DNA from: Apostichopus japonicus
Taxonomy: Eukaryota > Echinodermata > Holothuroidea > Aspidochirotida > Stichopodidae
Reading direction: 5' to 3'
DNA: 64,000 nt
NCBI RefSeq assembly: GCF_037975245.1
Contig: NC_092583.1
Span: 10,952,264-11,016,263 of the forward strand
Shown here: positions 1 to 64,000 of the stretch, one piece after another
Numbering within the stretch: position 1 is the first letter of the stretch
How the letters are laid out: the number at the start of each line of letters is the position of its first letter
Position numbers and translations under genes: made by a program
The notes under the pieces: model-generated
Told to the model about the DNA's origin: nothing
The model's database searches: none
Seen by the model: only the letters and a program-made list of their open reading frames with translations

Positions 1-221
1 ATGTATGTACTGGTTGAAATTCATTTTATAGTAAAGTCTTCTAATTCAACCAATTGTATATACACAGTGTGTATATTAGTGTTAGGTTAAACATAGCCTT
101 CTGGCACTCATGGCACTCTGTACATATACACCCAGTACAGTGTATGCACTGTGCACACTGTATATGTATGTACTGGTGGAAATTAATTTTCTAAGTCTTC
201 TAATTAAATGAATTCAACCAG
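1..221. repeat. Partial tandem duplication at left edge
   Basis: Bases 1-56 and about 164-221 are similar copies, both beginning ATGTATGTACTGGT and ending near ATTCAACCA. They are separated by CA/TG-rich palindromic sequence. No gene is seen in 222-1,540: the open frames there are short and have no recognisable domain. Confidence 0.6.
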
Positions 222-1554
222 GAGCAGACAGGAACATTGCAAATAATATTTTTTGTATATGAAATTAAAAATTGCACAGTGTTGAATTGAATGACCTTGA
301 AGTTGAAGTACAATACCCAGGCTCAAAACACATGGAACATAATAAAACAGGCAAAAACGTTTTTGTAAAAATCCCAAACTTTGAGGATTTTTCATTCAAA
401 ATAAGGCAAGACACCCTCTTGAAATTTTTTGTACAAACAGGGTGGTACTATATCTCTTCCAGACAAAATTATCAGATTTTTTCAACATGACGCGTTTTGA
501 GTTATTGGCCGTCAAAGACGACCTCATTTGTACATCGGAGCAACTTAACAACTTCATAAATTAATATTGAGAACAGCTAGAACCCTGAAATTTGTTAAGG
601 TGTAAGAACTTTATACTTATAATTAAGTATAAACCCCTGACAGCTCTAACATGGTTACTTTGGTAAAAAATTGGCATCAAAACCCCTACCTCATGCTGAA
701 TCGCAGTATGAAATAGCAACTTTAGAGTTGCACAACTTGCAAACATATTATAGGAAAGCATTGTAATCATTATTTTGTAATGTTTGTACTAGACATAATA
801 ACCTCTAAAAGAATCAAGTACCCTGAAGCAGTTTAGGAGCAATTCTTCACTAAAAATAGCACATGTTTCAGTGAAAAGTACAAAAATCGAATATTTAGAC
901 ACTTTTAAGTTGACCTAACTCCACAAGACAATATTTTTGTAGCCTAATTTTTTATTTTCCTGTTCTATGGGATACACTCTATAGGCATCTGTAATAGAAA
1001 GGTAGTAGAATGTTTAATTGCTGAGAAATGAAGTCAAGAAAATGCCAAAATGCCATGGTGGCGACAAATTGCGGAATTTCAAAGTGTGATAAATCGGCCA
1101 ATTGTAAAGCAATGCAACTGAAATTTCAGAATATGCTAATTTCATGGTGGTCCAATCATACAAAAAACTTGGGAATTTTTGGAGAGGGTGCAGCAACAGC
1201 CATCCGTGATTTGACACGGAATGACCCTTTACTACAATTGTGGTCCTTCCAAAAGCTAGATCTGCTCTTGACTCAAGGGTAACTCAAAACTAAGGTAGAA
1301 GGCTCATCATCCAATGTTACTCCTGCTGATGCTTTCTCTTCATTTGTCATCTTCTTATACTTGTTGACTTCGTTCATCACGTTTGTTTTGAAAGTCTCCC
1401 ATCATGGCTAACGTTTTCATGAACATTGAGGAATTCTAAAATATCCCTGCGAACTAAGTAAATAACAAAGAGAAACCAGAAAGCCAGTGGGCTAATTGTG
1501 ATTCCTTGCCATTTGAGATTATAATCCCAACCCCTGCCCCCTAATAAATGTACA

Positions 1555-2345
1555 TTGAACAAACACTATCATGTACCCGCTATCTACCACCACCTTCACA
1601 CAAAGTATGATTCAGTTCTGAAAATGTTTACATTTGACCGTGACCTCATTAATATTTATGAAATGAGCACCAAAATCCATAGGGCTCTTCTACTCACTAT
1701 GGTGCATTTATGTACCAAGTATGACTGCAATCCAACCAGTCGTTGTTCAGATACCGTGTTTACAAGCTATTCTAGTGAAAACCAACTTAAGCCCCGCCCA
1801 CTAATAAATATGCATAATATGATCTTGAATATATATCATTATGTACCCGCTATCTACCAACATATTAATATTAAGACTTATAAATATATTCTGCCTTTTT
1901 CTTGGGGAGTTATTAGTATTTGAAGATTTTTACGTTTGACCCCATGACCTGATTATTATTAACGAGATGAGCACCAAAATCACTAGGGTTCTTTTACTCA
2001 CTATGACGCATATATGCATCACGTATGACTTCAATTCAACTTCTCGTTGTTCAGTTACCGTGTTTACAAGCTATTTTTGTGAAAATAAACTTAAGCCTCG
2101 CCCACTCATAAATATGCATAATATCATATTGAACATAAGGTACCATGAACCCACTACCTACCAACACATTAATGCCAATTATAAATAAATTCTGACATTC
2201 GGTTGGGGAGTTATAAGCATTTGGAGATTTTCAGGTTTGACCCCGTGACCTCATAATTCATGAGATGAGCATCAAAATCAACAAGGTTCATCTACTCACT
2301 ATGGCGCATCTATGTACCAAGTGTGTCTTCAATCCAACTTGCCAT
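1555..2345. repeat. ~305-bp tandem repeat, three degenerate copies
   Basis: Three units start near 1,624, 1,930 and 2,232. Each opens with a variant of TTTGACCCCGTGACCTCAT, runs through ATGAGCACCAAAATC and ACTCACTATGGCGCAT, and the first two continue to AAGCCCCGCCCACTAATAA. The third copy is truncated near 2,345. A related motif in inverse orientation (GAGGTAATGGGGTCAAAC) occurs near 6,950, so this is also a dispersed repeat. The open frames inside it share repeat sequence and are not taken as genes. Confidence 0.75.
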
Positions 2346-5190
2346 TGTTGAGTTTTCGATTTACGAGCCAAGGGCCCTTTTTTTTCACATTCAGACCGAG
2401 GACCCCATTGTATTTTCCATTGTTCAAATCCACGTACCCTAACCTTAACAATACCCCATACAATAGAATTCTTCCGAGGACGTGGTGATTCTTTTGTTCA
2501 AGTCCTCTGTCAGAATACAAAACAAACGCACACACACACACTCGAATCACCATCGCATAGATTCCTTGAACCTTCGGCAAGGAATTAAAAAGGACAATTC
2601 TAAACCATCCCCGCAAGTTTCAGTATAGGCCATATCATTTCATAGTGGGGATAATTATTTTCTCACATTTTGAACTTAAACCAATCACATTGCTCGATCT
2701 GTTTGTTCTTTGGAAAATATGTTACAACATCTGATTGGTCAGGGTTCTTCTTACTATGGAATGTCATTGATAAAAAATGTTGTTCCCTATGAGCATTGAA
2801 CTTGGTCAAGTTCAAATGCCTAGAGCTAACTTTTGTTCCGTGACCAATGTCAATGGGAATTAAGTGTGTTAAAAAACTTGATCTTTCCACATTTAATATA
2901 TATGAGATTTTTCTGTAAGTGGAGCAAACTTTTGGAGGCTCATGGATTCTTGAGAAAATACTAATCAAAGCAATAATACAGTTAAACATAATTGTAAAGT
3001 TGCTGTTCAGTAATGATATTAAAAGTAGTAATTGGAATCTTAGTGAATACTAAGGTCAAGACATGAACATGGCATTTTGTTGAGAAGTAAGAACTTGTTG
3101 TGCAAATAGAACTTTTTCTGTCATGAAAGTTTATCATGGGGCATGTCTTATGAGATGCAGGTGTATGATAGGCCCAGGCCTAGGCTTTCTAATTGACAGG
3201 TGTGTATACTGAAGGTCTCAAGTTACGTACGTCTTACAGCTTTTGAAATAATGGCCATGCCGGATAACCATTAATTGCTCAGATAATCAAACGGTTAAAT
3301 GGTTAGTGGATTAACCAAAATAACCATGACAAGAATTAGTCCATTAGCCATAGGTTGCATTTTTCAGCTCTCTTGACCTCAACTTACTGAAACTTTATCT
3401 CTTCTGCAAACAGACTGATTAGTTTGGAAGAGTTGATTTGTTCACACCTTGCCATGTCTGCCTTGATCTGATAGTGATTTGGCTACTAGCTGTGTGAAGA
3501 GTTGCATAATAGACGAATAGGCAGCTCAACTGAGGTGTGAAAAGATGGGACTGATCACTCAGCTAACCAACTGGAAAAACCTGCCATTCAGTACAAACGG
3601 CGGGTTTTTGGATGCAACCTATAGCTAATGGACACTTTCTTGTCATGCACAGCCCTAATAAGTAACCCTAAATAAAAAAAATAAACATCAGTCAAATCTC
3701 TTAGTGTTTTACTGGTTACAAGTGTCTGTCACTTATTTCAAGCCATCCTTCCCTCTACAGCAGATCACTTTAACAAAACTTAAAGAATTATTTAACATAC
3801 CTTTGCCAGGGAAGTACCAGACTGAAAAGTTGTCTAGTTCATAGAACTTTTTGAGCCACAGGCCACCGCTTTTTGTGCATTTGTTTCAGGGGTTTCTTCT
3901 GTTTTCCTCTTTCTTGCTGAGTGTTTAGTGCCTATTGACAAAGTAAATGTAACATTGAAGACAACTGATAAACCATTTTAGAGTCACTAGGCTGAAATAT
4001 TACCATATGATGTTATTCAGCCTGTAAAAGTTTAAGCACCAATAACACAGAAAATTGAAATTCATTATGAGGGCGAGGTATCACACATCAAAGCCTCCTT
4101 CCTATGAATTATGAACATCACATAAGCAGTTCTAGACTCTGCAGGCTACAGTTGTGGTGAGGAACAATTAGTTATGGGCCTAGGCTAGTTGCCAGGCAAA
4201 CGAATAAACTTGATACTATTCATGGATGATCTTACATTGTAACTAGCTACAGTAAAGCCCTAATGAAAGGTAAATGCTAGCTTAGGTTTGGGTCCTATGT
4301 CCAACTCCAGAGTCCAAAGACTAGAAATTTAACATAGAATACTCTGATCTGGCAATTGCAAGTTGCCCCCACCCTTTCGGATCTTGTCTAAGCTACAATA
4401 TATTGTGTATCATAGGAGTGATCTCGCAAGTGGCGCAAGAAGTTGTGCCTGCAGAATATCGCTAGGCTAGCCTTATTTCGATACTGTGCTCTGTAGCATA
4501 GGTAAGGCTAGCCTAGTCAGTAGTTAGGTCTGTTGTTTCATGAATCTTGGATTCCTGTTCTCATTTCTTGCATCCTCAATTACAGCGGAAACTTATACCT
4601 TTAATTTTGTCTATCAATAGTAACAAGGTCTAAATCATTAATATCAGGGCCCAACGTTAGGCCTAACTAAGGTGAAAATTATTGGTTATATATCTAACAC
4701 TTACATCAACAGACTGGACTAGGCATAGGCCTAGGCTTGTGTAACAAAGTTAGGCGTTTGCCTCAATATATCTCGGACCAAGCCAACATGATAGTGTCGG
4801 CCTAATTAACTAAGCAATCACAGAAAATGGGCCTCAGTCTAATCTTGTTATGCCAAACGTTAGACCTTGACTTTTTATAAGCCTAGAAAAAGCCTGGCTA
4901 CCCAACCTAGGCCTGTCATTCTGAAGCAAAGGGCCTAGCTACTGTATACCCTATGGGAGTCCGAGTATGGCTGGGGCGATTGAACTTGAGAAAGCTACAT
5001 TATATAAGGGCTACAACAGATACAATATTAATAATTTTTAGCTGAAACTAATCATCTTACCGGGTATGATGTCTTCAATCCAAGACCTAACCCAAATCCA
5101 GTACATGTACTACTCAGCAGTAAGTACAGTAGATCCACGAAAAACTACGAAGCAGGTTTATTTGTAACACTGTAGACTAGACAGTGTGAA
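2346..5190. other. Gene-poor stretch, repeats and intron-like sequence
   Basis: A CA-repeat-containing segment lies at 2,480-2,560. From about 4,100 to 5,000 the sequence is rich in TAGGCCTAGG-type words, typical of non-coding DNA in several marine invertebrate genomes. No convincing gene is visible apart from the weak minus-strand exon candidate listed separately. Confidence 0.4.
3801..3895 (-). CDS. Candidate coding exon (weak), unknown protein
   Basis: On the minus strand a frame runs open for about 95 bases and ends at a good 5' splice donor (AAAG|GTATGT, boundary at 3,801). The peptide is protein-like, with segments LWLKKFYELDN and FSVWYFPGK. I do not recognise the family. No convincing acceptor was found before the upstream in-frame stop at about 3,896. 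It could be a real internal exon of a gene whose promoter lies near 5.2 kb on the minus strand, or chance. Confidence 0.25.
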
Positions 5191-5254
5191 ACGTGAAACG
5201 TATGATGGTGCATGCCTGCTCGCATTTCTCCCTAGCGCTTCAGAAAGTATATCA

Positions 5255-5266
5255 TGCGCAAGCGCA
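5255..5266. promoter_or_regulatory. NRF1-type site (TGCGCAAGCGCA)
   Basis: The sequence TGCGCAAGCGCA matches the near-palindromic NRF1 consensus GCGCANGCGC, which in animals marks CpG-rich, often bidirectional promoters. It sits beside a locally GC-richer patch (5,200-5,270) in AT-rich surroundings. No transcript can be assigned from sequence alone. Confidence 0.4.
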
Positions 5267-5712
5267 GAAAAAAATATATATATTTTGTACGAGACAGCAA
5301 AATGACCCATTAGAAACAGGTATATCGCATGTGCATAGCGTTGGAAGCATGTTTATTGATAGGTTTTACACATGAAGTGGGTTATGTTCTCAGCAATTTT
5401 AGGTAGAGAGATATTGATGATATACATATCATTTCATCAAAATAGGATCAATAAAGTTGACTTCGCCATAAGGCTCACTTTTCTACACGGCAAATATACA
5501 ACCCCCATATTTCTGGCACCGTTTATGCATCCTTGACAAAGGTCGTGCGACCCCCTACTCATGAATATGCAAGTTTGTGACCTCTCAAAAGTAAGGAATA
5601 TCTCGAGACATGCATAGATCAAGCTAAAGGCAGTAAAAACAATTTCTGAATCGTTAAGGCGAAGTGTATATTTCACCCAAGAGGCAATTTCGCCCTATAG
5701 TTAATTTTTTTA

Positions 5713-5872
5713 GCATATTTTATATAATTTCATATTATGTACCATAACGTTAAGTTGCTTTTCTATTTATTTCCACTATGATATATATATATATATATAT
5801 ATACATAATATATATATATATACATATATATATATAATATATATCCATAATATGAAATTATATAAAATATGC
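5713..5872. mobile_element. Foldback/MITE-like element with perfect 27-bp inverted repeats
   Basis: Bases 5,713-5,739 and 5,846-5,872 are exact reverse complements (27 of 27), starting GCATATTTTATATAATTTC. The ~106-bp interior includes interrupted (TA)n at about 5,780-5,842. No transposase is present and no clear target-site duplication was identified. The DNA could extrude as a cruciform. A further TA run lies near 5,992-6,012. Confidence 0.55.
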
Positions 5873-6012
5873 AATATTTACAGCTTTGGAATAAGCAAAA
5901 GCAGATTTGACATATGTCACATTTGATAGGCACCGCATACACACAACTAGGACGTTATGGTACCATAGCAATGTTGGCCTAGCGGAAATGGATATATATA
6001 TATATATATCTA

Positions 6013-8950
6013 TAAATAAGGGCGAATCTATTAACCTAACATTATTATTAACTTAACGAAGAAGAAGTATTGAAGTTGTGATCAAATATCCGTTATTCCT
6101 TTTTTTATTTTTTATTTAATTTTATATTATATTTACTGGTATATTGCTTCACGCAAAGCTCGACCTATCTAAGACTCGGTTTTTTATTCCTCTTTGAAGA
6201 TCTCCTCGGAAAATAAGTTTAGAGCTGACATAAAATGTTATGGTTTTTTATATATTTTATTATAATTATATCTTTTCAAGGAAGCATATATTGCTTTATT
6301 TGAACCGTATTCAGATTTCAGGAAGTGGCTGACAATATACGAGCTGAACTACACACGACGTCAACTGTTTTTCATTTCCTTCTTGAGATACAGCATGCAT
6401 GTAGGGCTGGCACACAGTTTCATGGGATTTCTGTCGACCTTTTTTTTTAACTATATCTTTTTGACGAGCTAGTCTATAGTTCTAACTGAGTAAGTATTTC
6501 AGCAAGCATACGACTCTGTTTAAGACATGATGGTGCGAGTCCTTCTATTATAGTCTAATAGATCAATGTTTTTTCTTCATTTTAAATACAGCTGCATGTT
6601 TTGTTACTAAAGCCATCACCCAGGAAGGGAGATGATTGTGGTTCAATACTATTTGGCCATGTTGCTTTTTCAACCCATGTAGGTCAGTGTTCCCCTACTT
6701 AGGCCATAAAGTATATGTACTTGCCAATCCACCCCTCCCCTCCTTCCTCACCCAGATTCCATCCGATTCTGGTCTTTGCTAGGATTGCAGCTACGGGTGT
6801 GTGTGGGTGTGTGTTACGTGTACGTCTGTAGCACTTGTTTTGGTCCGCGACAACTCACCAACGGAGTGAAGGATATTTGACATACTGGATGTGTAGATGT
6901 ATTATGGTAGGTGAGCCCTGTATTTTCGCCCTGATCTTATCAATAATAATGAGGTAATGGGGTCAAACTTAAAAATCTTTACATTGCAATAACTCGGCAA
7001 CTTTTAGTTAGATTGTAGCCAAACTTGATAATTAGTTGTTGACCAATACCTGGTACATGTAGGCCTAAATGCATTGGAAACATCTGGGCCCCAACATTCG
7101 CGGCCCTTTTTTGTCTGGGTGGACCCATATCTTATTTCTAACTCAAATGCATTTAGGGACACATTCTTTGGGCCCCAATTTTTGGGGCCTAATACTTTAA
7201 ATAATTTTGTCAAGTCCATTCCATGAAATTGCGTAATGACATACAATACTTTAACATTCCACTAAGCAATGACTCTTAGTGCCCGTTGGGCTCATTTGTA
7301 GTGAAGCAGTGTAACAACCCGAAGTTAACGTCAGATACATTTTCAATAGGATTAAAGAGTTAAGTCTGCTAAGCATCGCACAAAGTTATCAAACTCACTT
7401 TGTTAGTTAAGTGAGGAAGGACCTAGATGACAGTTCAATACATCGCAAGACCATCACAAGACCATAAAAGACATCAGAGGACGTCGGAAGACCTTAGATG
7501 ACACTAGAATACATCAGAAGACTCGGAAGGCATAATTGGACCATATGATACATCAGAAGGCGCAAGTAGATCCCAAGAGATATCAGTATAATTAAGACGA
7601 CATCACAGTCCTTAGCCAAAGGCTCTTTTTGCAAAATTCAGCATTCCTCAATATTTCAGAACTAGTTTTGGGTGCAGAATCTCGGAGTCTCCGAAGGTAT
7701 TTCCGCAAACTTACGTGCACTTAAATCTGGCCTGTTCTGACACCTTTGAAAGTGTTGGTTTTGTTTGCTTGATGCAGTTATCAAGTGAAAAAGATCGAAA
7801 TTTTCTTTGCGTGATTACTTTCTAATACCAGTTTCTAATACCACTGGAATGTTTCTCTAAATTATCTTCGTGGAAAGTATGATATTACTTAGTTCTATAA
7901 CTAAGTTAAATCTTTTTTTTTTTTTTTTTTTTTTTTTGGGGGGGGGGGTTCTTTACGACAGTTATATGATGGTCTAGCAAGATCCGGCTCATTGTAATGT
8001 ATCCGTTGATCTATACGTAGACAACACTGGTACACCCATACAATAGATCAAAATATAAGGGCAGTTTAGAGGTAAAGTTACTCCTGACGGAAATTTCCAA
8101 GCATCGCCTACACATCCTTTCGAAATTCTTTACCCGACGTTGTCAAGTTTCAAACGTAAACATGCACAGGCGAAGAGGAATGCTTATACATGTCCAAGTT
8201 TTTTTCAAGTTTATTGTACAGGATATGTTTAATTTTCCATAAAATTCAAATTTAATTTCCGAATAGTCTATTATTAGAAGTCATATCCTATATGTCCAAC
8301 ACAGCACAATACACGAACAACATGACCGCAACTTCATTAAATCACAGTGTGTAAACAAGTTGTAAAATTTAATTGCGAGATAAAGTTTTTATGTATATAA
8401 AGTATAATATAAAAGAAGCCTGAAAACTGACTGAGAAATTATAATAAATCATATGGAAAAGAGCGGCAAATAGTTTCTTGGTCAGAAGCGGGACTCAAAC
8501 TAGTCTTGTTCAAGACCATGACATTCTGCTGTTACTTGCCTGTTACAATTAATATGAGTGCGCCCTCACATCCTCCTTCGAAAATCTGTCAAACCAGGGT
8601 CTTCGTTGTAGGTACCGCACCACAATTAGAGTAGTGTTCATCCGCTCAAAAGGTTAACCATTGTCAGAGAAAAGAGGTAAAAGTACCTAAGGTAAAGCAT
8701 GGTTTAAGCATGTTATCACTTACTGTCATCGTTTGTTCTGCCTTTATATTGTAACGTCACTTCCCTGTCTGGTGGGGCAGTCTTTAATGATGGGGTTGGC
8801 GGAAGAGAGTCTCGACAAAAAGATCACAATGGAGAAGATGTTAAAGTGCCCGTGGCACAGTGGTACCGTTTATTCAGACCTCCGTGTTCTTACACTTAGG
8901 TTCATTAAAGGTTCTTACTTAGTGCTTATCCTTGCATTACGCATAACGTA
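6013..8950. other. Intergenic, no supported gene
   Basis: This stretch holds a pyrimidine-rich segment near 6,730-6,770, a TG-rich run near 6,797-6,815, a degenerate repeat of the word ACATCAGAAG and relatives at about 7,430-7,600, and a T25G11 homopolymer junction at 7,913-7,948. Open frames are short and carry no recognisable domains. Confidence 0.5.
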
Positions 8951-8957
8951 AAGGTTA

Positions 8958-9198
8958 ACGCAATTCCTAAACGCGGCATCTAAACGCAGCGTAGAACACG
9001 GCACTAAACGCAACGCCCAACGCAGCGTCCAACGCGGCGCCACACGCAGCGTATAACGCAACGTACAACGCGGCGCCCAACGCAGCGCAGAACGCAACGT
9101 ATAACGCGGCGCTAAACGCAACGCCCAACGCAACGTCCAACGCGGCGCCACACGCAGCGTATAACGCACGTATAACGCGGCGATCAAACGCAGCGTCT
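8958..9198. repeat. CpG-rich minisatellite, ~12-bp unit
   Basis: About twenty degenerate copies of a 12-bp unit of the form AACGCRRCGYMC occur in tandem, with many CpG dinucleotides in an otherwise AT-rich region. Several multi-unit blocks recur inside it, for example AACGCGGCGCCACACGCAGC appears twice, which shows higher-order duplication. The Arg/Leu-rich open frame on the minus strand is a by-product of the repeat. Confidence 0.8.
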
Positions 9199-9199
9199 A

Positions 9200-10840
9200 A
9201 AAATGTAAACAGATTAAAAGCTACAGAGTCAACTTAACTGTGTCTACAATGCCGTTAACAGATGCATATATACTAAGAACCATTCGATGGACTAAATGGC
9301 AGTAACGTATCTTTCTGATGGCTGACCTAGGCTATTCACTAATGTTCCTAATTACGGACTAACTGAAATATATACAATCACAGCAGAATACTGATATCTA
9401 CTAAAGTACACACATTGCACGTAATTCAGAGCGCTACTAAGTAACGTAAAATGATAACAATCGGTTAAAAACGTTACTCCTAAATAGTTGGGCGTAATCT
9501 CCCTCAGTGAAATATCGCAGTTTGCTAACAAGTTATACAACTCACAAATGTATTCAATAATATTCTGAGCGCTTACAATATCTACCAACAATTATACACG
9601 GTGCTGTGGTATGAGAAACCTACCAACTTGGATAATAGTAAATTATATAATAACGTACCGTACGTCGACGTCTAGCGAGATTTTGGCAAAGAGTCCCTCG
9701 CTGCACGTACCAACAGCTCCTTTTTATACTAGCCTGAACAATGGCTTAAGTTTACGCGCGTGAGAAAGTTACTACTTCAAAGAGCACCGCCTTAGTGTTG
9801 CAGTCACCAGACTTCCGGAGACCGAGAGGCCAGGTGCACGATTACTATCGTCATAGTAAACAACTTAACATTCGGATTTCCCGACATAGAATCATAACAT
9901 TACGTAAACAGTTTATACAGCTTAAAGAATAGCCCTCAAAGCTTAAGTACTATGCAAGTTCGGTTACAATATGAAAGAACTTAATTTAAAGTACAGATGG
10001 TGTGAAAATAGGGAGGATCGAAGGTGATAAAAACCATTTAGAAAATCGTTAGTTAAATGTTGATATTACTCCAAGCGAGCAGATGAAAGGGTGGGGGTTC
10101 AGTTTGGAAAACTTGCTCCTCTTCTAGCTCAAAATCTAAACGGTCATGATATGTAAGGTTGCAAGTGCCAGGATAGGCCAAGCTCTCAGCTATCATGTGG
10201 TGAGAAGGATATACCAGCTGAAAACTTTTATCTTTGCTTTGGCAGGTCTTGAAAGTGACGAGTTAGTTTGTAAGTCAATGGAACAATTAATTGTGGTGCG
10301 AGACCTTTACTAAATCTTCATTTATCTTGTGTTCGTATCACCAACTTACGGTCTAGATAGCACCATTATTACTCCTATAGCCTGCTTACACGAAGACGGA
10401 TACATCGTTACATAGTCACAGAAGGCATTAAGAAGAAAAATATGCAAGAGGATAATTATTTTGACATAATATTTCAATCTGGTAAACGGCCTGGGAATAA
10501 TTTGTCCCTACAACTCCTCCTTCGAAGAAGGATAAACCAGTGGTAGCCTAAACCCCACACAGGTCCTGACAGTATGTGGAGAACATGTCTTACTTAGGCT
10601 AGCCTAGACCCATTGGTACGAGGATAGCACTAACTATCCTAGGTGTTAATAAGCCAACTTCTAAGGTACAAACATGCGGCATTTGTAGGGTCCATTTCCT
10701 TTCCTTTTTAGGTTCCTACCACTCCTCAGTTACAGTTACTGCACCTGTGATTAAGTGCACATTGACGATGTGGAACCTTCAGAATTTATGTTTGAAAACC
10801 AATATTTGTCATTGAATCCATGAATCACCAATGACCCAGC
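9200..10840. other. Intergenic, nothing recognised
   Basis: AT-rich sequence with no long open frame, RNA gene or clear repeat that I can support. Confidence 0.4.
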
Positions 10841-12356
10841 GTGGATGCCAAGAACAAGTGGATTTCATATTTTTTGTGGCTTATAGGTGGTGTATTCGGT
10901 TTGCACCATTTCTATCTTGTATGGTGGTGCACATGTGGATTCTTTGGTGTTGGAGTTTTCAAAAACCTCTGGAGAATTCCAAAATATGTAGACTCTGTCA
11001 ATGATATACACCAGAGTATAAAAGGAAGTTCATCCAACATATGATGAAGAATCCCAAAACCAGCTTTTTCGAGCTCTAGATTTTGCGCCAAGTTAGTTAT
11101 TGGTACTTAACGATGGTAGCCATATCTGAAGCATTGCTCAGGAATTTCCGGTGGTACGGACTCTCGTAGTACCCTTTGCAATAGCTAGTGTTCATATTGT
11201 GGGTAACATCGGTAGGGAATTCAACAACTGGGTGCGCTCAAGTCAGCGCTGTATGGATCACACATGCTTAGCCCAATGTTTACCTTACCCAGCGGTGTAG
11301 CATACCAAGCCATTCTAAATGCCTTCTTATTTCAGAAGATTCAGGAAAACTCCGGAAGCTTGGATAATTCAAAGTATAAGTAGGAGGCTTTTGTTCTTTT
11401 CATTGTAGGTACGTTTTATGTTATCACTAAAATGGCATTGCCCCCAGCTGGACTGTGTTTTCTAAATTGAACAAAAAAAAATCATAATAATTATAATAAT
11501 AATAATAATTGCTGGTTTAGTATTAATGCAGGCCTTGTGTTATCAACGATTGCAACATGATTCAGAAGAATATAGATTATTCTTGGAAATATCTGAATCA
11601 CTAACATTTGCAAATTTACTGTTAACTGATTTTAATACGTTATTTCTAATACTGATTTGCGATAACAAGATATTATAGGATACTATGGCTATGTGGAGAG
11701 GCATATTTTTCTCTGGACTGTCCCTTGTGAACAGTATGACAAAGGTCAAGCCACAGTCAAGAGTTGAAGGACTTAGGTGAAAACACTGACATTTTTATTT
11801 GTCATGCTGAAGAATACTTAAATTCAAGACTGGTATTTCGCTTGTGGGCATACTATACTATAGATGTACTATGCAGGGCATTTATTACATGTAAATTGAT
11901 TAATAATCTGTACTGTAGATAGGGATGCACATAATCCAAGTTTTTGGATGCCCAGCCAAATCTGGTCTCGAGAGGAACCAAAACATTTTCCTGGCAAAGA
12001 AAATGAAAAGAGAATATCCCAGTGCTCAAAGTTAACTTTCACTTCAAAGTTAATGTTTGATACTTGCGTTTTTTGTTAACGTAATATGTTACATGTTTAC
12101 GTTTTGATGAACAGGATCCTGCAAAACTGGTCTTTGGTTTTCGGCAATATACTTCAAAGCCTCCATTACCACAGGGGATGGGGAAACAATCAAGGTTAGA
12201 GATGCAGTCAATCACTTCTTCAACTCACCTTTCTGGAAGGAATTCGTGGCGACCATGCAACAGTTATATCAGAGAGGATAAGCCAGAGGACGTCGACGTC
12301 TTTGGTCGGATCTGATGGACTCGTTTGATCCTCAGGGCAAGATGAATGTTTATAAG
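10841..12356 (+). pseudogene. DNAJC22 (Wurst)-like TM2/J-protein pseudogene
   Basis: Successive peptide pieces follow the order of DNAJC22, a multi-pass membrane co-chaperone linked to clathrin endocytosis. First comes a TM2-like segment at 10,844-11,041 (WLIGGVFGLHHFYL, then LWRIPKYVDSVND). A second piece at 11,057-11,107 reads RFCAKLVIGT. A third at 11,160-11,222 reads LVVPFAIASVHIVGNIGRE. Then come 11,234-11,336 (SPMFTLPSGVAYQ) and RRFRKTPEAW near 11,340-11,370. A final exon-like piece at 12,129-12,356 (TTGDG, FFNSPFWKEF, DSFDPQGKMNVYK) ends at AAG|GTTGGT. The pieces lie in different frames. Stops interrupt them, including a TAA in the last piece where a Trp or similar residue is expected. 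The TM2 loop seems about seven residues short and no initiator ATG or J-domain exon is seen. Family identification is fairly secure, and loss of function is inferred from the lesions. Confidence 0.7.
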
Positions 12357-14080
12357 GTTGGTAACAGATCCAAAGCATGAGAAACAATGTAGATTATCCG
12401 AGATTTTTCAAATACACGGACAATTAAAGGGCGCTTTGTCCATCGAGGTTTGAGTTATATTTGAACAAGTTAGTTCCTGACCCCAAACATTTGTAGAGTA
12501 ATCAAAAAGGTTACTGACCCATAACATTTGTAGTCCTGATGATCACAACGGTGACGGTTTTATAGTTGTTATGCCAACGAGTATTAACTGTATATTCCTC
12601 TTTAAGGTTTGAAATGTATCATTGCAGTGTATGTTTGTATAATCTTTTTTTTTAAATTAAGGTAAGACGTGTGGTAACTATAGGAAGATGTTTACCACAA
12701 TTAAGTGTTGTCATCATTTAGTGATATGTTTAATTAGATGAGAGGGCCCGTTAAATTAGTCATAAATGAAGCTGCTCGACAAACAGGGATGTCCGTAAGT
12801 TGTACATCTGGACGCAGAAACGAACGGTCAGATCATTATATTCTCAACACCCCAGGCCTGAGCGTATCAGGGGTCTGGAAGATACATCCCCGAGACCAGC
12901 GCTAGGGATAATGTGGATGGGGATTCTCATTTTGATAATGCAGCTAGCGTCAAATAAAGAATCCAATGCCTTGCATCGTTACTGCCACCCCCTCCTCCTC
13001 CTCACCCATCCCTCACCCCCGCAACCCCTGCACACCGACCTGACAGATCTCGAAGTCTCAGCCTATCAAAACTATAACATGTGTATCCATTCACTTGTCA
13101 TGTGTCACTACGAATTGATCTAGTGCAATGCGTGTATTTGTTCTTATTAACACTACTTAACAACATGAAGGTATACGTTTGTTTACCAAATACAGAGGGA
13201 TAAATAAGGAGACATACAAACAGCAATGATAAAGTTAGTACAAGTTATAAGGTGCAGTCCAGGGTTAACTATAGTATATAGATTTTTTATTTAAATGAAG
13301 AAAACATTGGCAACCATTTTTTGTGTGTGTCGTATTTTAGAAACAAATCACGAACACTGCACTAGTAGGGTAAAGTACTTTTTAAGAAAAAGTCGCCCAG
13401 GAAAGAACCTGGGCACGAAAACCAAGCTACCGAACGACTGATCCGCTCTCAACCCCAGTCACCTTGCAACAGGACTGTGACTGTGTGATCATCGTCGGGT
13501 GTGCATCACCATTCCCCTCGAAAGGGAACAGATACTACACATTAAAGTAAGGTTCACGTAAAAGAACATCGATCGTGATGACATAGCAGACAACCTACCG
13601 TTGATCGAGTCAAGAGGTATATACAGTTTACATTCAGAAAACACTGTATTGAGTAAAGAACATGATTTTGAGATGGATTAAACCAACTCTTTCCCATTTA
13701 ATGTAGTCTCCTGCCACCTGCCACGATAATATCGCTTGAATCTTTGCGTGATATATGCACCACACTCCTTTGGCGTATGTTGGTCTCCTGTGAGAATGAT
13801 GGGGTTGTTTCAGAAGCAATTTGGAAGTATCAACCGTTTGCTGATGACAGTTGCTTCTTTTGGTCACAAATCAAGCAATATACTAGTTAAAGTAAGACTC
13901 AATGCAAGGCATAAAACAATATAAATAGTACATTATATGGGAACAAAAAGTTGCCTACGTGAGAGAAAACCGAAAACATATTTAAAAATATAACAATTCT
14001 CAGTGTTTCATAAAGAAATCATATGTTTGGCCGACCGTTATTCCTCTTCTGGTTTCTAAGTTATGAACTAATATTTAAAG
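12357..14080. other. Intergenic, left border of the Ig array
   Basis: No supported gene. The frame at 12,800-13,123 has no domain. The first sequence shared with the repeated array blocks begins near 14,083 (TCTAGGAGTTCTCAATTTTAA), so the array boundary is placed about there. Confidence 0.4.
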
Positions 14081-14082
14081 TT

Positions 14083-15130
14083 CTAGGAGTTCTCAATTTT
14101 AATATTTTATGAATGTATTCTGAGGTGTGACCATGGCTTGACAGGCAGGTTTAGATTAATAAATTGTTCGGATAAATACTACTTCGGTTGTAAAGGTATC
14201 AATTTTTTTTTAAAGAAATGTACTTGTGTTAGGAGTTTGTCGTGGGTGGGTGGGGGTTGGGTGTATATGGCGGTTGGTGGGGTTGGTGGGGTGGCGGGGT
14301 AGCTGTAGAGGGGAAGCGGGAGGCAAGAGGGCAGGATTTCTAAAGTGTTTAATTTCTATAAGGATAAGGTATTCGTTAGGGAAACGATATGTGTTTCTAT
14401 ACGCTATGATATGTCAGAAACAATAAAATACATGACACGATAAAGTAGCGAGAAACTATTTCTGGTTGTTTTTTAATGTACCTTTTCGCCTCGAGAAATC
14501 TCGTCGTTGAGTGAGCCTAGTCTGCCCAATATGGTATCGAATTAAATTAGATTTCATGGCAGAGTTGAAGAAGTTGAAGTATAAAATTGTGAAATAATTT
14601 AAAAGAAATGTGCTGATTGCAATATTATATTATTGTATTAGTTAAACTTGTTTACATAAACGCGATATATAATAGAGGGAAGTATAGGGTGATGGGAATG
14701 TTAAGATGACCTTGTCAATTCGGCCAGTCGGTGGGTCGTTACCACAGCAACACAGTCTACTCCTTCATGTTAGCCCAAGAGCCGCGAAGCCGCCTGTTAC
14801 GTAAAGCTTTGGTTAAGGCGTATCAGCCACTTTTTCCGCTATATGCGCTGGGTCGATCTTTACTATTCATCACGCTATGAGCGATTCGTTTCCTGTGATT
14901 GCTTATGTGTGTGTGATTCGTTCCTTCTGTGATCGCGCCGGCCTCTGTGAAGCGTATATGTAGAAAGGGGGAGGTAAATATAACAGCCGTAGCATCAAGT
15001 TTATTTGTGTGTGGGGAGACTCATTCGCGTCTGTGAGCAGATTCAGCAGAGTCTGTACCTGTTACGTAATAAGTTCATCGAACATCTCCTGCAATTTGTC
15101 CTGTACATGCATGTGTTCAGCTAACATTAA
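14083..15130. repeat. Array block X, copy 1
   Basis: This block recurs at about 35,866-36,920 and 48,774-49,720. It contains a G-rich stretch (14,238-14,340) able in principle to form G-quadruplexes. It also has a GC-richer core (14,766-14,965) ending GCGTATATGTAGAAAGG. A short open frame in the core is not kept in the same frame between copies (copy 1 is shifted relative to copy 3), so coding is doubtful. Confidence 0.75.
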
Positions 15131-15139
15131 TTACTGTGT

Positions 15140-17467
15140 AGTCTAGTCTGAACTTATTTATGCATATTGCGTGTACCGAGTAAATATACTTTTTGATATA
15201 TCAATACAAGAGTACGTACTTTGGCAGAACAGCTGGCGAAATGGGAGAGGGAACAAACCAATGGGAAGGCAACATGCATGCTGCGTAGACCTATAACGTG
15301 CATGTTGCCTTTCTAGATCTAAGACAAATGTCGCTATAAGAGGTATCATTAAGTCTGTTGAATATTATATATAAACCCTTGATTCATATTTGCCTTTTTT
15401 CCTCTACTTTTGTGAAATTCATGCCGTTTAGCTGTAAGTGACAACACGACCTAGGAAGTTGAAGGGGACTCCTATGACGGGATGTTCTATACAAACTGTT
15501 AATTGGTCAAATTAAACGAACACTAGCAAAGAGATAACTCTTAATTAGAAATTTGCCACAACCAAAACTGGAACAAAGAAATTTCCAAGTTACCTCCACA
15601 TACTAGCACCCAGGCTCGTCGAGATCGAATACCTGCGTCTGCAATCTCATTGTTCTAAACAGGGTACAATTAAGGACATGTAAGATACAATATATAGGCT
15701 AAATCTTTAAGATCATGCGTGAGAAACCGTTAGCATTAAAATCATTAAAAATGTATGCAGCATTAAATATATTCCAGACTATTACATGACCCTATCGAGG
15801 ACACCATGTCAGAAAAGTTCTAAAGACGAACGGTAAAAATGAATGAAATTTTATGCCCTCGCGGTCTGGGAGGAACTCAAAGTACGTGATGCGTGCATGT
15901 GCTTCACGGTTCAATTAAAATAATAGATCGCTCTGACCCTAAGTTGAACTCTGACCAATGCACGTTTCTTCAGGCGGAACTATACACAACACAATAATGC
16001 CATCGACGACGTTGAACACATTTGATGCTGTTGTAAAATGGCATGTACATGACCTAAATGAAAGACATCAACCAAACAGGTTGACAGTGAAGAGTACCAT
16101 CGTATGGTATTGTACGAGCCGTTTGAAAGGCATGTAGCACGATATAAGTATATGATGATCTCTGCGTGTTAAATTATAATACAACAGCAACATTTATGTT
16201 TTCATCAGTTAGGCGACATATAGTAGCTTACATTTACGACACAGTATGGACTCATCTTTCACAATGATCATGTGATGTTCCATATGGTGTTCCATAGAAG
16301 TCAACAAAGGTGGTCATTATAACGGTCATACACAGGTTTGCTTTTACTCCGTGTAAAGTAGCAATACATAACTACAGCTGAACGTTACGAGTCAGTGAAT
16401 TGAGTTCTTTGGGAGTGCAAACATTGCTTTGCTTGTATAACTGTAGGTAACAAACCTATATGGCGGACGGGAATGCGTTTGTGTAAGAGTCCTCAACTAC
16501 ATGCTTTTGTAAACCAAACGATTGATACTTTCTCAGCAATACTAACATAAATTCAGTTTTGTTGCATCTCTTCGGTTGGAACGTAAATCAAGTATTCAGT
16601 ACAAGAGATCCAGTTTTGAATTAAGCCAGTTCGTGAGTTTGAGAGACAACTCTTTAGAAGGTAAAGGTTTGTTTCTAATTTGCTGATAAAGTGTTCTACA
16701 GCTTTTTTCTCTCTTATGGTATACTTATTATTGAGGAAACATTCGAGCATCGAACACCACTTCCATACTACCAATTTGACTCCCAAATCAAAAACATCAC
16801 CACGTACCATGGAGATTTAATACAGAAATTACAGAGTGACCAAAGTCCATGCAACAGCAGAGTACAGTAGCTCATAACATATCCAAAAGTTTAAAGGCTC
16901 TTGTTAACTTTTTTTTTTCGTCAACTCATTTCGCCTCTTCACTGTTAATGTAACAGAAATGTGAAATCGAAATGTGTGTTATCCTCCCAGAACTATTTAT
17001 ACTTAACAATTAATCTAATGGCTTAATGGCAACGACACTGCTCTGACTTGTTTTTCAATTTCTAACAAAATGTTACCATTTCTGGAAAATTAGTTCCTTT
17101 TCGTTTTATGTTTGTTTACATTCTCAACGTGCTACTGATTTCTGAGATGCAACATTCTGGTCGCACAATATTTATAGTTGCTAGATGCACTACATTATAT
17201 AATTTATTATACATCGCAATCAATTTGAGAAAACCACTTCATGTTACGTCACTGCAATTATTATTTTGTCTCTTTCAGCGATGTGCAGCCATTTAAGTTC
17301 ATTGTTGCGGGTGTAAATACAACCTCAAGAATATCCGTATTTAACGGTCACTGGAAAGGTTTTTTACCGCATGTATTAGAACAGATTATTCGTTTATTCA
17401 ACTGTACCTAAATTGCAGAATGAATTGTAATGGAGGATCAATGGTTTGCTATATACTGCTGCTCTTT
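15140..17467. repeat. Array block U (upstream of Ig-1)
   Basis: Block U recurs upstream of Ig-2 (23,640-26,117), Ig-3 (36,925-38,424 and 40,105-40,671) and Ig-5 (58,190-60,485). It starts with TATTTATGCATATTGCGTGTACCGAG and runs to the decayed V domain. No intact gene lies within it. Minus-strand frames such as the one at 16,553-16,810 also occur in the other copies as parts of the repeat and have no recognisable domain. Confidence 0.75.
17280..17360 (+). other. Conserved exon-like segment in block U
   Basis: A pyrimidine tract and acceptor (TGTCTCTTTCAG) precede about 81 bases open in one frame (VQPFKFIVAGVNTTSRISVF) and end at AAAG|GTTTTT. The same frame is open in all four U copies (25,939-26,018; 40,489-40,570; 60,302-60,383), with few substitutions. 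It may be a relic or real exon of the V-domain gene that follows. Openness could simply reflect recent duplication. Confidence 0.3.
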
Positions 17468-17835
17468 TAGAATCAGTGTTCTGGTCACACAGTATTTCTG
17501 TTAGCAATTTTGGGCGATATTATATCAGTTGGAGAATCGGTTTCGCAACGATGTACAGTGTCAAACACAAATCCAGAGGATGATAACATCAATATGGTGA
17601 TAACAGATGAAATGGTCAAAATATACCATTCCGTACCAACTCACACTGTTCCTGTTATTTTCATGGAACAAGCCGAACGTTTGATCATTAACCGTATGCA
17701 CTGTAACTTCGTCAAGCCCCACAGTTACCTCAAACCTGACAATAGTCCTGTAGTACACTCCATACCATATTCAGGTATATCCTAATGTTTTGTGTTTTCG
17801 AGCAAGTTTGGGAAAATTCTTTGGAATTTAGAGAA
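17468..17835 (+). pseudogene. Decayed V-type Ig domain upstream of Ig-1
   Basis: The segment is homologous to the leader end and first Ig domain of the receptor genes (GDIISVGESVSQRCTVSNTN, then NPEDDNINMVITDE). The frame then breaks: the N-terminal half and the C-terminal half lie in different frames, and there is no leader ATG in phase. The equivalent region of copies 2 and 5 keeps a V-set-like F strand (DS[A/G]IYYC), which the functional genes lack in their domain 1. I infer a dead relative of the first domain, once part of a fuller gene. Confidence 0.7.
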
Positions 17836-17953
17836 AATCGTGTTCGTGTTATTTTTTGTTTTTGTTAAAATAAATTTCTATCTGAGGACTGTGCAGACGT
17901 TAATTTCTTATAATTTGGTACACCGACCGTTGTGAATCGCCTATGAAAACCAA

Positions 17954-17988
17954 AACCGTATGCATGTTGTTGTTGTAGCTATACGGTT
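17954..17988. promoter_or_regulatory. 8-bp inverted repeat ~50 bp before Ig-1 ATG
   Basis: AACCGTAT (17,954-17,961) and ATACGGTT (17,981-17,988) are perfect inverted repeats around TGCATGTTGTTGTTGTAGCT. The same pair is intact before Ig-2 (26,610/26,634) and Ig-5 (60,976/61,000). It is broken before the two dead class A leaders at 41,205 and 52,137. Confidence 0.4.
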
Positions 17989-18038
17989 AGAACCTCTTGG
18001 TTATTTTCTGTTGAAGTTGTAAACGTATTGAAGCCAAA

Positions 18039-19514
18039 ATGGATTATCTTCGGCGGATATTGCACTCCGTTCCGTTACTGACTTTTTTCTTTCATCTATT
18101 GCTGGTGTTTGAGAGTTATTGTTCTGCGCAGACAGTGTCCCTGTTTACGAGATTCAACGACATTGTATTAGCTGGAGAATCGATATCACTCAGATGTTCA
18201 GTGTCAGACTCGAAACCAGAAGATGACATAGACATGGAGCTAACAGATGAAACGGGACAACAGATTACATCAGCTTCAATAGGACTGGACGACGATACAT
18301 TTTACACCGAACTAACTACTCCATTTATTATTAGTACTAACCATACATTCTTTTGCAGCGTAACTTGGGTAGACTTTACTGCTTCCACAAACCTGACGAT
18401 ATCACCATTACCAATTGAACAGACATATTGTACTACAAACTACACGGATGGTATCATTGTTGGACAATCGGTGAATTTAACATGTTATAGTTCTACGTCA
18501 GTGGCCGGTTCCATTAGCTGGAGTGCAAATAGTGATATAACTTTCGATGAAACGACAGGCCTTGTAAGGCTAATGACAAGATATAACAGTATAAATGTAG
18601 AACTATCTGTAAGTCAAAATGACAGTGTGTTTACATGTGAACGTGATGGTGTAGCACCAGTAACCGACATAGACCGGTGTACCGTTGGTCCTATTAATGT
18701 TTACGAGGAACTGATTATTTTCATTGATCCAATAGTTACTACAACTGATCCAGAAATATTTTATCCAGGACAAACCAAAAATTATACATGCTCATCTTTA
18801 CCAAGTTCATCTGTTCAGTGGTTCATTCCGGAAGGACTAGATATTACTGGTATTGAGTTATCTGTGGTTGGATCAACGATAACAGTGCGTGTTACAACTG
18901 ATACAACATTCATAGGTGATGTCCGTCTGAACTGTTCTGCTAACATCCTTGATCAAACAGCTGTAGCAAGCATCACGTTAGCAATAAGCCCTCTGGGATC
19001 ACCAACAACTAACTCAGTTTCAAGTAAACCACCTGGTAATTCATTTCTTGTTGTTTCGTTAATCCCTGTCATAGGGTTTCTTTTATTTGCGTTGTCAATA
19101 ATATTTGTTCTACTTTACCGGAAACGTAGACAGACCGAGTCAAATTCCAAATATGTTGCTAATGTAACGTCTTCGGTGAATGTAGGCTACGATTATTGTG
19201 ATATTGATACCGGTGGTGTAGCTACAACCGTTACTTCAAACACTGAAGCGACCACAATCTCTGAAAGCAGCCCCAACTCGAAAGAACAGTATTCTAGAGT
19301 AATCATAAATGAAAACGAGTCGGTAGCCTACGAAATTCCAGATGCTAAACAGAGAAACGAAAATCCAAGCAAGAGGACAATTATTGACAAAGAAGGGAAT
19401 GAGTCAGAATATTATGAAAATCCACAAAAGTTTAATGTTGAGACAAAGGGGCAAAAGGAGAATAAGCCAGGAAACTATGAGAATTCAGCTGTTGTAAAAC
19501 ACAAACTACGATGA
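18039..19514 (+). CDS. Ig-1: three-Ig-domain type I receptor, class A, intact
   Basis: This is a 491-residue single-exon frame. A signal peptide covers residues 1-30 (cleavage likely near CSA-Q). Ig1 is about 31-122 (C53, C106, no core Trp). Ig2 is about 125-222 (C149, W161, C200, plus an extra pair C131/C214). Ig3 is about 225-317 (C251, W261, C299). A Pro/Ser/Thr stalk follows, then a transmembrane helix at about 335-360 and a basic stop-transfer RKRR. The ~130-residue tail carries Y384/Y386 (GYDYCDI), Y418 (QYSRVII), Y430 (AYEIP), Y458/459 (YYENP) and Y480 (NYENS). YxN and YxxP fit Grb2-type and Crk-type SH2 sites. YSRV is ITIM-like but lacks the usual -2 residue. Seven N-glycosylation sequons lie outside the membrane. 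The ATG has an in-frame TGA nine codons upstream, so the start is firm. Ligand is unknown and an immune role is inferred. Confidence 0.85.
   Translation: MDYLRRILHSVPLLTFFFHLLLVFESYCSAQTVSLFTRFNDIVLAGESISLRCSVSDSKPEDDIDMELTDETGQQITSASIGLDDDTFYTELTTPFIISTNHTFFCSVTWVDFTASTNLTISPLPIEQTYCTTNYTDGIIVGQSVNLTCYSSTSVAGSISWSANSDITFDETTGLVRLMTRYNSINVELSVSQNDSVFTCERDGVAPVTDIDRCTVGPINVYEELIIFIDPIVTTTDPEIFYPGQTKNYTCSSLPSSSVQWFIPEGLDITGIELSVVGSTITVRVTTDTTFIGDVRLNCSANILDQTAVASITLAISPLGSPTTNSVSSKPPGNSFLVVSLIPVIGFLLFALSIIFVLLYRKRRQTESNSKYVANVTSSVNVGYDYCDIDTGGVATTVTSNTEATTISESSPNSKEQYSRVIINENESVAYEIPDAKQRNENPSKRTIIDKEGNESEYYENPQKFNVETKGQKENKPGNYENSAVVKHKLR
18234..18391 (+). other. Class A variable cassette of Ig domain 1
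   Basis: This is the part of Ig-1 that has no evident nucleotide similarity to the matching part of Ig-3/Ig-4, although sequence on both sides is nearly identical. It encodes the second half of Ig domain 1 (from DMELTDETGQ to DFTASTN), including the second domain cysteine. Class A copies recur in Ig-2 and Ig-5. Confidence 0.65.
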
Positions 19515-21990
19515 ATGCAATTTAATTTTTTTTTTAATTCCGTATTTCATATGTAGCAGGCAGGAGTCGGTTTTTGGTCTCATACCAGAACAATTATATT
19601 TGTTTATATGAAACAAATATCATAACTAATCCATACATGGCTGGATATCTACGTTGGCAGAGCGCTGTACTCGAATCTCGTTCTAGCCATAAATTTCGTC
19701 GCTCTTTTCCACGTTATAATTTAATTAGAAATAAATGTTTACCAAATTTACGTCGACGTAACAAAAAACACCTTTCCTTTTAAGTAGTTGCAGTTTAACG
19801 TTGTTTAAAGTTGATAGCTTAACCAATAAGCTGAAAATGTTATGCGTATTTCGGCAAAAACATGTTCTATAGCATTTGTCCTCCAGGAAAGCCTTAAACT
19901 TAAGATGTCGAATAGAGTAATTAGGAATTTAGATCATAAACAGATATTGTCTGTGTGAAAGTTTGTGCAAATAAGTACTTGAATCTTTGTGTCAGGTTGT
20001 CTTTGATATGTGGTTTGAATTATTTTGAATTTTTTATGATACATGTGTATTACTCGGAAGAAACAGGACTACTTAAATTTTCTCAGCCTGAATAACAGTC
20101 GGATCAGGTTTGGTATATTCTTTCGTCATATATTTTTCTCTACATATTAAACAGGTTTCATCGTTTGAGTGCCATATCAATTACCTGGCAGTTTTTCTAT
20201 ACATTCAATTATTTATCGTACAAAAAGATAGTGATATATTTCGTTCTTCTCTTAAGAATTCTTCTTTTTTAGCTGTGGAAAATCAGGGATATTCCTACTG
20301 TTTGCATTTTGATTGCTTTGCGAAAACTTATCTATATTTAATTTTAAGCCTTGCAGAATAAGTATATACAAATTCAGAGAATCCTGCGACGCTCAGAATT
20401 TGAAGCTGGTCATTATGGTAGCGCTCACTATTGTACTTCTTTCATAATGTGTGCAAAATGTGTACTAAAATTGTCATCCAACCTTATTCCATTGGTGACG
20501 ATGCAACTAAACTTGTAGGTTGAATGTGCATTTGTTACCAAAGGTGGCATCAAAGTATGGTTGGACATGCACATTTCCAAATGCCAAGGCGGTGGTAGGG
20601 TTGGGGTTGTAAAGTGTTTTATGTGCTCGTGTGTGGCCTTTGTGTATATGTGTGAACAAAGATATGTCCCTAAATGCTCAGTGCTCATTGCTACGGCGGA
20701 TGTTCTTGGTACGCATTGTGTATGAGCCTCGCCGTGGGATGTAGGCCGTGAATTATGATTTATAGGGTCAAAGGTAAGAGATACAAAACCAACAACACAA
20801 TGACAAATACGCTTGTACCAAAATGAAGAATTGTGGAAACAACTTCAAACTCACGTTGGATATTAGACACCCGGTTCATGGGACACTTGTTAATATTGGT
20901 CAAAAAGGTCATATGAATGGAATAGACTCTCGTCATTTGTCGTGATGTTTAGTTTTCCATTCAAACCAGCCTTAATAGGAAGGTTATACATTCAAACGTA
21001 AAAAATCGGTGATTATTTTGAACCTGTGACCAATTGGCGACTTTGTCTAATACGCCTGAGTGTATCCGCAAATAAAATAGTTTACTCGATTTGAATGAGA
21101 CATGCTGTCAACAAGGAAGTGACAGAAAACGAATTTAAGCTTAATTGATTTTCGTCGAAAACGGTTTTGGCTTCATTTTACAGGGTATATTCTTGGCTAT
21201 TTGTGCAATACAAACGTAACGATACCTTACACTTCCTTATCTTTGAACCATACATATAGTGAGAATCCTATACGCTAGCGCTAATTTGGTACGTTATACA
21301 TGCAACGGTTGCAGTTATTATGTCAACATAGAACATGTATCATCCATCATTAGACGAATGTATGATGAGTTGGGGATATCGTTTCTTTCCTATCGGTAAA
21401 ATCTCATGAGCCTAACAAAGATGATAAAATTATTCGATTAAGAGGGGAATTTTAGGTCGTTAACGTTATTAATTTCCCCTAAAATGTGTCAAAGAGGCAT
21501 AAACATAATGAACGTACAGTCTCATTTTCAAGTTCTTAATGGTAACATATTTCACAGATTTCATACTGTAATTTATGAATATGCATGTGGAAGAATGTGT
21601 TATCGTGCACTAAGAACAGTAGCTTATACATCAGTCAATGGGATATTAAGGGAAATACATACCAAAGACAAGACGTGGAATCAAATCGCTATCATGTCTG
21701 TGGCACGGCTATCATAAATGGACAATGACATCCATTACACTCGGTAAACATTATGCTGGTATTAGATGTGACAAACAGTGAAAACGTCGATGGATAGTGT
21801 TGTTTCTATTTCAAAACATCAATTAGATAATTGCTGACTGATATTTTTCTCTCTCGAAATAACCAAACCTCACTCCTTCAAGCGGTTTGGAATTTACTGC
21901 ACAATCAAAATCAATTGACGGACCGACGAAAAATACAATAATTTTGTGTAGATGTGTTTTTAGCCTTAAAACTTTTATACATTTTTATAC
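19515..21990. repeat. Array block D (downstream of Ig-1)
   Basis: Block D recurs after every Ig gene (28,132; 43,288; 54,135; 62,426). Landmarks are a tRNA-like relic near its start, CTGCGACGCTCAGAATTTGAAG near 20,387, a G-rich run near 20,590 and AGTGAGAATCCTATACGC near 21,260. No coding sequence is supported. An AATAAA at 19,730 could serve as a polyadenylation signal for Ig-1. Confidence 0.7.
19637..19693 (+). pseudogene. Truncated tRNA-like element, copy 1
   Basis: GGCTGGA at the 5' end and TCTAGCC at the 3' end form a full seven-pair acceptor stem. They flank an A-box-like GATATCTACGTTGGCAGAGCG. The anticodon and T arms are mostly deleted. Copies follow each Ig gene. Confidence 0.5.
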
Positions 21991-22689
21991 CTCAACTTAC
22001 TACTTAGAGAGACAGTTTAACAATATATATTAGCATGTATCTCGCATTTGTTTTTTGCTCAGTCGGTTGATCCTGGATGATGGGGCAGGGGCGGGCATTT
22101 AGTAACGTCCTCATTTGGCTAAGGCAATCGTGAACTTCCTCCTGCTTTTGTACAAGCACTGCAATGTCATTGCTATCATAGGTTACGAATTGAATGCATT
22201 GAATATTCGGATCGGTGAGTTTACATAACGTAGGCCTATACGTGCGGTGCATAATGCATCAATGCCATATTAGTGATAAATATGTTTGCACTCCCTTCAT
22301 AGGATTTGACTACCTAGTCCCGATAACAACTGGTAGTTTGTTCGTTGTATTGGTGAAATATTTGCACGAATAAAAACCATTCATTATTTGTTTTATACAA
22401 CACCTTCAAAATTGGAAATTTCCATTGCTCTCATAGAGCGGATTTTTGTTAGAGTAACACTACCGTCGGTGTGTGTAACTCACTGTTGTATTAAGATGGG
22501 TAAAATGCACTCATGCAACAGATTGTTTTGAACAGACAGGTTTCTCTGCTCTCTTACCATTGGAAAAAGTGCTACCAAAAAAGTATAACCCATGGTTCTA
22601 TTTCATAGAGTGGAATAGAGCGGATTTTGCATGCCATCAACGAGCAATTGACCAATCAAATGACCAGAATACAATTAGGTGTTGTATAA

Positions 22690-22800
22690 AAGTATAAGTT
22701 TGATGTAAATATGTTAGATGTATATGTGTTAGATTTATATATGTAAGAAGTATATGTTAGAAGTATATGTTAGAAGTTTGTGTTAGAAGTATAATTAAGC
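22690..22800. repeat. Minisatellite TATATGTTAGAAG, copy 1
   Basis: Degenerate 13-15-bp units (ATATGTTAGAAGT) occur in tandem. The same family forms arrays at 31,680-31,840, 45,950-46,230 and 57,240-57,415, differing in length at each locus. Confidence 0.75.
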
Positions 22801-23043
22801 ATATTTAGCTGTTGATTTTGTTTTATGTTTGGTGAACAGGGTAGTCATGTGACACACTTCACCTCAGATAATGTTTTGTTTCGGTGTTTTGTTTTTGTTT
22901 TATTGAGTGGCGTTTTTGTTCCCTTTTGAGAACTAATAAAACATACGTTGTTGGTAGTTGAAGTATGCATCGACTCATTGAATATTTATTATTGTCATGT
23001 CTTAGATGGAGAGCAAGGCGTTCTCTTAACATGTAACATTTTG

Positions 23044-23044
<1 letters not shown>

Positions 23045-23126
<82 letters not shown>
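23045..23126. repeat. (TA)n microsatellite
   Basis: About 40 perfect TA dinucleotides. The Tyr-Ile repeat frame across it is an artefact. Confidence 0.9.
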
Positions 23127-23130
<4 letters not shown>

Positions 23131-23380
23131 CCATAGATGGAATGTATTTATCATATGATCACATGTCCATTTCATTCCCCTCAGTCAGAGCATGTTCGTT
23201 GTATCAAGAAGGATTTAATATTTGATTTCCCAGCTTCTAACGACGTTTCTCTTCCTTAATTCGTTAGATATTTTTAAGAAACGGTTATACGTCTATATCT
23301 GTCTACATGTCCTATATATTTATTCATCAGTACCTGCTAACGGTGTGTTTTAAAGGAGGTTGGATTTCTAGTAAGTTTTA

Positions 23381-26117
23381 ATGCGATTGAGTTGTGTAGG
23401 CGATAATCCTCCAAGATGCATCTTTTTAGAAAGTTGTTTTCTAAAATATGTTGGCATTGGCATTGGCCTACGGATGGGATGTTGGCAATTGAAATATTTT
23501 CCTATTCGACAGGCTTTTGTTTGTATACCGCATTTAGTTTGGCTAATTGTTATTCAAAGATGTTGGCGATGGTAGGTGCCGCATACTCCACAACAGGCAG
23601 GGCAATATGTGCAAGTGCAAGAGTAACTGTCTGTTGAACATGTTTATGCACATTCCGTGTACCGAGTATATACAACTTGTACATATATTAATCCAAGAGA
23701 GCGTACTTTGGCAGAACAGTTGGCTACATGAGAGAGAACTAACCAACGGGAAGACATGTATGCTGCGTAGACATATAACGTGCACAGGCCTTTTTAGGGC
23801 TAAGACGAAAGTCGCCTATAGTGGTATTACAAAATCTATACAGTAATATCATATAATCCCTTGATGAATTTTGCGTTTTTTCCCTCTTATTTTGCAAGAT
23901 TTATACCGTTTAGTTGTAAGTGACAACACGACCTACAAAGTTTAAGGAGACTGCTATGATGGGATGTTCTAAACAAACTGTTAACTGGTCAAATTAAACG
24001 AACACTTGCAAAAAGATAACTCTTAATTAGAAATTTGCTACAACCAAAACTGGAGCAAGAAATTTCCAAGTTACCTCTACCTACACGCACCCAGACTCGT
24101 CGAGATCGAATACCTGCGTCTGCAATTTCATTGATCTAAACGGGGTAAATTTAAACATGTAAGATTCAATATGTAAGCTAATGCTTTATGATCATGCGTG
24201 AGAAACCGTTAGTTAATGTCTTCCAGGAAAGCATTAATAAATGTCTGCAACATTAAATATATTCCAGACTATTACATAAACGAGGACACTATGTCAGAGA
24301 AGTTTTAAAAACGAATGGTAAATATGAATGAAATTTAATGCCCTTGAGGTCTGGAAGGAACTCAAAGCACGTGATGCGTGCACGTGCTTCACGCTTTATA
24401 ATTATAGATCGCTTTGACCCTATTATAGCTGAACTCTGACCAATGCACGTTTCTTCAGGCGGAACTATACACAGCAAAAATGCCACCGACGGCGTTGGCA
24501 AGCCCAAAGTAACCACCAATTGAATGTTTCGAGATTAAACAACCATTCTATTATAATCTTCTTATAGCAAACGAAATGATAGTTTTCTGAGAAGATTATA
24601 GAATCATTTAAAGGAATAACACACGTTAACCGTAGAGCGGTAAACGCATAAACATGGTAGCCTATTTGCAAAGCAGTAGTCTCATAGAACACAAATGATG
24701 CTGTTGTAAAATGGCATTAAGATGACATCAATGAAAGGCATCAACTAAATAGGTTGACAAAAGTCAAGAGTACCATCGTATGGTAATGTACGAGCCGTTT
24801 GAAAGGCATGTAGCACGAATTAGTATGTGATGATCTCTGGGTTTTAAATTATAATACAACAGCAACATATATGTTTGCATCAGTTAGGTGACACACTAGC
24901 CTACTTTAACGACACAGTATGGACTCATCTTTCACAATGATCATATATGGTGTTACATATGGTGTTCCATGGAAGTCAACAAAGGTGGTCATTATAACGG
25001 TCATACACAGATTTGCTTTTACTTCCTGTAAACTATATATAACTACATCTGAACGTTACGAGTCAGTGAATTGAGTACTTTGGGAGTGCAAATATTGGTA
25101 CGCTTGTATAACTGTAGGTAACAAACCTATATGGCACACGGAAATGCGCTTGTGTAAGTGTCCTCAACTACATGCTTTTGTAAACTTAACGATTGATACT
25201 CTATCAGCAATACTAACATAAATTCAGTTTTATTGCATCTCTTTGGTTGTAACGTAAATTAAGTATTCAGTACAAGAGATCCAGTTTTGAATCAAGCCAG
25301 TTCGTGAATTTGTGTTAGAGACAACTCTCTAGAAGGTAAAGGTTTGTTTCTTATTTGCTGATATTGTGTTCTACAGTTTTGTTTTTGTCTTATGGTATAC
25401 TTATTATTGAGGAAACATTCGAGCATCGAACCACACTTCCATAATACCAATTTGACATCCAAATCAAAAACATCACCACGTACCACGGATATTATATACA
25501 GAAATTACATAGTGAAACTAGTTTATGCAACAGCAGAGTAGCTCATAACAGATCCAAAAGTTTAAAGGCTCTCGTCAACTCATTTCGCCTCTTCACTGTT
25601 AATGTAACAGTAATGTTAAATCGAAATGTGTGTTATCCTCCAAGAACTATCTATATACTTTACACTTAATCTAATGGCTTACACAACGACACTGAGCTGA
25701 ATTGTTTACTGTTTCAATTTCTAACAAAAAGTTACCATTTCTGGAAAATGAGTGCCTTTTCGTTTTATGTTGGTTTACAATCTCAACGTGCTATTGACCT
25801 CTGACATGCAATGTCCTGGTCACACAATAGCTATAGTTGATAGATGCACTACATTATATCATTTATTATACATCGCCATCAATTTGAGAAATCCACTTCA
25901 TGTTACGTCACTGCAATTATTATTTTGTTTCTTTCAGCAATGTGCAGCCACTTAAGTTCATTGTTGCAGGTGTGAATACTACCTCAAGAAAATCCGTATT
26001 TAACGGTCACTGGGAAGGATTTTCCCGCATGTATAATATTCGTTTATTCAACTCTACCTAAATTGCAAGAATGAATTTTATTGGCGGATCAATGGTTTTC
26101 TATGTACTGCTGCTCTT
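23381..26117. repeat. Array block U (upstream of Ig-2), twin of 57,934-60,485
   Basis: By eye this is almost identical to the region before Ig-5, at an offset of about 34,548 bases falling to about 34,366 after a ~184-bp deletion in the Ig-5 copy (near 59,262). The first 260 bases are shared only with the Ig-5 copy. From 23,640 onward it matches all U blocks. Short frames inside, such as the two starting at 23,381 and 23,416, are shared by both copies but overlap each other and have no domain. Confidence 0.8.
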
Positions 26118-26488
26118 TTAGAATCAGTGTTCTGCTCACACAGTATCTCTGTTTACAAGATTGGACGATATTATATCAGTTGGAGAATCGGGTTCGCTAC
26201 GATGTACAGTGTCAAATACGAATCCAAAGGAGGATAACATCAATATGGTGATATTAGATGAAATGGTCAAAAATATACCAATCAGTACTTACCCATCGTG
26301 TTCCTGTTATTTACATGGAACAAGCCGAACATTTGATCATTAGTCTTAACCGTATGCACCGTAACTTCCTAAAGTCTCACAGTTACCCCAAACCTGACAA
26401 TAGTCCTACAGTGCACTCCATACAAGATTCAGCTATATACTACTGTTTTGAGTTTTCTAGCGGAATTGGGAAAATCTGTTTGATTTAG
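26118..26488 (+). pseudogene. Decayed V-type Ig domain upstream of Ig-2
   Basis: Homologous to 17,468-17,835. The first half reads DDIISVGESGSLRCTVSNTN in one frame. The second half, in another frame, ends DSAIYYCFEFSSGIG, an F-strand pattern like that of V-set domains. A frameshift lies between them near 26,270. Confidence 0.7.
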
Positions 26489-26691
26489 AGAAATCGTGTT
26501 CGTGTTATTTTTTGTTTTTGTAATACTAAATGTCTATCTGAGAACTGTACAGCCGCAAATTTCATATAAATTGGTAAACATGACCGTTGTGAATCATCTT
26601 CGAAAACAAAACCGTATGCATGTTGTTGTAGCTATACGGTTATGAACTCTTGCTTGTTTCTGTTTGTAGCAGTTCACGTATTGAAGCCAAA

Positions 26692-28131
26692 ATGGTTTAT
26701 CTTCGGTGGGTATTGCTTTTCGTTCCGTTACTTGCTTATTTCTTTCATCTATTGCTGGTCTTTGAGAGTCAGTGTTCTGCGCAGACAGTGTCTCTGTTTA
26801 CGAGATCAAACGACATTGTATTAGCTAGAGAATCGATATCACTGCAATGTTCAGTGTCAGACTCGAAACCAGAAGATGACATCGTCATGATGATAACAGA
26901 TGAAAGGGGACAACAGATTACTTCAGGTTCACCAGGACTGGACGATGCTACAGTTTACACCGAACTAACTACTCCATTTGAAATTAGTACAAACCAGACA
27001 TTCTTTTGCAGCGTAACTTGGGTAGACTTTACTGCTTCCACAAACCTGACAATATCACCATTACCAATTGAACAGACATATTGTACTTCAAACTACACGG
27101 ATGGTATCATTGTTGGACAATCGGTGACTTTAACATGTTATAGTTCTGCGTCAGTGGTCGGTTCCATTAGCTGGGATTCAGATAGTGATATAACATTCAA
27201 TGAAACGATAGGTCTTGTAAGGCTCATGACACGTTATAACAGGATAAATGTACAACCATCTTTAAGTCAAAACGGCAGTGTGTTTACATGCGAACGTGAT
27301 GGCGTAGCACCAGGAACCGACATAGACCGGTGTACCGTTGGTCCTATAACTGTTTACGAGGAACTGATTATTTTGATTAATCCAATAGTTACAACTGAAA
27401 CAGCAATATTGTATCCAGGACAAACAAAAAATTATACATGCTCATCTTTACCAACGTCATCTGTGCAGTGGTCCATTCCGAAGAAATTGGACGATTCTGG
27501 CATTGAGTTATCTGTGATTGGATCTAAGATTACAGTGCGTGTTGCAACTAATACTACATTCAGAGGTAATGTGCGTCTGGTTTGTTTTGGTAACAACTTT
27601 GAGCAAACAGCTGTTGCAATCATAACGTTAGCAATTAGCCGTCTGGGATCACCAACAACATCAGCCTCAAACATTGTTTCAAGTAAACCACCTGGTAATT
27701 CATTTCTTGTTGTTTCGCTAGTCACTGTCATAGGGTTCCTTTTATTTACATTGTCAATAATGTTTGTTCTACTTTACCGGAAGCGTAGACATACCGAGTC
27801 AAATTCCAAATCTGTTGCTAATGTAACATCTTCGGCGAATGTAGGCTACGATTATTGCGATTTTGATACCGGTGGTGTAACTAGAACCGTTACTTTAGAA
27901 ACTGAAGCAACCACAATCTCTGAAAACAGCCCCAACTCGAAAGAACAGTATTCTAGAGTAATCATAAATGAAAACGAATCGGTAGCCTACGAAATTCCAG
28001 ATGCTAAAATGGGAAACAAAAATCCAAGCAAGAGGAAAATTATTGACGAAAAAGGGAATGAGTCAGAATATTATGAAAATCCACAAAAGTTTAATTTTGA
28101 GACAAATGGGCAAAAAGAGAGTAAGCCATGA
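26692..28131 (+). CDS. Ig-2: three-Ig-domain type I receptor, class A
   Basis: 479 residues from the ATG at 26,692. An in-frame ATG 14 codons earlier is rejected: a likely 3' splice site (TTTCTGTTTGTAG) lies between the two, and family homology begins at MVYLRW. Signal peptide 1-30, Ig1 (C53/C106), Ig2 (C149, W161, C200, extra C131/C214), Ig3 (C250, W260, C298), transmembrane helix about 338-362, then RKRR. The tail has GYDYCDF, QYSRVII, AYEIP and YYENP. It stops after GQKESKP because the glycine codon of the Ig-1 sequence has become TGA, and the next Glu codon is TAG. The last NYEN motif is therefore lost. Relative to Ig-1 the DYCDI isoleucine is Phe. The frame is otherwise intact, so it is probably functional. 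Confidence 0.8.
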   Translation: MVYLRWVLLFVPLLAYFFHLLLVFESQCSAQTVSLFTRSNDIVLARESISLQCSVSDSKPEDDIVMMITDERGQQITSGSPGLDDATVYTELTTPFEISTNQTFFCSVTWVDFTASTNLTISPLPIEQTYCTSNYTDGIIVGQSVTLTCYSSASVVGSISWDSDSDITFNETIGLVRLMTRYNRINVQPSLSQNGSVFTCERDGVAPGTDIDRCTVGPITVYEELIILINPIVTTETAILYPGQTKNYTCSSLPTSSVQWSIPKKLDDSGIELSVIGSKITVRVATNTTFRGNVRLVCFGNNFEQTAVAIITLAISRLGSPTTSASNIVSSKPPGNSFLVVSLVTVIGFLLFTLSIMFVLLYRKRRHTESNSKSVANVTSSANVGYDYCDFDTGGVTRTVTLETEATTISENSPNSKEQYSRVIINENESVAYEIPDAKMGNKNPSKRKIIDEKGNESEYYENPQKFNFETNGQKESKP

Positions 28132-30640
28132 AAGTATTAGAATTCAGCTGTAGTAAAGCACAAATAAGATGAATGAAAAAAATCGTATTTACTCAATCAA
28201 ACCGTTTTCGAGAACCTAAAATTACCGGGCTACATTTATTGGGTCTTTCATGTAGCAGGTAGGAATGGGTTTACGATCTCATACCAGAACAGTGATATTT
28301 TTATTATATGAAACAATTACCATAATTAATTCAAATATGAATGGTTGGATGGCTAAGTTCGTAGAGCGCTGGTCAAATGTTTGAATGCCATTCTAGTCAT
28401 AAATTTCGTACCTTTTTTTCCAAGTTATAAGTTAATCAGGAATAATTGTTTGCCAAATGTACTTCGACGTCAAAAAATACTTTCCTTTAGGTAGTTGCAG
28501 TTTAACAGTACGAAGACTTGAACGAGATATTCCGTTGTATTACGTTGATAGCTTAACAACAAAGATGAAACTTTTCTGCATCTGTTGGCCAAAACATGTT
28601 CTTATAGCATTTTTGCTCAAGGAAAAGCTTTAAATTTAAGATGTCGAATATGGTAATAGGGAATTTAGATCATAAATAAATATGGTCTGAGTGCAAGTTT
28701 GTTCAAATAAGTACTTGCATTTTTGTGTAAGTTTAAAGGAGACTAGGGGTTCAACCCGACACACCCTTGATATCATACATGTTGTCTTTGATATGTGGTT
28801 TTGAATTATTTTAAGTGTTTTTATGGTATATATTTATTAGTATGTAGTAAACAGGACTTATTAAATGTTCTTAGCCTGTGTAGGATAGTTTATTTTCATT
28901 CTCTTCAGTCGGATCAGGTTTGGTGTATTCATTCGTCATATTTCTGTCTCTACATATTAAACAGGTTCCATTGTTGGAGTGCCATATCTAGTTCCCTGGC
29001 AGTTTTTCTATACATAAAATAATTATTGAACGTACAAAAAGATAGTGATATCAATGGTGCTTCATCTCAGACTTCTTGTTTGTTCTCTGTGGAAGAGCAG
29101 CAACATTCCAACTTTTTGCATTTTGTTAGCTTTGCAAAAATCTCTATATATAACTTAAACCTTGCAAAATCGGTCTTTACAAATTCAGAGAATCCTGCGA
29201 CGCTCAGAATTTTGAAGTTGGTCATTGCAGTACCACTCACTATTTGTACTCCGTTGATAATTTGTGCGAAAATGGTACTAACATTTTCGTCCAACCGTTG
29301 TTGACGATGCAACTAAATTCGGAGGTTTAATGTGCATTTTCTACCAAAAGGTGGCACCATAACATGGTTTGACATGCACGTTTCCAAAGCCCAAGGAGGT
29401 GGTAGGGTTGGAAGGAGGGGGGGGGGGGGGTGTAAACTGTTTTATGTGCTCGTGTGTGCCCTTGTGTATATGTGTGGGCAACGATATGTCCCAAAATGCT
29501 CAGTGCTTATTTGTACAGCGGATGTTCTTGATACGCATTGTGCATGACGCTCACCATGTGATGTAGGCCGTGAATTATGATTCATAGGGTCAAAGGTAAG
29601 AGGTACAAAACCAACAACACAATGACTAATACGCTTGTACCAAAATAACGAATTGTGGAAACAACTTCGAACTCCATTGGATATTAGACACCCGGTTAAT
29701 GGGACACTTGTTAATATTGGTCAAAAAAGTCATCTGAATTGAATAGACTGTCGTCATTTGTCGTGATGTTTAGTTTTCCAGTCAAACCAAGTCATAGGAA
29801 GGTTATACATTCAAACGTAAAAAATCGCTGATTATTTTTAACCTGTGACCAATTGGCGACTTTGTCTAATACGCCTGAGTGTATCCGCAAATAAAATAGT
29901 TTACTCGATTTGAATGAGACATGCTGTCAACAAGGAAGTGACAGAAAACGAATTTAAGCTTAATTGATTTTCGTCGAAAACGGTTGTTGCTTTCATTTTC
30001 CAAGGTATATACTTGGCTATATGTGCAATAAAAACGTAACGATACCTTACACTTCCTTATCGTTGAACCACACATATAGTGAGAATCCTATACGCTAGCA
30101 CTGAATTGGTACGTTATCAATGCAACTGTTATAGTTACTGTGTCAACATGGACATGTATCATCCATCAGTATACGAATGTATAAGAAGTTTGATATACCG
30201 TTTCTTTCCTATCGGCAGAATCTCGTGAGGCTAATAAAGATTATAACATTATTCGATTAAGAGGGGAATTCTTCTCCATTAACGCCAGTCTCTTTGTGTT
30301 CTAGTTCTTAATGGTTACATATTTCACATATTCCATTCTGTAGTTTATGAATATGCATGTGGAAGAATGTATTATCGTACAATAAGGACAGTAGCCTTCA
30401 CATAAGTCAATGGAATATTGAAAGAAATAGATACCTCAAGCAAAACGTGCAAACAAACAGCAAGCATGTCTGTGGCAGGGTTATCATAAATGGAAAATGG
30501 CGTCCATTACACTTGGTAAACATTATACTGGTATTAAATGAGACAAACAGTGAAAAATGTCGCTGGATATTGTTTGATATTGCAGACCAAGGAGATTTTT
30601 TTTACATGTGTTGTCAACCTCAATACTTTTATATATTTTG
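28132..30640. repeat. Array block D (downstream of Ig-2)
   Basis: Same landmarks as the D block after Ig-1: the decayed tRNA-like relic, GCGACGCTCAGAATTTTGAAG near 29,200 and the conserved G-rich run, here expanded to G13 (near 29,417). No supported coding sequence. Confidence 0.7.
28340..28404 (+). pseudogene. Decayed tRNA-like element, copy 2
   Basis: GGATGGCTAAGTTCGTAGAG resembles a D arm/A box and the 3' end reads TTCTAGTCATAAATTTCG. The middle is rearranged and the B box is degraded. Confidence 0.4.
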
Positions 30641-31048
30641 ATATCTCAACTTACTTTTTAGAGAGACAGTTTTATAATTAATATCAGCCTTTATCACGTT
30701 TTTTATGCTCAGACGGTTGATCCTAGAACAATGGGTAGGAGCGGGCACAATAACGTCCTTGGTCATTTGTCTAAGGCAATCGTGAACTTCCTCCTGCATT
30801 TGTACAGGCACTGAAATGCCATTGTTATCAATAGGTTATGAGTTGTAGGCATTGAATATTCGGGTCAGTGAATTAACATTACGTAGACCGATACGTGGTA
30901 TAGAATGCATCAATGCCATATTAGTGATAACTATGTTAACACTCCTGTCATAAGATTTGACTACATAGTCACGATTATAACTGGTAGTTTGTTTGTTGTA
31001 TTGGTGCAATAAGCTCACACGATCATGTTATATAATGTAATTAGTATT

Positions 31049-31345
31049 CATGCGCGTAGCCAGGAATCTGCAAAGGGAGGGGCGAAAATGTAGGTAAACT
31101 ATCAGAGCCGTAGATAAGACATTGCAAACTATCTAAACGTAGCTCCACCATGGTTGGCGCGAAGCGTGCAAGAAAATTTTGGCTGAAAATGCCTCCCAGA
31201 TCGCTGGAAATGGCACTTCCCAGGCCTTGTAAGTTGCATCTTAGCATTTTCTCTTTTGAAATTACTAGCGATATCATAAAAAAATTTAAAAATATGCTCA
31301 AGAGGAGGGGGGGCGGCTGCCCCCCCCCCCTTGGCTACGCGCCTG
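31049..31345. mobile_element. Non-autonomous hAT-type element with TSD
   Basis: The ends CATGCGCGTAGCCAGG and CCTTGGCTACGCGCCTG are inverted repeats of 14-16 bases beginning CA and ending TG. They are flanked by near-identical 8-bp direct repeats TTAGTATT (31,041-31,048) and CTAGTATT (31,346-31,353). Eight-bp duplications are typical of hAT transposons. At 297 bp there is no transposase, so it must have moved using an enzyme supplied elsewhere. A C-rich tract lies just inside the right end. Confidence 0.8.
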
Positions 31346-31416
31346 CTAGTATTGGACAGTTACCGGCACCAATCATACTTTCAAAAGCGTCCACATTTGA
31401 TTGAAACTCTTTGACT

Positions 31417-31563
31417 GGAGGAGGAGGAGGAGGAGGAGGAGGAGGAGGAGTAGGAGGAGGAGGAGGAGGAGGAGGAGGAGTAGGAGGAGGAGGAGGAGGA
31501 GGAGGAGGAGGAGGAGGAGGAGGAGGAGGAGGAGGAGGAGGAGGAGGAGGAGGAGGAGGAGGA
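31417..31563. repeat. (GGA)49 triplet microsatellite
   Basis: 147 bases of GGA units with two TAG interruptions near 31,450 and 31,480. The strand is purine-only except for those two T residues. Such mirror-repeat tracts can form triplexes or G-quadruplexes. Poly-Arg, poly-Gly and poly-Leu frames across it are artefacts. Confidence 0.9.
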
Positions 31564-32225
31564 ATGTGTTACTCTTTACTGTTTGCAAATTGACAGATGT
31601 ATCATCCAGTATTTACTGGCTAAAACTGGAAAGTGATATAAATCAATGTTCGAAATAATGATGTAAACTTTACTATCTGTTATAAGTCTATATGTTAGAA
31701 GTACATGTTATATGTGTTTATGTTAGAAGTACATGTTATATGTGTATAAGTGAGAAGTACATGTTATATGTGTATATGTTAAAAGTATATATGTCTAATG
31801 TATATATGTTAGAAGTTTATGTTAGAAGTATAAGTAAGCATATGTAGCTGTTTATTTATTTTTTTTGGTGACCAGAGTAGTCAGTTAACACACTTAACCT
31901 AAGATAATGTTTCATTCGGTGTTTGTTTCGTTTTTATTGAGTGGTGCCCCACCCCCCCCCCCCTTGAGTAATAATAAAACAGACTTTAATGGTAGTAGAA
32001 GTATGCATCGACTCATTGAATATTTATTACTGTCGTGTCTTAGACGGAGATCAAGGCGTTCTTGAAAAATGTAACATTTTTAAATATATATAACGTCCAC
32101 ATTTTGAATGTATTTATCCTATGATCACATGACCATTTCATTCTCCTCAGTCAGAGCACGTCCTTTGTATCAAGAAGAATTCAAAGTTTGATTTCAAAGC
32201 TTCTAACGATGCTTTTCTCCCTAAT

Positions 32226-32341
32226 GCGTTAGATACGTTAGATACATAAATACGTTACATGCGTTAGATACGTTAAAATCGTTAGATTCGTTAGATACGT
32301 TAAAAACGTTAGATTCGTTAGATACGTTAGATTCGTTAGAT
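32226..32341. repeat. 10-bp repeat (CGTTAGATA)
   Basis: About eleven imperfect copies of CGTTAGATA/CGTTAGATT in tandem. Absent from the E copies at 46.6 and 57.8 kb, where a single ATTCGTTA is found, so it expanded locally. Confidence 0.7.
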
Positions 32342-32440
32342 ATGATTTTAATTTTCCAATAAGCCTCAGTAGTGTCAGTATATCTCTTAACCCATGTACA
32401 TTTTAAACCATTAATAAAACAGCTTATATAAGTAACGTTT
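32340..32440 (-). mobile_element. Small LINE fragment (RT C-terminal region)
   Basis: The minus-strand peptide GLKCTWVKRYTDTTEAYWKI matches the conserved region after the reverse transcriptase domain of L1-like non-LTR elements. The same region occurs in the larger fragment at 38.4-40.1 kb (SLKCKWVKLHHDDSPGAWTI). No other part of the element is recognisable here. Confidence 0.5.
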
Positions 32441-32441
32441 A

Positions 32442-32446
<5 letters not shown>

Positions 32447-32528
<82 letters not shown>

Positions 32529-32553
32529 TATAGATAGATAGATAGATAGATAG
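32447..32553. repeat. Compound (TA)/(CA)/(TA)/(GATA) microsatellite
   Basis: TA units, then ACACACACAC, then TA units, then GATAGATAGATA. A longer pure TA run marks the same junction in the copy at 50,387. Confidence 0.85.
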
Positions 32554-32559
32554 AAAGAT

Positions 32560-33860
32560 ATATACAACACCCGACCTGGTGACCACAAGATCAAATGAAA
32601 ACCTATTCGCCAACATAACGTGTAAGCCACCCTCTATTTGCCGCATTTGTAAAATGCTTAATTCAGACGAGCGCCATTTATTTATTTGCAGTAGAGGAAG
32701 ACGAGAATTCCATATGTGTTAACATTTGCTATCAACATATCCATGTGGTCGATTACTTTGTAAATACATGAATTCAACATTTAGATATTCGATTACTTCA
32801 TATATATTGTCCGCAAAACGGGGGAAATACTTGTATTAAATATGCCTGTCTTCGGAAACTATATCGTTTGCTACCAGTATCTTTCCCATACGTTTGCAGT
32901 TTTCAACCAAACATCATTAACAAGTATGCATACGCATATGAAACTCCACCTTACCAGATTGAAGTCATGAACAGATGAATGTCCGTAGGCCTTTATCAAA
33001 ATCATTTGAAAATCTGAGTGTTATGAAAGAGCATAGATCAACGTGTGAGATATCCAGAAACGGGGTTAGTGAGAGACCTGGCGAATATTTTACGGACCAT
33101 GTCAGTTTTACCTCTTAACTGTGCAGGTCAACTTGTAATCTATATATTGAAGAATAACGGTATCGCTCACGCAACTAAAGCTAGTACTTAATATAAGTGA
33201 ACATTTGTTACTATTCTTAAAGGGCGTCACCAGTTTAAACGGACACACAATAGTTTCTGTTTAAAAATCGTTGATATTAAATAAACTGATACACATGATT
33301 AACTATTGGTTTATTCTTAATTTTTATTGCCCATCATTTGTTTTATCAAAAAACGTTCGAACCACTGTGATTACCCAAGCAGTCATCTTTGTCTAAATAT
33401 ATTGCAAAAATTGATATTTGTAAAGTTAATATTTTACGTTCACTTCTGTCATTCATTTTGAAGAAGGGATACTTTGAGTTGGCTTTATAACGGCATTGGG
33501 CATATGCATACACAAATTTCTAAGGACACCATTAGACAAGAGTCCAGGTATCACATACAGATAATTACAAATTTAAGAATTCACTGAAGACGTGACCCAC
33601 TCAGTTTCCACAACGCCGAAGACAATTACCCTTAAAGGGTGACTTTGTGGCTTTAAATGGTGGATTTATGCCGAATTTTAGTCTTGATATTAGCGTAGCC
33701 TAAGGAGTAAGAAACATTCGGATGCTATAGCAGTGTTTCCGTAGCTATTCAGGTTTTGTAGATGCACCCCTTAACGATATTATAAATCCCTGGAATGCTC
33801 CTTTCAGTCTAACTTGATCATATCGTCGGCTGCTCAGTGCAGGCCTACATACACATTTAT
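32560..33860. repeat. Array block F, copy 1
   Basis: Recurs at 46,620-47,520 (partial) and 50,472-51,560. The first 150 bases (+) encode SICRICKMLNSDERHLFIC, a C-x2-C-x8-H-x3-C pattern like the zinc knuckle at the end of some LINE proteins. It is present in the 50.5-kb copy too (interrupted by a three-base insertion), so the block may derive partly from a retroelement. No intact gene. Confidence 0.6.
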
Positions 33861-34308
33861 GTTAATACTTTGTTTTATTAATTCTAATAACTCAATCAAT
33901 TACATATTTCTTGTAACTTCATGTGGACAATACAGTACCCTTGTATGACATTCCCATAATCATTATTTGTCCATAACAAATATGTAGTGTATCGTAAATA
34001 TGATATTTGAGGCAATGAAATTATTAAGGCTTTTGCTATTGAATTTTGTGCTGCATCTTGGAAGCTGACATAACGGTCTCAGTGTTAGACTGAGTAAATC
34101 AGTCACTTTAACTGATGGTCCTAAAATATATGTAGAGGGTCATTTCTCATCAATATTAAAAGTGATATAGAAATACAACCTAGATGGATAACGGTGTATA
34201 TTTTTTCTTCAAATAATAGTCTGCAACATATCAAATAAAAAAAATGGTGCCTGATAAAATCATCCTCTGATGATGCGAAAAGAAGTTTCTAAAAATGAAC
34301 TATGTATC

Positions 34309-34407
34309 GGAGAGTACCCGAGAGTACCCGAGAGCACCCGAGAGTACACGAGAGTACCCGAGGGTACCCGAGAGTACCCGAGGGTACCCGAGGGTACCCG
34401 AGAGCAC
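34309..34407. repeat. 10-bp minisatellite GAGAGTACCC
   Basis: About ten units of GAGAGTACCC/GAGGGTACCC/GAGAGCACCC in tandem. The other G/F junction (47,520) lacks it. Confidence 0.85.
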
Positions 34408-34629
34408 GCATATTTCCTTACTATACGATAGCCGCGAAGACATGCTAATAAGGTAAACTAATTTAAAAGTCACGAATACAGAGTAAGCAATTTATCTTCT
34501 TTTTTTTGGGGGGGGGATTGGGTGGGGACGACGAGGGGAGGGGACGGGCTCATTATGGCCACATAATCCTTTCCCCTTTGCCCAGTTTTTTTCGCAATTG
34601 TATACAACAAGGAATAGGAGATATCAAAT

Positions 34630-35800
34630 AAAAGATATTCTGATAACCGAAGTTAATTTTGAATTAGCATCCATTGAATATTTGAACAGGATCAAGTTCA
34701 TGAATGTAGTTTTAAAATGGATCACATCTGTCACGAAATCATATTTTATTTAAAAAAAATTGGTATAAAATTCGTGGAAGCTGCTCGCAATACTGCTTTC
34801 AAAGTACATTGCATTCATATATTTGCACGCACACTGTGTGTAGTTTTTGATTTTCTAGATGCATCTCATATAAATAATGATATTCATTCATCAAAATACG
34901 TCACAAACTAATAAATCACTACATACGTCTTGACATCTAGAACTTCGAACAAGAACCTGTTAAAGTACGATATAGGGAAGTCTTATATACCACTGACACC
35001 TGCGTGGTTTAAAGTAGGAAAATAAAGATCTCAAACTGAATCGTATAACCAATCAATATCCGAATACTTCTATACATTATGGGACATACTTAAACACTTA
35101 GCGTGCTATTTTAACGTTAATGTTGTTATTGTATAGGTATATTGTTGTTTGTTATGGAAGAAAACCCACAGTCCCCGAAGAAAAGGAATTCCGAACATTT
35201 TGAAAATCCTTTCAATAAAGTAACACAACAAAACGTATTAACATAGCCTGCAGTGTACAACAGCTATCAAAGTTGTATAGGATTGAGTGTAAGCTGAAGT
35301 ACGTTCTATATACTTAATACCGAGTGCTGCTCTCCGTCATATACAAGAGCGCTCATTCGAAACACATCGTTCAAATGATATTTGTAAATGTGAATAATTC
35401 TTGAATCGTTGACCATCGATATCATATCATCGCGCTTTGCGTGACCCCTGCAGCCACAGATAACGTGACTCATGCAGCCACAGCTCAAACGTAGCATCTC
35501 CATTAGAAGACCTCGAAAAGAAACAGACAGTAAGTACTCAACACTCTGTCATCCTTTCTCTTGAAATGAACTCAAAGTACTCAAGTATTGTCCATTTGTG
35601 TGTGTGTGTGTGCGTGTGTGTTCATCTTTCTCTCAAGTTTATCTTTGCTAGAGGGAATTTTAATGATAATAATAATAATAATAATAATAGTAATAATAAT
35701 AATAATAATAATAATGATGATAGTCGATAAGTGACTTCGTTGATATCAAAAAGACGGTTTGCATTGAAGTCTCAATTTGGTATGATGATCACAGTGTTAG
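34630..35800. repeat. Array block G, copy 1
   Basis: Recurs at 47,545-48,700. A 65-codon minus-strand frame (35,306-35,503; 48,208-48,405) differs at only two residues between copies but shows no domain. On the + strand the same sequence ends in a good splice donor (GACA|GTAAGT) and contains a 24-bp direct repeat (GTGACYCCTGCAGCCACAG). An (AAT)n run follows at 35,664-35,716. Coding status is undecided. Confidence 0.55.
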
Positions 35801-35865
35801 CAATATATTGGGGTAGCTGGTGTTAAATTGTCGATGGATATACTGTTTTCCATGCATGTATTGAT

Positions 35866-36920
35866 AAATCTAGGAGTTTTCAATTTAATATTTTCATGAT
35901 CGTATTCTGAGGTATGACAATGGCTTGACAGGCAGGTTTAGATTAATAAATTGTTCGGATAACTACTACTTCGGTTGTAAGGTATCATTTTTTTAAACAA
36001 ATGTACTTGTGTTAGGGGTTTGCCCTGGGTGGGTAAGGGTTGGGTGTACATGGTTGGTGGGGTTGGTGGGGTGGCGGGGTAGCTGTAGAGGGGAAGCGGG
36101 AGGCACGAGGGCAGGATTTCTAAAGTGTTTAATTTCTATAAGGATAAGGTATTCGTTAGGGAAACGATATGTGTGTTTCTATACGCTATGATATGTCAGA
36201 AACAATATAATACAGGATTCGATAAAGTAGCGATAAACTATTTCCGGTTGTATTTTAATATCATATTCGCCTCGAGAAATCTCGCAGTTGAGTGAGCCTA
36301 GTCTGCCCAATATGATATTGAATTGAATTGGATTTCATAAAAGAGTTGAAGTATAAAATTGTGAAATAATTTAAAAGAAATGAACTGATTGCAATATTAT
36401 ATTATTGTATGAGTTTTTTTTTTCATAAACGCGATATATTAAAGAGGGAAGTATAGGGTGATGGGAATGTTACGATGACCTTGTCAATTCGGCCAGTCGG
36501 TGGGTCGTTACCACAGCAACACCGTCTACTCTTTCTTCATGTTAACTCAAGAGGCGCGAAGCCGCCTGTTACGTAGCCTTGGTTTAGGCGTATCGGCCAC
36601 TTTTTTTGTTGCTAAATGCGCTGAGTCGATTTTTACTATTCATCACGCTATGAGCGATTCGTTTCCTGTGATTGCTTCTGTATGTGTGATTCGTTCCTTC
36701 TGTGATCGCGGCGGCCTCTGTGAAGCGTTTATGTAGAAAGGGGAGGAAAATATAACAGCCGTAACATCAAGTTTATTTGCATGTAGGGAGACTCATTCGC
36801 GTCGGTGAGCAGATTCAGCAGAGTCTATACCTGTTACGTAATAAGTTCATCAAACATCTCCTGCAACATGTCCTGTACATACATGTGTTCAGCTGACATT
36901 TTATTACTGTGTAGTCTTGT
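35866..36920. repeat. Array block X, copy 2
   Basis: Homologous to 14,083-15,130. The G-rich tract is at 36,017-36,120 and the GC-richer core at 36,540-36,740. Confidence 0.75.
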
Positions 36921-36924
36921 CTGA

Positions 36925-38424
36925 ACTTATTTATGCATATTGCGTGTGCCGAGTATATATACTTCTACATATATAAATCCAAGAGTACGTACATTGGCAG
37001 AACAGCTAGCTACATGAGAGAGGGAACAAACCAATGGGAAGGCAACATGCATGCTGTGTAGACCTTTAACGTACACATGCCTTTCTAGATCTTAGACAAA
37101 TGTCTCCATAAGAGGTATCATAGTCTATACAATATCATATATAAACCCTTGATTCATATTTGCATTTTTTCCTCTAATTTTGCGAAATTTAGGCCATTTA
37201 GCTGTTAGTGACAACACGACCTAGATAGTTGAAGGGATGTTTTATACAAACTGTTAATTTGTCGAATTAAACGAACACTTGCAAAAAGATATGTCTTAAT
37301 GAGAAACTTGGCACAATCATGACTGGAGCCGAAAAATTTCCAAGTTACCTCCACCTACTAGCACCCAGGCTCGTCGAGATCGAAAAGCTGCGTCTGCAAT
37401 CTCATTGTTCTGAAAGGGGTAAATTTAGGACATGTAAGATACAATTTCGAAAGCTAATTCTTTATGATCATGCGTGAGAAACCGCATGATATATCTTCAA
37501 GGAAAGCATTAAAAATGGCCAGAGTAGCAAAAAGGGACATAAAGGAGCATACAGAATAAATTAAATATATTCCAGACTATTACATGACCCTATCAAAGAG
37601 ACCATGTCAGACAAGACCTAAGACGATTGGTAGAAAAATAAACTGTAGGCTCATGTGGCCTTGAAGGATTTCAGAGCACATGAGATTTGAGCGTGCTTCA
37701 CGCTTCAAGCGCAATTATTCACAAAGATCATTAGTCGAACTCTGACCAATGCACGTTTCCTCAATCGGAACTATACACAACACAAGAATGCCATCGACGA
37801 AGATGGCAAGCCCAAAGTAACCAACAATTGTATGTTTAAAGATTAAACTTCCATTCTTCTACCATCGTCTTATATCAAACTAAATGATAAGTCTTCTGAA
37901 AAGATTTAAGAATCATTTAACAAAATGATTGCTTTAACCGTAGAGCGGTATGCATAAACACGGCAACCTATTTGCAAATAAGTAGTCTCAAAGAACACAG
38001 ATGACGCTGTCTTAAAATGGCATGTGTACTGTATTTTACGAGACGTTTTAAAGGCATGTAGCACGATGTGAGTATAATGGTGATCCCTATGCGTAAAATA
38101 ATAAATACAACAGCAACATATCTATTTGCATCAGTCTGGCGACGTACTAGCTTAACGGCACAGTATGGACTCATCTTTCACGGTGATCATATCTAGTCTT
38201 CCATTTGGCGTTCCATAGAAGGTAAAAAAGATGATCATTATAACGCTCATATATATATTTTCTTTTAATTCCTGTAAAGTAACAATATATAACTACATCT
38301 AAACGTCACAAGTCAGTAAATTGAATACTTTGGTAGTATAAACATTGCTACGCTTGTATAACTGTAGGTAACAAACATATTTGGCTGACGGGAATGCGTT
38401 TGTGTAAGAGTCCTCAACTACATG
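36925..38424. repeat. Array block U (upstream of Ig-3), left part
   Basis: Matches 15,140-16,495 in block U of Ig-1 up to CCTCAACTACATG, where a LINE fragment begins. Block U resumes at 40,105. Confidence 0.7.
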
Positions 38425-40104
38425 GAATACAATCATTTACTTATAATATTCTCTGTAGGAGCTTACGTTCATCGTTTTTCTTCAGAATTGAATATTCATG
38501 TTCTAAAAGAGAAATAAATTCATCTAAAAACGTTATGACATCTGGCAGTTTTTCGTTTTGTTTACAAGTGAAAATAAAGTATTTTGCATGTAGCAAAAAA
38601 AGTTCACCGGATGTCTTATGTCTTCGATGTAACCAAATTTGACGTTAACTACGGTGATTTTACTAATATCTTTCAAAAAAAATCTGGCAGCGATATACCA
38701 AAACGTTTGGACAAATGGTCACAAAGAAAAAAGATGTTCAAGAGTCTCATCATCATGTTGGCAAAAGGTACAAAGAGGTACATTTCTTCGACCAATCCTG
38801 AACAAGAACGTATTCATGCCAATAATTCTATGAATGAAACGAAACTGAAAATATTGTAAGTTTACGTCTCTCACAGCAGCATCAGGAAGACTAAAAATAG
38901 CATTCCAGTTATATTCATAAAGGTCTAAACTCTGCCATTTAGAAATTGACCTCGGTTGTGAAGCTATCTGATTAATGAAATATTGATAAGTAATTTTTGT
39001 TACACGAGGATAGCTAGTAAATTTGACTAGACGAAAGATATTCCCATTCAGAGTATCCGTTTCATTCATATTAGTTTTCCAAGTATTTGGAATGGCCAAT
39101 ATCAAGCCAAATTAGAGAGTGAATGGGAAACTTTCCGTAATATCGTACTTTCTTTTGAAAGAAACATAATCTAAACAATTTCCATATCCGTCAGAGAAAT
39201 CACGTATGAAATATGCATTTTTCTCCAATAGTATCCGTTCGAGAAAACAATATTTCTATTTATCCTAATAAACGAGTTATTGAGTATATACTCATTTGAG
39301 AAGTTACTTTCTGGAGAACGGAAATGATAATCTGACCACGAACTACACACCTCAATAATTAAAGTGTTCGCAATTTCAATATCATGTTTACAAAAAATTA
39401 CATTTTAGTAGGAAACCTCCACCATATTTGCTGAGTGCCTTGTCAAATAAAATTGTCCATGCCCCTGGACTGTCATCGTGGTGTAGTTTCACCCATTTAC
39501 ATTTAAGACTCTTCGCGAACAAACTCAAGTCAATCATATTGAGTCCACCATTACACTTTGCATTAACTAACACCGACCTCTTCACTTTGTCCGGTTTGCC
39601 TCACCAGACAAACTTGTAAAAAAGATTTATTCAGTTCTTGCAAATAACTTGAGTGTGAATTTGACAAAACTACAAGGAGATAAACCAATTGTGATATACA
39701 ATTATTTTTTTTTTATAATTCTAGTTTTTCCGTTAGGTGTGAGGTCCCTAGTAGACCATAAATTGATAAGTCTTTAAATACGTGACAGTTTTGGAATATA
39801 GTTCAATTTGAAAAAGGGATCTCCGTGATGATTGAATGTTATTCCCAAATAGGTAACAGGTTGATCGCTAATTTTGAACACAACATCATAAAAATACCAA
39901 GGAGGGTCAATACATAAAGGACCCAGAGGAAACAATTTAGACTTGGTTATATTAATCTTCAAACCAGAAACGTCTGTAAAGTTATCTAAAGTCGAAATAA
40001 CACCCTTAAAAGAATCATTCGTACCATGTGTGATGATAACAGTATCATCGACATCATTGGAAATTTTGAACGTTGTACCTGAAATTGAAATGCCATGAAC
40101 AGTT
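38425..40104 (-). mobile_element. 5'-truncated L1-like non-LTR retrotransposon fragment
   Basis: On the minus strand, from right to left, it encodes the end of a reverse transcriptase: the active-site region as DVDDTVII (usual form YADD), then SGLKINITKSKLFPLGP and YLGITFNHHGDPFFKL. Next come NGGLNMIDLSLFAKSLKC, a zinc-knuckle region (CTFCQHDDETLEHLF) and a C-terminus ending RKLLQRIL and TAA at 38,441-38,443. Frames change several times and the catalytic tyrosine is Asp, so it is dead. Compared with block U of Ig-1 it replaces about 390 bases (16,496-16,894). Confidence 0.75.
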
Positions 40105-40671
40105 TAAAGGCTCTTGTAAACTTTTGTTTTCGTCAACTCACTTCGCCTCTTCACTGTTAATGTAACAGAAATGTGAATTCGAAATATATGTTATCCTCCC
40201 AGAACTATCTCTACTTTACACTAAATCTAATGGCTTACACAACGACACTGAGCTGAATTGTTTACTGTTTTAATTTCTAACAAAATTTTACCATTTCTGG
40301 AAAATGAGTTCCTTTTCGTTTTATGTTTGTTTACATTCTCAACGTGCTATTGACCTCTGAGATGCAATCTTCTGGTCACACACTATTTCTAGTTGATAGA
40401 TGGACTACAATATATAATTAATTATAAATCGCCAGCAATTTGAGAAATCCACTTGTTACGTCACTGCAATTATAATTTTGTCTCTTTGAGCGATGTGCAG
40501 CCATTTAAGTTCATTGTTGCAGGTGTGAATACTACCTCAAGAATATCCGTATTTAACGGTCACTGGAAAGATTTTTTTCCCGCATGTATAATATTCGTTT
40601 ATTCAACTCTACCTAAATAGCAAGAATGAATGTTATTGGAGGATCAATGGTTTTCACGTACTGCTGCTCTT
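40105..40671. repeat. Array block U (upstream of Ig-3), right part
   Basis: Resumes the U block with TTTAAAGGCTCTTGTAAACTTTTG. It includes the exon-like VQPFKFIVAGVNTTS segment (about 40,489-40,570), here with the acceptor changed to TTTGAG and the donor to AAAGAT. It would not splice as in the other copies. Confidence 0.65.
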
Positions 40672-41040
40672 TTAGAATCAGTGTTCTGGTCACAGAGTAT
40701 CTCTGTTTACAAGATTGGACGATATTATATCAGTTGGAGAATCGGTTTCGCAACGATGTACAGTGTCAAACACAAATCCAGAGATAACATCAATATGGTG
40801 ATAACAGATGAAATGGTCAAAATATACCATTCCGTACCTACCCATCCTGTTCCTGCTATTAACATAGAACAAACCAAACATTTGATCAATAGTCTTAACC
40901 GTATGCACCGTAACTTTGTATAGTATCACAGTTACCCCAAACATGATATTAGCCCAATAGTGCACTCCATACCATACTCAGGTATATCCTACTGTTTTGT
41001 GTTTTCTAGCGGAATTGGGAAAATCTTTTTGATTTACAGA
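40672..41040 (+). pseudogene. Decayed V-type Ig domain upstream of Ig-3
   Basis: Same family as 17,468-17,835. A four-base deletion after AATCCAGA removes part of the NPEDDNIN stretch and shifts frame. A stop follows TFVSHS-like sequence near 40,921. Confidence 0.65.
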
Positions 41041-41204
41041 AATTGTGTTTGTCTTACTTTTTGTTTTTGTAATTATAAATATTTGCCAGTACACTGACCG
41101 TTGTGAATCGCTTACAAAAAGCAAAACAGTATGCATGTTGTTGTTGTTGCTATACGGGTATGACATCTTTTTCTGTTTGTAGTTGTAAACGTATTGAATC
41201 CAAA

Positions 41205-41297
41205 ATGGTTTATCTTCGGTGGATATTGCTTTTCGTTCCGTTACTCGCTTATTTCTTTCATCTATTGCTAGTTTCCGAGAGGCAGTGTTCTGCATAG
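41205..41297 (+). pseudogene. Dead class A leader before Ig-3
   Basis: Thirty codons encode a class A signal peptide (MVYLRWILLFVPLL, ending RQCSA), and the next codon CAG is TAG. Beyond CTCTGTTTA the similarity to the receptor genes ends. The upstream acceptor-like TTTCTGTTTGTAG is retained. The same stop occurs in the unit before Ig-4, so the truncation predates duplication of the class B unit. Confidence 0.8.
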
Positions 41298-41406
41298 ACA
41301 GTGTCTCTGTTTAAATCATGTACGCATACAATGGCGTGTCATAGCTAAAAGAAAATTCCATTCAGAGAGTACAAAGTGAGATTTTTCGGTTCAGTGAATT
41401 CATTTT

Positions 41407-41438
41407 TATATAAAGACTTGCAGTGTAAGATCTTACAC
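41407..41438 (+). promoter_or_regulatory. TATA box and 16-bp palindrome, class B promoter candidate
   Basis: TATATAAAG (41,407-41,415) is followed after seven bases by the perfect palindrome GTGTAAGATCTTACAC (41,423-41,438), about 340 bases before the Ig-3 ATG. Both elements are conserved in the Ig-4 unit (52,339-52,370) and are not seen before class A genes. Confidence 0.45.
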
Positions 41439-41775
41439 CGAACACACCCGTAAATTACGGTATACAGTGACTCATAAGGAAATACTTACAACAGAGAGGA
41501 TAGACCTATTGTGGATTGTAAATCATGTTCAAGTTTTGTGTTGTTTTTTTCTTTTGATAAATTTTCGTGATTTCGAAACAAAATGTGTTCATATAAAGTA
41601 TCTTTTTGGGAACTTTACAGTATTAATTTAATTTCTCGTTAGGTTACTGTTACGATATCTATCTTCTATGGAAACATTGTATGTTTGTTATTGGTGTAGC
41701 TGGAGTTAGGGTTGATTTACCAATCACTGTTTGGAATAATTTTCTTTCTGCAACTCTGGAAGAATTGAAGAAAAA

Positions 41776-43287
41776 ATGGATTATTTTCGGAGTATATTTT
41801 CCTTTCCTTTGCTTGTTGTATTTTTGGGTGCATTGCTGGTTTTTGAGAGTCATTGTTCTGCGCAGACAGTGTCCCTGTTTACGAGATTCAACGACATTGT
41901 ATTAGCTGGAGAATCGATATCACTCATATGTTCAGTGTCAGACACGAAACCAGAAGATGACATCACCATGCTGATATTAGACGGCATTAGCCAGTTCGAA
42001 TTAGAACCGGTGCCTGATGTAGCAGTTTATACTCAAAGAACCAGCACGGATATGATGATTGAAAGTAACCGGAGATTCGTTTGTATCGCGTCTGGGATAA
42101 ATTTGACAGATTCAAAAGACCTGACGATATCACCATTACCGAATAAACAGACATATTGTACAACAGACTACACGGATGGTATCCTTGTTGGACAAACTGT
42201 GACTTTCACATGTTATAGTTCTACGTCAGTGGTAGGGTCCATTAGCTGGAGTTCAGATAGTGATGTAACATTCGATGAAGTAAAAAGTATTATAAGGAGC
42301 ATGACCATGACTAACACGATAAATGTACAACCATCTGTAAGTCAAAATGGCAGTGTGTTTACATGTGAACGTGATGGCGTAGCACCAGTTACCGACATAG
42401 ACCGGTGTACCGTTGGTCCTATTAACGTTTATGAGAAGTTGATTGTTTTCATTGATCCAATAGTTACTACAACTGATCCAGCTATATTGTATCCAGGACA
42501 AACAAAAAATTATACATGCTCATCTTTACCAACTTCATCTGTGCAGTGGTCCATTTCGAAGAAACTGAACGATTCTGATATTGAGTTATCTGTGATTGGA
42601 TCAAAGATAACAGTAACTGTCCCTAGCGATAGTAACTTTACAGGTGATGTAGACTTGTTTTGTTCTGGTAACATCCTTACTGAACCTTCTACAGCAAGCT
42701 TAACGTTAGTAATCAATCCCATGGAATCTGTACCCTTGCTCACATTGGTCAGTTCTCCCGAAAAATCAGCACCAACAACATCAGCCTCTAACACAGTTAC
42801 AAGTAAACCACCTGGTAATTCATTTCTTGTTGTTTCGCTAGTCACTATCATAGGGTTCCTTTTATTTGCGTTGTCAATAATGTTTGTTCTACTTTACCGG
42901 AAAAGTACACATACCGAGTCAAATTCCAAATCTGTTGCTAATGTAACGTCTTCGGCAAATGTAGGCTACGATTATTGCGATATTGATACCGGTGGTGTAG
43001 CTACAACCGTTACTTCAAACACTGAAGCAACCACAGTCTCTGAAAGCAGCCCCAACTCGAAAGAACAGTATTCTAGAGTAATCATAAATGAAAACGAGTC
43101 GGTAGCCTTAGAAATTCCAGATGCTAAAATGGGAAACGAAAATCCAAGCAAGAAGACAATTATTGACCAAGAAGGGAATGAGTCAGTATATTATGAAAAT
43201 CCAGAAAAGTTTAATTTTGAGACAAATGGGCAAAAAGAGAGAAAGTCAGGAAACTATGAGAATTCTGATGTAGTAAAGCACAATTAA
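41776..43287 (+). CDS. Ig-3: three-Ig-domain type I receptor, class B, intact
   Basis: 503 residues, single exon. The signal peptide (1-29) differs from that of class A (MDYFRSIFSFPLL). Ig1 has C52/C103 and the class B second half (LILDGISQFELEPVPD, then RRFVCIASG). Ig2 has C146, W158, C197 and the extra pair C128/C211. Ig3 has C248, W258, C296 and diverges after SKITVTV. The stalk is about 20 residues longer than in Ig-1 (MESVPLLTLVSSPEKS). Transmembrane helix about 349-374, then RKSTH instead of RKRR. Tail tyrosines are Y398/Y400, Y432, Y472/473 and Y494 (NYENS). The usual YEIP is LEIP here (TAC changed to TTA), losing one candidate SH2 site. It reads through to KHN and is probably functional. 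Confidence 0.85.
   Translation: MDYFRSIFSFPLLVVFLGALLVFESHCSAQTVSLFTRFNDIVLAGESISLICSVSDTKPEDDITMLILDGISQFELEPVPDVAVYTQRTSTDMMIESNRRFVCIASGINLTDSKDLTISPLPNKQTYCTTDYTDGILVGQTVTFTCYSSTSVVGSISWSSDSDVTFDEVKSIIRSMTMTNTINVQPSVSQNGSVFTCERDGVAPVTDIDRCTVGPINVYEKLIVFIDPIVTTTDPAILYPGQTKNYTCSSLPTSSVQWSISKKLNDSDIELSVIGSKITVTVPSDSNFTGDVDLFCSGNILTEPSTASLTLVINPMESVPLLTLVSSPEKSAPTTSASNTVTSKPPGNSFLVVSLVTIIGFLLFALSIMFVLLYRKSTHTESNSKSVANVTSSANVGYDYCDIDTGGVATTVTSNTEATTVSESSPNSKEQYSRVIINENESVALEIPDAKMGNENPSKKTIIDQEGNESVYYENPEKFNFETNGQKERKSGNYENSDVVKHN
41965..42119 (+). other. Class B variable cassette of Ig domain 1
   Basis: This part replaces the class A sequence of Ig-1/-2/-5. The flanks (…GTGTCAGACNCGAAACCAGAAG upstream, CCTGACGATATCACCATTACC downstream) are nearly identical in all genes. 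The matching part of Ig-4 (52,886-53,045) is of the same class. Confidence 0.65.
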
Positions 43288-45110
43288 GATGATTGATATA
43301 ATGAAAATCGTATTTGTTCAAGCAAACCGTTTTCGAGAACCTTTAATTACCGGGCTTCATTTATTGGGTCTTTCATGTAGCAGGTAGGAATGGGTTTTCG
43401 ATATCATACCAGAACAGTAATATTTTTATTATATGAAACAATTTCCATAATTAATTCAAATATTAATGGATGGCTAAGTTGGTAGAGCGCTGTACTTGTA
43501 ACCCGGAGATCAATGGTTCGAATCCCTTTCTAGCCATAAATTTCATTGTTCTTTTCCCTGTTATAATTTGCCATATGTTCTTCCAAGTAAAAAGGAAATT
43601 TGGTTCAAATAAATACTTTGATCTTTGTGTGAGTTTAAAGAGATTGGGGGGGGGGGGGGATACACTCGGACACAACCCTGTAATCAAACATGTTGCCTTT
43701 GATATGTGGTTTTGAATTTTGTTGATAATTTTTTCGATGATATATATTTATTAGTCTTCAGTAATCAGGACTTAATAACTGTTCTTAGCCTGTGTAGGAT
43801 AGTTTATTTTCATTCTCTTCAGTCGGATCAGGTTTGTTGTATTCTTTCGTCATATTTCTGTCTCTATATATTAAACAGGGTTCATCGTTGGAGTACCATA
43901 AATAGTGCCCTGGCAGTTTTTCTATACGTTAAAAGTTTTTATCGTACAAATAGATAGTGATATCTTTCGTTCTTCTTTTAAGAATTCCTTTTCTTAGCTG
44001 TGGAAAAGCAGCAATAGTCCTACTGTTTGCATTTTGATAGTTTTGCTTAAACTTATCTATAAAAAACTTAAGCCTTGTAGAAACGGTATATACAAATTCA
44101 GAGAATCCTGCGACGCTCAGAATTTGAAGTTGGTCATTATGGTAACGCTCACTACTGTACTCCATTGGTGACACTGCAACTAAACTGAAGGTTTAATGTG
44201 CATTTGTTACCAAAAAGTGACACCATAACATGGTTGGACATGCACGTTTCCAAAGGCCAAGGAGGTGGTTTGGTTGGGGTGGGGGTTGTAAAATGTGTTA
44301 TGTTCTCGTGTGTGCCCTTGTGTATATGTGTGAACAACGATATGTCCCAAAGTGCTAAGTGCGCATTGGTACGGCGGATGTGCTTGATACGCATTGTGCA
44401 TGAGCCTCACTATGGGATGTAGGCCTTGAATTATGATTTATAGGGTCAAAGGTTAAGAGGTACAAAAAGAACAAAACAATGCAAATACGCTTGTACCAAA
44501 ATGAAGAATTGTGAAACAACCTTAAAACTCACGTTGGATATTAGACACCCGGTTAATAGGACACTTGAGTGACCAAATGGCGACTTTGTCTAATACGCCT
44601 GAGTGTGTCCGCAAACATAATAGTTTACTCGATTTGAGTCAGATATTCTGTAAACAAGCTAGTGACAAAATAAGCTCCACTGATTTCGTCGAAAACGGTT
44701 GTTGGCTCCATTGTACAGGGTATATTCTTGGCTATATGTGCAGTACAAACGTAACGATACCTTACACTCCCTTATCGTTGAACCATACATATAGTGAGAA
44801 TCCTATATGCTAGCGCTAATTTGCTACGTTATAAATGCAACAGCTACAGTTATTTTGTCAGCATGGAACATGTATCATCCATTAGTAGACGAAATTATGA
44901 GAAGTTTGAGATATCGTTTCTTTCCTTTCGGTAAAATCTGATGAGCCTTACAATGGTTATTATTCGATTAAGAGGGTTATTTTTCGTCGTTAACGTTATT
45001 CATTTCCCTAAAATGTGCCAAAGAGGCATAAACATAATGAATGTACAGTCTCTTTTTTCAAGTTCTTAATGGTAAAATATTTCACAGAATTCATTCTGTA
45101 ATTTATGAAT
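43288..45110. repeat. Array block D (downstream of Ig-3)
   Basis: Contains the best preserved tRNA-like relic, a G12 run near 43,647, the CGACGCTCAGAATTTGAAG landmark near 44,113 and the G-rich run near 44,267. No supported coding sequence. Confidence 0.7.
43464..43535 (+). tRNA. tRNA-Thr(UGU)-like relic, copy 3, best preserved
   Basis: A box TGGCTAAGTTGGTAGAGCG and B box GGTTCGAATCC are both present at normal spacing. The anticodon loop CTTGTAA would give anticodon TGT (Thr). The acceptor pairs at four of seven positions (TAATGGA/TCTAGCC), whereas copy 1 pairs at all seven. The anticodon stem has two mismatches. It is more likely a tRNA pseudogene or a tRNA-derived SINE head than a working tRNA. 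Confidence 0.4.
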
Positions 45111-45610
45111 ATAACTTAATTATTTAACTAGCCACCGATCAAATGTGTGTGTGAGAGTGAAGAACTTAAATAAATAAAATAAAATAAATCGCAAATAGCT
45201 GTCAAATCAACTGCAACTGCATATACAAGTATATTTGAAAGCATCTGTTGTAAATGAATTGTTTGAAACATGAAGAACTTCACTTTAAATAGCTGCAACA
45301 TTATCTGCAAAATTCAATCAAGAACTTTATGTAAAAAGATTTGATCAACTGTAAATACATGAAGTTAAAGAGTTAGTTTTCAAATCTTGAAGTGAAAATG
45401 TGCTTCTTTTTTTTTTAAATGGCAACTGCCGATCACCTCTGTATGCAGAGCTTAATTTTAATTACTTTATATATATGAAAGGAAAGAACTTTATTGTAAA
45501 TAGCTGTCAATCAACTGTAATTGGATACGACGAGCTTTGTTTGTTTGTAAATAGTTGTCGACCAACTGTATAATTAAGAAAATAACGTACAATAGCTGAT
45601 TTTCGTCATA
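45111..45610. repeat. Degenerate satellite (AAATAGCTGTCAATCAACTGTAA)
   Basis: Imperfect units of about 40-55 bases combine GAAGAACTTTATTG with AAATAGCTGTCAATCAACTG. A second array of the same family is at 56,480-56,950 after Ig-4. It is not seen after Ig-1 or Ig-2. Confidence 0.6.
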
Positions 45611-45949
45611 TTCAGGTTCTACTTTTCACGGAATAAACCTAACATCTTGCTTGAAATATTTTGTTCGTCATAGGATTCCCATATGAAGAGTTCCTGTAAG
45701 TTCCTGCGTTAAGCCTTAATTGGTTACAATAACCTAGTTTGCACGCAGGTTCTTAGTTCCAACGTAGACCAGTGTGTCGTGTTGTTAGTTGTTAAAGTGT
45801 GGCTCTTACTGTGTTTTGTTAGTAAAATAACAACTTTCTATCAGATGTGATGACATTAATACAACAAACAGACAAGATAATTTCTGTCCAAGCTTGTATC
45901 ACATGATGAAAGCAATACGAAAGGAAACGGAAAGGAAACGGCATACATT

Positions 45950-46640
45950 GTATAGAAATATATGTTAGAAGTATATGTTAGATGTATATATGTTAGAAAT
46001 ATATGTAAAAAGTGTATGTAAGATGTATATATGTTCGAAGAATATGTTACAAGTATATGTTCGAAGTATATGTTAGAAGTATATATGTTAGAAGTATTCG
46101 TTAGAAGTATATGTTAGATGTATATATGTTAGAAGTGCATTTTAGAAGTATATATGTTAGAAGTATATATGTTAGAAGTATATGTTAGAATTATATGTTA
46201 GAAATATATGTTAGAAGTTTATGTTAGAAGTATAAGTAGCATACATAGCTGTTGATTTTTTGTTTGTTTGGTGACCAGGGTAGTCAGTTAACACATTTAA
46301 CCTTAGATAATGTTTCATTCGGTGTTTGTTTTTGTTTTTATTGAGTGGTGTTTTCCCACTTTTGAGTTATAAATAAAACAGACTTTGAAGGTAGTAGAAG
46401 TATGCATCGACTCATTGAATATTTGTAATTGTCATGTCTTAGATGGAGAGCAAGGCGTTCTTTAAACATGTAACATTTATAAATATATGTAACGTCCATA
46501 GTTTGAATGTATTTATCATATGATCACATGTCCATTGCATTCTCCTCAGTCAGAGCATGTTCTCTGATCAAGAAGTATTCAAAGTTTGATTTCCAAGCTT
46601 CTATCGATGCTTCTCTCCCTTATTCGTTACATACGTAATG
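45950..46640. repeat. Array block E, copy 3, with longest minisatellite
   Basis: The TATATGTTAGAAG minisatellite spans about 45,950-46,230, the longest of the four arrays. It is followed by the conserved GGTGACCAGGGTAGTCAGTTAAC segment. No gene. Confidence 0.7.
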
Positions 46641-47520
46641 TCCATAGGCCTATACCAAAATCATTTGAAAATCTGAGTGTTATGAAAGAGCAATAAATCA
46701 ACGTGTGAGATATCCAGAAATGGGGTTGGTGAGACCTGGCAAATGTTTTACGGACCATGTCAGTTTTACCTCTTAAGTGTGCAGGTCAACTTGTAATCTA
46801 TATATAGAAGAATAACGGTATCGCTCACGCAACTAAAGCTTGTACTGTAAGTGAACATTTGTTACTATTCTTAAAGGGCGTCACCAGTTTTAACGGACAC
46901 ACAGTAGTTTCTGTTTAAAATACGTAGATGATAAATAAACTGATACACATGATTAACTGTCGGTTTATTCTTAAACTTTATTGCCCAATATTGGTTTTAT
47001 CGAAATACGTTCGAACCACTGTGATTACCCAACAGTCTTTTTGTCTAAATATATTGCAAAAATTGATATTTTTAAAGTTAAGAAGTTACGTTTACTACTG
47101 TCATTCATTATGCAGGAGGGGGTTTGGTTGGCTTTATAACGGCTTGGGCATATGCATACACAAATGTCTAAGGACACAATTAGACAAGAGTCCAGGTATC
47201 ACATACAGATAATTAACAATTTAAGAATTCACTGAAGAGTTGACCCACTCAGTTTCCACAACGCCAAAGACAATTGCCCTAAATGGGTGACATTGTGGCT
47301 CTTAAATGATGGCTTTATGCCGAATTATAGTCTTGATATTAGCGTAGCCTAAGGAGTAAGAAACATTCGGATGCTATAGCAGTGTTTCAATAGCTATTCA
47401 CGTTTTTTAGATGCACCCCTTAACGATATTATAAATCCCTGGTATGCTCCTTTAAGTCTGACTTGATATCGTCGACTGCTCAATGCATGCCTACATACAC
47501 AATTATTAATTCTAAGAACT
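46641..47520. repeat. Array block F, copy 2 (partial)
   Basis: Matches 32,990-33,860. The microsatellite and zinc-knuckle-like start of the block are missing here. Confidence 0.65.
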
Positions 47521-47544
47521 CAATAAATACATATTTCTTGCAAC

Positions 47545-48700
47545 GTCTGATAACCGAAGTTAATTTTGAATTAGCATTCATTGAATATTTTAACAGGATC
47601 AAGTTCATTAAAGTAGTTTAAAATGGAATACATCCGTCACGAAATCATTTTTTCTATAAAAAAAATTCAGGTATAAAATTCACGGAAGCTGCTCGCAATA
47701 CTGCTTTCAAAGTACATGGCATTCATTTATCTGCATGCACACTGTGTGTAGTTTTGATTTTCTAGATGCATCTCATATAAATAATGATATTCAATCATCA
47801 AAATACGTCACAAACTAATAGATCACTACATACATCTTGTCATCTAGAACTTTGAAGAAGAACCTGCTAAAGTACGATATATGTTATATACCACTGACAC
47901 CTGCGTGGTTTAAAGTAGGAAAATAAAGATTCAAACTGGATCGTATAACCAATCAATATCCGAATATTTCTATACAATATGTGACATACTTAAACACTTA
48001 GCGTGCTATTTTAACGTTAATGTTGTCATTGTATAGGTATATTGTTGTTTGTATGGAACTAAACACACAGTCCCCGAAGAAAGAAATTCCGAACATTTTG
48101 AAAATCCTTGCAATAAAGTAACACAACATAACGTATTAACGTAACCTGCAGTGTTAAACAGCTATTAAAGAAAGTTGTATAGGATTGTGTGTAAGCTGAT
48201 ATACGTTCTATATACTTAATACCGAGTGCTGCTCTCCGTCATATACAACAGCGCTCATTCGGAACACATCGTTCAAATGATATTTGTAAATGTGAATAAT
48301 TCTTGAGTCGTTGACCATCGATATCATATCATCGCGCTTTGCGTGACCCCTGCAGCCACAGATCACGTGACTCCTGCAGCCACAGCTCAAACGTAGCATC
48401 TCCATTAGAAGACCTCGAAAAGAAACCGACAGTAAGTACTCAACACTCTGTCATCCTTCCTCTTGATGTGATCACAAAATACTCAAGTATTGTCCATTTG
48501 TTTGTGTGTGCGTTTGCGTGTGTGTTCATCTTTCCCTCAAGTTTGTCTTTGCTAGAGGGAATTTTAATGATAATAATAATAATAATTGTTTATAATAATA
48601 ATAATAATAATAATAATCATAATAATGATGATAGTCGATAAGTGACTTCGTTGATATCAAAAAGACGGTTTGCATTGAAGTCTCAGTTTGGTATGATGAT
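47545..48700. repeat. Array block G, copy 2
   Basis: Matches 34,630-35,800, including the 65-codon minus-strand frame, the CTGCAGCCACAG repeat with TCACGTGA between its arms, the GACA|GTAAGT donor and an (AAT)n run at 48,568-48,620. Confidence 0.65.
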
Positions 48701-48773
48701 CACAGTGTTAACAATATTTTGGGGTAGCTGGTGTTAAATTGTCGATGGATATACTGTTTTCCATGCATGTATT

Positions 48774-49720
48774 GATAAATCTAGGAGTTTTCAATTTTAA
48801 TATTTCATGATCGCATTCTGAGGTGCGACCATGGCTTGACTGACAGGTTAGATTAATAAATTGTGTGGTTAAATACTACTTCGGTTGTAAAGGTATCAGT
48901 TTTTTGGGGGAAAGAAATGTACTGGTGTTGGGGTTTGGTGTGTGCGGGTGGGGGTTGGGGTATGGTTGGTGGGGTTAGTGGGGGGCAGATGGAGAGGGGA
49001 AGAGGGAAGTATGAGGGCAGGAATTCTAAGGTGTTTAATTTCTAAAACGATAAGGTATTGGTTAGAAAAACGATATGTGTTTCTACACGCTATAGTAAGC
49101 CTAGTCTGCCCAATATGGTATCGAATTAAATTAGATTTCATGACAGAGTTGAAGAAGTTGAAGTATAAAATTGTGAAATAATTGAAAAGAATTGTGCTGA
49201 TTGCAACATTATATTATTGTATTAGTTAAACTTGTTTTCATAAACGCGATATATTATAAAGGGAAGTATAGGGTGATGGGAATGTTACGATGACCTTGTC
49301 AATTCGGCCAGTCGGTGGGTCGGCAACACAGTCTACTCCTTCATGTTAGCCCAAGAGGCGCGAAGCCGCCTGTTACGTAAAGCCTTGGTTAAGGCGTATC
49401 AGCCAGCCACTTTTTCCGCTAAATGCGCTGGGTCGATCTTTACTATTCATCACGCTATGAGCGATTCGTTTCCAGTGATTGCTTATGTGTGTGTGATTCG
49501 TTCCTTCTGTGATCGCGCCGGCTTCTGTGAAGCGTATATGTAGAAAGGGGGAGGAAAATATAACAGCCGTAGCATCAAGTTTATTTTAATGTAGGGAGAC
49601 TCATTCGCGTCGGTGAGCAGACCCAGTAGAGTCTATACATGTTACGTAATAAGTCCATCAAACATCTCTTACAATATGTCCTGTACATGCATGTGTTCAG
49701 CTTACATTATATTACTGTGT
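48774..49720. repeat. Array block X, copy 3
   Basis: Homologous to 14,083-15,130. The G-rich tract is at 48,905-49,020 and the GC-richer core at 49,343-49,545. Confidence 0.7.
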
Positions 49721-50013
49721 AGCCTGCATTGTGACTGTACATAGTCAAATAATTTATGGATGGTGGCGGTAGGGACGAAACAGATATATCGGCGAAAGTA
49801 TCTTAAAGTCTCAGTGTGTGTTTGCCAAATTTAAACTTCGACCTTTCCAGCTTACTGTCCTCTAAAAGCTCAGTGAAAATGCAATGCAATTTTCATATTC
49901 ATATTCATTAATTTTATTGAGTTATCTGTCGTTTAACATTTTGAGTTGAATAAAATTCGCCAGGTTCATTAACGAATCCGTAGATTCTACAAACTTCAAT
50001 CAAAATTTGCAAG

Positions 50014-50323
50014 CCCCGCCCAACAGATCATGCGCCAATCAAATCTCTCTGTTTTGTTAACGACCGTTAGGCATAGGACTTCTTTACTTTCGTGGCTAGC
50101 CTGTCTTTCTTTGGTCTTACCGATGTAGCTTGCGAAATTGTGTCATTTCCTTCCATTGCAATGAATAAACAGGTGCTTCCAGACGTTTCCTTAGTGGAAT
50201 TAGGTCAAAAAGTTGACGGTACGAGTATATATAGGTTACATTGGTGTAATGAACATGTTGATATGGACAGTCGCATTGATTTTACGGTAAATCGTTCGCG
50301 CCATAAGGGCAACAGAAAATAAA
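50014..50323 (+). other. Orphan mini-gene-like unit: GC box, CCAAT box, 53-codon frame, polyA signal
   Basis: In single-copy sequence between blocks X and F, CCCCGCCC (50,014-50,021) and CCAAT (50,035-50,039) are followed by an ATG at 50,161. This opens a 53-codon frame beginning MNKQVLPDVSLVELG and ending in basic HKGNRK. The frame is also open upstream for 23 codons without an ATG. The stop overlaps AATAAA (50,318-50,323). I do not recognise the peptide. It may be a retroelement 5' end or a chance frame. Confidence 0.3.
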
Positions 50324-50384
50324 AGTCTTTCTTTCGATTTCGACAGCTTTTCTCAATTAAACCCACCTGGTCAGAGTGCATTTA

Positions 50385-50386
<2 letters not shown>

Positions 50387-50472
<86 letters not shown>
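50387..50472. repeat. (TA)n microsatellite
   Basis: More than 40 perfect TA units directly before block F copy 3, the position where copy 1 has its compound microsatellite. Confidence 0.9.
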
Positions 50473-50475
<3 letters not shown>

Positions 50476-51560
50476 CCGACCTGGTGATCACAAGATCAAA
50501 TGAAAACCTATTTGCCAACATAACGTGTAAGCCACCCTCTATTTGCCGCATTTGTAAAATGCTTAAATCAGACGAGCGCCATTTATTTATTTCTTTGCAG
50601 TAGAGGAAGATGAGAATTCCATATGTGTTAACATTTGCTATCAACATATCCGTGTGGTCGATTACTTTGTAAATACTTAAATTCAACATTTAGATATTCG
50701 ATTACTTCATATATATTGTCCGCAAAACGAGGGGAATACTTTTATTAAATATGCCTGTCTTCGAAAACTATATCTTTTGCTACCAGTATCTTTCCAATAC
50801 GTTTGCAGTTTTCAACCAAACATCATTAGCAAGTATGCATACGCGTATGAAACTCCACCTTACCAGATCGAAGTCATGAACAGATGAATGTCCATAGGCC
50901 TTTATCAAATCATTTGAAAATCTGAGTGTTATGAAAGAGCAATATATCAACGTGTGAGATATCCAGAAATGGGGTTTGTGAGACCTGGCGAATATTTTAC
51001 GGACCATGTCAGTTTTACCCTCTTAACTGTGCAGGTAAACTTGTAATCTATACATAGAAGAATAACGATATCGCTCACGCAACTAAAGCTAGTACTATAA
51101 GTGAACATTTGTTACTATTCTTAAAGGGCGTCACCAATTTTAACGGACACACAGTAGTTTCTGTTTAAAACACGAAGATATTAATAAACTGAAACCCATG
51201 ATTAACTGTCGGTTTATTCTTAAGCTTTATTGCCCAATATTTGTTTTATCGAAATACATTCGAACCACTGTGATTACCCAAGCAGTCTTTTTGTCTAAAT
51301 ATATTGCAAAAACTGATATTTTTAAAGTTAAGAAGTTACGTTCACTACTGTCATTCAATTTGCAGGAGGGGGTTTGAGTAAACTTTATAACGGCATTGGG
51401 CATATGCATACAAAAATGTCTAAGGACACCATTATACAAGAGTCCAAGTATCACATAGAGATAATTAGAAATGTAAGAATTCACTGGAGACGTGGACCAC
51501 TCAGTTTCTACAACGTCGAAGACAATTACCCTTCAATGGTGACTCTGAGGCATTAAATGA
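50473..51560. repeat. Array block F, copy 3
   Basis: Matches 32,560-33,660, including the C-x2-C…H-x3-C encoding start. It is the second F block within 4 kb, placed directly before the Ig-4 unit. Most of block U, including the exon-like segment, is missing there. Confidence 0.65.
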
Positions 51561-51587
51561 TGGATTCATGCCGAATTTTAAAAATCC

Positions 51588-51660
51588 TAAAAGTTAAGAA
51601 CATTTTTATCTTTGACTTAAAAAGAATAATCTTCTTAAGTCTGTAATTGTTCTTAACTTT
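51588..51660. repeat. Nested inverted repeat
   Basis: AAAGTTAAGAAC near 51,590 and GTTCTTAACTTT near 51,649 are perfect 12-bp inverted repeats. They enclose GACTTAA/TTAAGTC as an inner pair. Flanking sequence to about 51,780 is rich in TTCTTA/TAAGAA. This resembles a small foldback element at the breakpoint where block U is missing. Confidence 0.45.
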
Positions 51661-51825
51661 ATGAACATTCTTATTTTCTTTATTATAAAGCCACCTAAGA
51701 AGAATTCATTCTTATCTTTGTACTGCAATCGTTCTTATCTTTAATAATGATTAGTATTACACTTATCTTCATATCTTCTTAAGTGTCACTTGTCAATTAG
51801 CCGGGCAATTTGTAATCAAACAGTT

Positions 51826-51950
51826 ATCACATGCAGTTACCCCAAAACCTGATAATAGTCCAAAAGTGCACTCCATACCATGTTCAGATTTATCCTACTA
51901 TTTTGAGTATTCTAGCGGATTTGGAAAATCTTTTGATTTGGAGAAATCAT
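51826..51950 (+). pseudogene. Remnant of decayed V-type Ig domain upstream of Ig-4
   Basis: Only the 3' end of the relic survives (AGTTACCCCAAAACCTGA to TCTAGCGGATTTGG). The first half and the whole U block are absent, replaced by block F and a TTCTTA-rich segment. Confidence 0.6.
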
Positions 51951-52136
51951 GTTCGTGTTATTTTTTGTTTTCTTAATAATAAGAATCTTTACAAACGTTA
52001 ATTCTTATAATCTGGTACAATGTCCGTTGTGAATCGTCTACGAAAAATAAAAACGTATGTACGTAGTTGTTGTAGCTAAACGGTTAGAACATCTTGGTTG
52101 TTTTCTGTTAGTAGTTGTCAGCTTATTGAATTCGGA

Positions 52137-52229
52137 CTGGATTATATTCAGCGAACACTGCTTTTGGTCCCGTGACTTGCTTATTTCTTTCATCAATTGC
52201 TGGTTTTTGAGAGGCAGGGTTCTGCATAG
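52137..52229 (+). pseudogene. Dead class A leader before Ig-4
   Basis: Homologous to 41,205-41,297, with the ATG changed to CTG and the same TAG replacing CAG after the leader. Similarity to receptor genes ends at the same point. Confidence 0.7.
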
Positions 52230-52338
52230 ACAGTGTCTCTATTAAAATCATGTACGCATACAATGGCGTGTCATAACTTAAAGAAAATTACATTTAGAGA
52301 GTACAAAGTGAGATTTTTCGGTTCAGTGAATTCACTTT

Positions 52339-52370
52339 TATATAAAGACTCGCAGTGTAAGATCTTACAC
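52339..52370 (+). promoter_or_regulatory. TATA box and 16-bp palindrome before Ig-4
   Basis: TATATAAAG at 52,339-52,347 and GTGTAAGATCTTACAC at 52,355-52,370, as in the Ig-3 unit, about 340 bases before the Ig-4 ATG. Confidence 0.4.
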
Positions 52371-52705
52371 CAAACACACTCGTAAAGGACAGTGACTCAT
52401 AAGGAAATATTTACAACAGAGTGGATGGACATATTGTGGAATGTAAATCATGTTCAAGTTTTGTGTTGTTTTCTCTTTTGATAAATCTTCGTGATTTCGA
52501 AACAAAATATGTTAATATAAAGTATCTATTTGGGGACTTCACAGTTTTTATTTATTTTCTCGTAAAGTTACTGTTACGATATCTATCTTATATGGAAACA
52601 CTGTATGTATATTATCGCCGTAGCTGGAGTTATGAGATAGGGTTGATTTACCAATCACAGTTTGGAATAATTTCTTTCTCCAACTCTTAAAGAATAGAAG
52701 AAAAA

Positions 52706-54134
52706 ATGGATTATTTTCGGAGTGTATTGTCCTTTCCTTTGCTGGTTTTATTTTTGGGTGCATTGCTGGTTTTTGAGAGTCATTGTTCTGTACACACATT
52801 GTCCCTATTTACGAGATTCAACGGCATTGTATTAGCTAGTGAATCGAATCACATGTTCATTGTCAGACTCGAACCCAGAAGATGACATCAGCATGCTGAT
52901 ACTAGACGGCGTGAGCCAGTTCGAATTAGTACCGGTGCCTGATGTAGCAGTTTATACTCAACAAATCAGCACGGATATCATTATTGAGAGTAACCGGACA
53001 TTCACTTGTATCGCGGTTGGGGGAAATTTTACAGCTTCCAGAAGCCTGACGATATCACCATTACCGAATAAACAGACACATTGTACAACAGACTACACGG
53101 ATGGTATCCTTGTTGGACAAACTGTGACTTTCACATGTTATAGTTCTATGTCAGTGGTAGGGTCCATTAGCTGGAGTTCAGATAGTAATACAACATTCGA
53201 GGAAGTAAAAAGTAATATAAGGAGCATGACCATGACTAACACGATAAATGTACAACCATCTGTAAGTCAAAATGGCAGTGTGTTTACATGTGAACGTGTT
53301 GGCGTAGCACCAGTTACCGACATAGACCGGTGTACCGTTGGTCCTATTAACGTTTATGAGAAGTTGATTATTTTCATTGATCCAATAATTACTACTAGTG
53401 ATCCAGCAATATTGTATCTAGGACAAACACAAAATCATACATGCTCATCTTTACCAACTTCATCTGTGCAGTGGACCATTCCGAATAAACTGGACGATTC
53501 TGGCATTGAGTTCTCTGTGGTTGGATCAATGATAACAGTGCATGTTACAACTAATACTACATACATAGGTGATGTGCGTCTGAATTGTTCTGCTAACATC
53601 CTTGATCAAACAGCGGTAGCAAACATAACGTTAGCAATTAGCCCTCTGGAATTACCAATAACATCAGCCTCAAACACAGTTTCAAGTAAACCACCTGGTA
53701 ATTCATATGTTGTTGTTTCGTTAGTCACTGTCATAGGGTTCATTTTATTTGCGTTGTCAATAATATTGGTTCTACTTTACCGGAAGCGTAGACATACCGA
53801 GTCAAATTCCAAATCTGTTACTAGTGTAACGTCTTCGGCGAATGTAGGCTACGATTATTGCGATATTGATACCGGTGGTGTAACTAGAACCGTTACTTCG
53901 AACACTGAAGCAACCACAATCTCTGAAAACAGCCCCAACTCGAAAGAACAATATTCTAGAGTAATCATAAACGAAAACGAGGAGGTAGCCTACGAAATTC
54001 CAGATGCTAAAATGGGAAACGAAAATCCAAGCAAGAGGACAATTATTGACGAAGAAGGGAATAAGTCAGAATATTATGAAAATCCAGAAAAGTTTAATTT
54101 TGAGACAAATGGGCAAAAAGAGAGTAAGCCTTGA
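52706..54134 (+). pseudogene. Ig-4: class B Ig receptor with 5-bp frameshift
   Basis: The leader ATG at 52,706 (MDYFRSVLSFPLL, with C-S-V-H instead of C-S-A-Q at the cleavage site) starts a frame equivalent to Ig-3. Five bases are missing inside the codons for ESISLIC (near 52,842), so translation from the ATG shifts and stops within about 15 codons. After the lesion the frame is intact for 430 codons: class B Ig1, Ig2 (extra cysteines kept), an Ig3 of class A type, transmembrane helix, and a tail with YDYCDI, YSRVII, AYEIP and YYENP. It ends at GQKESKP with the same TGA as Ig-2. The long intact remainder points to a recent lesion, a population variant or a sequencing error. Confidence 0.75.
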
Positions 54135-56089
54135 AAGTATTAGAATTCAGCTGTAGTAAAGCACAATTAAGATGAATGAAATATTTAAAATTGTTCAATT
54201 AAACCGTTTTCGAGAACCTATAATTACCGGGCTACATTTATTGGGTCTTTCATGTAGCAGATAGGAATGGGTTTTCGATCTCATACCAGAACAGTAATAT
54301 TTTTATTATATGAAACAATTACCATAATTAATTCAAATATGAATGGATGGATGGCTAAGTTCGTAGAACGCTTGTCAATTGTGTGAATGCCATCCTAGCC
54401 ATAAATTTCGTTCCTTTTTTCCACGTTATAATCAGGAACAAATGTTTGCCATATGTACTTCGACGTAAACAAAATGTTGTTAGTAGTTGCAGTTTAACAG
54501 TATGTAGACTTGAACGAGATATTCCGTTGTCTAAAGTTGATAGCTTAACCAATAAGCTGATTTTTTTTGCATATTTCGTCCAAAACATGTTCTCATAGCA
54601 TTTGTCCTCCATGGAAAGTTTTAAACTTAAGATTTTGAATATGGTTTTGCGGAATTTAGATAGGTATGAGTGCAAGTTTGTTCAAATAAGTACTTGCATC
54701 TTTGTGTAAGTTTAAAGGGGACTGGGGGTTCACTCCGACACACCCCTGTTATCATACATGATGTCTTTGATATATGGTTTTGAATTTTGTTGATGAATTC
54801 TTCGATGATATATATTTATTAGTCTTTAGTAAACATGACTTGTTAACTCTTCTAAGCCTGTGTAGGATAGTTTATTTTCATTCTCTTCAGTCTGATCAGG
54901 TTTGGTGTATTCTTTCGTCATATTTCTGTCTCTGTACATTGAAAAGGTTTCATCGTTAGAGTGCCGTGATAGTGCCCTGGCAGTTTTTCTATACATTACA
55001 TTAAATAACGTACAAAAAGATTGTGTAAACAAATCGCTGATTTTTTTTTAACCTGTGACCAAAATGCGACCTTGTCTAATACGCCGAGTGTGTCCGCAAA
55101 CATAATAGTTTACTCGATTTGAGTCAGACATACTGTCAACAAGCAAGTGACAAAATAAGCTTCACTGATTTCGTCGAAAACGGTTCTTGGTTTCATTGTA
55201 CGAGGTATATTCTTGGCTATATGTGCAGTACAAACGTAACGATACCTTACACTTCCTTATCGTTGAACCACACATATAGTGAGAATCCTATACGCTAACG
55301 CTGATTTAGTGCGTTATCAATGCAACTGTTACAGTTAATGTGTCAGCATCGAACATGTATTATAAATCAGTAGACGAATGTATTATGTATAAGACGTTTG
55401 CGATATCGTTTCTTTCCTATCGGCAATATCTCATGAGCCTAACAAAGATTATAACATTATTCCATTAAGAGGGTTATCCTTCGTCGTTAACGTTATTAAT
55501 TTCCCCTAAATGTGCCAAAGAGGTATAAACACAATGAACGTACAGTCTCTCTTTTCAAGTTCTTAATGGTTACATATTTCACATATTTCATTATGTAATT
55601 TATGAATATGCATGTGGAAGAATGTGTTATTGTGCAATAAGGACAGTAGCTTATACATAAGTCAATGGAATATGGAAGGCAATAGATACCAAAGACAAGA
55701 CGTGGCAAACAAATCGCTAGCATGTCTGTGACACGGTTATCATATATGGACAATGACGTCCATTACACTCGGCAAACATTATACTGGTATTAGATGCGAA
55801 AACAGTGAAAATGTCGTAGGATATTGTTATTTTTTTTTCAAACCATCAATTGGATTTTTGATGACTTATATTGATATATACTTATATTGACTTATACTTA
55901 TATTGATTTTGATATTTTTTCTCTCGAAATATTCAAAACGCACTCCTTCAAGCCGTTTGGAATATACTGCACAATCAAACTCAATTGGCAGATCAACGAA
56001 AAATACAATACTTTTTTTTTTACAGGTGTTGTAAGCCTTAAAACTGTTATACATTTTTATACCTCAACTTACTACTTAGAGAGACAACT
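54135..56089. repeat. Array block D (downstream of Ig-4), internally deleted
   Basis: Lacks the GCGACGCTCAGAATTTGAAG and G-rich landmarks: sequence passes from ACGTACAAAAAGATTGTG (55,020) directly to the AACCTGTGACCAAAATGCGAC segment. The decayed tRNA-like relic (copy 4) is at 54,345-54,405. No supported coding sequence. Confidence 0.65.
54345..54405 (+). pseudogene. Decayed tRNA-like element, copy 4
   Basis: GGATGGCTAAGTTCGTAGAACG followed after a degraded middle by ATCCTAGCCATAAATTTCG. Very close to copy 2. Confidence 0.4.
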
Positions 56090-57930
56090 TTACAATATAT
56101 ATAATCCTGTATCTCGCATTTGCTTTTATGCTCAGTCGGCTGATCCTAGATGATGGGGCAGGGGCGGGCATATAGTAACGTCCTCATTTGGCTAAGGCAA
56201 TCGTGAACTTCCTCCTGCTTTTGAACAAGCACTGCAATGTCATTGCTATCATAGGTAACGAATTGAATGCATTTGAATATTCGGGTCGGTGAATTTACAT
56301 AACGTAGGCCTATATACTGTAAATGTTCGAAATAATGATGTCAACGCTATACGTGCCTACATGTTTGTTTTAGAGGGAGCTGAATTCGAGACCAGTGTAT
56401 ACACTTGGATACACCTGCACATACTTTACGCTCAGTCTAAGGACTTCAGTTAATAACTGAATTATTGAACTAGCCTTATATCAACTCTATGTGAGAGTGA
56501 AGAACTTAAATAAGCAAAATAACATAAAATGAAATAAATTGCAAATATCTGTCAATACAACTGCAAGTGCATATACAAGTGAAGAATTTATTTGAAAACA
56601 GCTGCTGTCAATCAATTGTTGAAAACTTGAAGAACCTCACTTTAAATAGTTGCAACATTATGTGCAAAGTTAAGTCAAGAACTTTATTGTAAAAGAATTC
56701 GATCAACTGTAAATACATGAAGTTAAGAAGTTAGCTTTGAAATCTTGAAGTGAAAATGTGCTTTTTCTAAATAGCGACTTATGCCAACTCAAAACTTAAA
56801 TAGCTGTTGACCCAACTTTATACGGTAGGAAAGAACGTTATTGTAAATAGCTGTCAATCAACTATGATAGGAAACGACGAACTTTATTTTATGTTTGTAA
56901 ATACTTGTCGACCAACTGAATAATTAAGAGAATAACGTATAATAGCTGATTTTCCTCATATTCTGGTTTATCTTTTCACGGAATAAACATCTTACTTGAA
57001 ATATGTTGTTCATCATAGGAGTTCCATATGAAGGATTCTCGTGAGTTCCAACGTTAAGCGTTCATAGGTTAGCCTTAATGTGGCACTTACTGTGTTTTTT
57101 AAATACAATAACAACTTTAATTGAAGTTTGAAGCATATGCGATTACATTCATACAACAAACAGACTGTATAATTTCCCTCCAAGCTTGTATCAGATGATG
57201 AAAGCTATACAAAAGAAACTAACGACATTAAATGTATAGAAGTAAATGTTAGAAGTATATGTTACAAGTATATTTTAGATGTATATGTTAGAAGTATATG
57301 TTACAAGGATATGTTTAATGTATATATGTTAGATGTATATATGTTAGATATATATATATGTTGGCAGTATATGTTGGAAGTATATGTTAGAAGATTACGT
57401 TAGAAGTATAAGTTAGCATATGTAGCTGTTGATTTTATTTTATGTCTGGTGAACAGGGTAGTCATGTGACACACTTAACCTCAGATAATGTTTATTCGGT
57501 GTTTTGTTTTTGTTTTATTGAGTGGCGTTTTTGTCACCTTTTGAGTACTAATAAAACATACTTTGTTTGTAGTATAAGTATGCATCGTCTCATTGAATAT
57601 TTCTTACTGTCATGTCTTAGATGGAGAGCAAGGCATTCTCATAATATGTCACATTTTTAAATATATATACTGTCCATAGTTTGAATATACTTATCATATG
57701 TTCACATGTCCATTTCATTCTCCTCAGTCAGAGAATGTTCGTTGTATCAAGAAGGATTTAAAATTTGATTTCCCAGCTTCTAACGACGTTTCTCTTCCTT
57801 AATTCGTTAGATATTTTCAAGAAACGGTTATACGTCTATATCTTTCTACATGTCCTATATACAGTATTTATTCATCAGTACCTTCTAACGGTGTGTTTAT
57901 AGTAGGTTGGATTTCTAGTAAGTTGTACTG
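56090..57930. repeat. Array block E, copy 4, with satellite
   Basis: Holds the minus-strand QEEVHDCLSQMR stretch (56,100-56,300), the degenerate AGCTGTCAATCAACTG satellite (56,480-56,950) and the TATATGTTAGAAG minisatellite (57,240-57,415). The conserved GGTGAACAGGGTAGTCATGTGAC segment follows. Confidence 0.65.
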
Positions 57931-57933
57931 CGA

Positions 57934-60485
57934 TTGAGTTGTGTAGGCCATGATCCTCCAAGATGCATCTTTTTAGAAAGTTGTTTTCTAAAATATGTTG
58001 GCATTGGCATTGGCTTACGGATGGGATGTTGGCAATTGAAATATTTTCCTATTCGACAGGCTTTTGTTTGTATACCGCATTTAGTTTGGCTAATTGTTAT
58101 TCAAAGATGTTGGCGATGGCAGGTGCCGCATACTCCACAACAGGCAGGGCAATATGTGCAAGTGCAAGAGTAACTGTCTGTTGAACATGTTTATGCACAT
58201 TCCGTGTACCGAGTATATATACTTGTACATATATAAACCCAAGAGTACGTACTTCGGCAGAACAGCTGGCTACACGAGAGAGGGAACTAACCAACGGGAA
58301 GACATGTATGCTGCGTAGACATATAACGTGCACAGGCCTTTTTAGGGCTAAGACGAAAGTCGCCTATAGTGGTATTACAAAATCTATACAGTAATATCAT
58401 ATAATCCCTTGATGAATTTTGCGTTTTTTCCCTCTTATTTTGCAAGATTTATACCGTTTAGTTGTAAGTGACAACACGACCTACAAAGTTTAAGGAGACT
58501 GCTATGACGGGATGTTCTAAACAAACTGTTAACTGGTCAAATTAAACGAACACTTGCAAAAAGATAACTCTTAATTAGAAATTTGCTACAACCAAAACTG
58601 GAGCAAAGAAATTTCCAAGTTACCTCTATCTATACGCACCCAGACTCGTCGAGATCGAATACCTGCGTCTGCAATTTCATTGATCTAAACGGGGTAAATT
58701 TAAACATGTAAGATTCAACATGTAAGCTAATGCTTTATGATCATGCGTGAGAAACCATTAGTTAATGTTTTCCAGGAAAGCATTAATAAATGTCTGCAAC
58801 ATTAAATATATTCCAGACTATTACATAAACGAGGACACTATGTCAGAGAAGTTCTAAAAACGAATGGTAAAAATGAATGAAATTTAATGCCCTTGAGGTC
58901 TGGAAGGAACTCAAAGCACGTGATGCGTGCACGTGCTTCACGCTTTATAATTATAGATCGCTTTGACCCTATTATAGCTGAACTCTGACCAATGCACGTT
59001 TCTTCAGGCGGAACTATACACAGCAACAATGCCACCGACGGCGTTGGCAAGCCCAAAGTAACCACCAATTGAATGTTTGCAGATTAAACAACCATTCTAT
59101 TATAATCTTCTTATAGCAAACGAAATGATAGTTTTCTGAGAAGATTATAGAATCATTTAAAGGAATAACACACGTTAACCGTAGAGCGGTAAACGCATAA
59201 ACATGGTAGCCTATTTGCAAAGCAGTAGTCTCATAGAACACAAATGATGCTGTTGTAAAATGACATTACTTTAACGACACAGTATGGACTCATCTTTCAC
59301 AATGATTATATATGGTGTTACATATGGTGTTCCATGGAAGTCAACAAAGGTGGTCATTATAACGGTCATACACAGATTTGCTTTTACTTCCTGTAAACTA
59401 TATATAACTACATCTGAACGTTACGAGTCAGTGAATTGAGTACTTTGGGAGTGCAAATATTGGTACGCTTGTATAACTGTAGGTAACAAACCTATATGGC
59501 ACACGGAAATGCGCTTGTGTAAGTGTCCTCAACTACATGCTTTTGTAAACTTAACGATTGATACTCTATCAGCAATACTAACATAAATTCAGTTTTATTG
59601 CATCTCTTTGGTTGGAACGTAAATCAAGTATTCAGTACAAGAGATCCAGTTTTGAATCAAGCCAGTTCGTGAATTTGTGTTAGAGACAACTCTCTAGAAG
59701 GTAAAGGTTTGTTTCTTATTTGCTGATATTGTGTTCTACAGTTTTGTTTTTGTCTTATGGTATACTTATTATTGAGGAAACATTCGAGCATCGAACCACA
59801 CTTCCATAATACCAATTTGACATCCAAATCAAAAACATCACCACGTACCACGGATATTATATACAGAAATTACATAGTGAAACTAGTTTATGCAACAGCA
59901 GAGTAGCTCATAACAGATCCAAAAGTTTAAAGGCTCTCGTCAACTCATTTCGCCTCTTCACTGTTAATGTAACAGTAATGTTAAATCGAAATGTGTGTTA
60001 TCCTCCAAGAACTATCTATATACTTTACACTTAATCTAATGGCTTACACAACGACACTGAGCTGAATTGTTTACTGTTTCAATTTCTAACAAAAAGTTAC
60101 CATTTCTGGAAAATGAGTTCCTTTTCGTTTTATGTTGGTTTACAATCTCAACGTGCTATTGACCTCTGACATGCAATGTTCTGGTCACACAATAGCTATA
60201 GTTGATAGATGCACTACATTATATAATTTATTATACATCGCCATCAATTTGAGAAATCCACTTCATGATACGTCACTGCAATTATTATTTTGTTTCTTTC
60301 AGCTATGTGCAGCCACTTAAGTTCATTGTTGCAGGTGTGAATAATACCTCGAGAATATCCGTATTTAACGTTCACTGGAAAGGTTTTTTCCCGCATGTAT
60401 ATTATTCGTTCATTCAACTCTACTTAAATTGCGAGAATGAATTTTATTGGAGGATCAATGGTTTTCTATGTACTGCTGCTTTTTT
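57934..60485. repeat. Array block U (upstream of Ig-5), twin of 23,381-26,117
   Basis: Almost identical to the block before Ig-2 apart from a ~184-bp deletion at about 59,262. Frames at 58,838-59,068 and 59,657-59,851 (minus) repeat those before Ig-2 and are not supported as genes. The exon-like VQPLKFIVAGVNNTS segment is at 60,302-60,383. Confidence 0.8.
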
Positions 60486-60854
60486 AGAATCCGTGTTCTG
60501 GTCACACAGTATCTCTTTTTACAAGATTGGACGATATTATATCAGTTGGAGAATCGGGTTCGCTACGATGTACAGTGTCAAATACGAATCCAAAGGAGGA
60601 TAACATCAATATGGTGATATTAGATGAAATGGTCAAAAATATACCAATCAGTACTTACCAATCGTGTTCCTGTTATTTACATGGAACAAGCCGAACATTT
60701 GATCATTAGTCTTAACCGTCTGCACCGTAACTTCCTAAAGTCTCACAGTTACCCCAAACCTGACAATAGTCCTACAGTGCACTCCATACAAGATTCAGGT
60801 ATATACTACTGTTTTGAGTTTTCTAGCGGAATTGGGAAAATCTGTTTGATTTAG
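60486..60854 (+). pseudogene. Decayed V-type Ig domain upstream of Ig-5
   Basis: Best preserved copy of the relic, with about three differences from the Ig-2 copy. The first half reads DDIISVGESGSLRCTVSNTN. The second half, in another frame, ends in the V-set-like F strand DSGIYYCFEFSSGIG. The leader is not in phase and a frameshift separates the halves. Confidence 0.7.
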
Positions 60855-61057
60855 AGAAATCGTGTTCGTGTTATTTTTTGTTTTTGTAATACTAAATATC
60901 TATCTGAGAACTGTACAGCCGCAAATTTCATATAAATTGGTAAACATGACCGTTGTGAATCATCTTCGAAAACAAAACCGTATGCATGTTGTTGTAGCTA
61001 TACGGTTATGAACTCTTGCTTGTTTCTGTTTGTAGCAGTTCACGTATTGAAGCCAAA

Positions 61058-62425
61058 ATGGTTTATCTTCGGTGGATATTGCTTTTCGTTCCGTTACTTG
61101 CTTTTTTCTTTCATATATTGCTGGTATTTGAAAGTCAGTGTTCTGCGCAGACAGTGTCTCTGTTTACGAGATTAAACGACATTGTATTAGCTGGAGAATC
61201 GATATCACTCAGATGTTCAGTGTCAGACACGAAACCAGAAGATGACATCATCATGGAGATAACGAATCAAACGGGACAACAGATTACATCAGGTTCAGCG
61301 GGACTGGACGATGCTACAGTTTACACCGAACTAACTACTCCATTTGAAATTAGTACAAACCAGACATTCTTTTGCAGCGTTACTTGGGTAGACTTTACTG
61401 CTTCCACAAACCTGACGATTTCACCATTACCAATTGAACAGACATATTGTACTTCAAACTACACGGATGGTATCATTGTTGGCCAAACTGTGACTTTAAC
61501 ATGTTATAGTTCTACGTCAGGGGTAGGTTTCATCAGCTGGAGTTCAGATAGTGATATAACATTCGATGAAACGATAGGCCTTGTAAGGACGATGACACAA
61601 TATAACAGGATAAATGTAAAACCATCTGTTAGTAGAAACGGCAGTGTGTTTACATGTGAATGTGATGGCGTAGCACCAGTAACCGACATAGACCGGTGTA
61701 CCGTTGGTCCTATTTATGTTTATGAGAAGTTGGATATTTTCATTGATCCAATAACTACTACAACTGATCCAGCTATATTGTATCCAGGACAAGCAAACAA
61801 TTATACATGCTCATCTTTACCAACTTCATCTGTGCAGTGGTCCATTCCGAAGAAACTGGACGATTCTGGTATTGAGTTCTCTGTGGTAGGATCAATGATA
61901 ACAGTGCGTGCTACAACTAATACTACATTCATAGGTGATGTCCGTCTGGTTTGTTCAGGTCAAATCCTTGACCAAACAGCTGCAGCAAACATAACGTTAG
62001 CAATTATTCCTCTGGAATTACCAACAACACCAGCCTCAAACACAGTTTCAAGTAAACCACCTGGTAATCAATTTCCTGTTGTTTCGTTAATCCCTGTCAT
62101 AGGGTTTCTCTTATTTGCGTTGTCAATAATATTGGTTCTACTTTACCGGAAACGTAGACATACCGATTCTGAGTTAAATTCCAAATCTATTGCTAATGTA
62201 ACCTCTTCGGTGAATGTAGCATACGATTATTGCGATATTAACACCGATAGTGTAGCTAGAACCGTTACTTCTAGAGTAATCATATATGAAAACGTGACGG
62301 TAGCCTACGAAATTCCAGATGCACGAAGCACGAGGACAATTATTGACGAAGAAGAGAATGAGTCAGTATATTATAACAATCTACAAAAGTTTAATTTTGG
62401 GACATATGGGCAAAAAAGGGAGTAA
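61058..62425 (+). CDS. Ig-5: three-Ig-domain type I receptor, class A, shortened tail
   Basis: 455 residues from the ATG at 61,058, chosen as for Ig-2. Signal peptide 1-30. Ig1 C53/C106 (class A), Ig2 C149/W161/C200 with extra C131/C214, and Ig3 with its cysteine pair and Trp. A transmembrane helix ends LVLLYRKRRH. Two things are odd in the extracellular part: Ig2 has ECDG instead of ERDG, adding an unpaired-looking Cys, and VGSISW is VGFISW. The tail lacks 19 codons (57 bp), removing the YSRVII tyrosine while keeping SRVII. YYENP is YYNNL, and a one-base insertion near GQKRE gives an early stop, losing NYEN. YDYCDI and AYEIP remain. Probably expressed at the surface but with reduced signalling motifs. 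Confidence 0.8.
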   Translation: MVYLRWILLFVPLLAFFFHILLVFESQCSAQTVSLFTRLNDIVLAGESISLRCSVSDTKPEDDIIMEITNQTGQQITSGSAGLDDATVYTELTTPFEISTNQTFFCSVTWVDFTASTNLTISPLPIEQTYCTSNYTDGIIVGQTVTLTCYSSTSGVGFISWSSDSDITFDETIGLVRTMTQYNRINVKPSVSRNGSVFTCECDGVAPVTDIDRCTVGPIYVYEKLDIFIDPITTTTDPAILYPGQANNYTCSSLPTSSVQWSIPKKLDDSGIEFSVVGSMITVRATTNTTFIGDVRLVCSGQILDQTAAANITLAIIPLELPTTPASNTVSSKPPGNQFPVVSLIPVIGFLLFALSIILVLLYRKRRHTDSELNSKSIANVTSSVNVAYDYCDINTDSVARTVTSRVIIYENVTVAYEIPDARSTRTIIDEEENESVYYNNLQKFNFGTYGQKRE

Positions 62426-64000
62426 TCCGGGAAACTTTGAGAATTCAGCTGTGGTAAAAGCACAAACTACGATGAATGCAATTTAAAATCAATTTCTTAT
62501 GTAGCAGGTAGGAAAATGTGTTTGGTCTCATACCAGAACAATTATATTTGTTTATATGAAACAATTATCATAATTAATTCATATATTGCTGGATAGCTAC
62601 GTTGGTAGAGCGCTGTACTAGTAACCAATAGGTCAATCTCGTTCTATCTCGATTCTCGTTCTAGCCATAAATTTCGTTGCTCTTTTCTACGTTATAATTT
62701 AATCAGAAATAACTGTTTACCAAATGTAACCCGACGTAAAAAAACTTTTTTTTTTAAGCAGGTGCAGTTTAGCAGTACGTAGACTTGGAAGAGATATTCC
62801 ATTGTTTTACGTTAATAGCTTAACAAATAAGATGAAACTTTTCTGCATCTTTTGGCCAAAATATGTTCTTATAGGATTTGTCCTCTATGAAAAGCTTTAA
62901 TTTTAATATGTCGAATAGGGTGATGAATTACTTTAAGTGTATTTATGATATATATTTATCAGTCTTTAGTAAACAGGACTAATTAAATGTTCTCAGCCTG
63001 TATAAGAAAGTTTATTTTCATTCTCTTCAGTCGGATCAGGTTTCATCGTTTGACTGGCATATCCAGTGCCCTGGCAGTATTTCTATACATTAAATTCTTT
63101 ATCGTACAAAAAGAACGTGATATTTTTCGTTCTTCTTTTAAGAATTCCTTTTCTTAGCTGTGGAAAAGCAGTAATATTCCTACTGTTTCCATTTTGATAG
63201 TTTTGCAAAAACGTATCTATAAAAAACTTGAACCTTGCAGAATCGGTCTAAACAAATTCAGAGAATCCTGCGACGCTCAGAATTTGAAGTTGGTCATTAT
63301 GGTAACGCTCAATATTGTACACCATTGATAATTTGTGCGAAAATGGTACTGAAATTTTCGTCCAACCTTATACCATTGGTGACGATGTAACTAAACTCGG
63401 TGGTTTTAATGTGCATTTGTCACCAAAAGGTGGCACCATAACATGATTGGACATGCACGTTTCCAAAGGCCGAGGAGGTGGTAGGGTTGGGGGGGGGGGG
63501 TGTTGTAAAGTGTCTTTATGCTCGTGTGTGGCCTTGTGTATATGTGTGAGCAACGATATGTCCCAAACAGCTCAGTGCTCATTAGTACGGCGGATGTTCT
63601 TGATGCGCATTGTGCGTGAGCCTCACCATGGGATATAGGCCGTGAATTAGGATTAATAGGGTCAAGGGTAAGAGGTAGAAAAACAACAAAACAATGACTA
63701 ATACGCTTGTACCAAAATGAAGAATTGTGAAACAACTTCAAACTCACGTTGGATATTAGACACCCGGTTAATGGGACACTTGTTAATATTGGTCAAAAAG
63801 GTCATATGAATGGAATAGACTGTCGTCATTTGTGGTGATGTTTAGTTTTCCATTCAAACCAAGTCATAGGAAGGTAATAAATTCCAACGTAAACAAATCG
63901 CTGATTATTTTGAACATGTGACCAAATGGGCGACTTTGTCTAAATCGCCTGAGTGTATCCGCAATTATACTAGTTTATTCGATTTGAGTGAGACATGCTG
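62426..64000. repeat. Array block D (downstream of Ig-5), runs off right edge
   Basis: The first 100 bases resemble the 3' flank of Ig-1 (CACAAACTACGATGAATGCAAT) more than that of Ig-2. It includes the GCGACGCTCAGAATTTGAAG landmark (near 63,272), a G11 run (near 63,490) and TTGGATATTAGACACCCGG (63,750). No supported coding sequence. Confidence 0.7.
62588..62668 (+). pseudogene. Decayed tRNA-like element, copy 5
   Basis: GCTGGATAGCTACGTTGGTAG begins a good acceptor and D arm, with anticodon loop CTAGTAA (AGT, Thr). An inserted partial duplication of CTCGTTCTA disrupts the T arm, and the 3' end is TTCTAGCCAT. Confidence 0.45.

Follow-up and report, generated by a model that had tools for sequence, protein, structure and literature searches.

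Results

An array of Ig receptor genes with Tyr-bearing tails

The window, the whole stretch of 64,000 nt analysed here, carries five related Ig units, Ig1 to Ig5 (Table 1). Ig2 encodes in one open frame a signal peptide, three Ig-like domains, a stalk, a transmembrane segment (TM) and a Tyr-bearing tail. In an Ig domain profile search, at least one Ig family scored above its curated cut-off in each of Ig1, Ig2, Ig3 and Ig4, and Ig5 matched Ig_3 (E 1e-4) and ig (E 0.006) below the cut-off. NCBIfam profiles gave no match in the five members tested, searches of PDB sequences returned no Ig relative with an E value under 0.5, and no relative was confirmed among the pattern hits in genome_contigs (41) and viral_contigs (30). 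We found no description of this receptor family in the literature covered, from which subscription papers are mostly absent. Fossil 5' pieces stand ahead of Ig3 and Ig4.

Table 1. Coordinates of the genes, shared tracts and ectodomain segments in the window
Feature	Position	Strand	Remark
Ig1 coding sequence	18039..19511	+	not one of the nine genes; upstream DNA 87% to Ig2
Upstream tract extension in the Ig2/Ig5 pair, Ig2 side	23192..24719	+	left edge 23192 (interval 23144-23414)
Ig2 copy of shared 5' region	24902..26690	+	query for genome search; 96-100% among nine array genes
Ig2 coding sequence	26692..28128	+	ATG at 26692; type B; 479 aa
Ig2 ectodomain segment (+90..+950)	26782..27642	+	in island of old type-specific divergence
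Ig3 coding sequence	41776..43284	+	other version of signal peptide and second half of D1
Ig4	52706..54131	+	5-nt deletion near D1 start disrupts the frame as read
Upstream tract extension, Ig5 side	57735..59266	+	left edge 57735 (interval 57687-57961)
Ig5 copy of shared 5' region	59267..61057	+	
Dip inside Ig2/Ig5 tract	60230..60520	+	17/290 differences, against 48/3050 in remaining tract
Ig5 coding sequence	61058..62422	+	ATG at 61058; type A; 455 aa; layout as Ig2
Ig5 ectodomain segment (+90..+950)	61148..62008	+	in island of old type-specific divergence
Ig5 part from stalk to tail, with 3' flank	62009..63900	+	near-unchanged over first kilobase against type D genes L017 and L018

Ig2 and Ig5 diverge from just inside the gene

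The initial annotation had claimed that divergence between Ig2 and Ig5 steps up at the start codon, and the alignment bears this out, with 1 mismatch in the 215 bases 5' of the ATG and 11 in the first 190 coding bases (Fisher p=0.0019 for these two windows, which are the annotation's own) and, in wider windows, 4/540 differences upstream against 39/540 in coding sequence. Windowed identity and breakpoint mapping, the check it had suggested, place the change near the start codon, with the best change-point at +18 to +46 from the ATG and a statistic reached in 0 of 2,000 shuffles. The interval was -13..+56 or +1..+56 for two search ranges starting at 60520 and ending within the coding sequence, +5..+151 when the search began at 58200, and +411..+462 when it extended to 63900, the last because Ig2/Ig5 divergence climbs again there. 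Among the five window copies, only this pair has comparable upstream similarity; the nine remaining pairs are 12.9-25.2% apart at -540..-1 (for Ig3 and Ig4, the DNA ahead of the fossil 5' piece), and we therefore reject promoter constraint as the reason why Ig2 and Ig5 differ so little 5' of the gene.

The Ig2/Ig5 tract reaches about -3.4 kb, where 46/431 differences give way to 23/906, and its Ig2-side left edge adjoins an (AT)n array at 23046-23130. As gene conversion would lead one to expect, the pair is far more similar inside the tract than in the diverged homologous sequence that lies on both sides, and synonymous and non-coding sites shift alike at the edge. When polarised by Ig1, the differences at -2900..-941 are balanced, 9 and 9, in the one assembled haplotype.

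Synonymous sites in the Ig2/Ig5 coding sequence (45/334; dS 0.148) are far more divergent than the upstream DNA (4/537; p=1e-15) and match the 3' flank (208/1465; p=0.79), so faster coding evolution is ruled out as the cause of the step. Diversifying selection, which the annotation had offered as one explanation, is unsupported, since synonymous sites rise at the same place and dN/dS for the pair is 0.72 (bootstrap 0.52-1.03). Conversion, its other proposal, is supported mainly for the 5' side; the coding part has the divergence expected of old array copies, Ig2 differing from Ig5 at 140/1351 positions (10.4%) and from Ig1 at 145/1417 (10.2%; Fisher p=0.95). The young part of this pair is the homogenised 5' side, and the coding part is ordinary array-level divergence. 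The further statement that the Ig5 3' flank resembles Ig1 rather than Ig2 is true only locally: informative sites favour Ig1 over Ig2 by 26 to 7 at 62515-62714, but Ig2 over Ig1 by 24 to 12 at 62815-63014.

Nine genes share a 5' region and fall into four ectodomain types

A genome search returned nine full-length copies of the 5' region (1.8 kb, 96-100%), each directly ahead of a family gene, and none off this contig among the matches listed; with nine genes carrying this 5' region, a simple two-gene conversion between Ig2 and Ig5 no longer suffices as a reading. The nine genes are spread over about 355 kb of a single contig of 18.2 Mb and share, at 96-100%, about 1.8-2 kb of upstream DNA and much of the signal-peptide codons; on the Ig2 copy, low divergence reaches about -2000 from the ATG. 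Their ectodomains form four types, A (Ig5, L014, L016), B (Ig2), C (L013, L015, L019) and D (L017, L018), which diverge from one another by 8.6-20.5% per 200-bp window, against a within-type coding divergence of only 0.1-0.6% per window.

The types govern the ectodomain and 3' flank, where 151/156 and 179/182 informative sites respect them, compared with 25/59 upstream (p=2e-18). In each of the 17 upstream windows at least one gene lies nearer to a foreign type than to the type it belongs to; from the ATG onward, 1 window out of 14 shows this. Types A, C and D each receive 100/100 support in the ectodomain tree; the upstream data reject a single clade for type A (p-AU 0.018), keep type D together and do not reject a single clade for type C (p-AU 0.064). 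Homogenisation is uneven, type D standing 7.3-7.6% from the other types at -400..-200. The 3' flanks of types A, B and C are as old as the ectodomains, with between-type means of 6-28% per window in most pairs.

In types A and D, young DNA flanks an anciently diverged ectodomain

All 29 between-type pairs have their change-points at +46..+142, within or just past the signal peptide, although these pairs lack independence and could stem from a small number of events. In A-D pairs near-identity also extends over stalk, TM, tail and 3' flank, and in 6/6 the 3' change-point falls at +951, where Ig domain 3 ends. In A and D, therefore, the old divergence of the three-Ig ectodomain stands as an island with young DNA on either side. 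Over its first kilobase, the 3' part of Ig5 has 2-4 differences per 1050 columns from L017 and L018 (six pairs), and 1-4% thereafter. A survey of 28 representative pairs, searched over +400..+1300, found a 3' break at +951..+1031 in all 12 with a log-likelihood gain above 10; outside A-D, tails are only partly homogenised (dS 0.05-0.16).

Among eight representative genes, all 28 pairs have a larger dS in the ectodomain than across stalk, TM and tail, and ectodomain dN/dS is 0.53-0.83 in all 28, so that dN does not exceed dS in these pairwise comparisons. In several pairs the functional coding segment is older than the neighbouring DNA, dS included, as in the primate opsins discussed below.

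Conversion-like patches also occur inside the ectodomain. Ig1 and Ig3 share one at +80..+153 (P 0.0004), and Ig3 and Ig4, which carry a second version of D1, have a D2 tract with 153/154 positions identical (P 0.055). We rejected the identical Ig2/Ig5 run at +243..+322, which was significant overall and not among Ig1, Ig2 and Ig5 alone, as a conversion because it mirrors the second D1 version of Ig3 and Ig4. Coding counts and the run test were computed on the true coding sequences of Ig3 and Ig4, with the fossil pieces excluded.

Discussion

We consider it quite likely that the step in Ig2 and Ig5 is the inner edge of a 5' region that is homogenised across the array while the ectodomain is spared. 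Interlocus gene conversion among array members would homogenise the 5' end, and sometimes the tail, and would leave the ectodomain out. Conversions reaching the ectodomain would overwrite a type's putative binding surface and could be removed by selection, whereas conversions falling in the regulatory head, the leader or the tail may be neutral or useful. Such selection against overwriting, by analogy with the primate L/M opsins, is the likeliest cause that we can propose for the sparing, at about an even chance. Counting against the overall reading are the conversion-like patches inside the ectodomain, the unevenness of upstream homogenisation, the upstream tree in which type C is not rejected and type D holds together, the partial homogenisation of tails outside A-D, the non-independence of the 29 pairs and the lack of a GC-biased conversion signal.

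Part of this pattern could also arise with no selection at all, if meiotic breaks and conversion start near promoters and fade at the gene start, and if ectodomains several percent apart reject heteroduplex so that the edge sustains itself. Exchange is indeed densest upstream, and the edges lie just inside the gene, at the jump in divergence; yet this account, which we regard as possible though clearly the weaker, predicts neither the second edge at +951, at the border of ectodomain and stalk, nor the 3' break that recurs in all 12 representative pairs with a gain above 10. Nor does the DNA bear the marks of strong conversion near promoters, with no signal of GC-biased conversion (W>S 37, S>W 45) and no upstream CpG island (CpG o/e 0.79-0.86 in the nine genes). 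Recent duplication of whole units, followed by import of divergent ectodomains from other paralogues, would explain the cassette-like edges on both sides in A-D and the second D1 version in Ig3 and Ig4. It is unlikely, because the 3' flanks of A, B and C are as old as the ectodomains, so these units were not recently copied whole, and a near-identical ectodomain-type donor is absent among the 12 array genes aligned.

We give very little credence to an acceleration of coding change by diversifying selection after duplication, despite a tail dN/dS near or above 1 in some comparisons and a value of 1.17 for Ig3/Ig4, where Ig4 is the frame-broken copy: synonymous sites rise equally, ectodomain dN/dS stays below 1 in every representative pair, and coding differences within types are very small. 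Tandem, near-identical units also invite mixing or over-correction in assembly, but an artefact of this kind is just as improbable, given that differences in the Ig2/Ig5 tract are dispersed rather than absent (44/2513) and that the pattern is repeated in nine genes over hundreds of kilobases of one contig.

A close parallel is provided by the primate L/M opsins of gibbons, in which non-coding DNA is less diverged than exons, conversion tracts lie mostly outside exons, and both synonymous and non-synonymous exon divergence exceed intron divergence, a pattern explained by conversion with selection against it in functional exons (PMC3213168). The array likewise has a coding segment more diverged than neighbouring DNA, synonymous sites included; unlike that two-gene system with introns, it comprises nine genes of four types in one open frame and is homogenised in the 5' flank and leader, and in A-D in the tail too (PMC3213168). 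Mammalian BEX/WEX/GASP genes also combine a 5' non-coding part homogenised by gene conversion with divergent coding parts, but there a 5' UTR motif precedes unrelated or far diverged proteins, whereas here about 2 kb of upstream DNA and the leader precede one receptor family (PMC1274310).

Other systems share some of these features. Segmental concerted evolution in MHC class I lets portions of one molecule evolve differently, with a homogenised membrane-near domain and a recognition region kept distinct, but exon by exon rather than within one open frame with its 5' flank (PMC1403747). In the CD300A/CD300C paired receptors, likewise paralogues within the Ig superfamily, conversion homogenises just a single module, but the arrangement is the mirror image, with a homogenised ectodomain and different tails (PMC12447643). 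Sea urchin Sp185/333 is also a tandem family that undergoes conversion and has simple repeats where segments meet, but its members, as there described, are not Ig receptors, and gene and near flanks are homogenised together (PMC3091723, PMC5103432). The Hydractinia Alr genes are clustered single-pass Ig-superfamily genes, pseudogenes included, with suspected inter-locus exchange (PMC11067881, PMC3276163); the likeness drawn here is a descriptive one, and compared with Alr the array has no canonical ITAM in the four tails scanned.

One could go further and imagine the array as a germline modular receptor system, in which ongoing conversion would keep a common regulatory head and leader and a partly common membrane and tail end uniform, so that any member could stand in for another in expression and signalling. 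A set of different three-Ig ectodomains would meanwhile be shielded from homogenisation, which might serve, for instance, the use of a single member in each cell or the distinction of self from non-self. This is speculation, and we think it improbable.

Overall, the combination of a near-identical 5' region and divergent ectodomains suggests that conversion is probably tolerated ahead of these genes and not in the ectodomain. It also carries a caution, as divergence that is higher in coding than in flanking DNA need not imply positive selection. The analysis brings to light a family of Tyr-tailed Ig receptors with shared predicted promoters, and the array offers a clean natural case, in one open and predicted intron-free frame, where the region that selection may keep distinct can be recognised by its having been left unoverwritten by conversion. 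It runs from about the point of signal-peptide cleavage to where the third Ig domain ends.

Divergence between Ig2 and Ig5

The initial annotation had described a jump in divergence at the start of Ig2 and Ig5, two of the five receptor gene copies in the window, and pairwise alignment reproduced its counts, with 1/215 differences before the ATG and 11/190 after it. In the same alignment, 44/2513 sites differ over 57680-60200 (Ig5 coordinates), a dip at 60230-60520 has 17/290 differences and the stretch between it and the ATG 4/537; the coding part then has 138/1324 and the 3' flank 208/1465. On the left, the low-divergence tract has its edge at 23192/57735, and 46/431 sites farther out differ. 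We are highly confident that a homogenised 5' region, common to a subgroup of the array genes, ends at this step.

Whole-gene dS between Ig2 and Ig5 is 0.148 and dN 0.107 (dN/dS 0.72, bootstrap 0.52-1.03). Their synonymous sites (45/334) are more divergent than the 5' flank (4/537, p=1e-15) and do not differ from the 3' flank (p=0.79); because protein-level selection cannot lift synonymous divergence in this way, the step is not coding-driven. Nor is the 5' flank under special constraint, since the nine remaining pairs among the window's copies are 12.9-25.2% apart at -540..-1 (offsets from the ATG). The coding distance between Ig2 and Ig5 (140/1351) equals that between Ig1 and Ig2 (145/1417, p=0.95). 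Ectodomain dN/dS lies at 0.53-0.83 in 28/28 representative pairs, and gene-wide positive selection on the ectodomain does not show.

Upstream and coding histories of nine genes

The window covers C23:10952264-11016263 of a 671.6-Mb genome (35 contigs). Searching that genome with Ig3 returned 17 gene-sized matches, at 10.743-11.152 Mb of the window's contig (C23), and one weak match outside this cluster, on C15 (E 1e-4); 12 of the 14 short matches cover the same early gene part, with the query aligning from residue 18 or 19. The comparison also drew on the DNA surrounding the 12 gene-sized matches that lie beyond the window. A query of 1.8 kb of Ig2 upstream DNA found, as lower bounds, at least nine full-length copies (96-100%), each immediately 5' of a family gene, and at least 16 others, weaker or partial, with every one of the 25 listed matches lying on C23. 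Coding sequence sorts the nine genes, including array members outside the window (L numbers), into four ectodomain types: A (Ig5, L014, L016), B (Ig2), C (L013, L015, L019) and D (L017, L018).

On average per 200-bp window, genes of one type differ by 0.1-0.6% in the coding part and genes of different types by 8.6-20.5% over 0..+1000; over -2000..-1 the corresponding averages are 0.6-3.9% within types and 1.3-4.1% between them. All 17 windows from -3400 to 0 hold at least one gene nearer another type than its own, as does one of 14 from 0 to +2800, and Ig5, despite its type A coding part, is nearest Ig2 in almost every window from -3400 to -1200. Homogenisation upstream is uneven, with type D 7.3-7.6% from the other types at -400..-200. 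Informative sites (rarer letter present in two or more genes) respect type at 25/59 positions upstream, 5/6 in the signal-peptide leader, 151/156 in the ectodomain (p=2e-18 versus upstream), 35/36 from stalk to tail and 179/182 in the 3' flank. Types A, C and D are fully supported in the ectodomain tree. With upstream DNA, a single type A clade (p-AU 0.018) and an A+D grouping (p-AU 0.0017) are both rejected, a single type C clade is not (p-AU 0.064), and D stays together. The trees are in partial agreement with decoupled upstream and coding histories.

Edges of the ectodomain island

Between-type 5' change-points, sought in 29 pairs over -1000..+600, fell at +46 (14 pairs), +105 (6), +110 (4), +135 (3) and +142 (2), which are not 29 independent events because the pairs have common ancestry. 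Their intervals span -10 to +158, except for Ig5/Ig2 (-8..+424); judged by eye, signal-peptide cleavage is expected at about +84..+90, following CSA and before QTVSLF. Types A and D have their 3' edge at +951 in 6/6 pairs, the next 1050 columns holding 2-4 differences, and Ig5 and L017 share stalk, transmembrane and tail codons without any difference. A 3' break search among eight representatives (28 pairs, +400..+1300) placed the break at +951..+1031 in every one of the 12 pairs with a log-likelihood gain >10, the other 16 giving weaker breaks (gain 1.7-8.6), mostly elsewhere. Ectodomain dS (0.158-0.360) exceeds that of stalk, transmembrane stretch and tail (0-0.156) in 28/28 pairs; together with the edges, this makes the ectodomain an old island in younger surroundings.

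The second half of the first Ig domain (codons ~64-117, about +190..+350) exists in two versions, one in Ig1, Ig2 and Ig5 and the other in Ig3 and Ig4, with dS 0.92-1.18 and dN 0.66-0.75 between them and dS of only 0-0.11 in the preceding 34 codons of the same pairs. This divergence island is sharper than that of the whole ectodomain.

Other features of the array

The window's five tandem open frames encode 431-503 aa. Array products have Ig-like domains (Pfam), and by eye every full-length one runs from a signal peptide through three such domains and a transmembrane stretch to a tail, with 7-9 tyrosines in each of four tails scanned. Ig4, as read, has a broken frame. Two in-frame blocks found in Ig1-Ig4 are missing from the Ig5 tail, whose end is shifted. 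For stalk, transmembrane stretch and tail, dN/dS is ~1 in many pairs, which would fit a weakly constrained tail. L009, L010 and L011 (C23:10743192, 10748448, 10754738) join the same ectodomain kind to a very different tail, longer, acidic-ended and with several tyrosines; paired receptors likewise have two tail kinds, here within one array.

In units 1, 2 and 5 a fossil gene-start copy (~165 bp, 71-77% to coding sequences other than Ig4) lies ~600 bp before the ATG; in unit 3 the distance is ~1.1 kb. All four carry an identical in-frame TAG, and 12 such pieces are listed array-wide. About 0.5 kb 5' of Ig3 and Ig4 there are broken 5' ends that belong to the Ig2/Ig5 kind. The two genes have leaders of a different kind themselves and seem to have arrived later, behind an older gene start that is now dead. 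Each of the window's four unit junctions carries a minisatellite whose units resemble TATATGTTAGAAG. The Ig receptors, together with a TM2-domain frame, point to an animal-like host.

Features located in the window
Feature	Position	Strand	Remark
Fossil gene start, unit 1	17446-17578
Fossil gene start, unit 2	26097-26229
Fossil gene start, unit 3	40651-40783
Fossil gene start, unit 5	60463-60595
Broken 5' end before Ig3	41205-41313		approximate
Broken 5' end before Ig4	52137-52243		approximate
Ig5 tail	62009-62422
Minisatellite	22690-22793, 31674-31832, 45953-46234, 57232-57416
(AT)n arrays	23046, 32442, 50387
TM2-domain frame	10835-11041	+	E 5e-6, just under cut-off
Reverse-transcriptase zinc-binding piece	38719-39105	-	E 6e-4, under cut-off
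tRNA-like match	43467-43532	+	may be part of a SINE

Probable gene conversion and the ectodomain

Young tracts with two edges that disregard types are most simply explained by gene conversion, which likely made the homogenised 5' region. Conversion leaves a young stretch with older sequence on either side. Neither the receptor family nor its arrangement of homogenised 5' region and divergent ectodomain was found in the literature searched; the family had no match in NCBIfam, PDB sequences, or viral or prokaryote contigs, and Pfam gave generic Ig only. In the available parts of the sources, the kind of pattern is already known from other gene families: BEX/WEX/GASP likewise join 5' homogenisation to divergent coding parts (PMC1274310), MHC class I evolves in concert segment by segment (PMC1403747), and CD300A/C is the mirror image, with a homogenised ectodomain and a divergent tail (PMC12447643).

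As to why the ectodomain stayed distinct, a break hotspot near promoters combined with a divergence barrier would explain the 5' edge but leaves the +951 edge unaccounted for, and a GC-bias trace that would support a strong hotspot is lacking in the nine-gene set (W to S 37 versus S to W 45). Selection against overwriting distinct ectodomains would account for both edges. Strict sparing is weakened by short conversion-like patches within the ectodomain, in Ig1/Ig3 at +80..+153 (P 0.0004) and in the second Ig domain of Ig3/Ig4 (P 0.055). The L/M opsins, in which dS and dN of the exons are both above the divergence of the introns, offer a close precedent for such selection in the accessible part of that report (PMC3213168), and we put the chances that selection guards the ectodomain of these receptors at about even.
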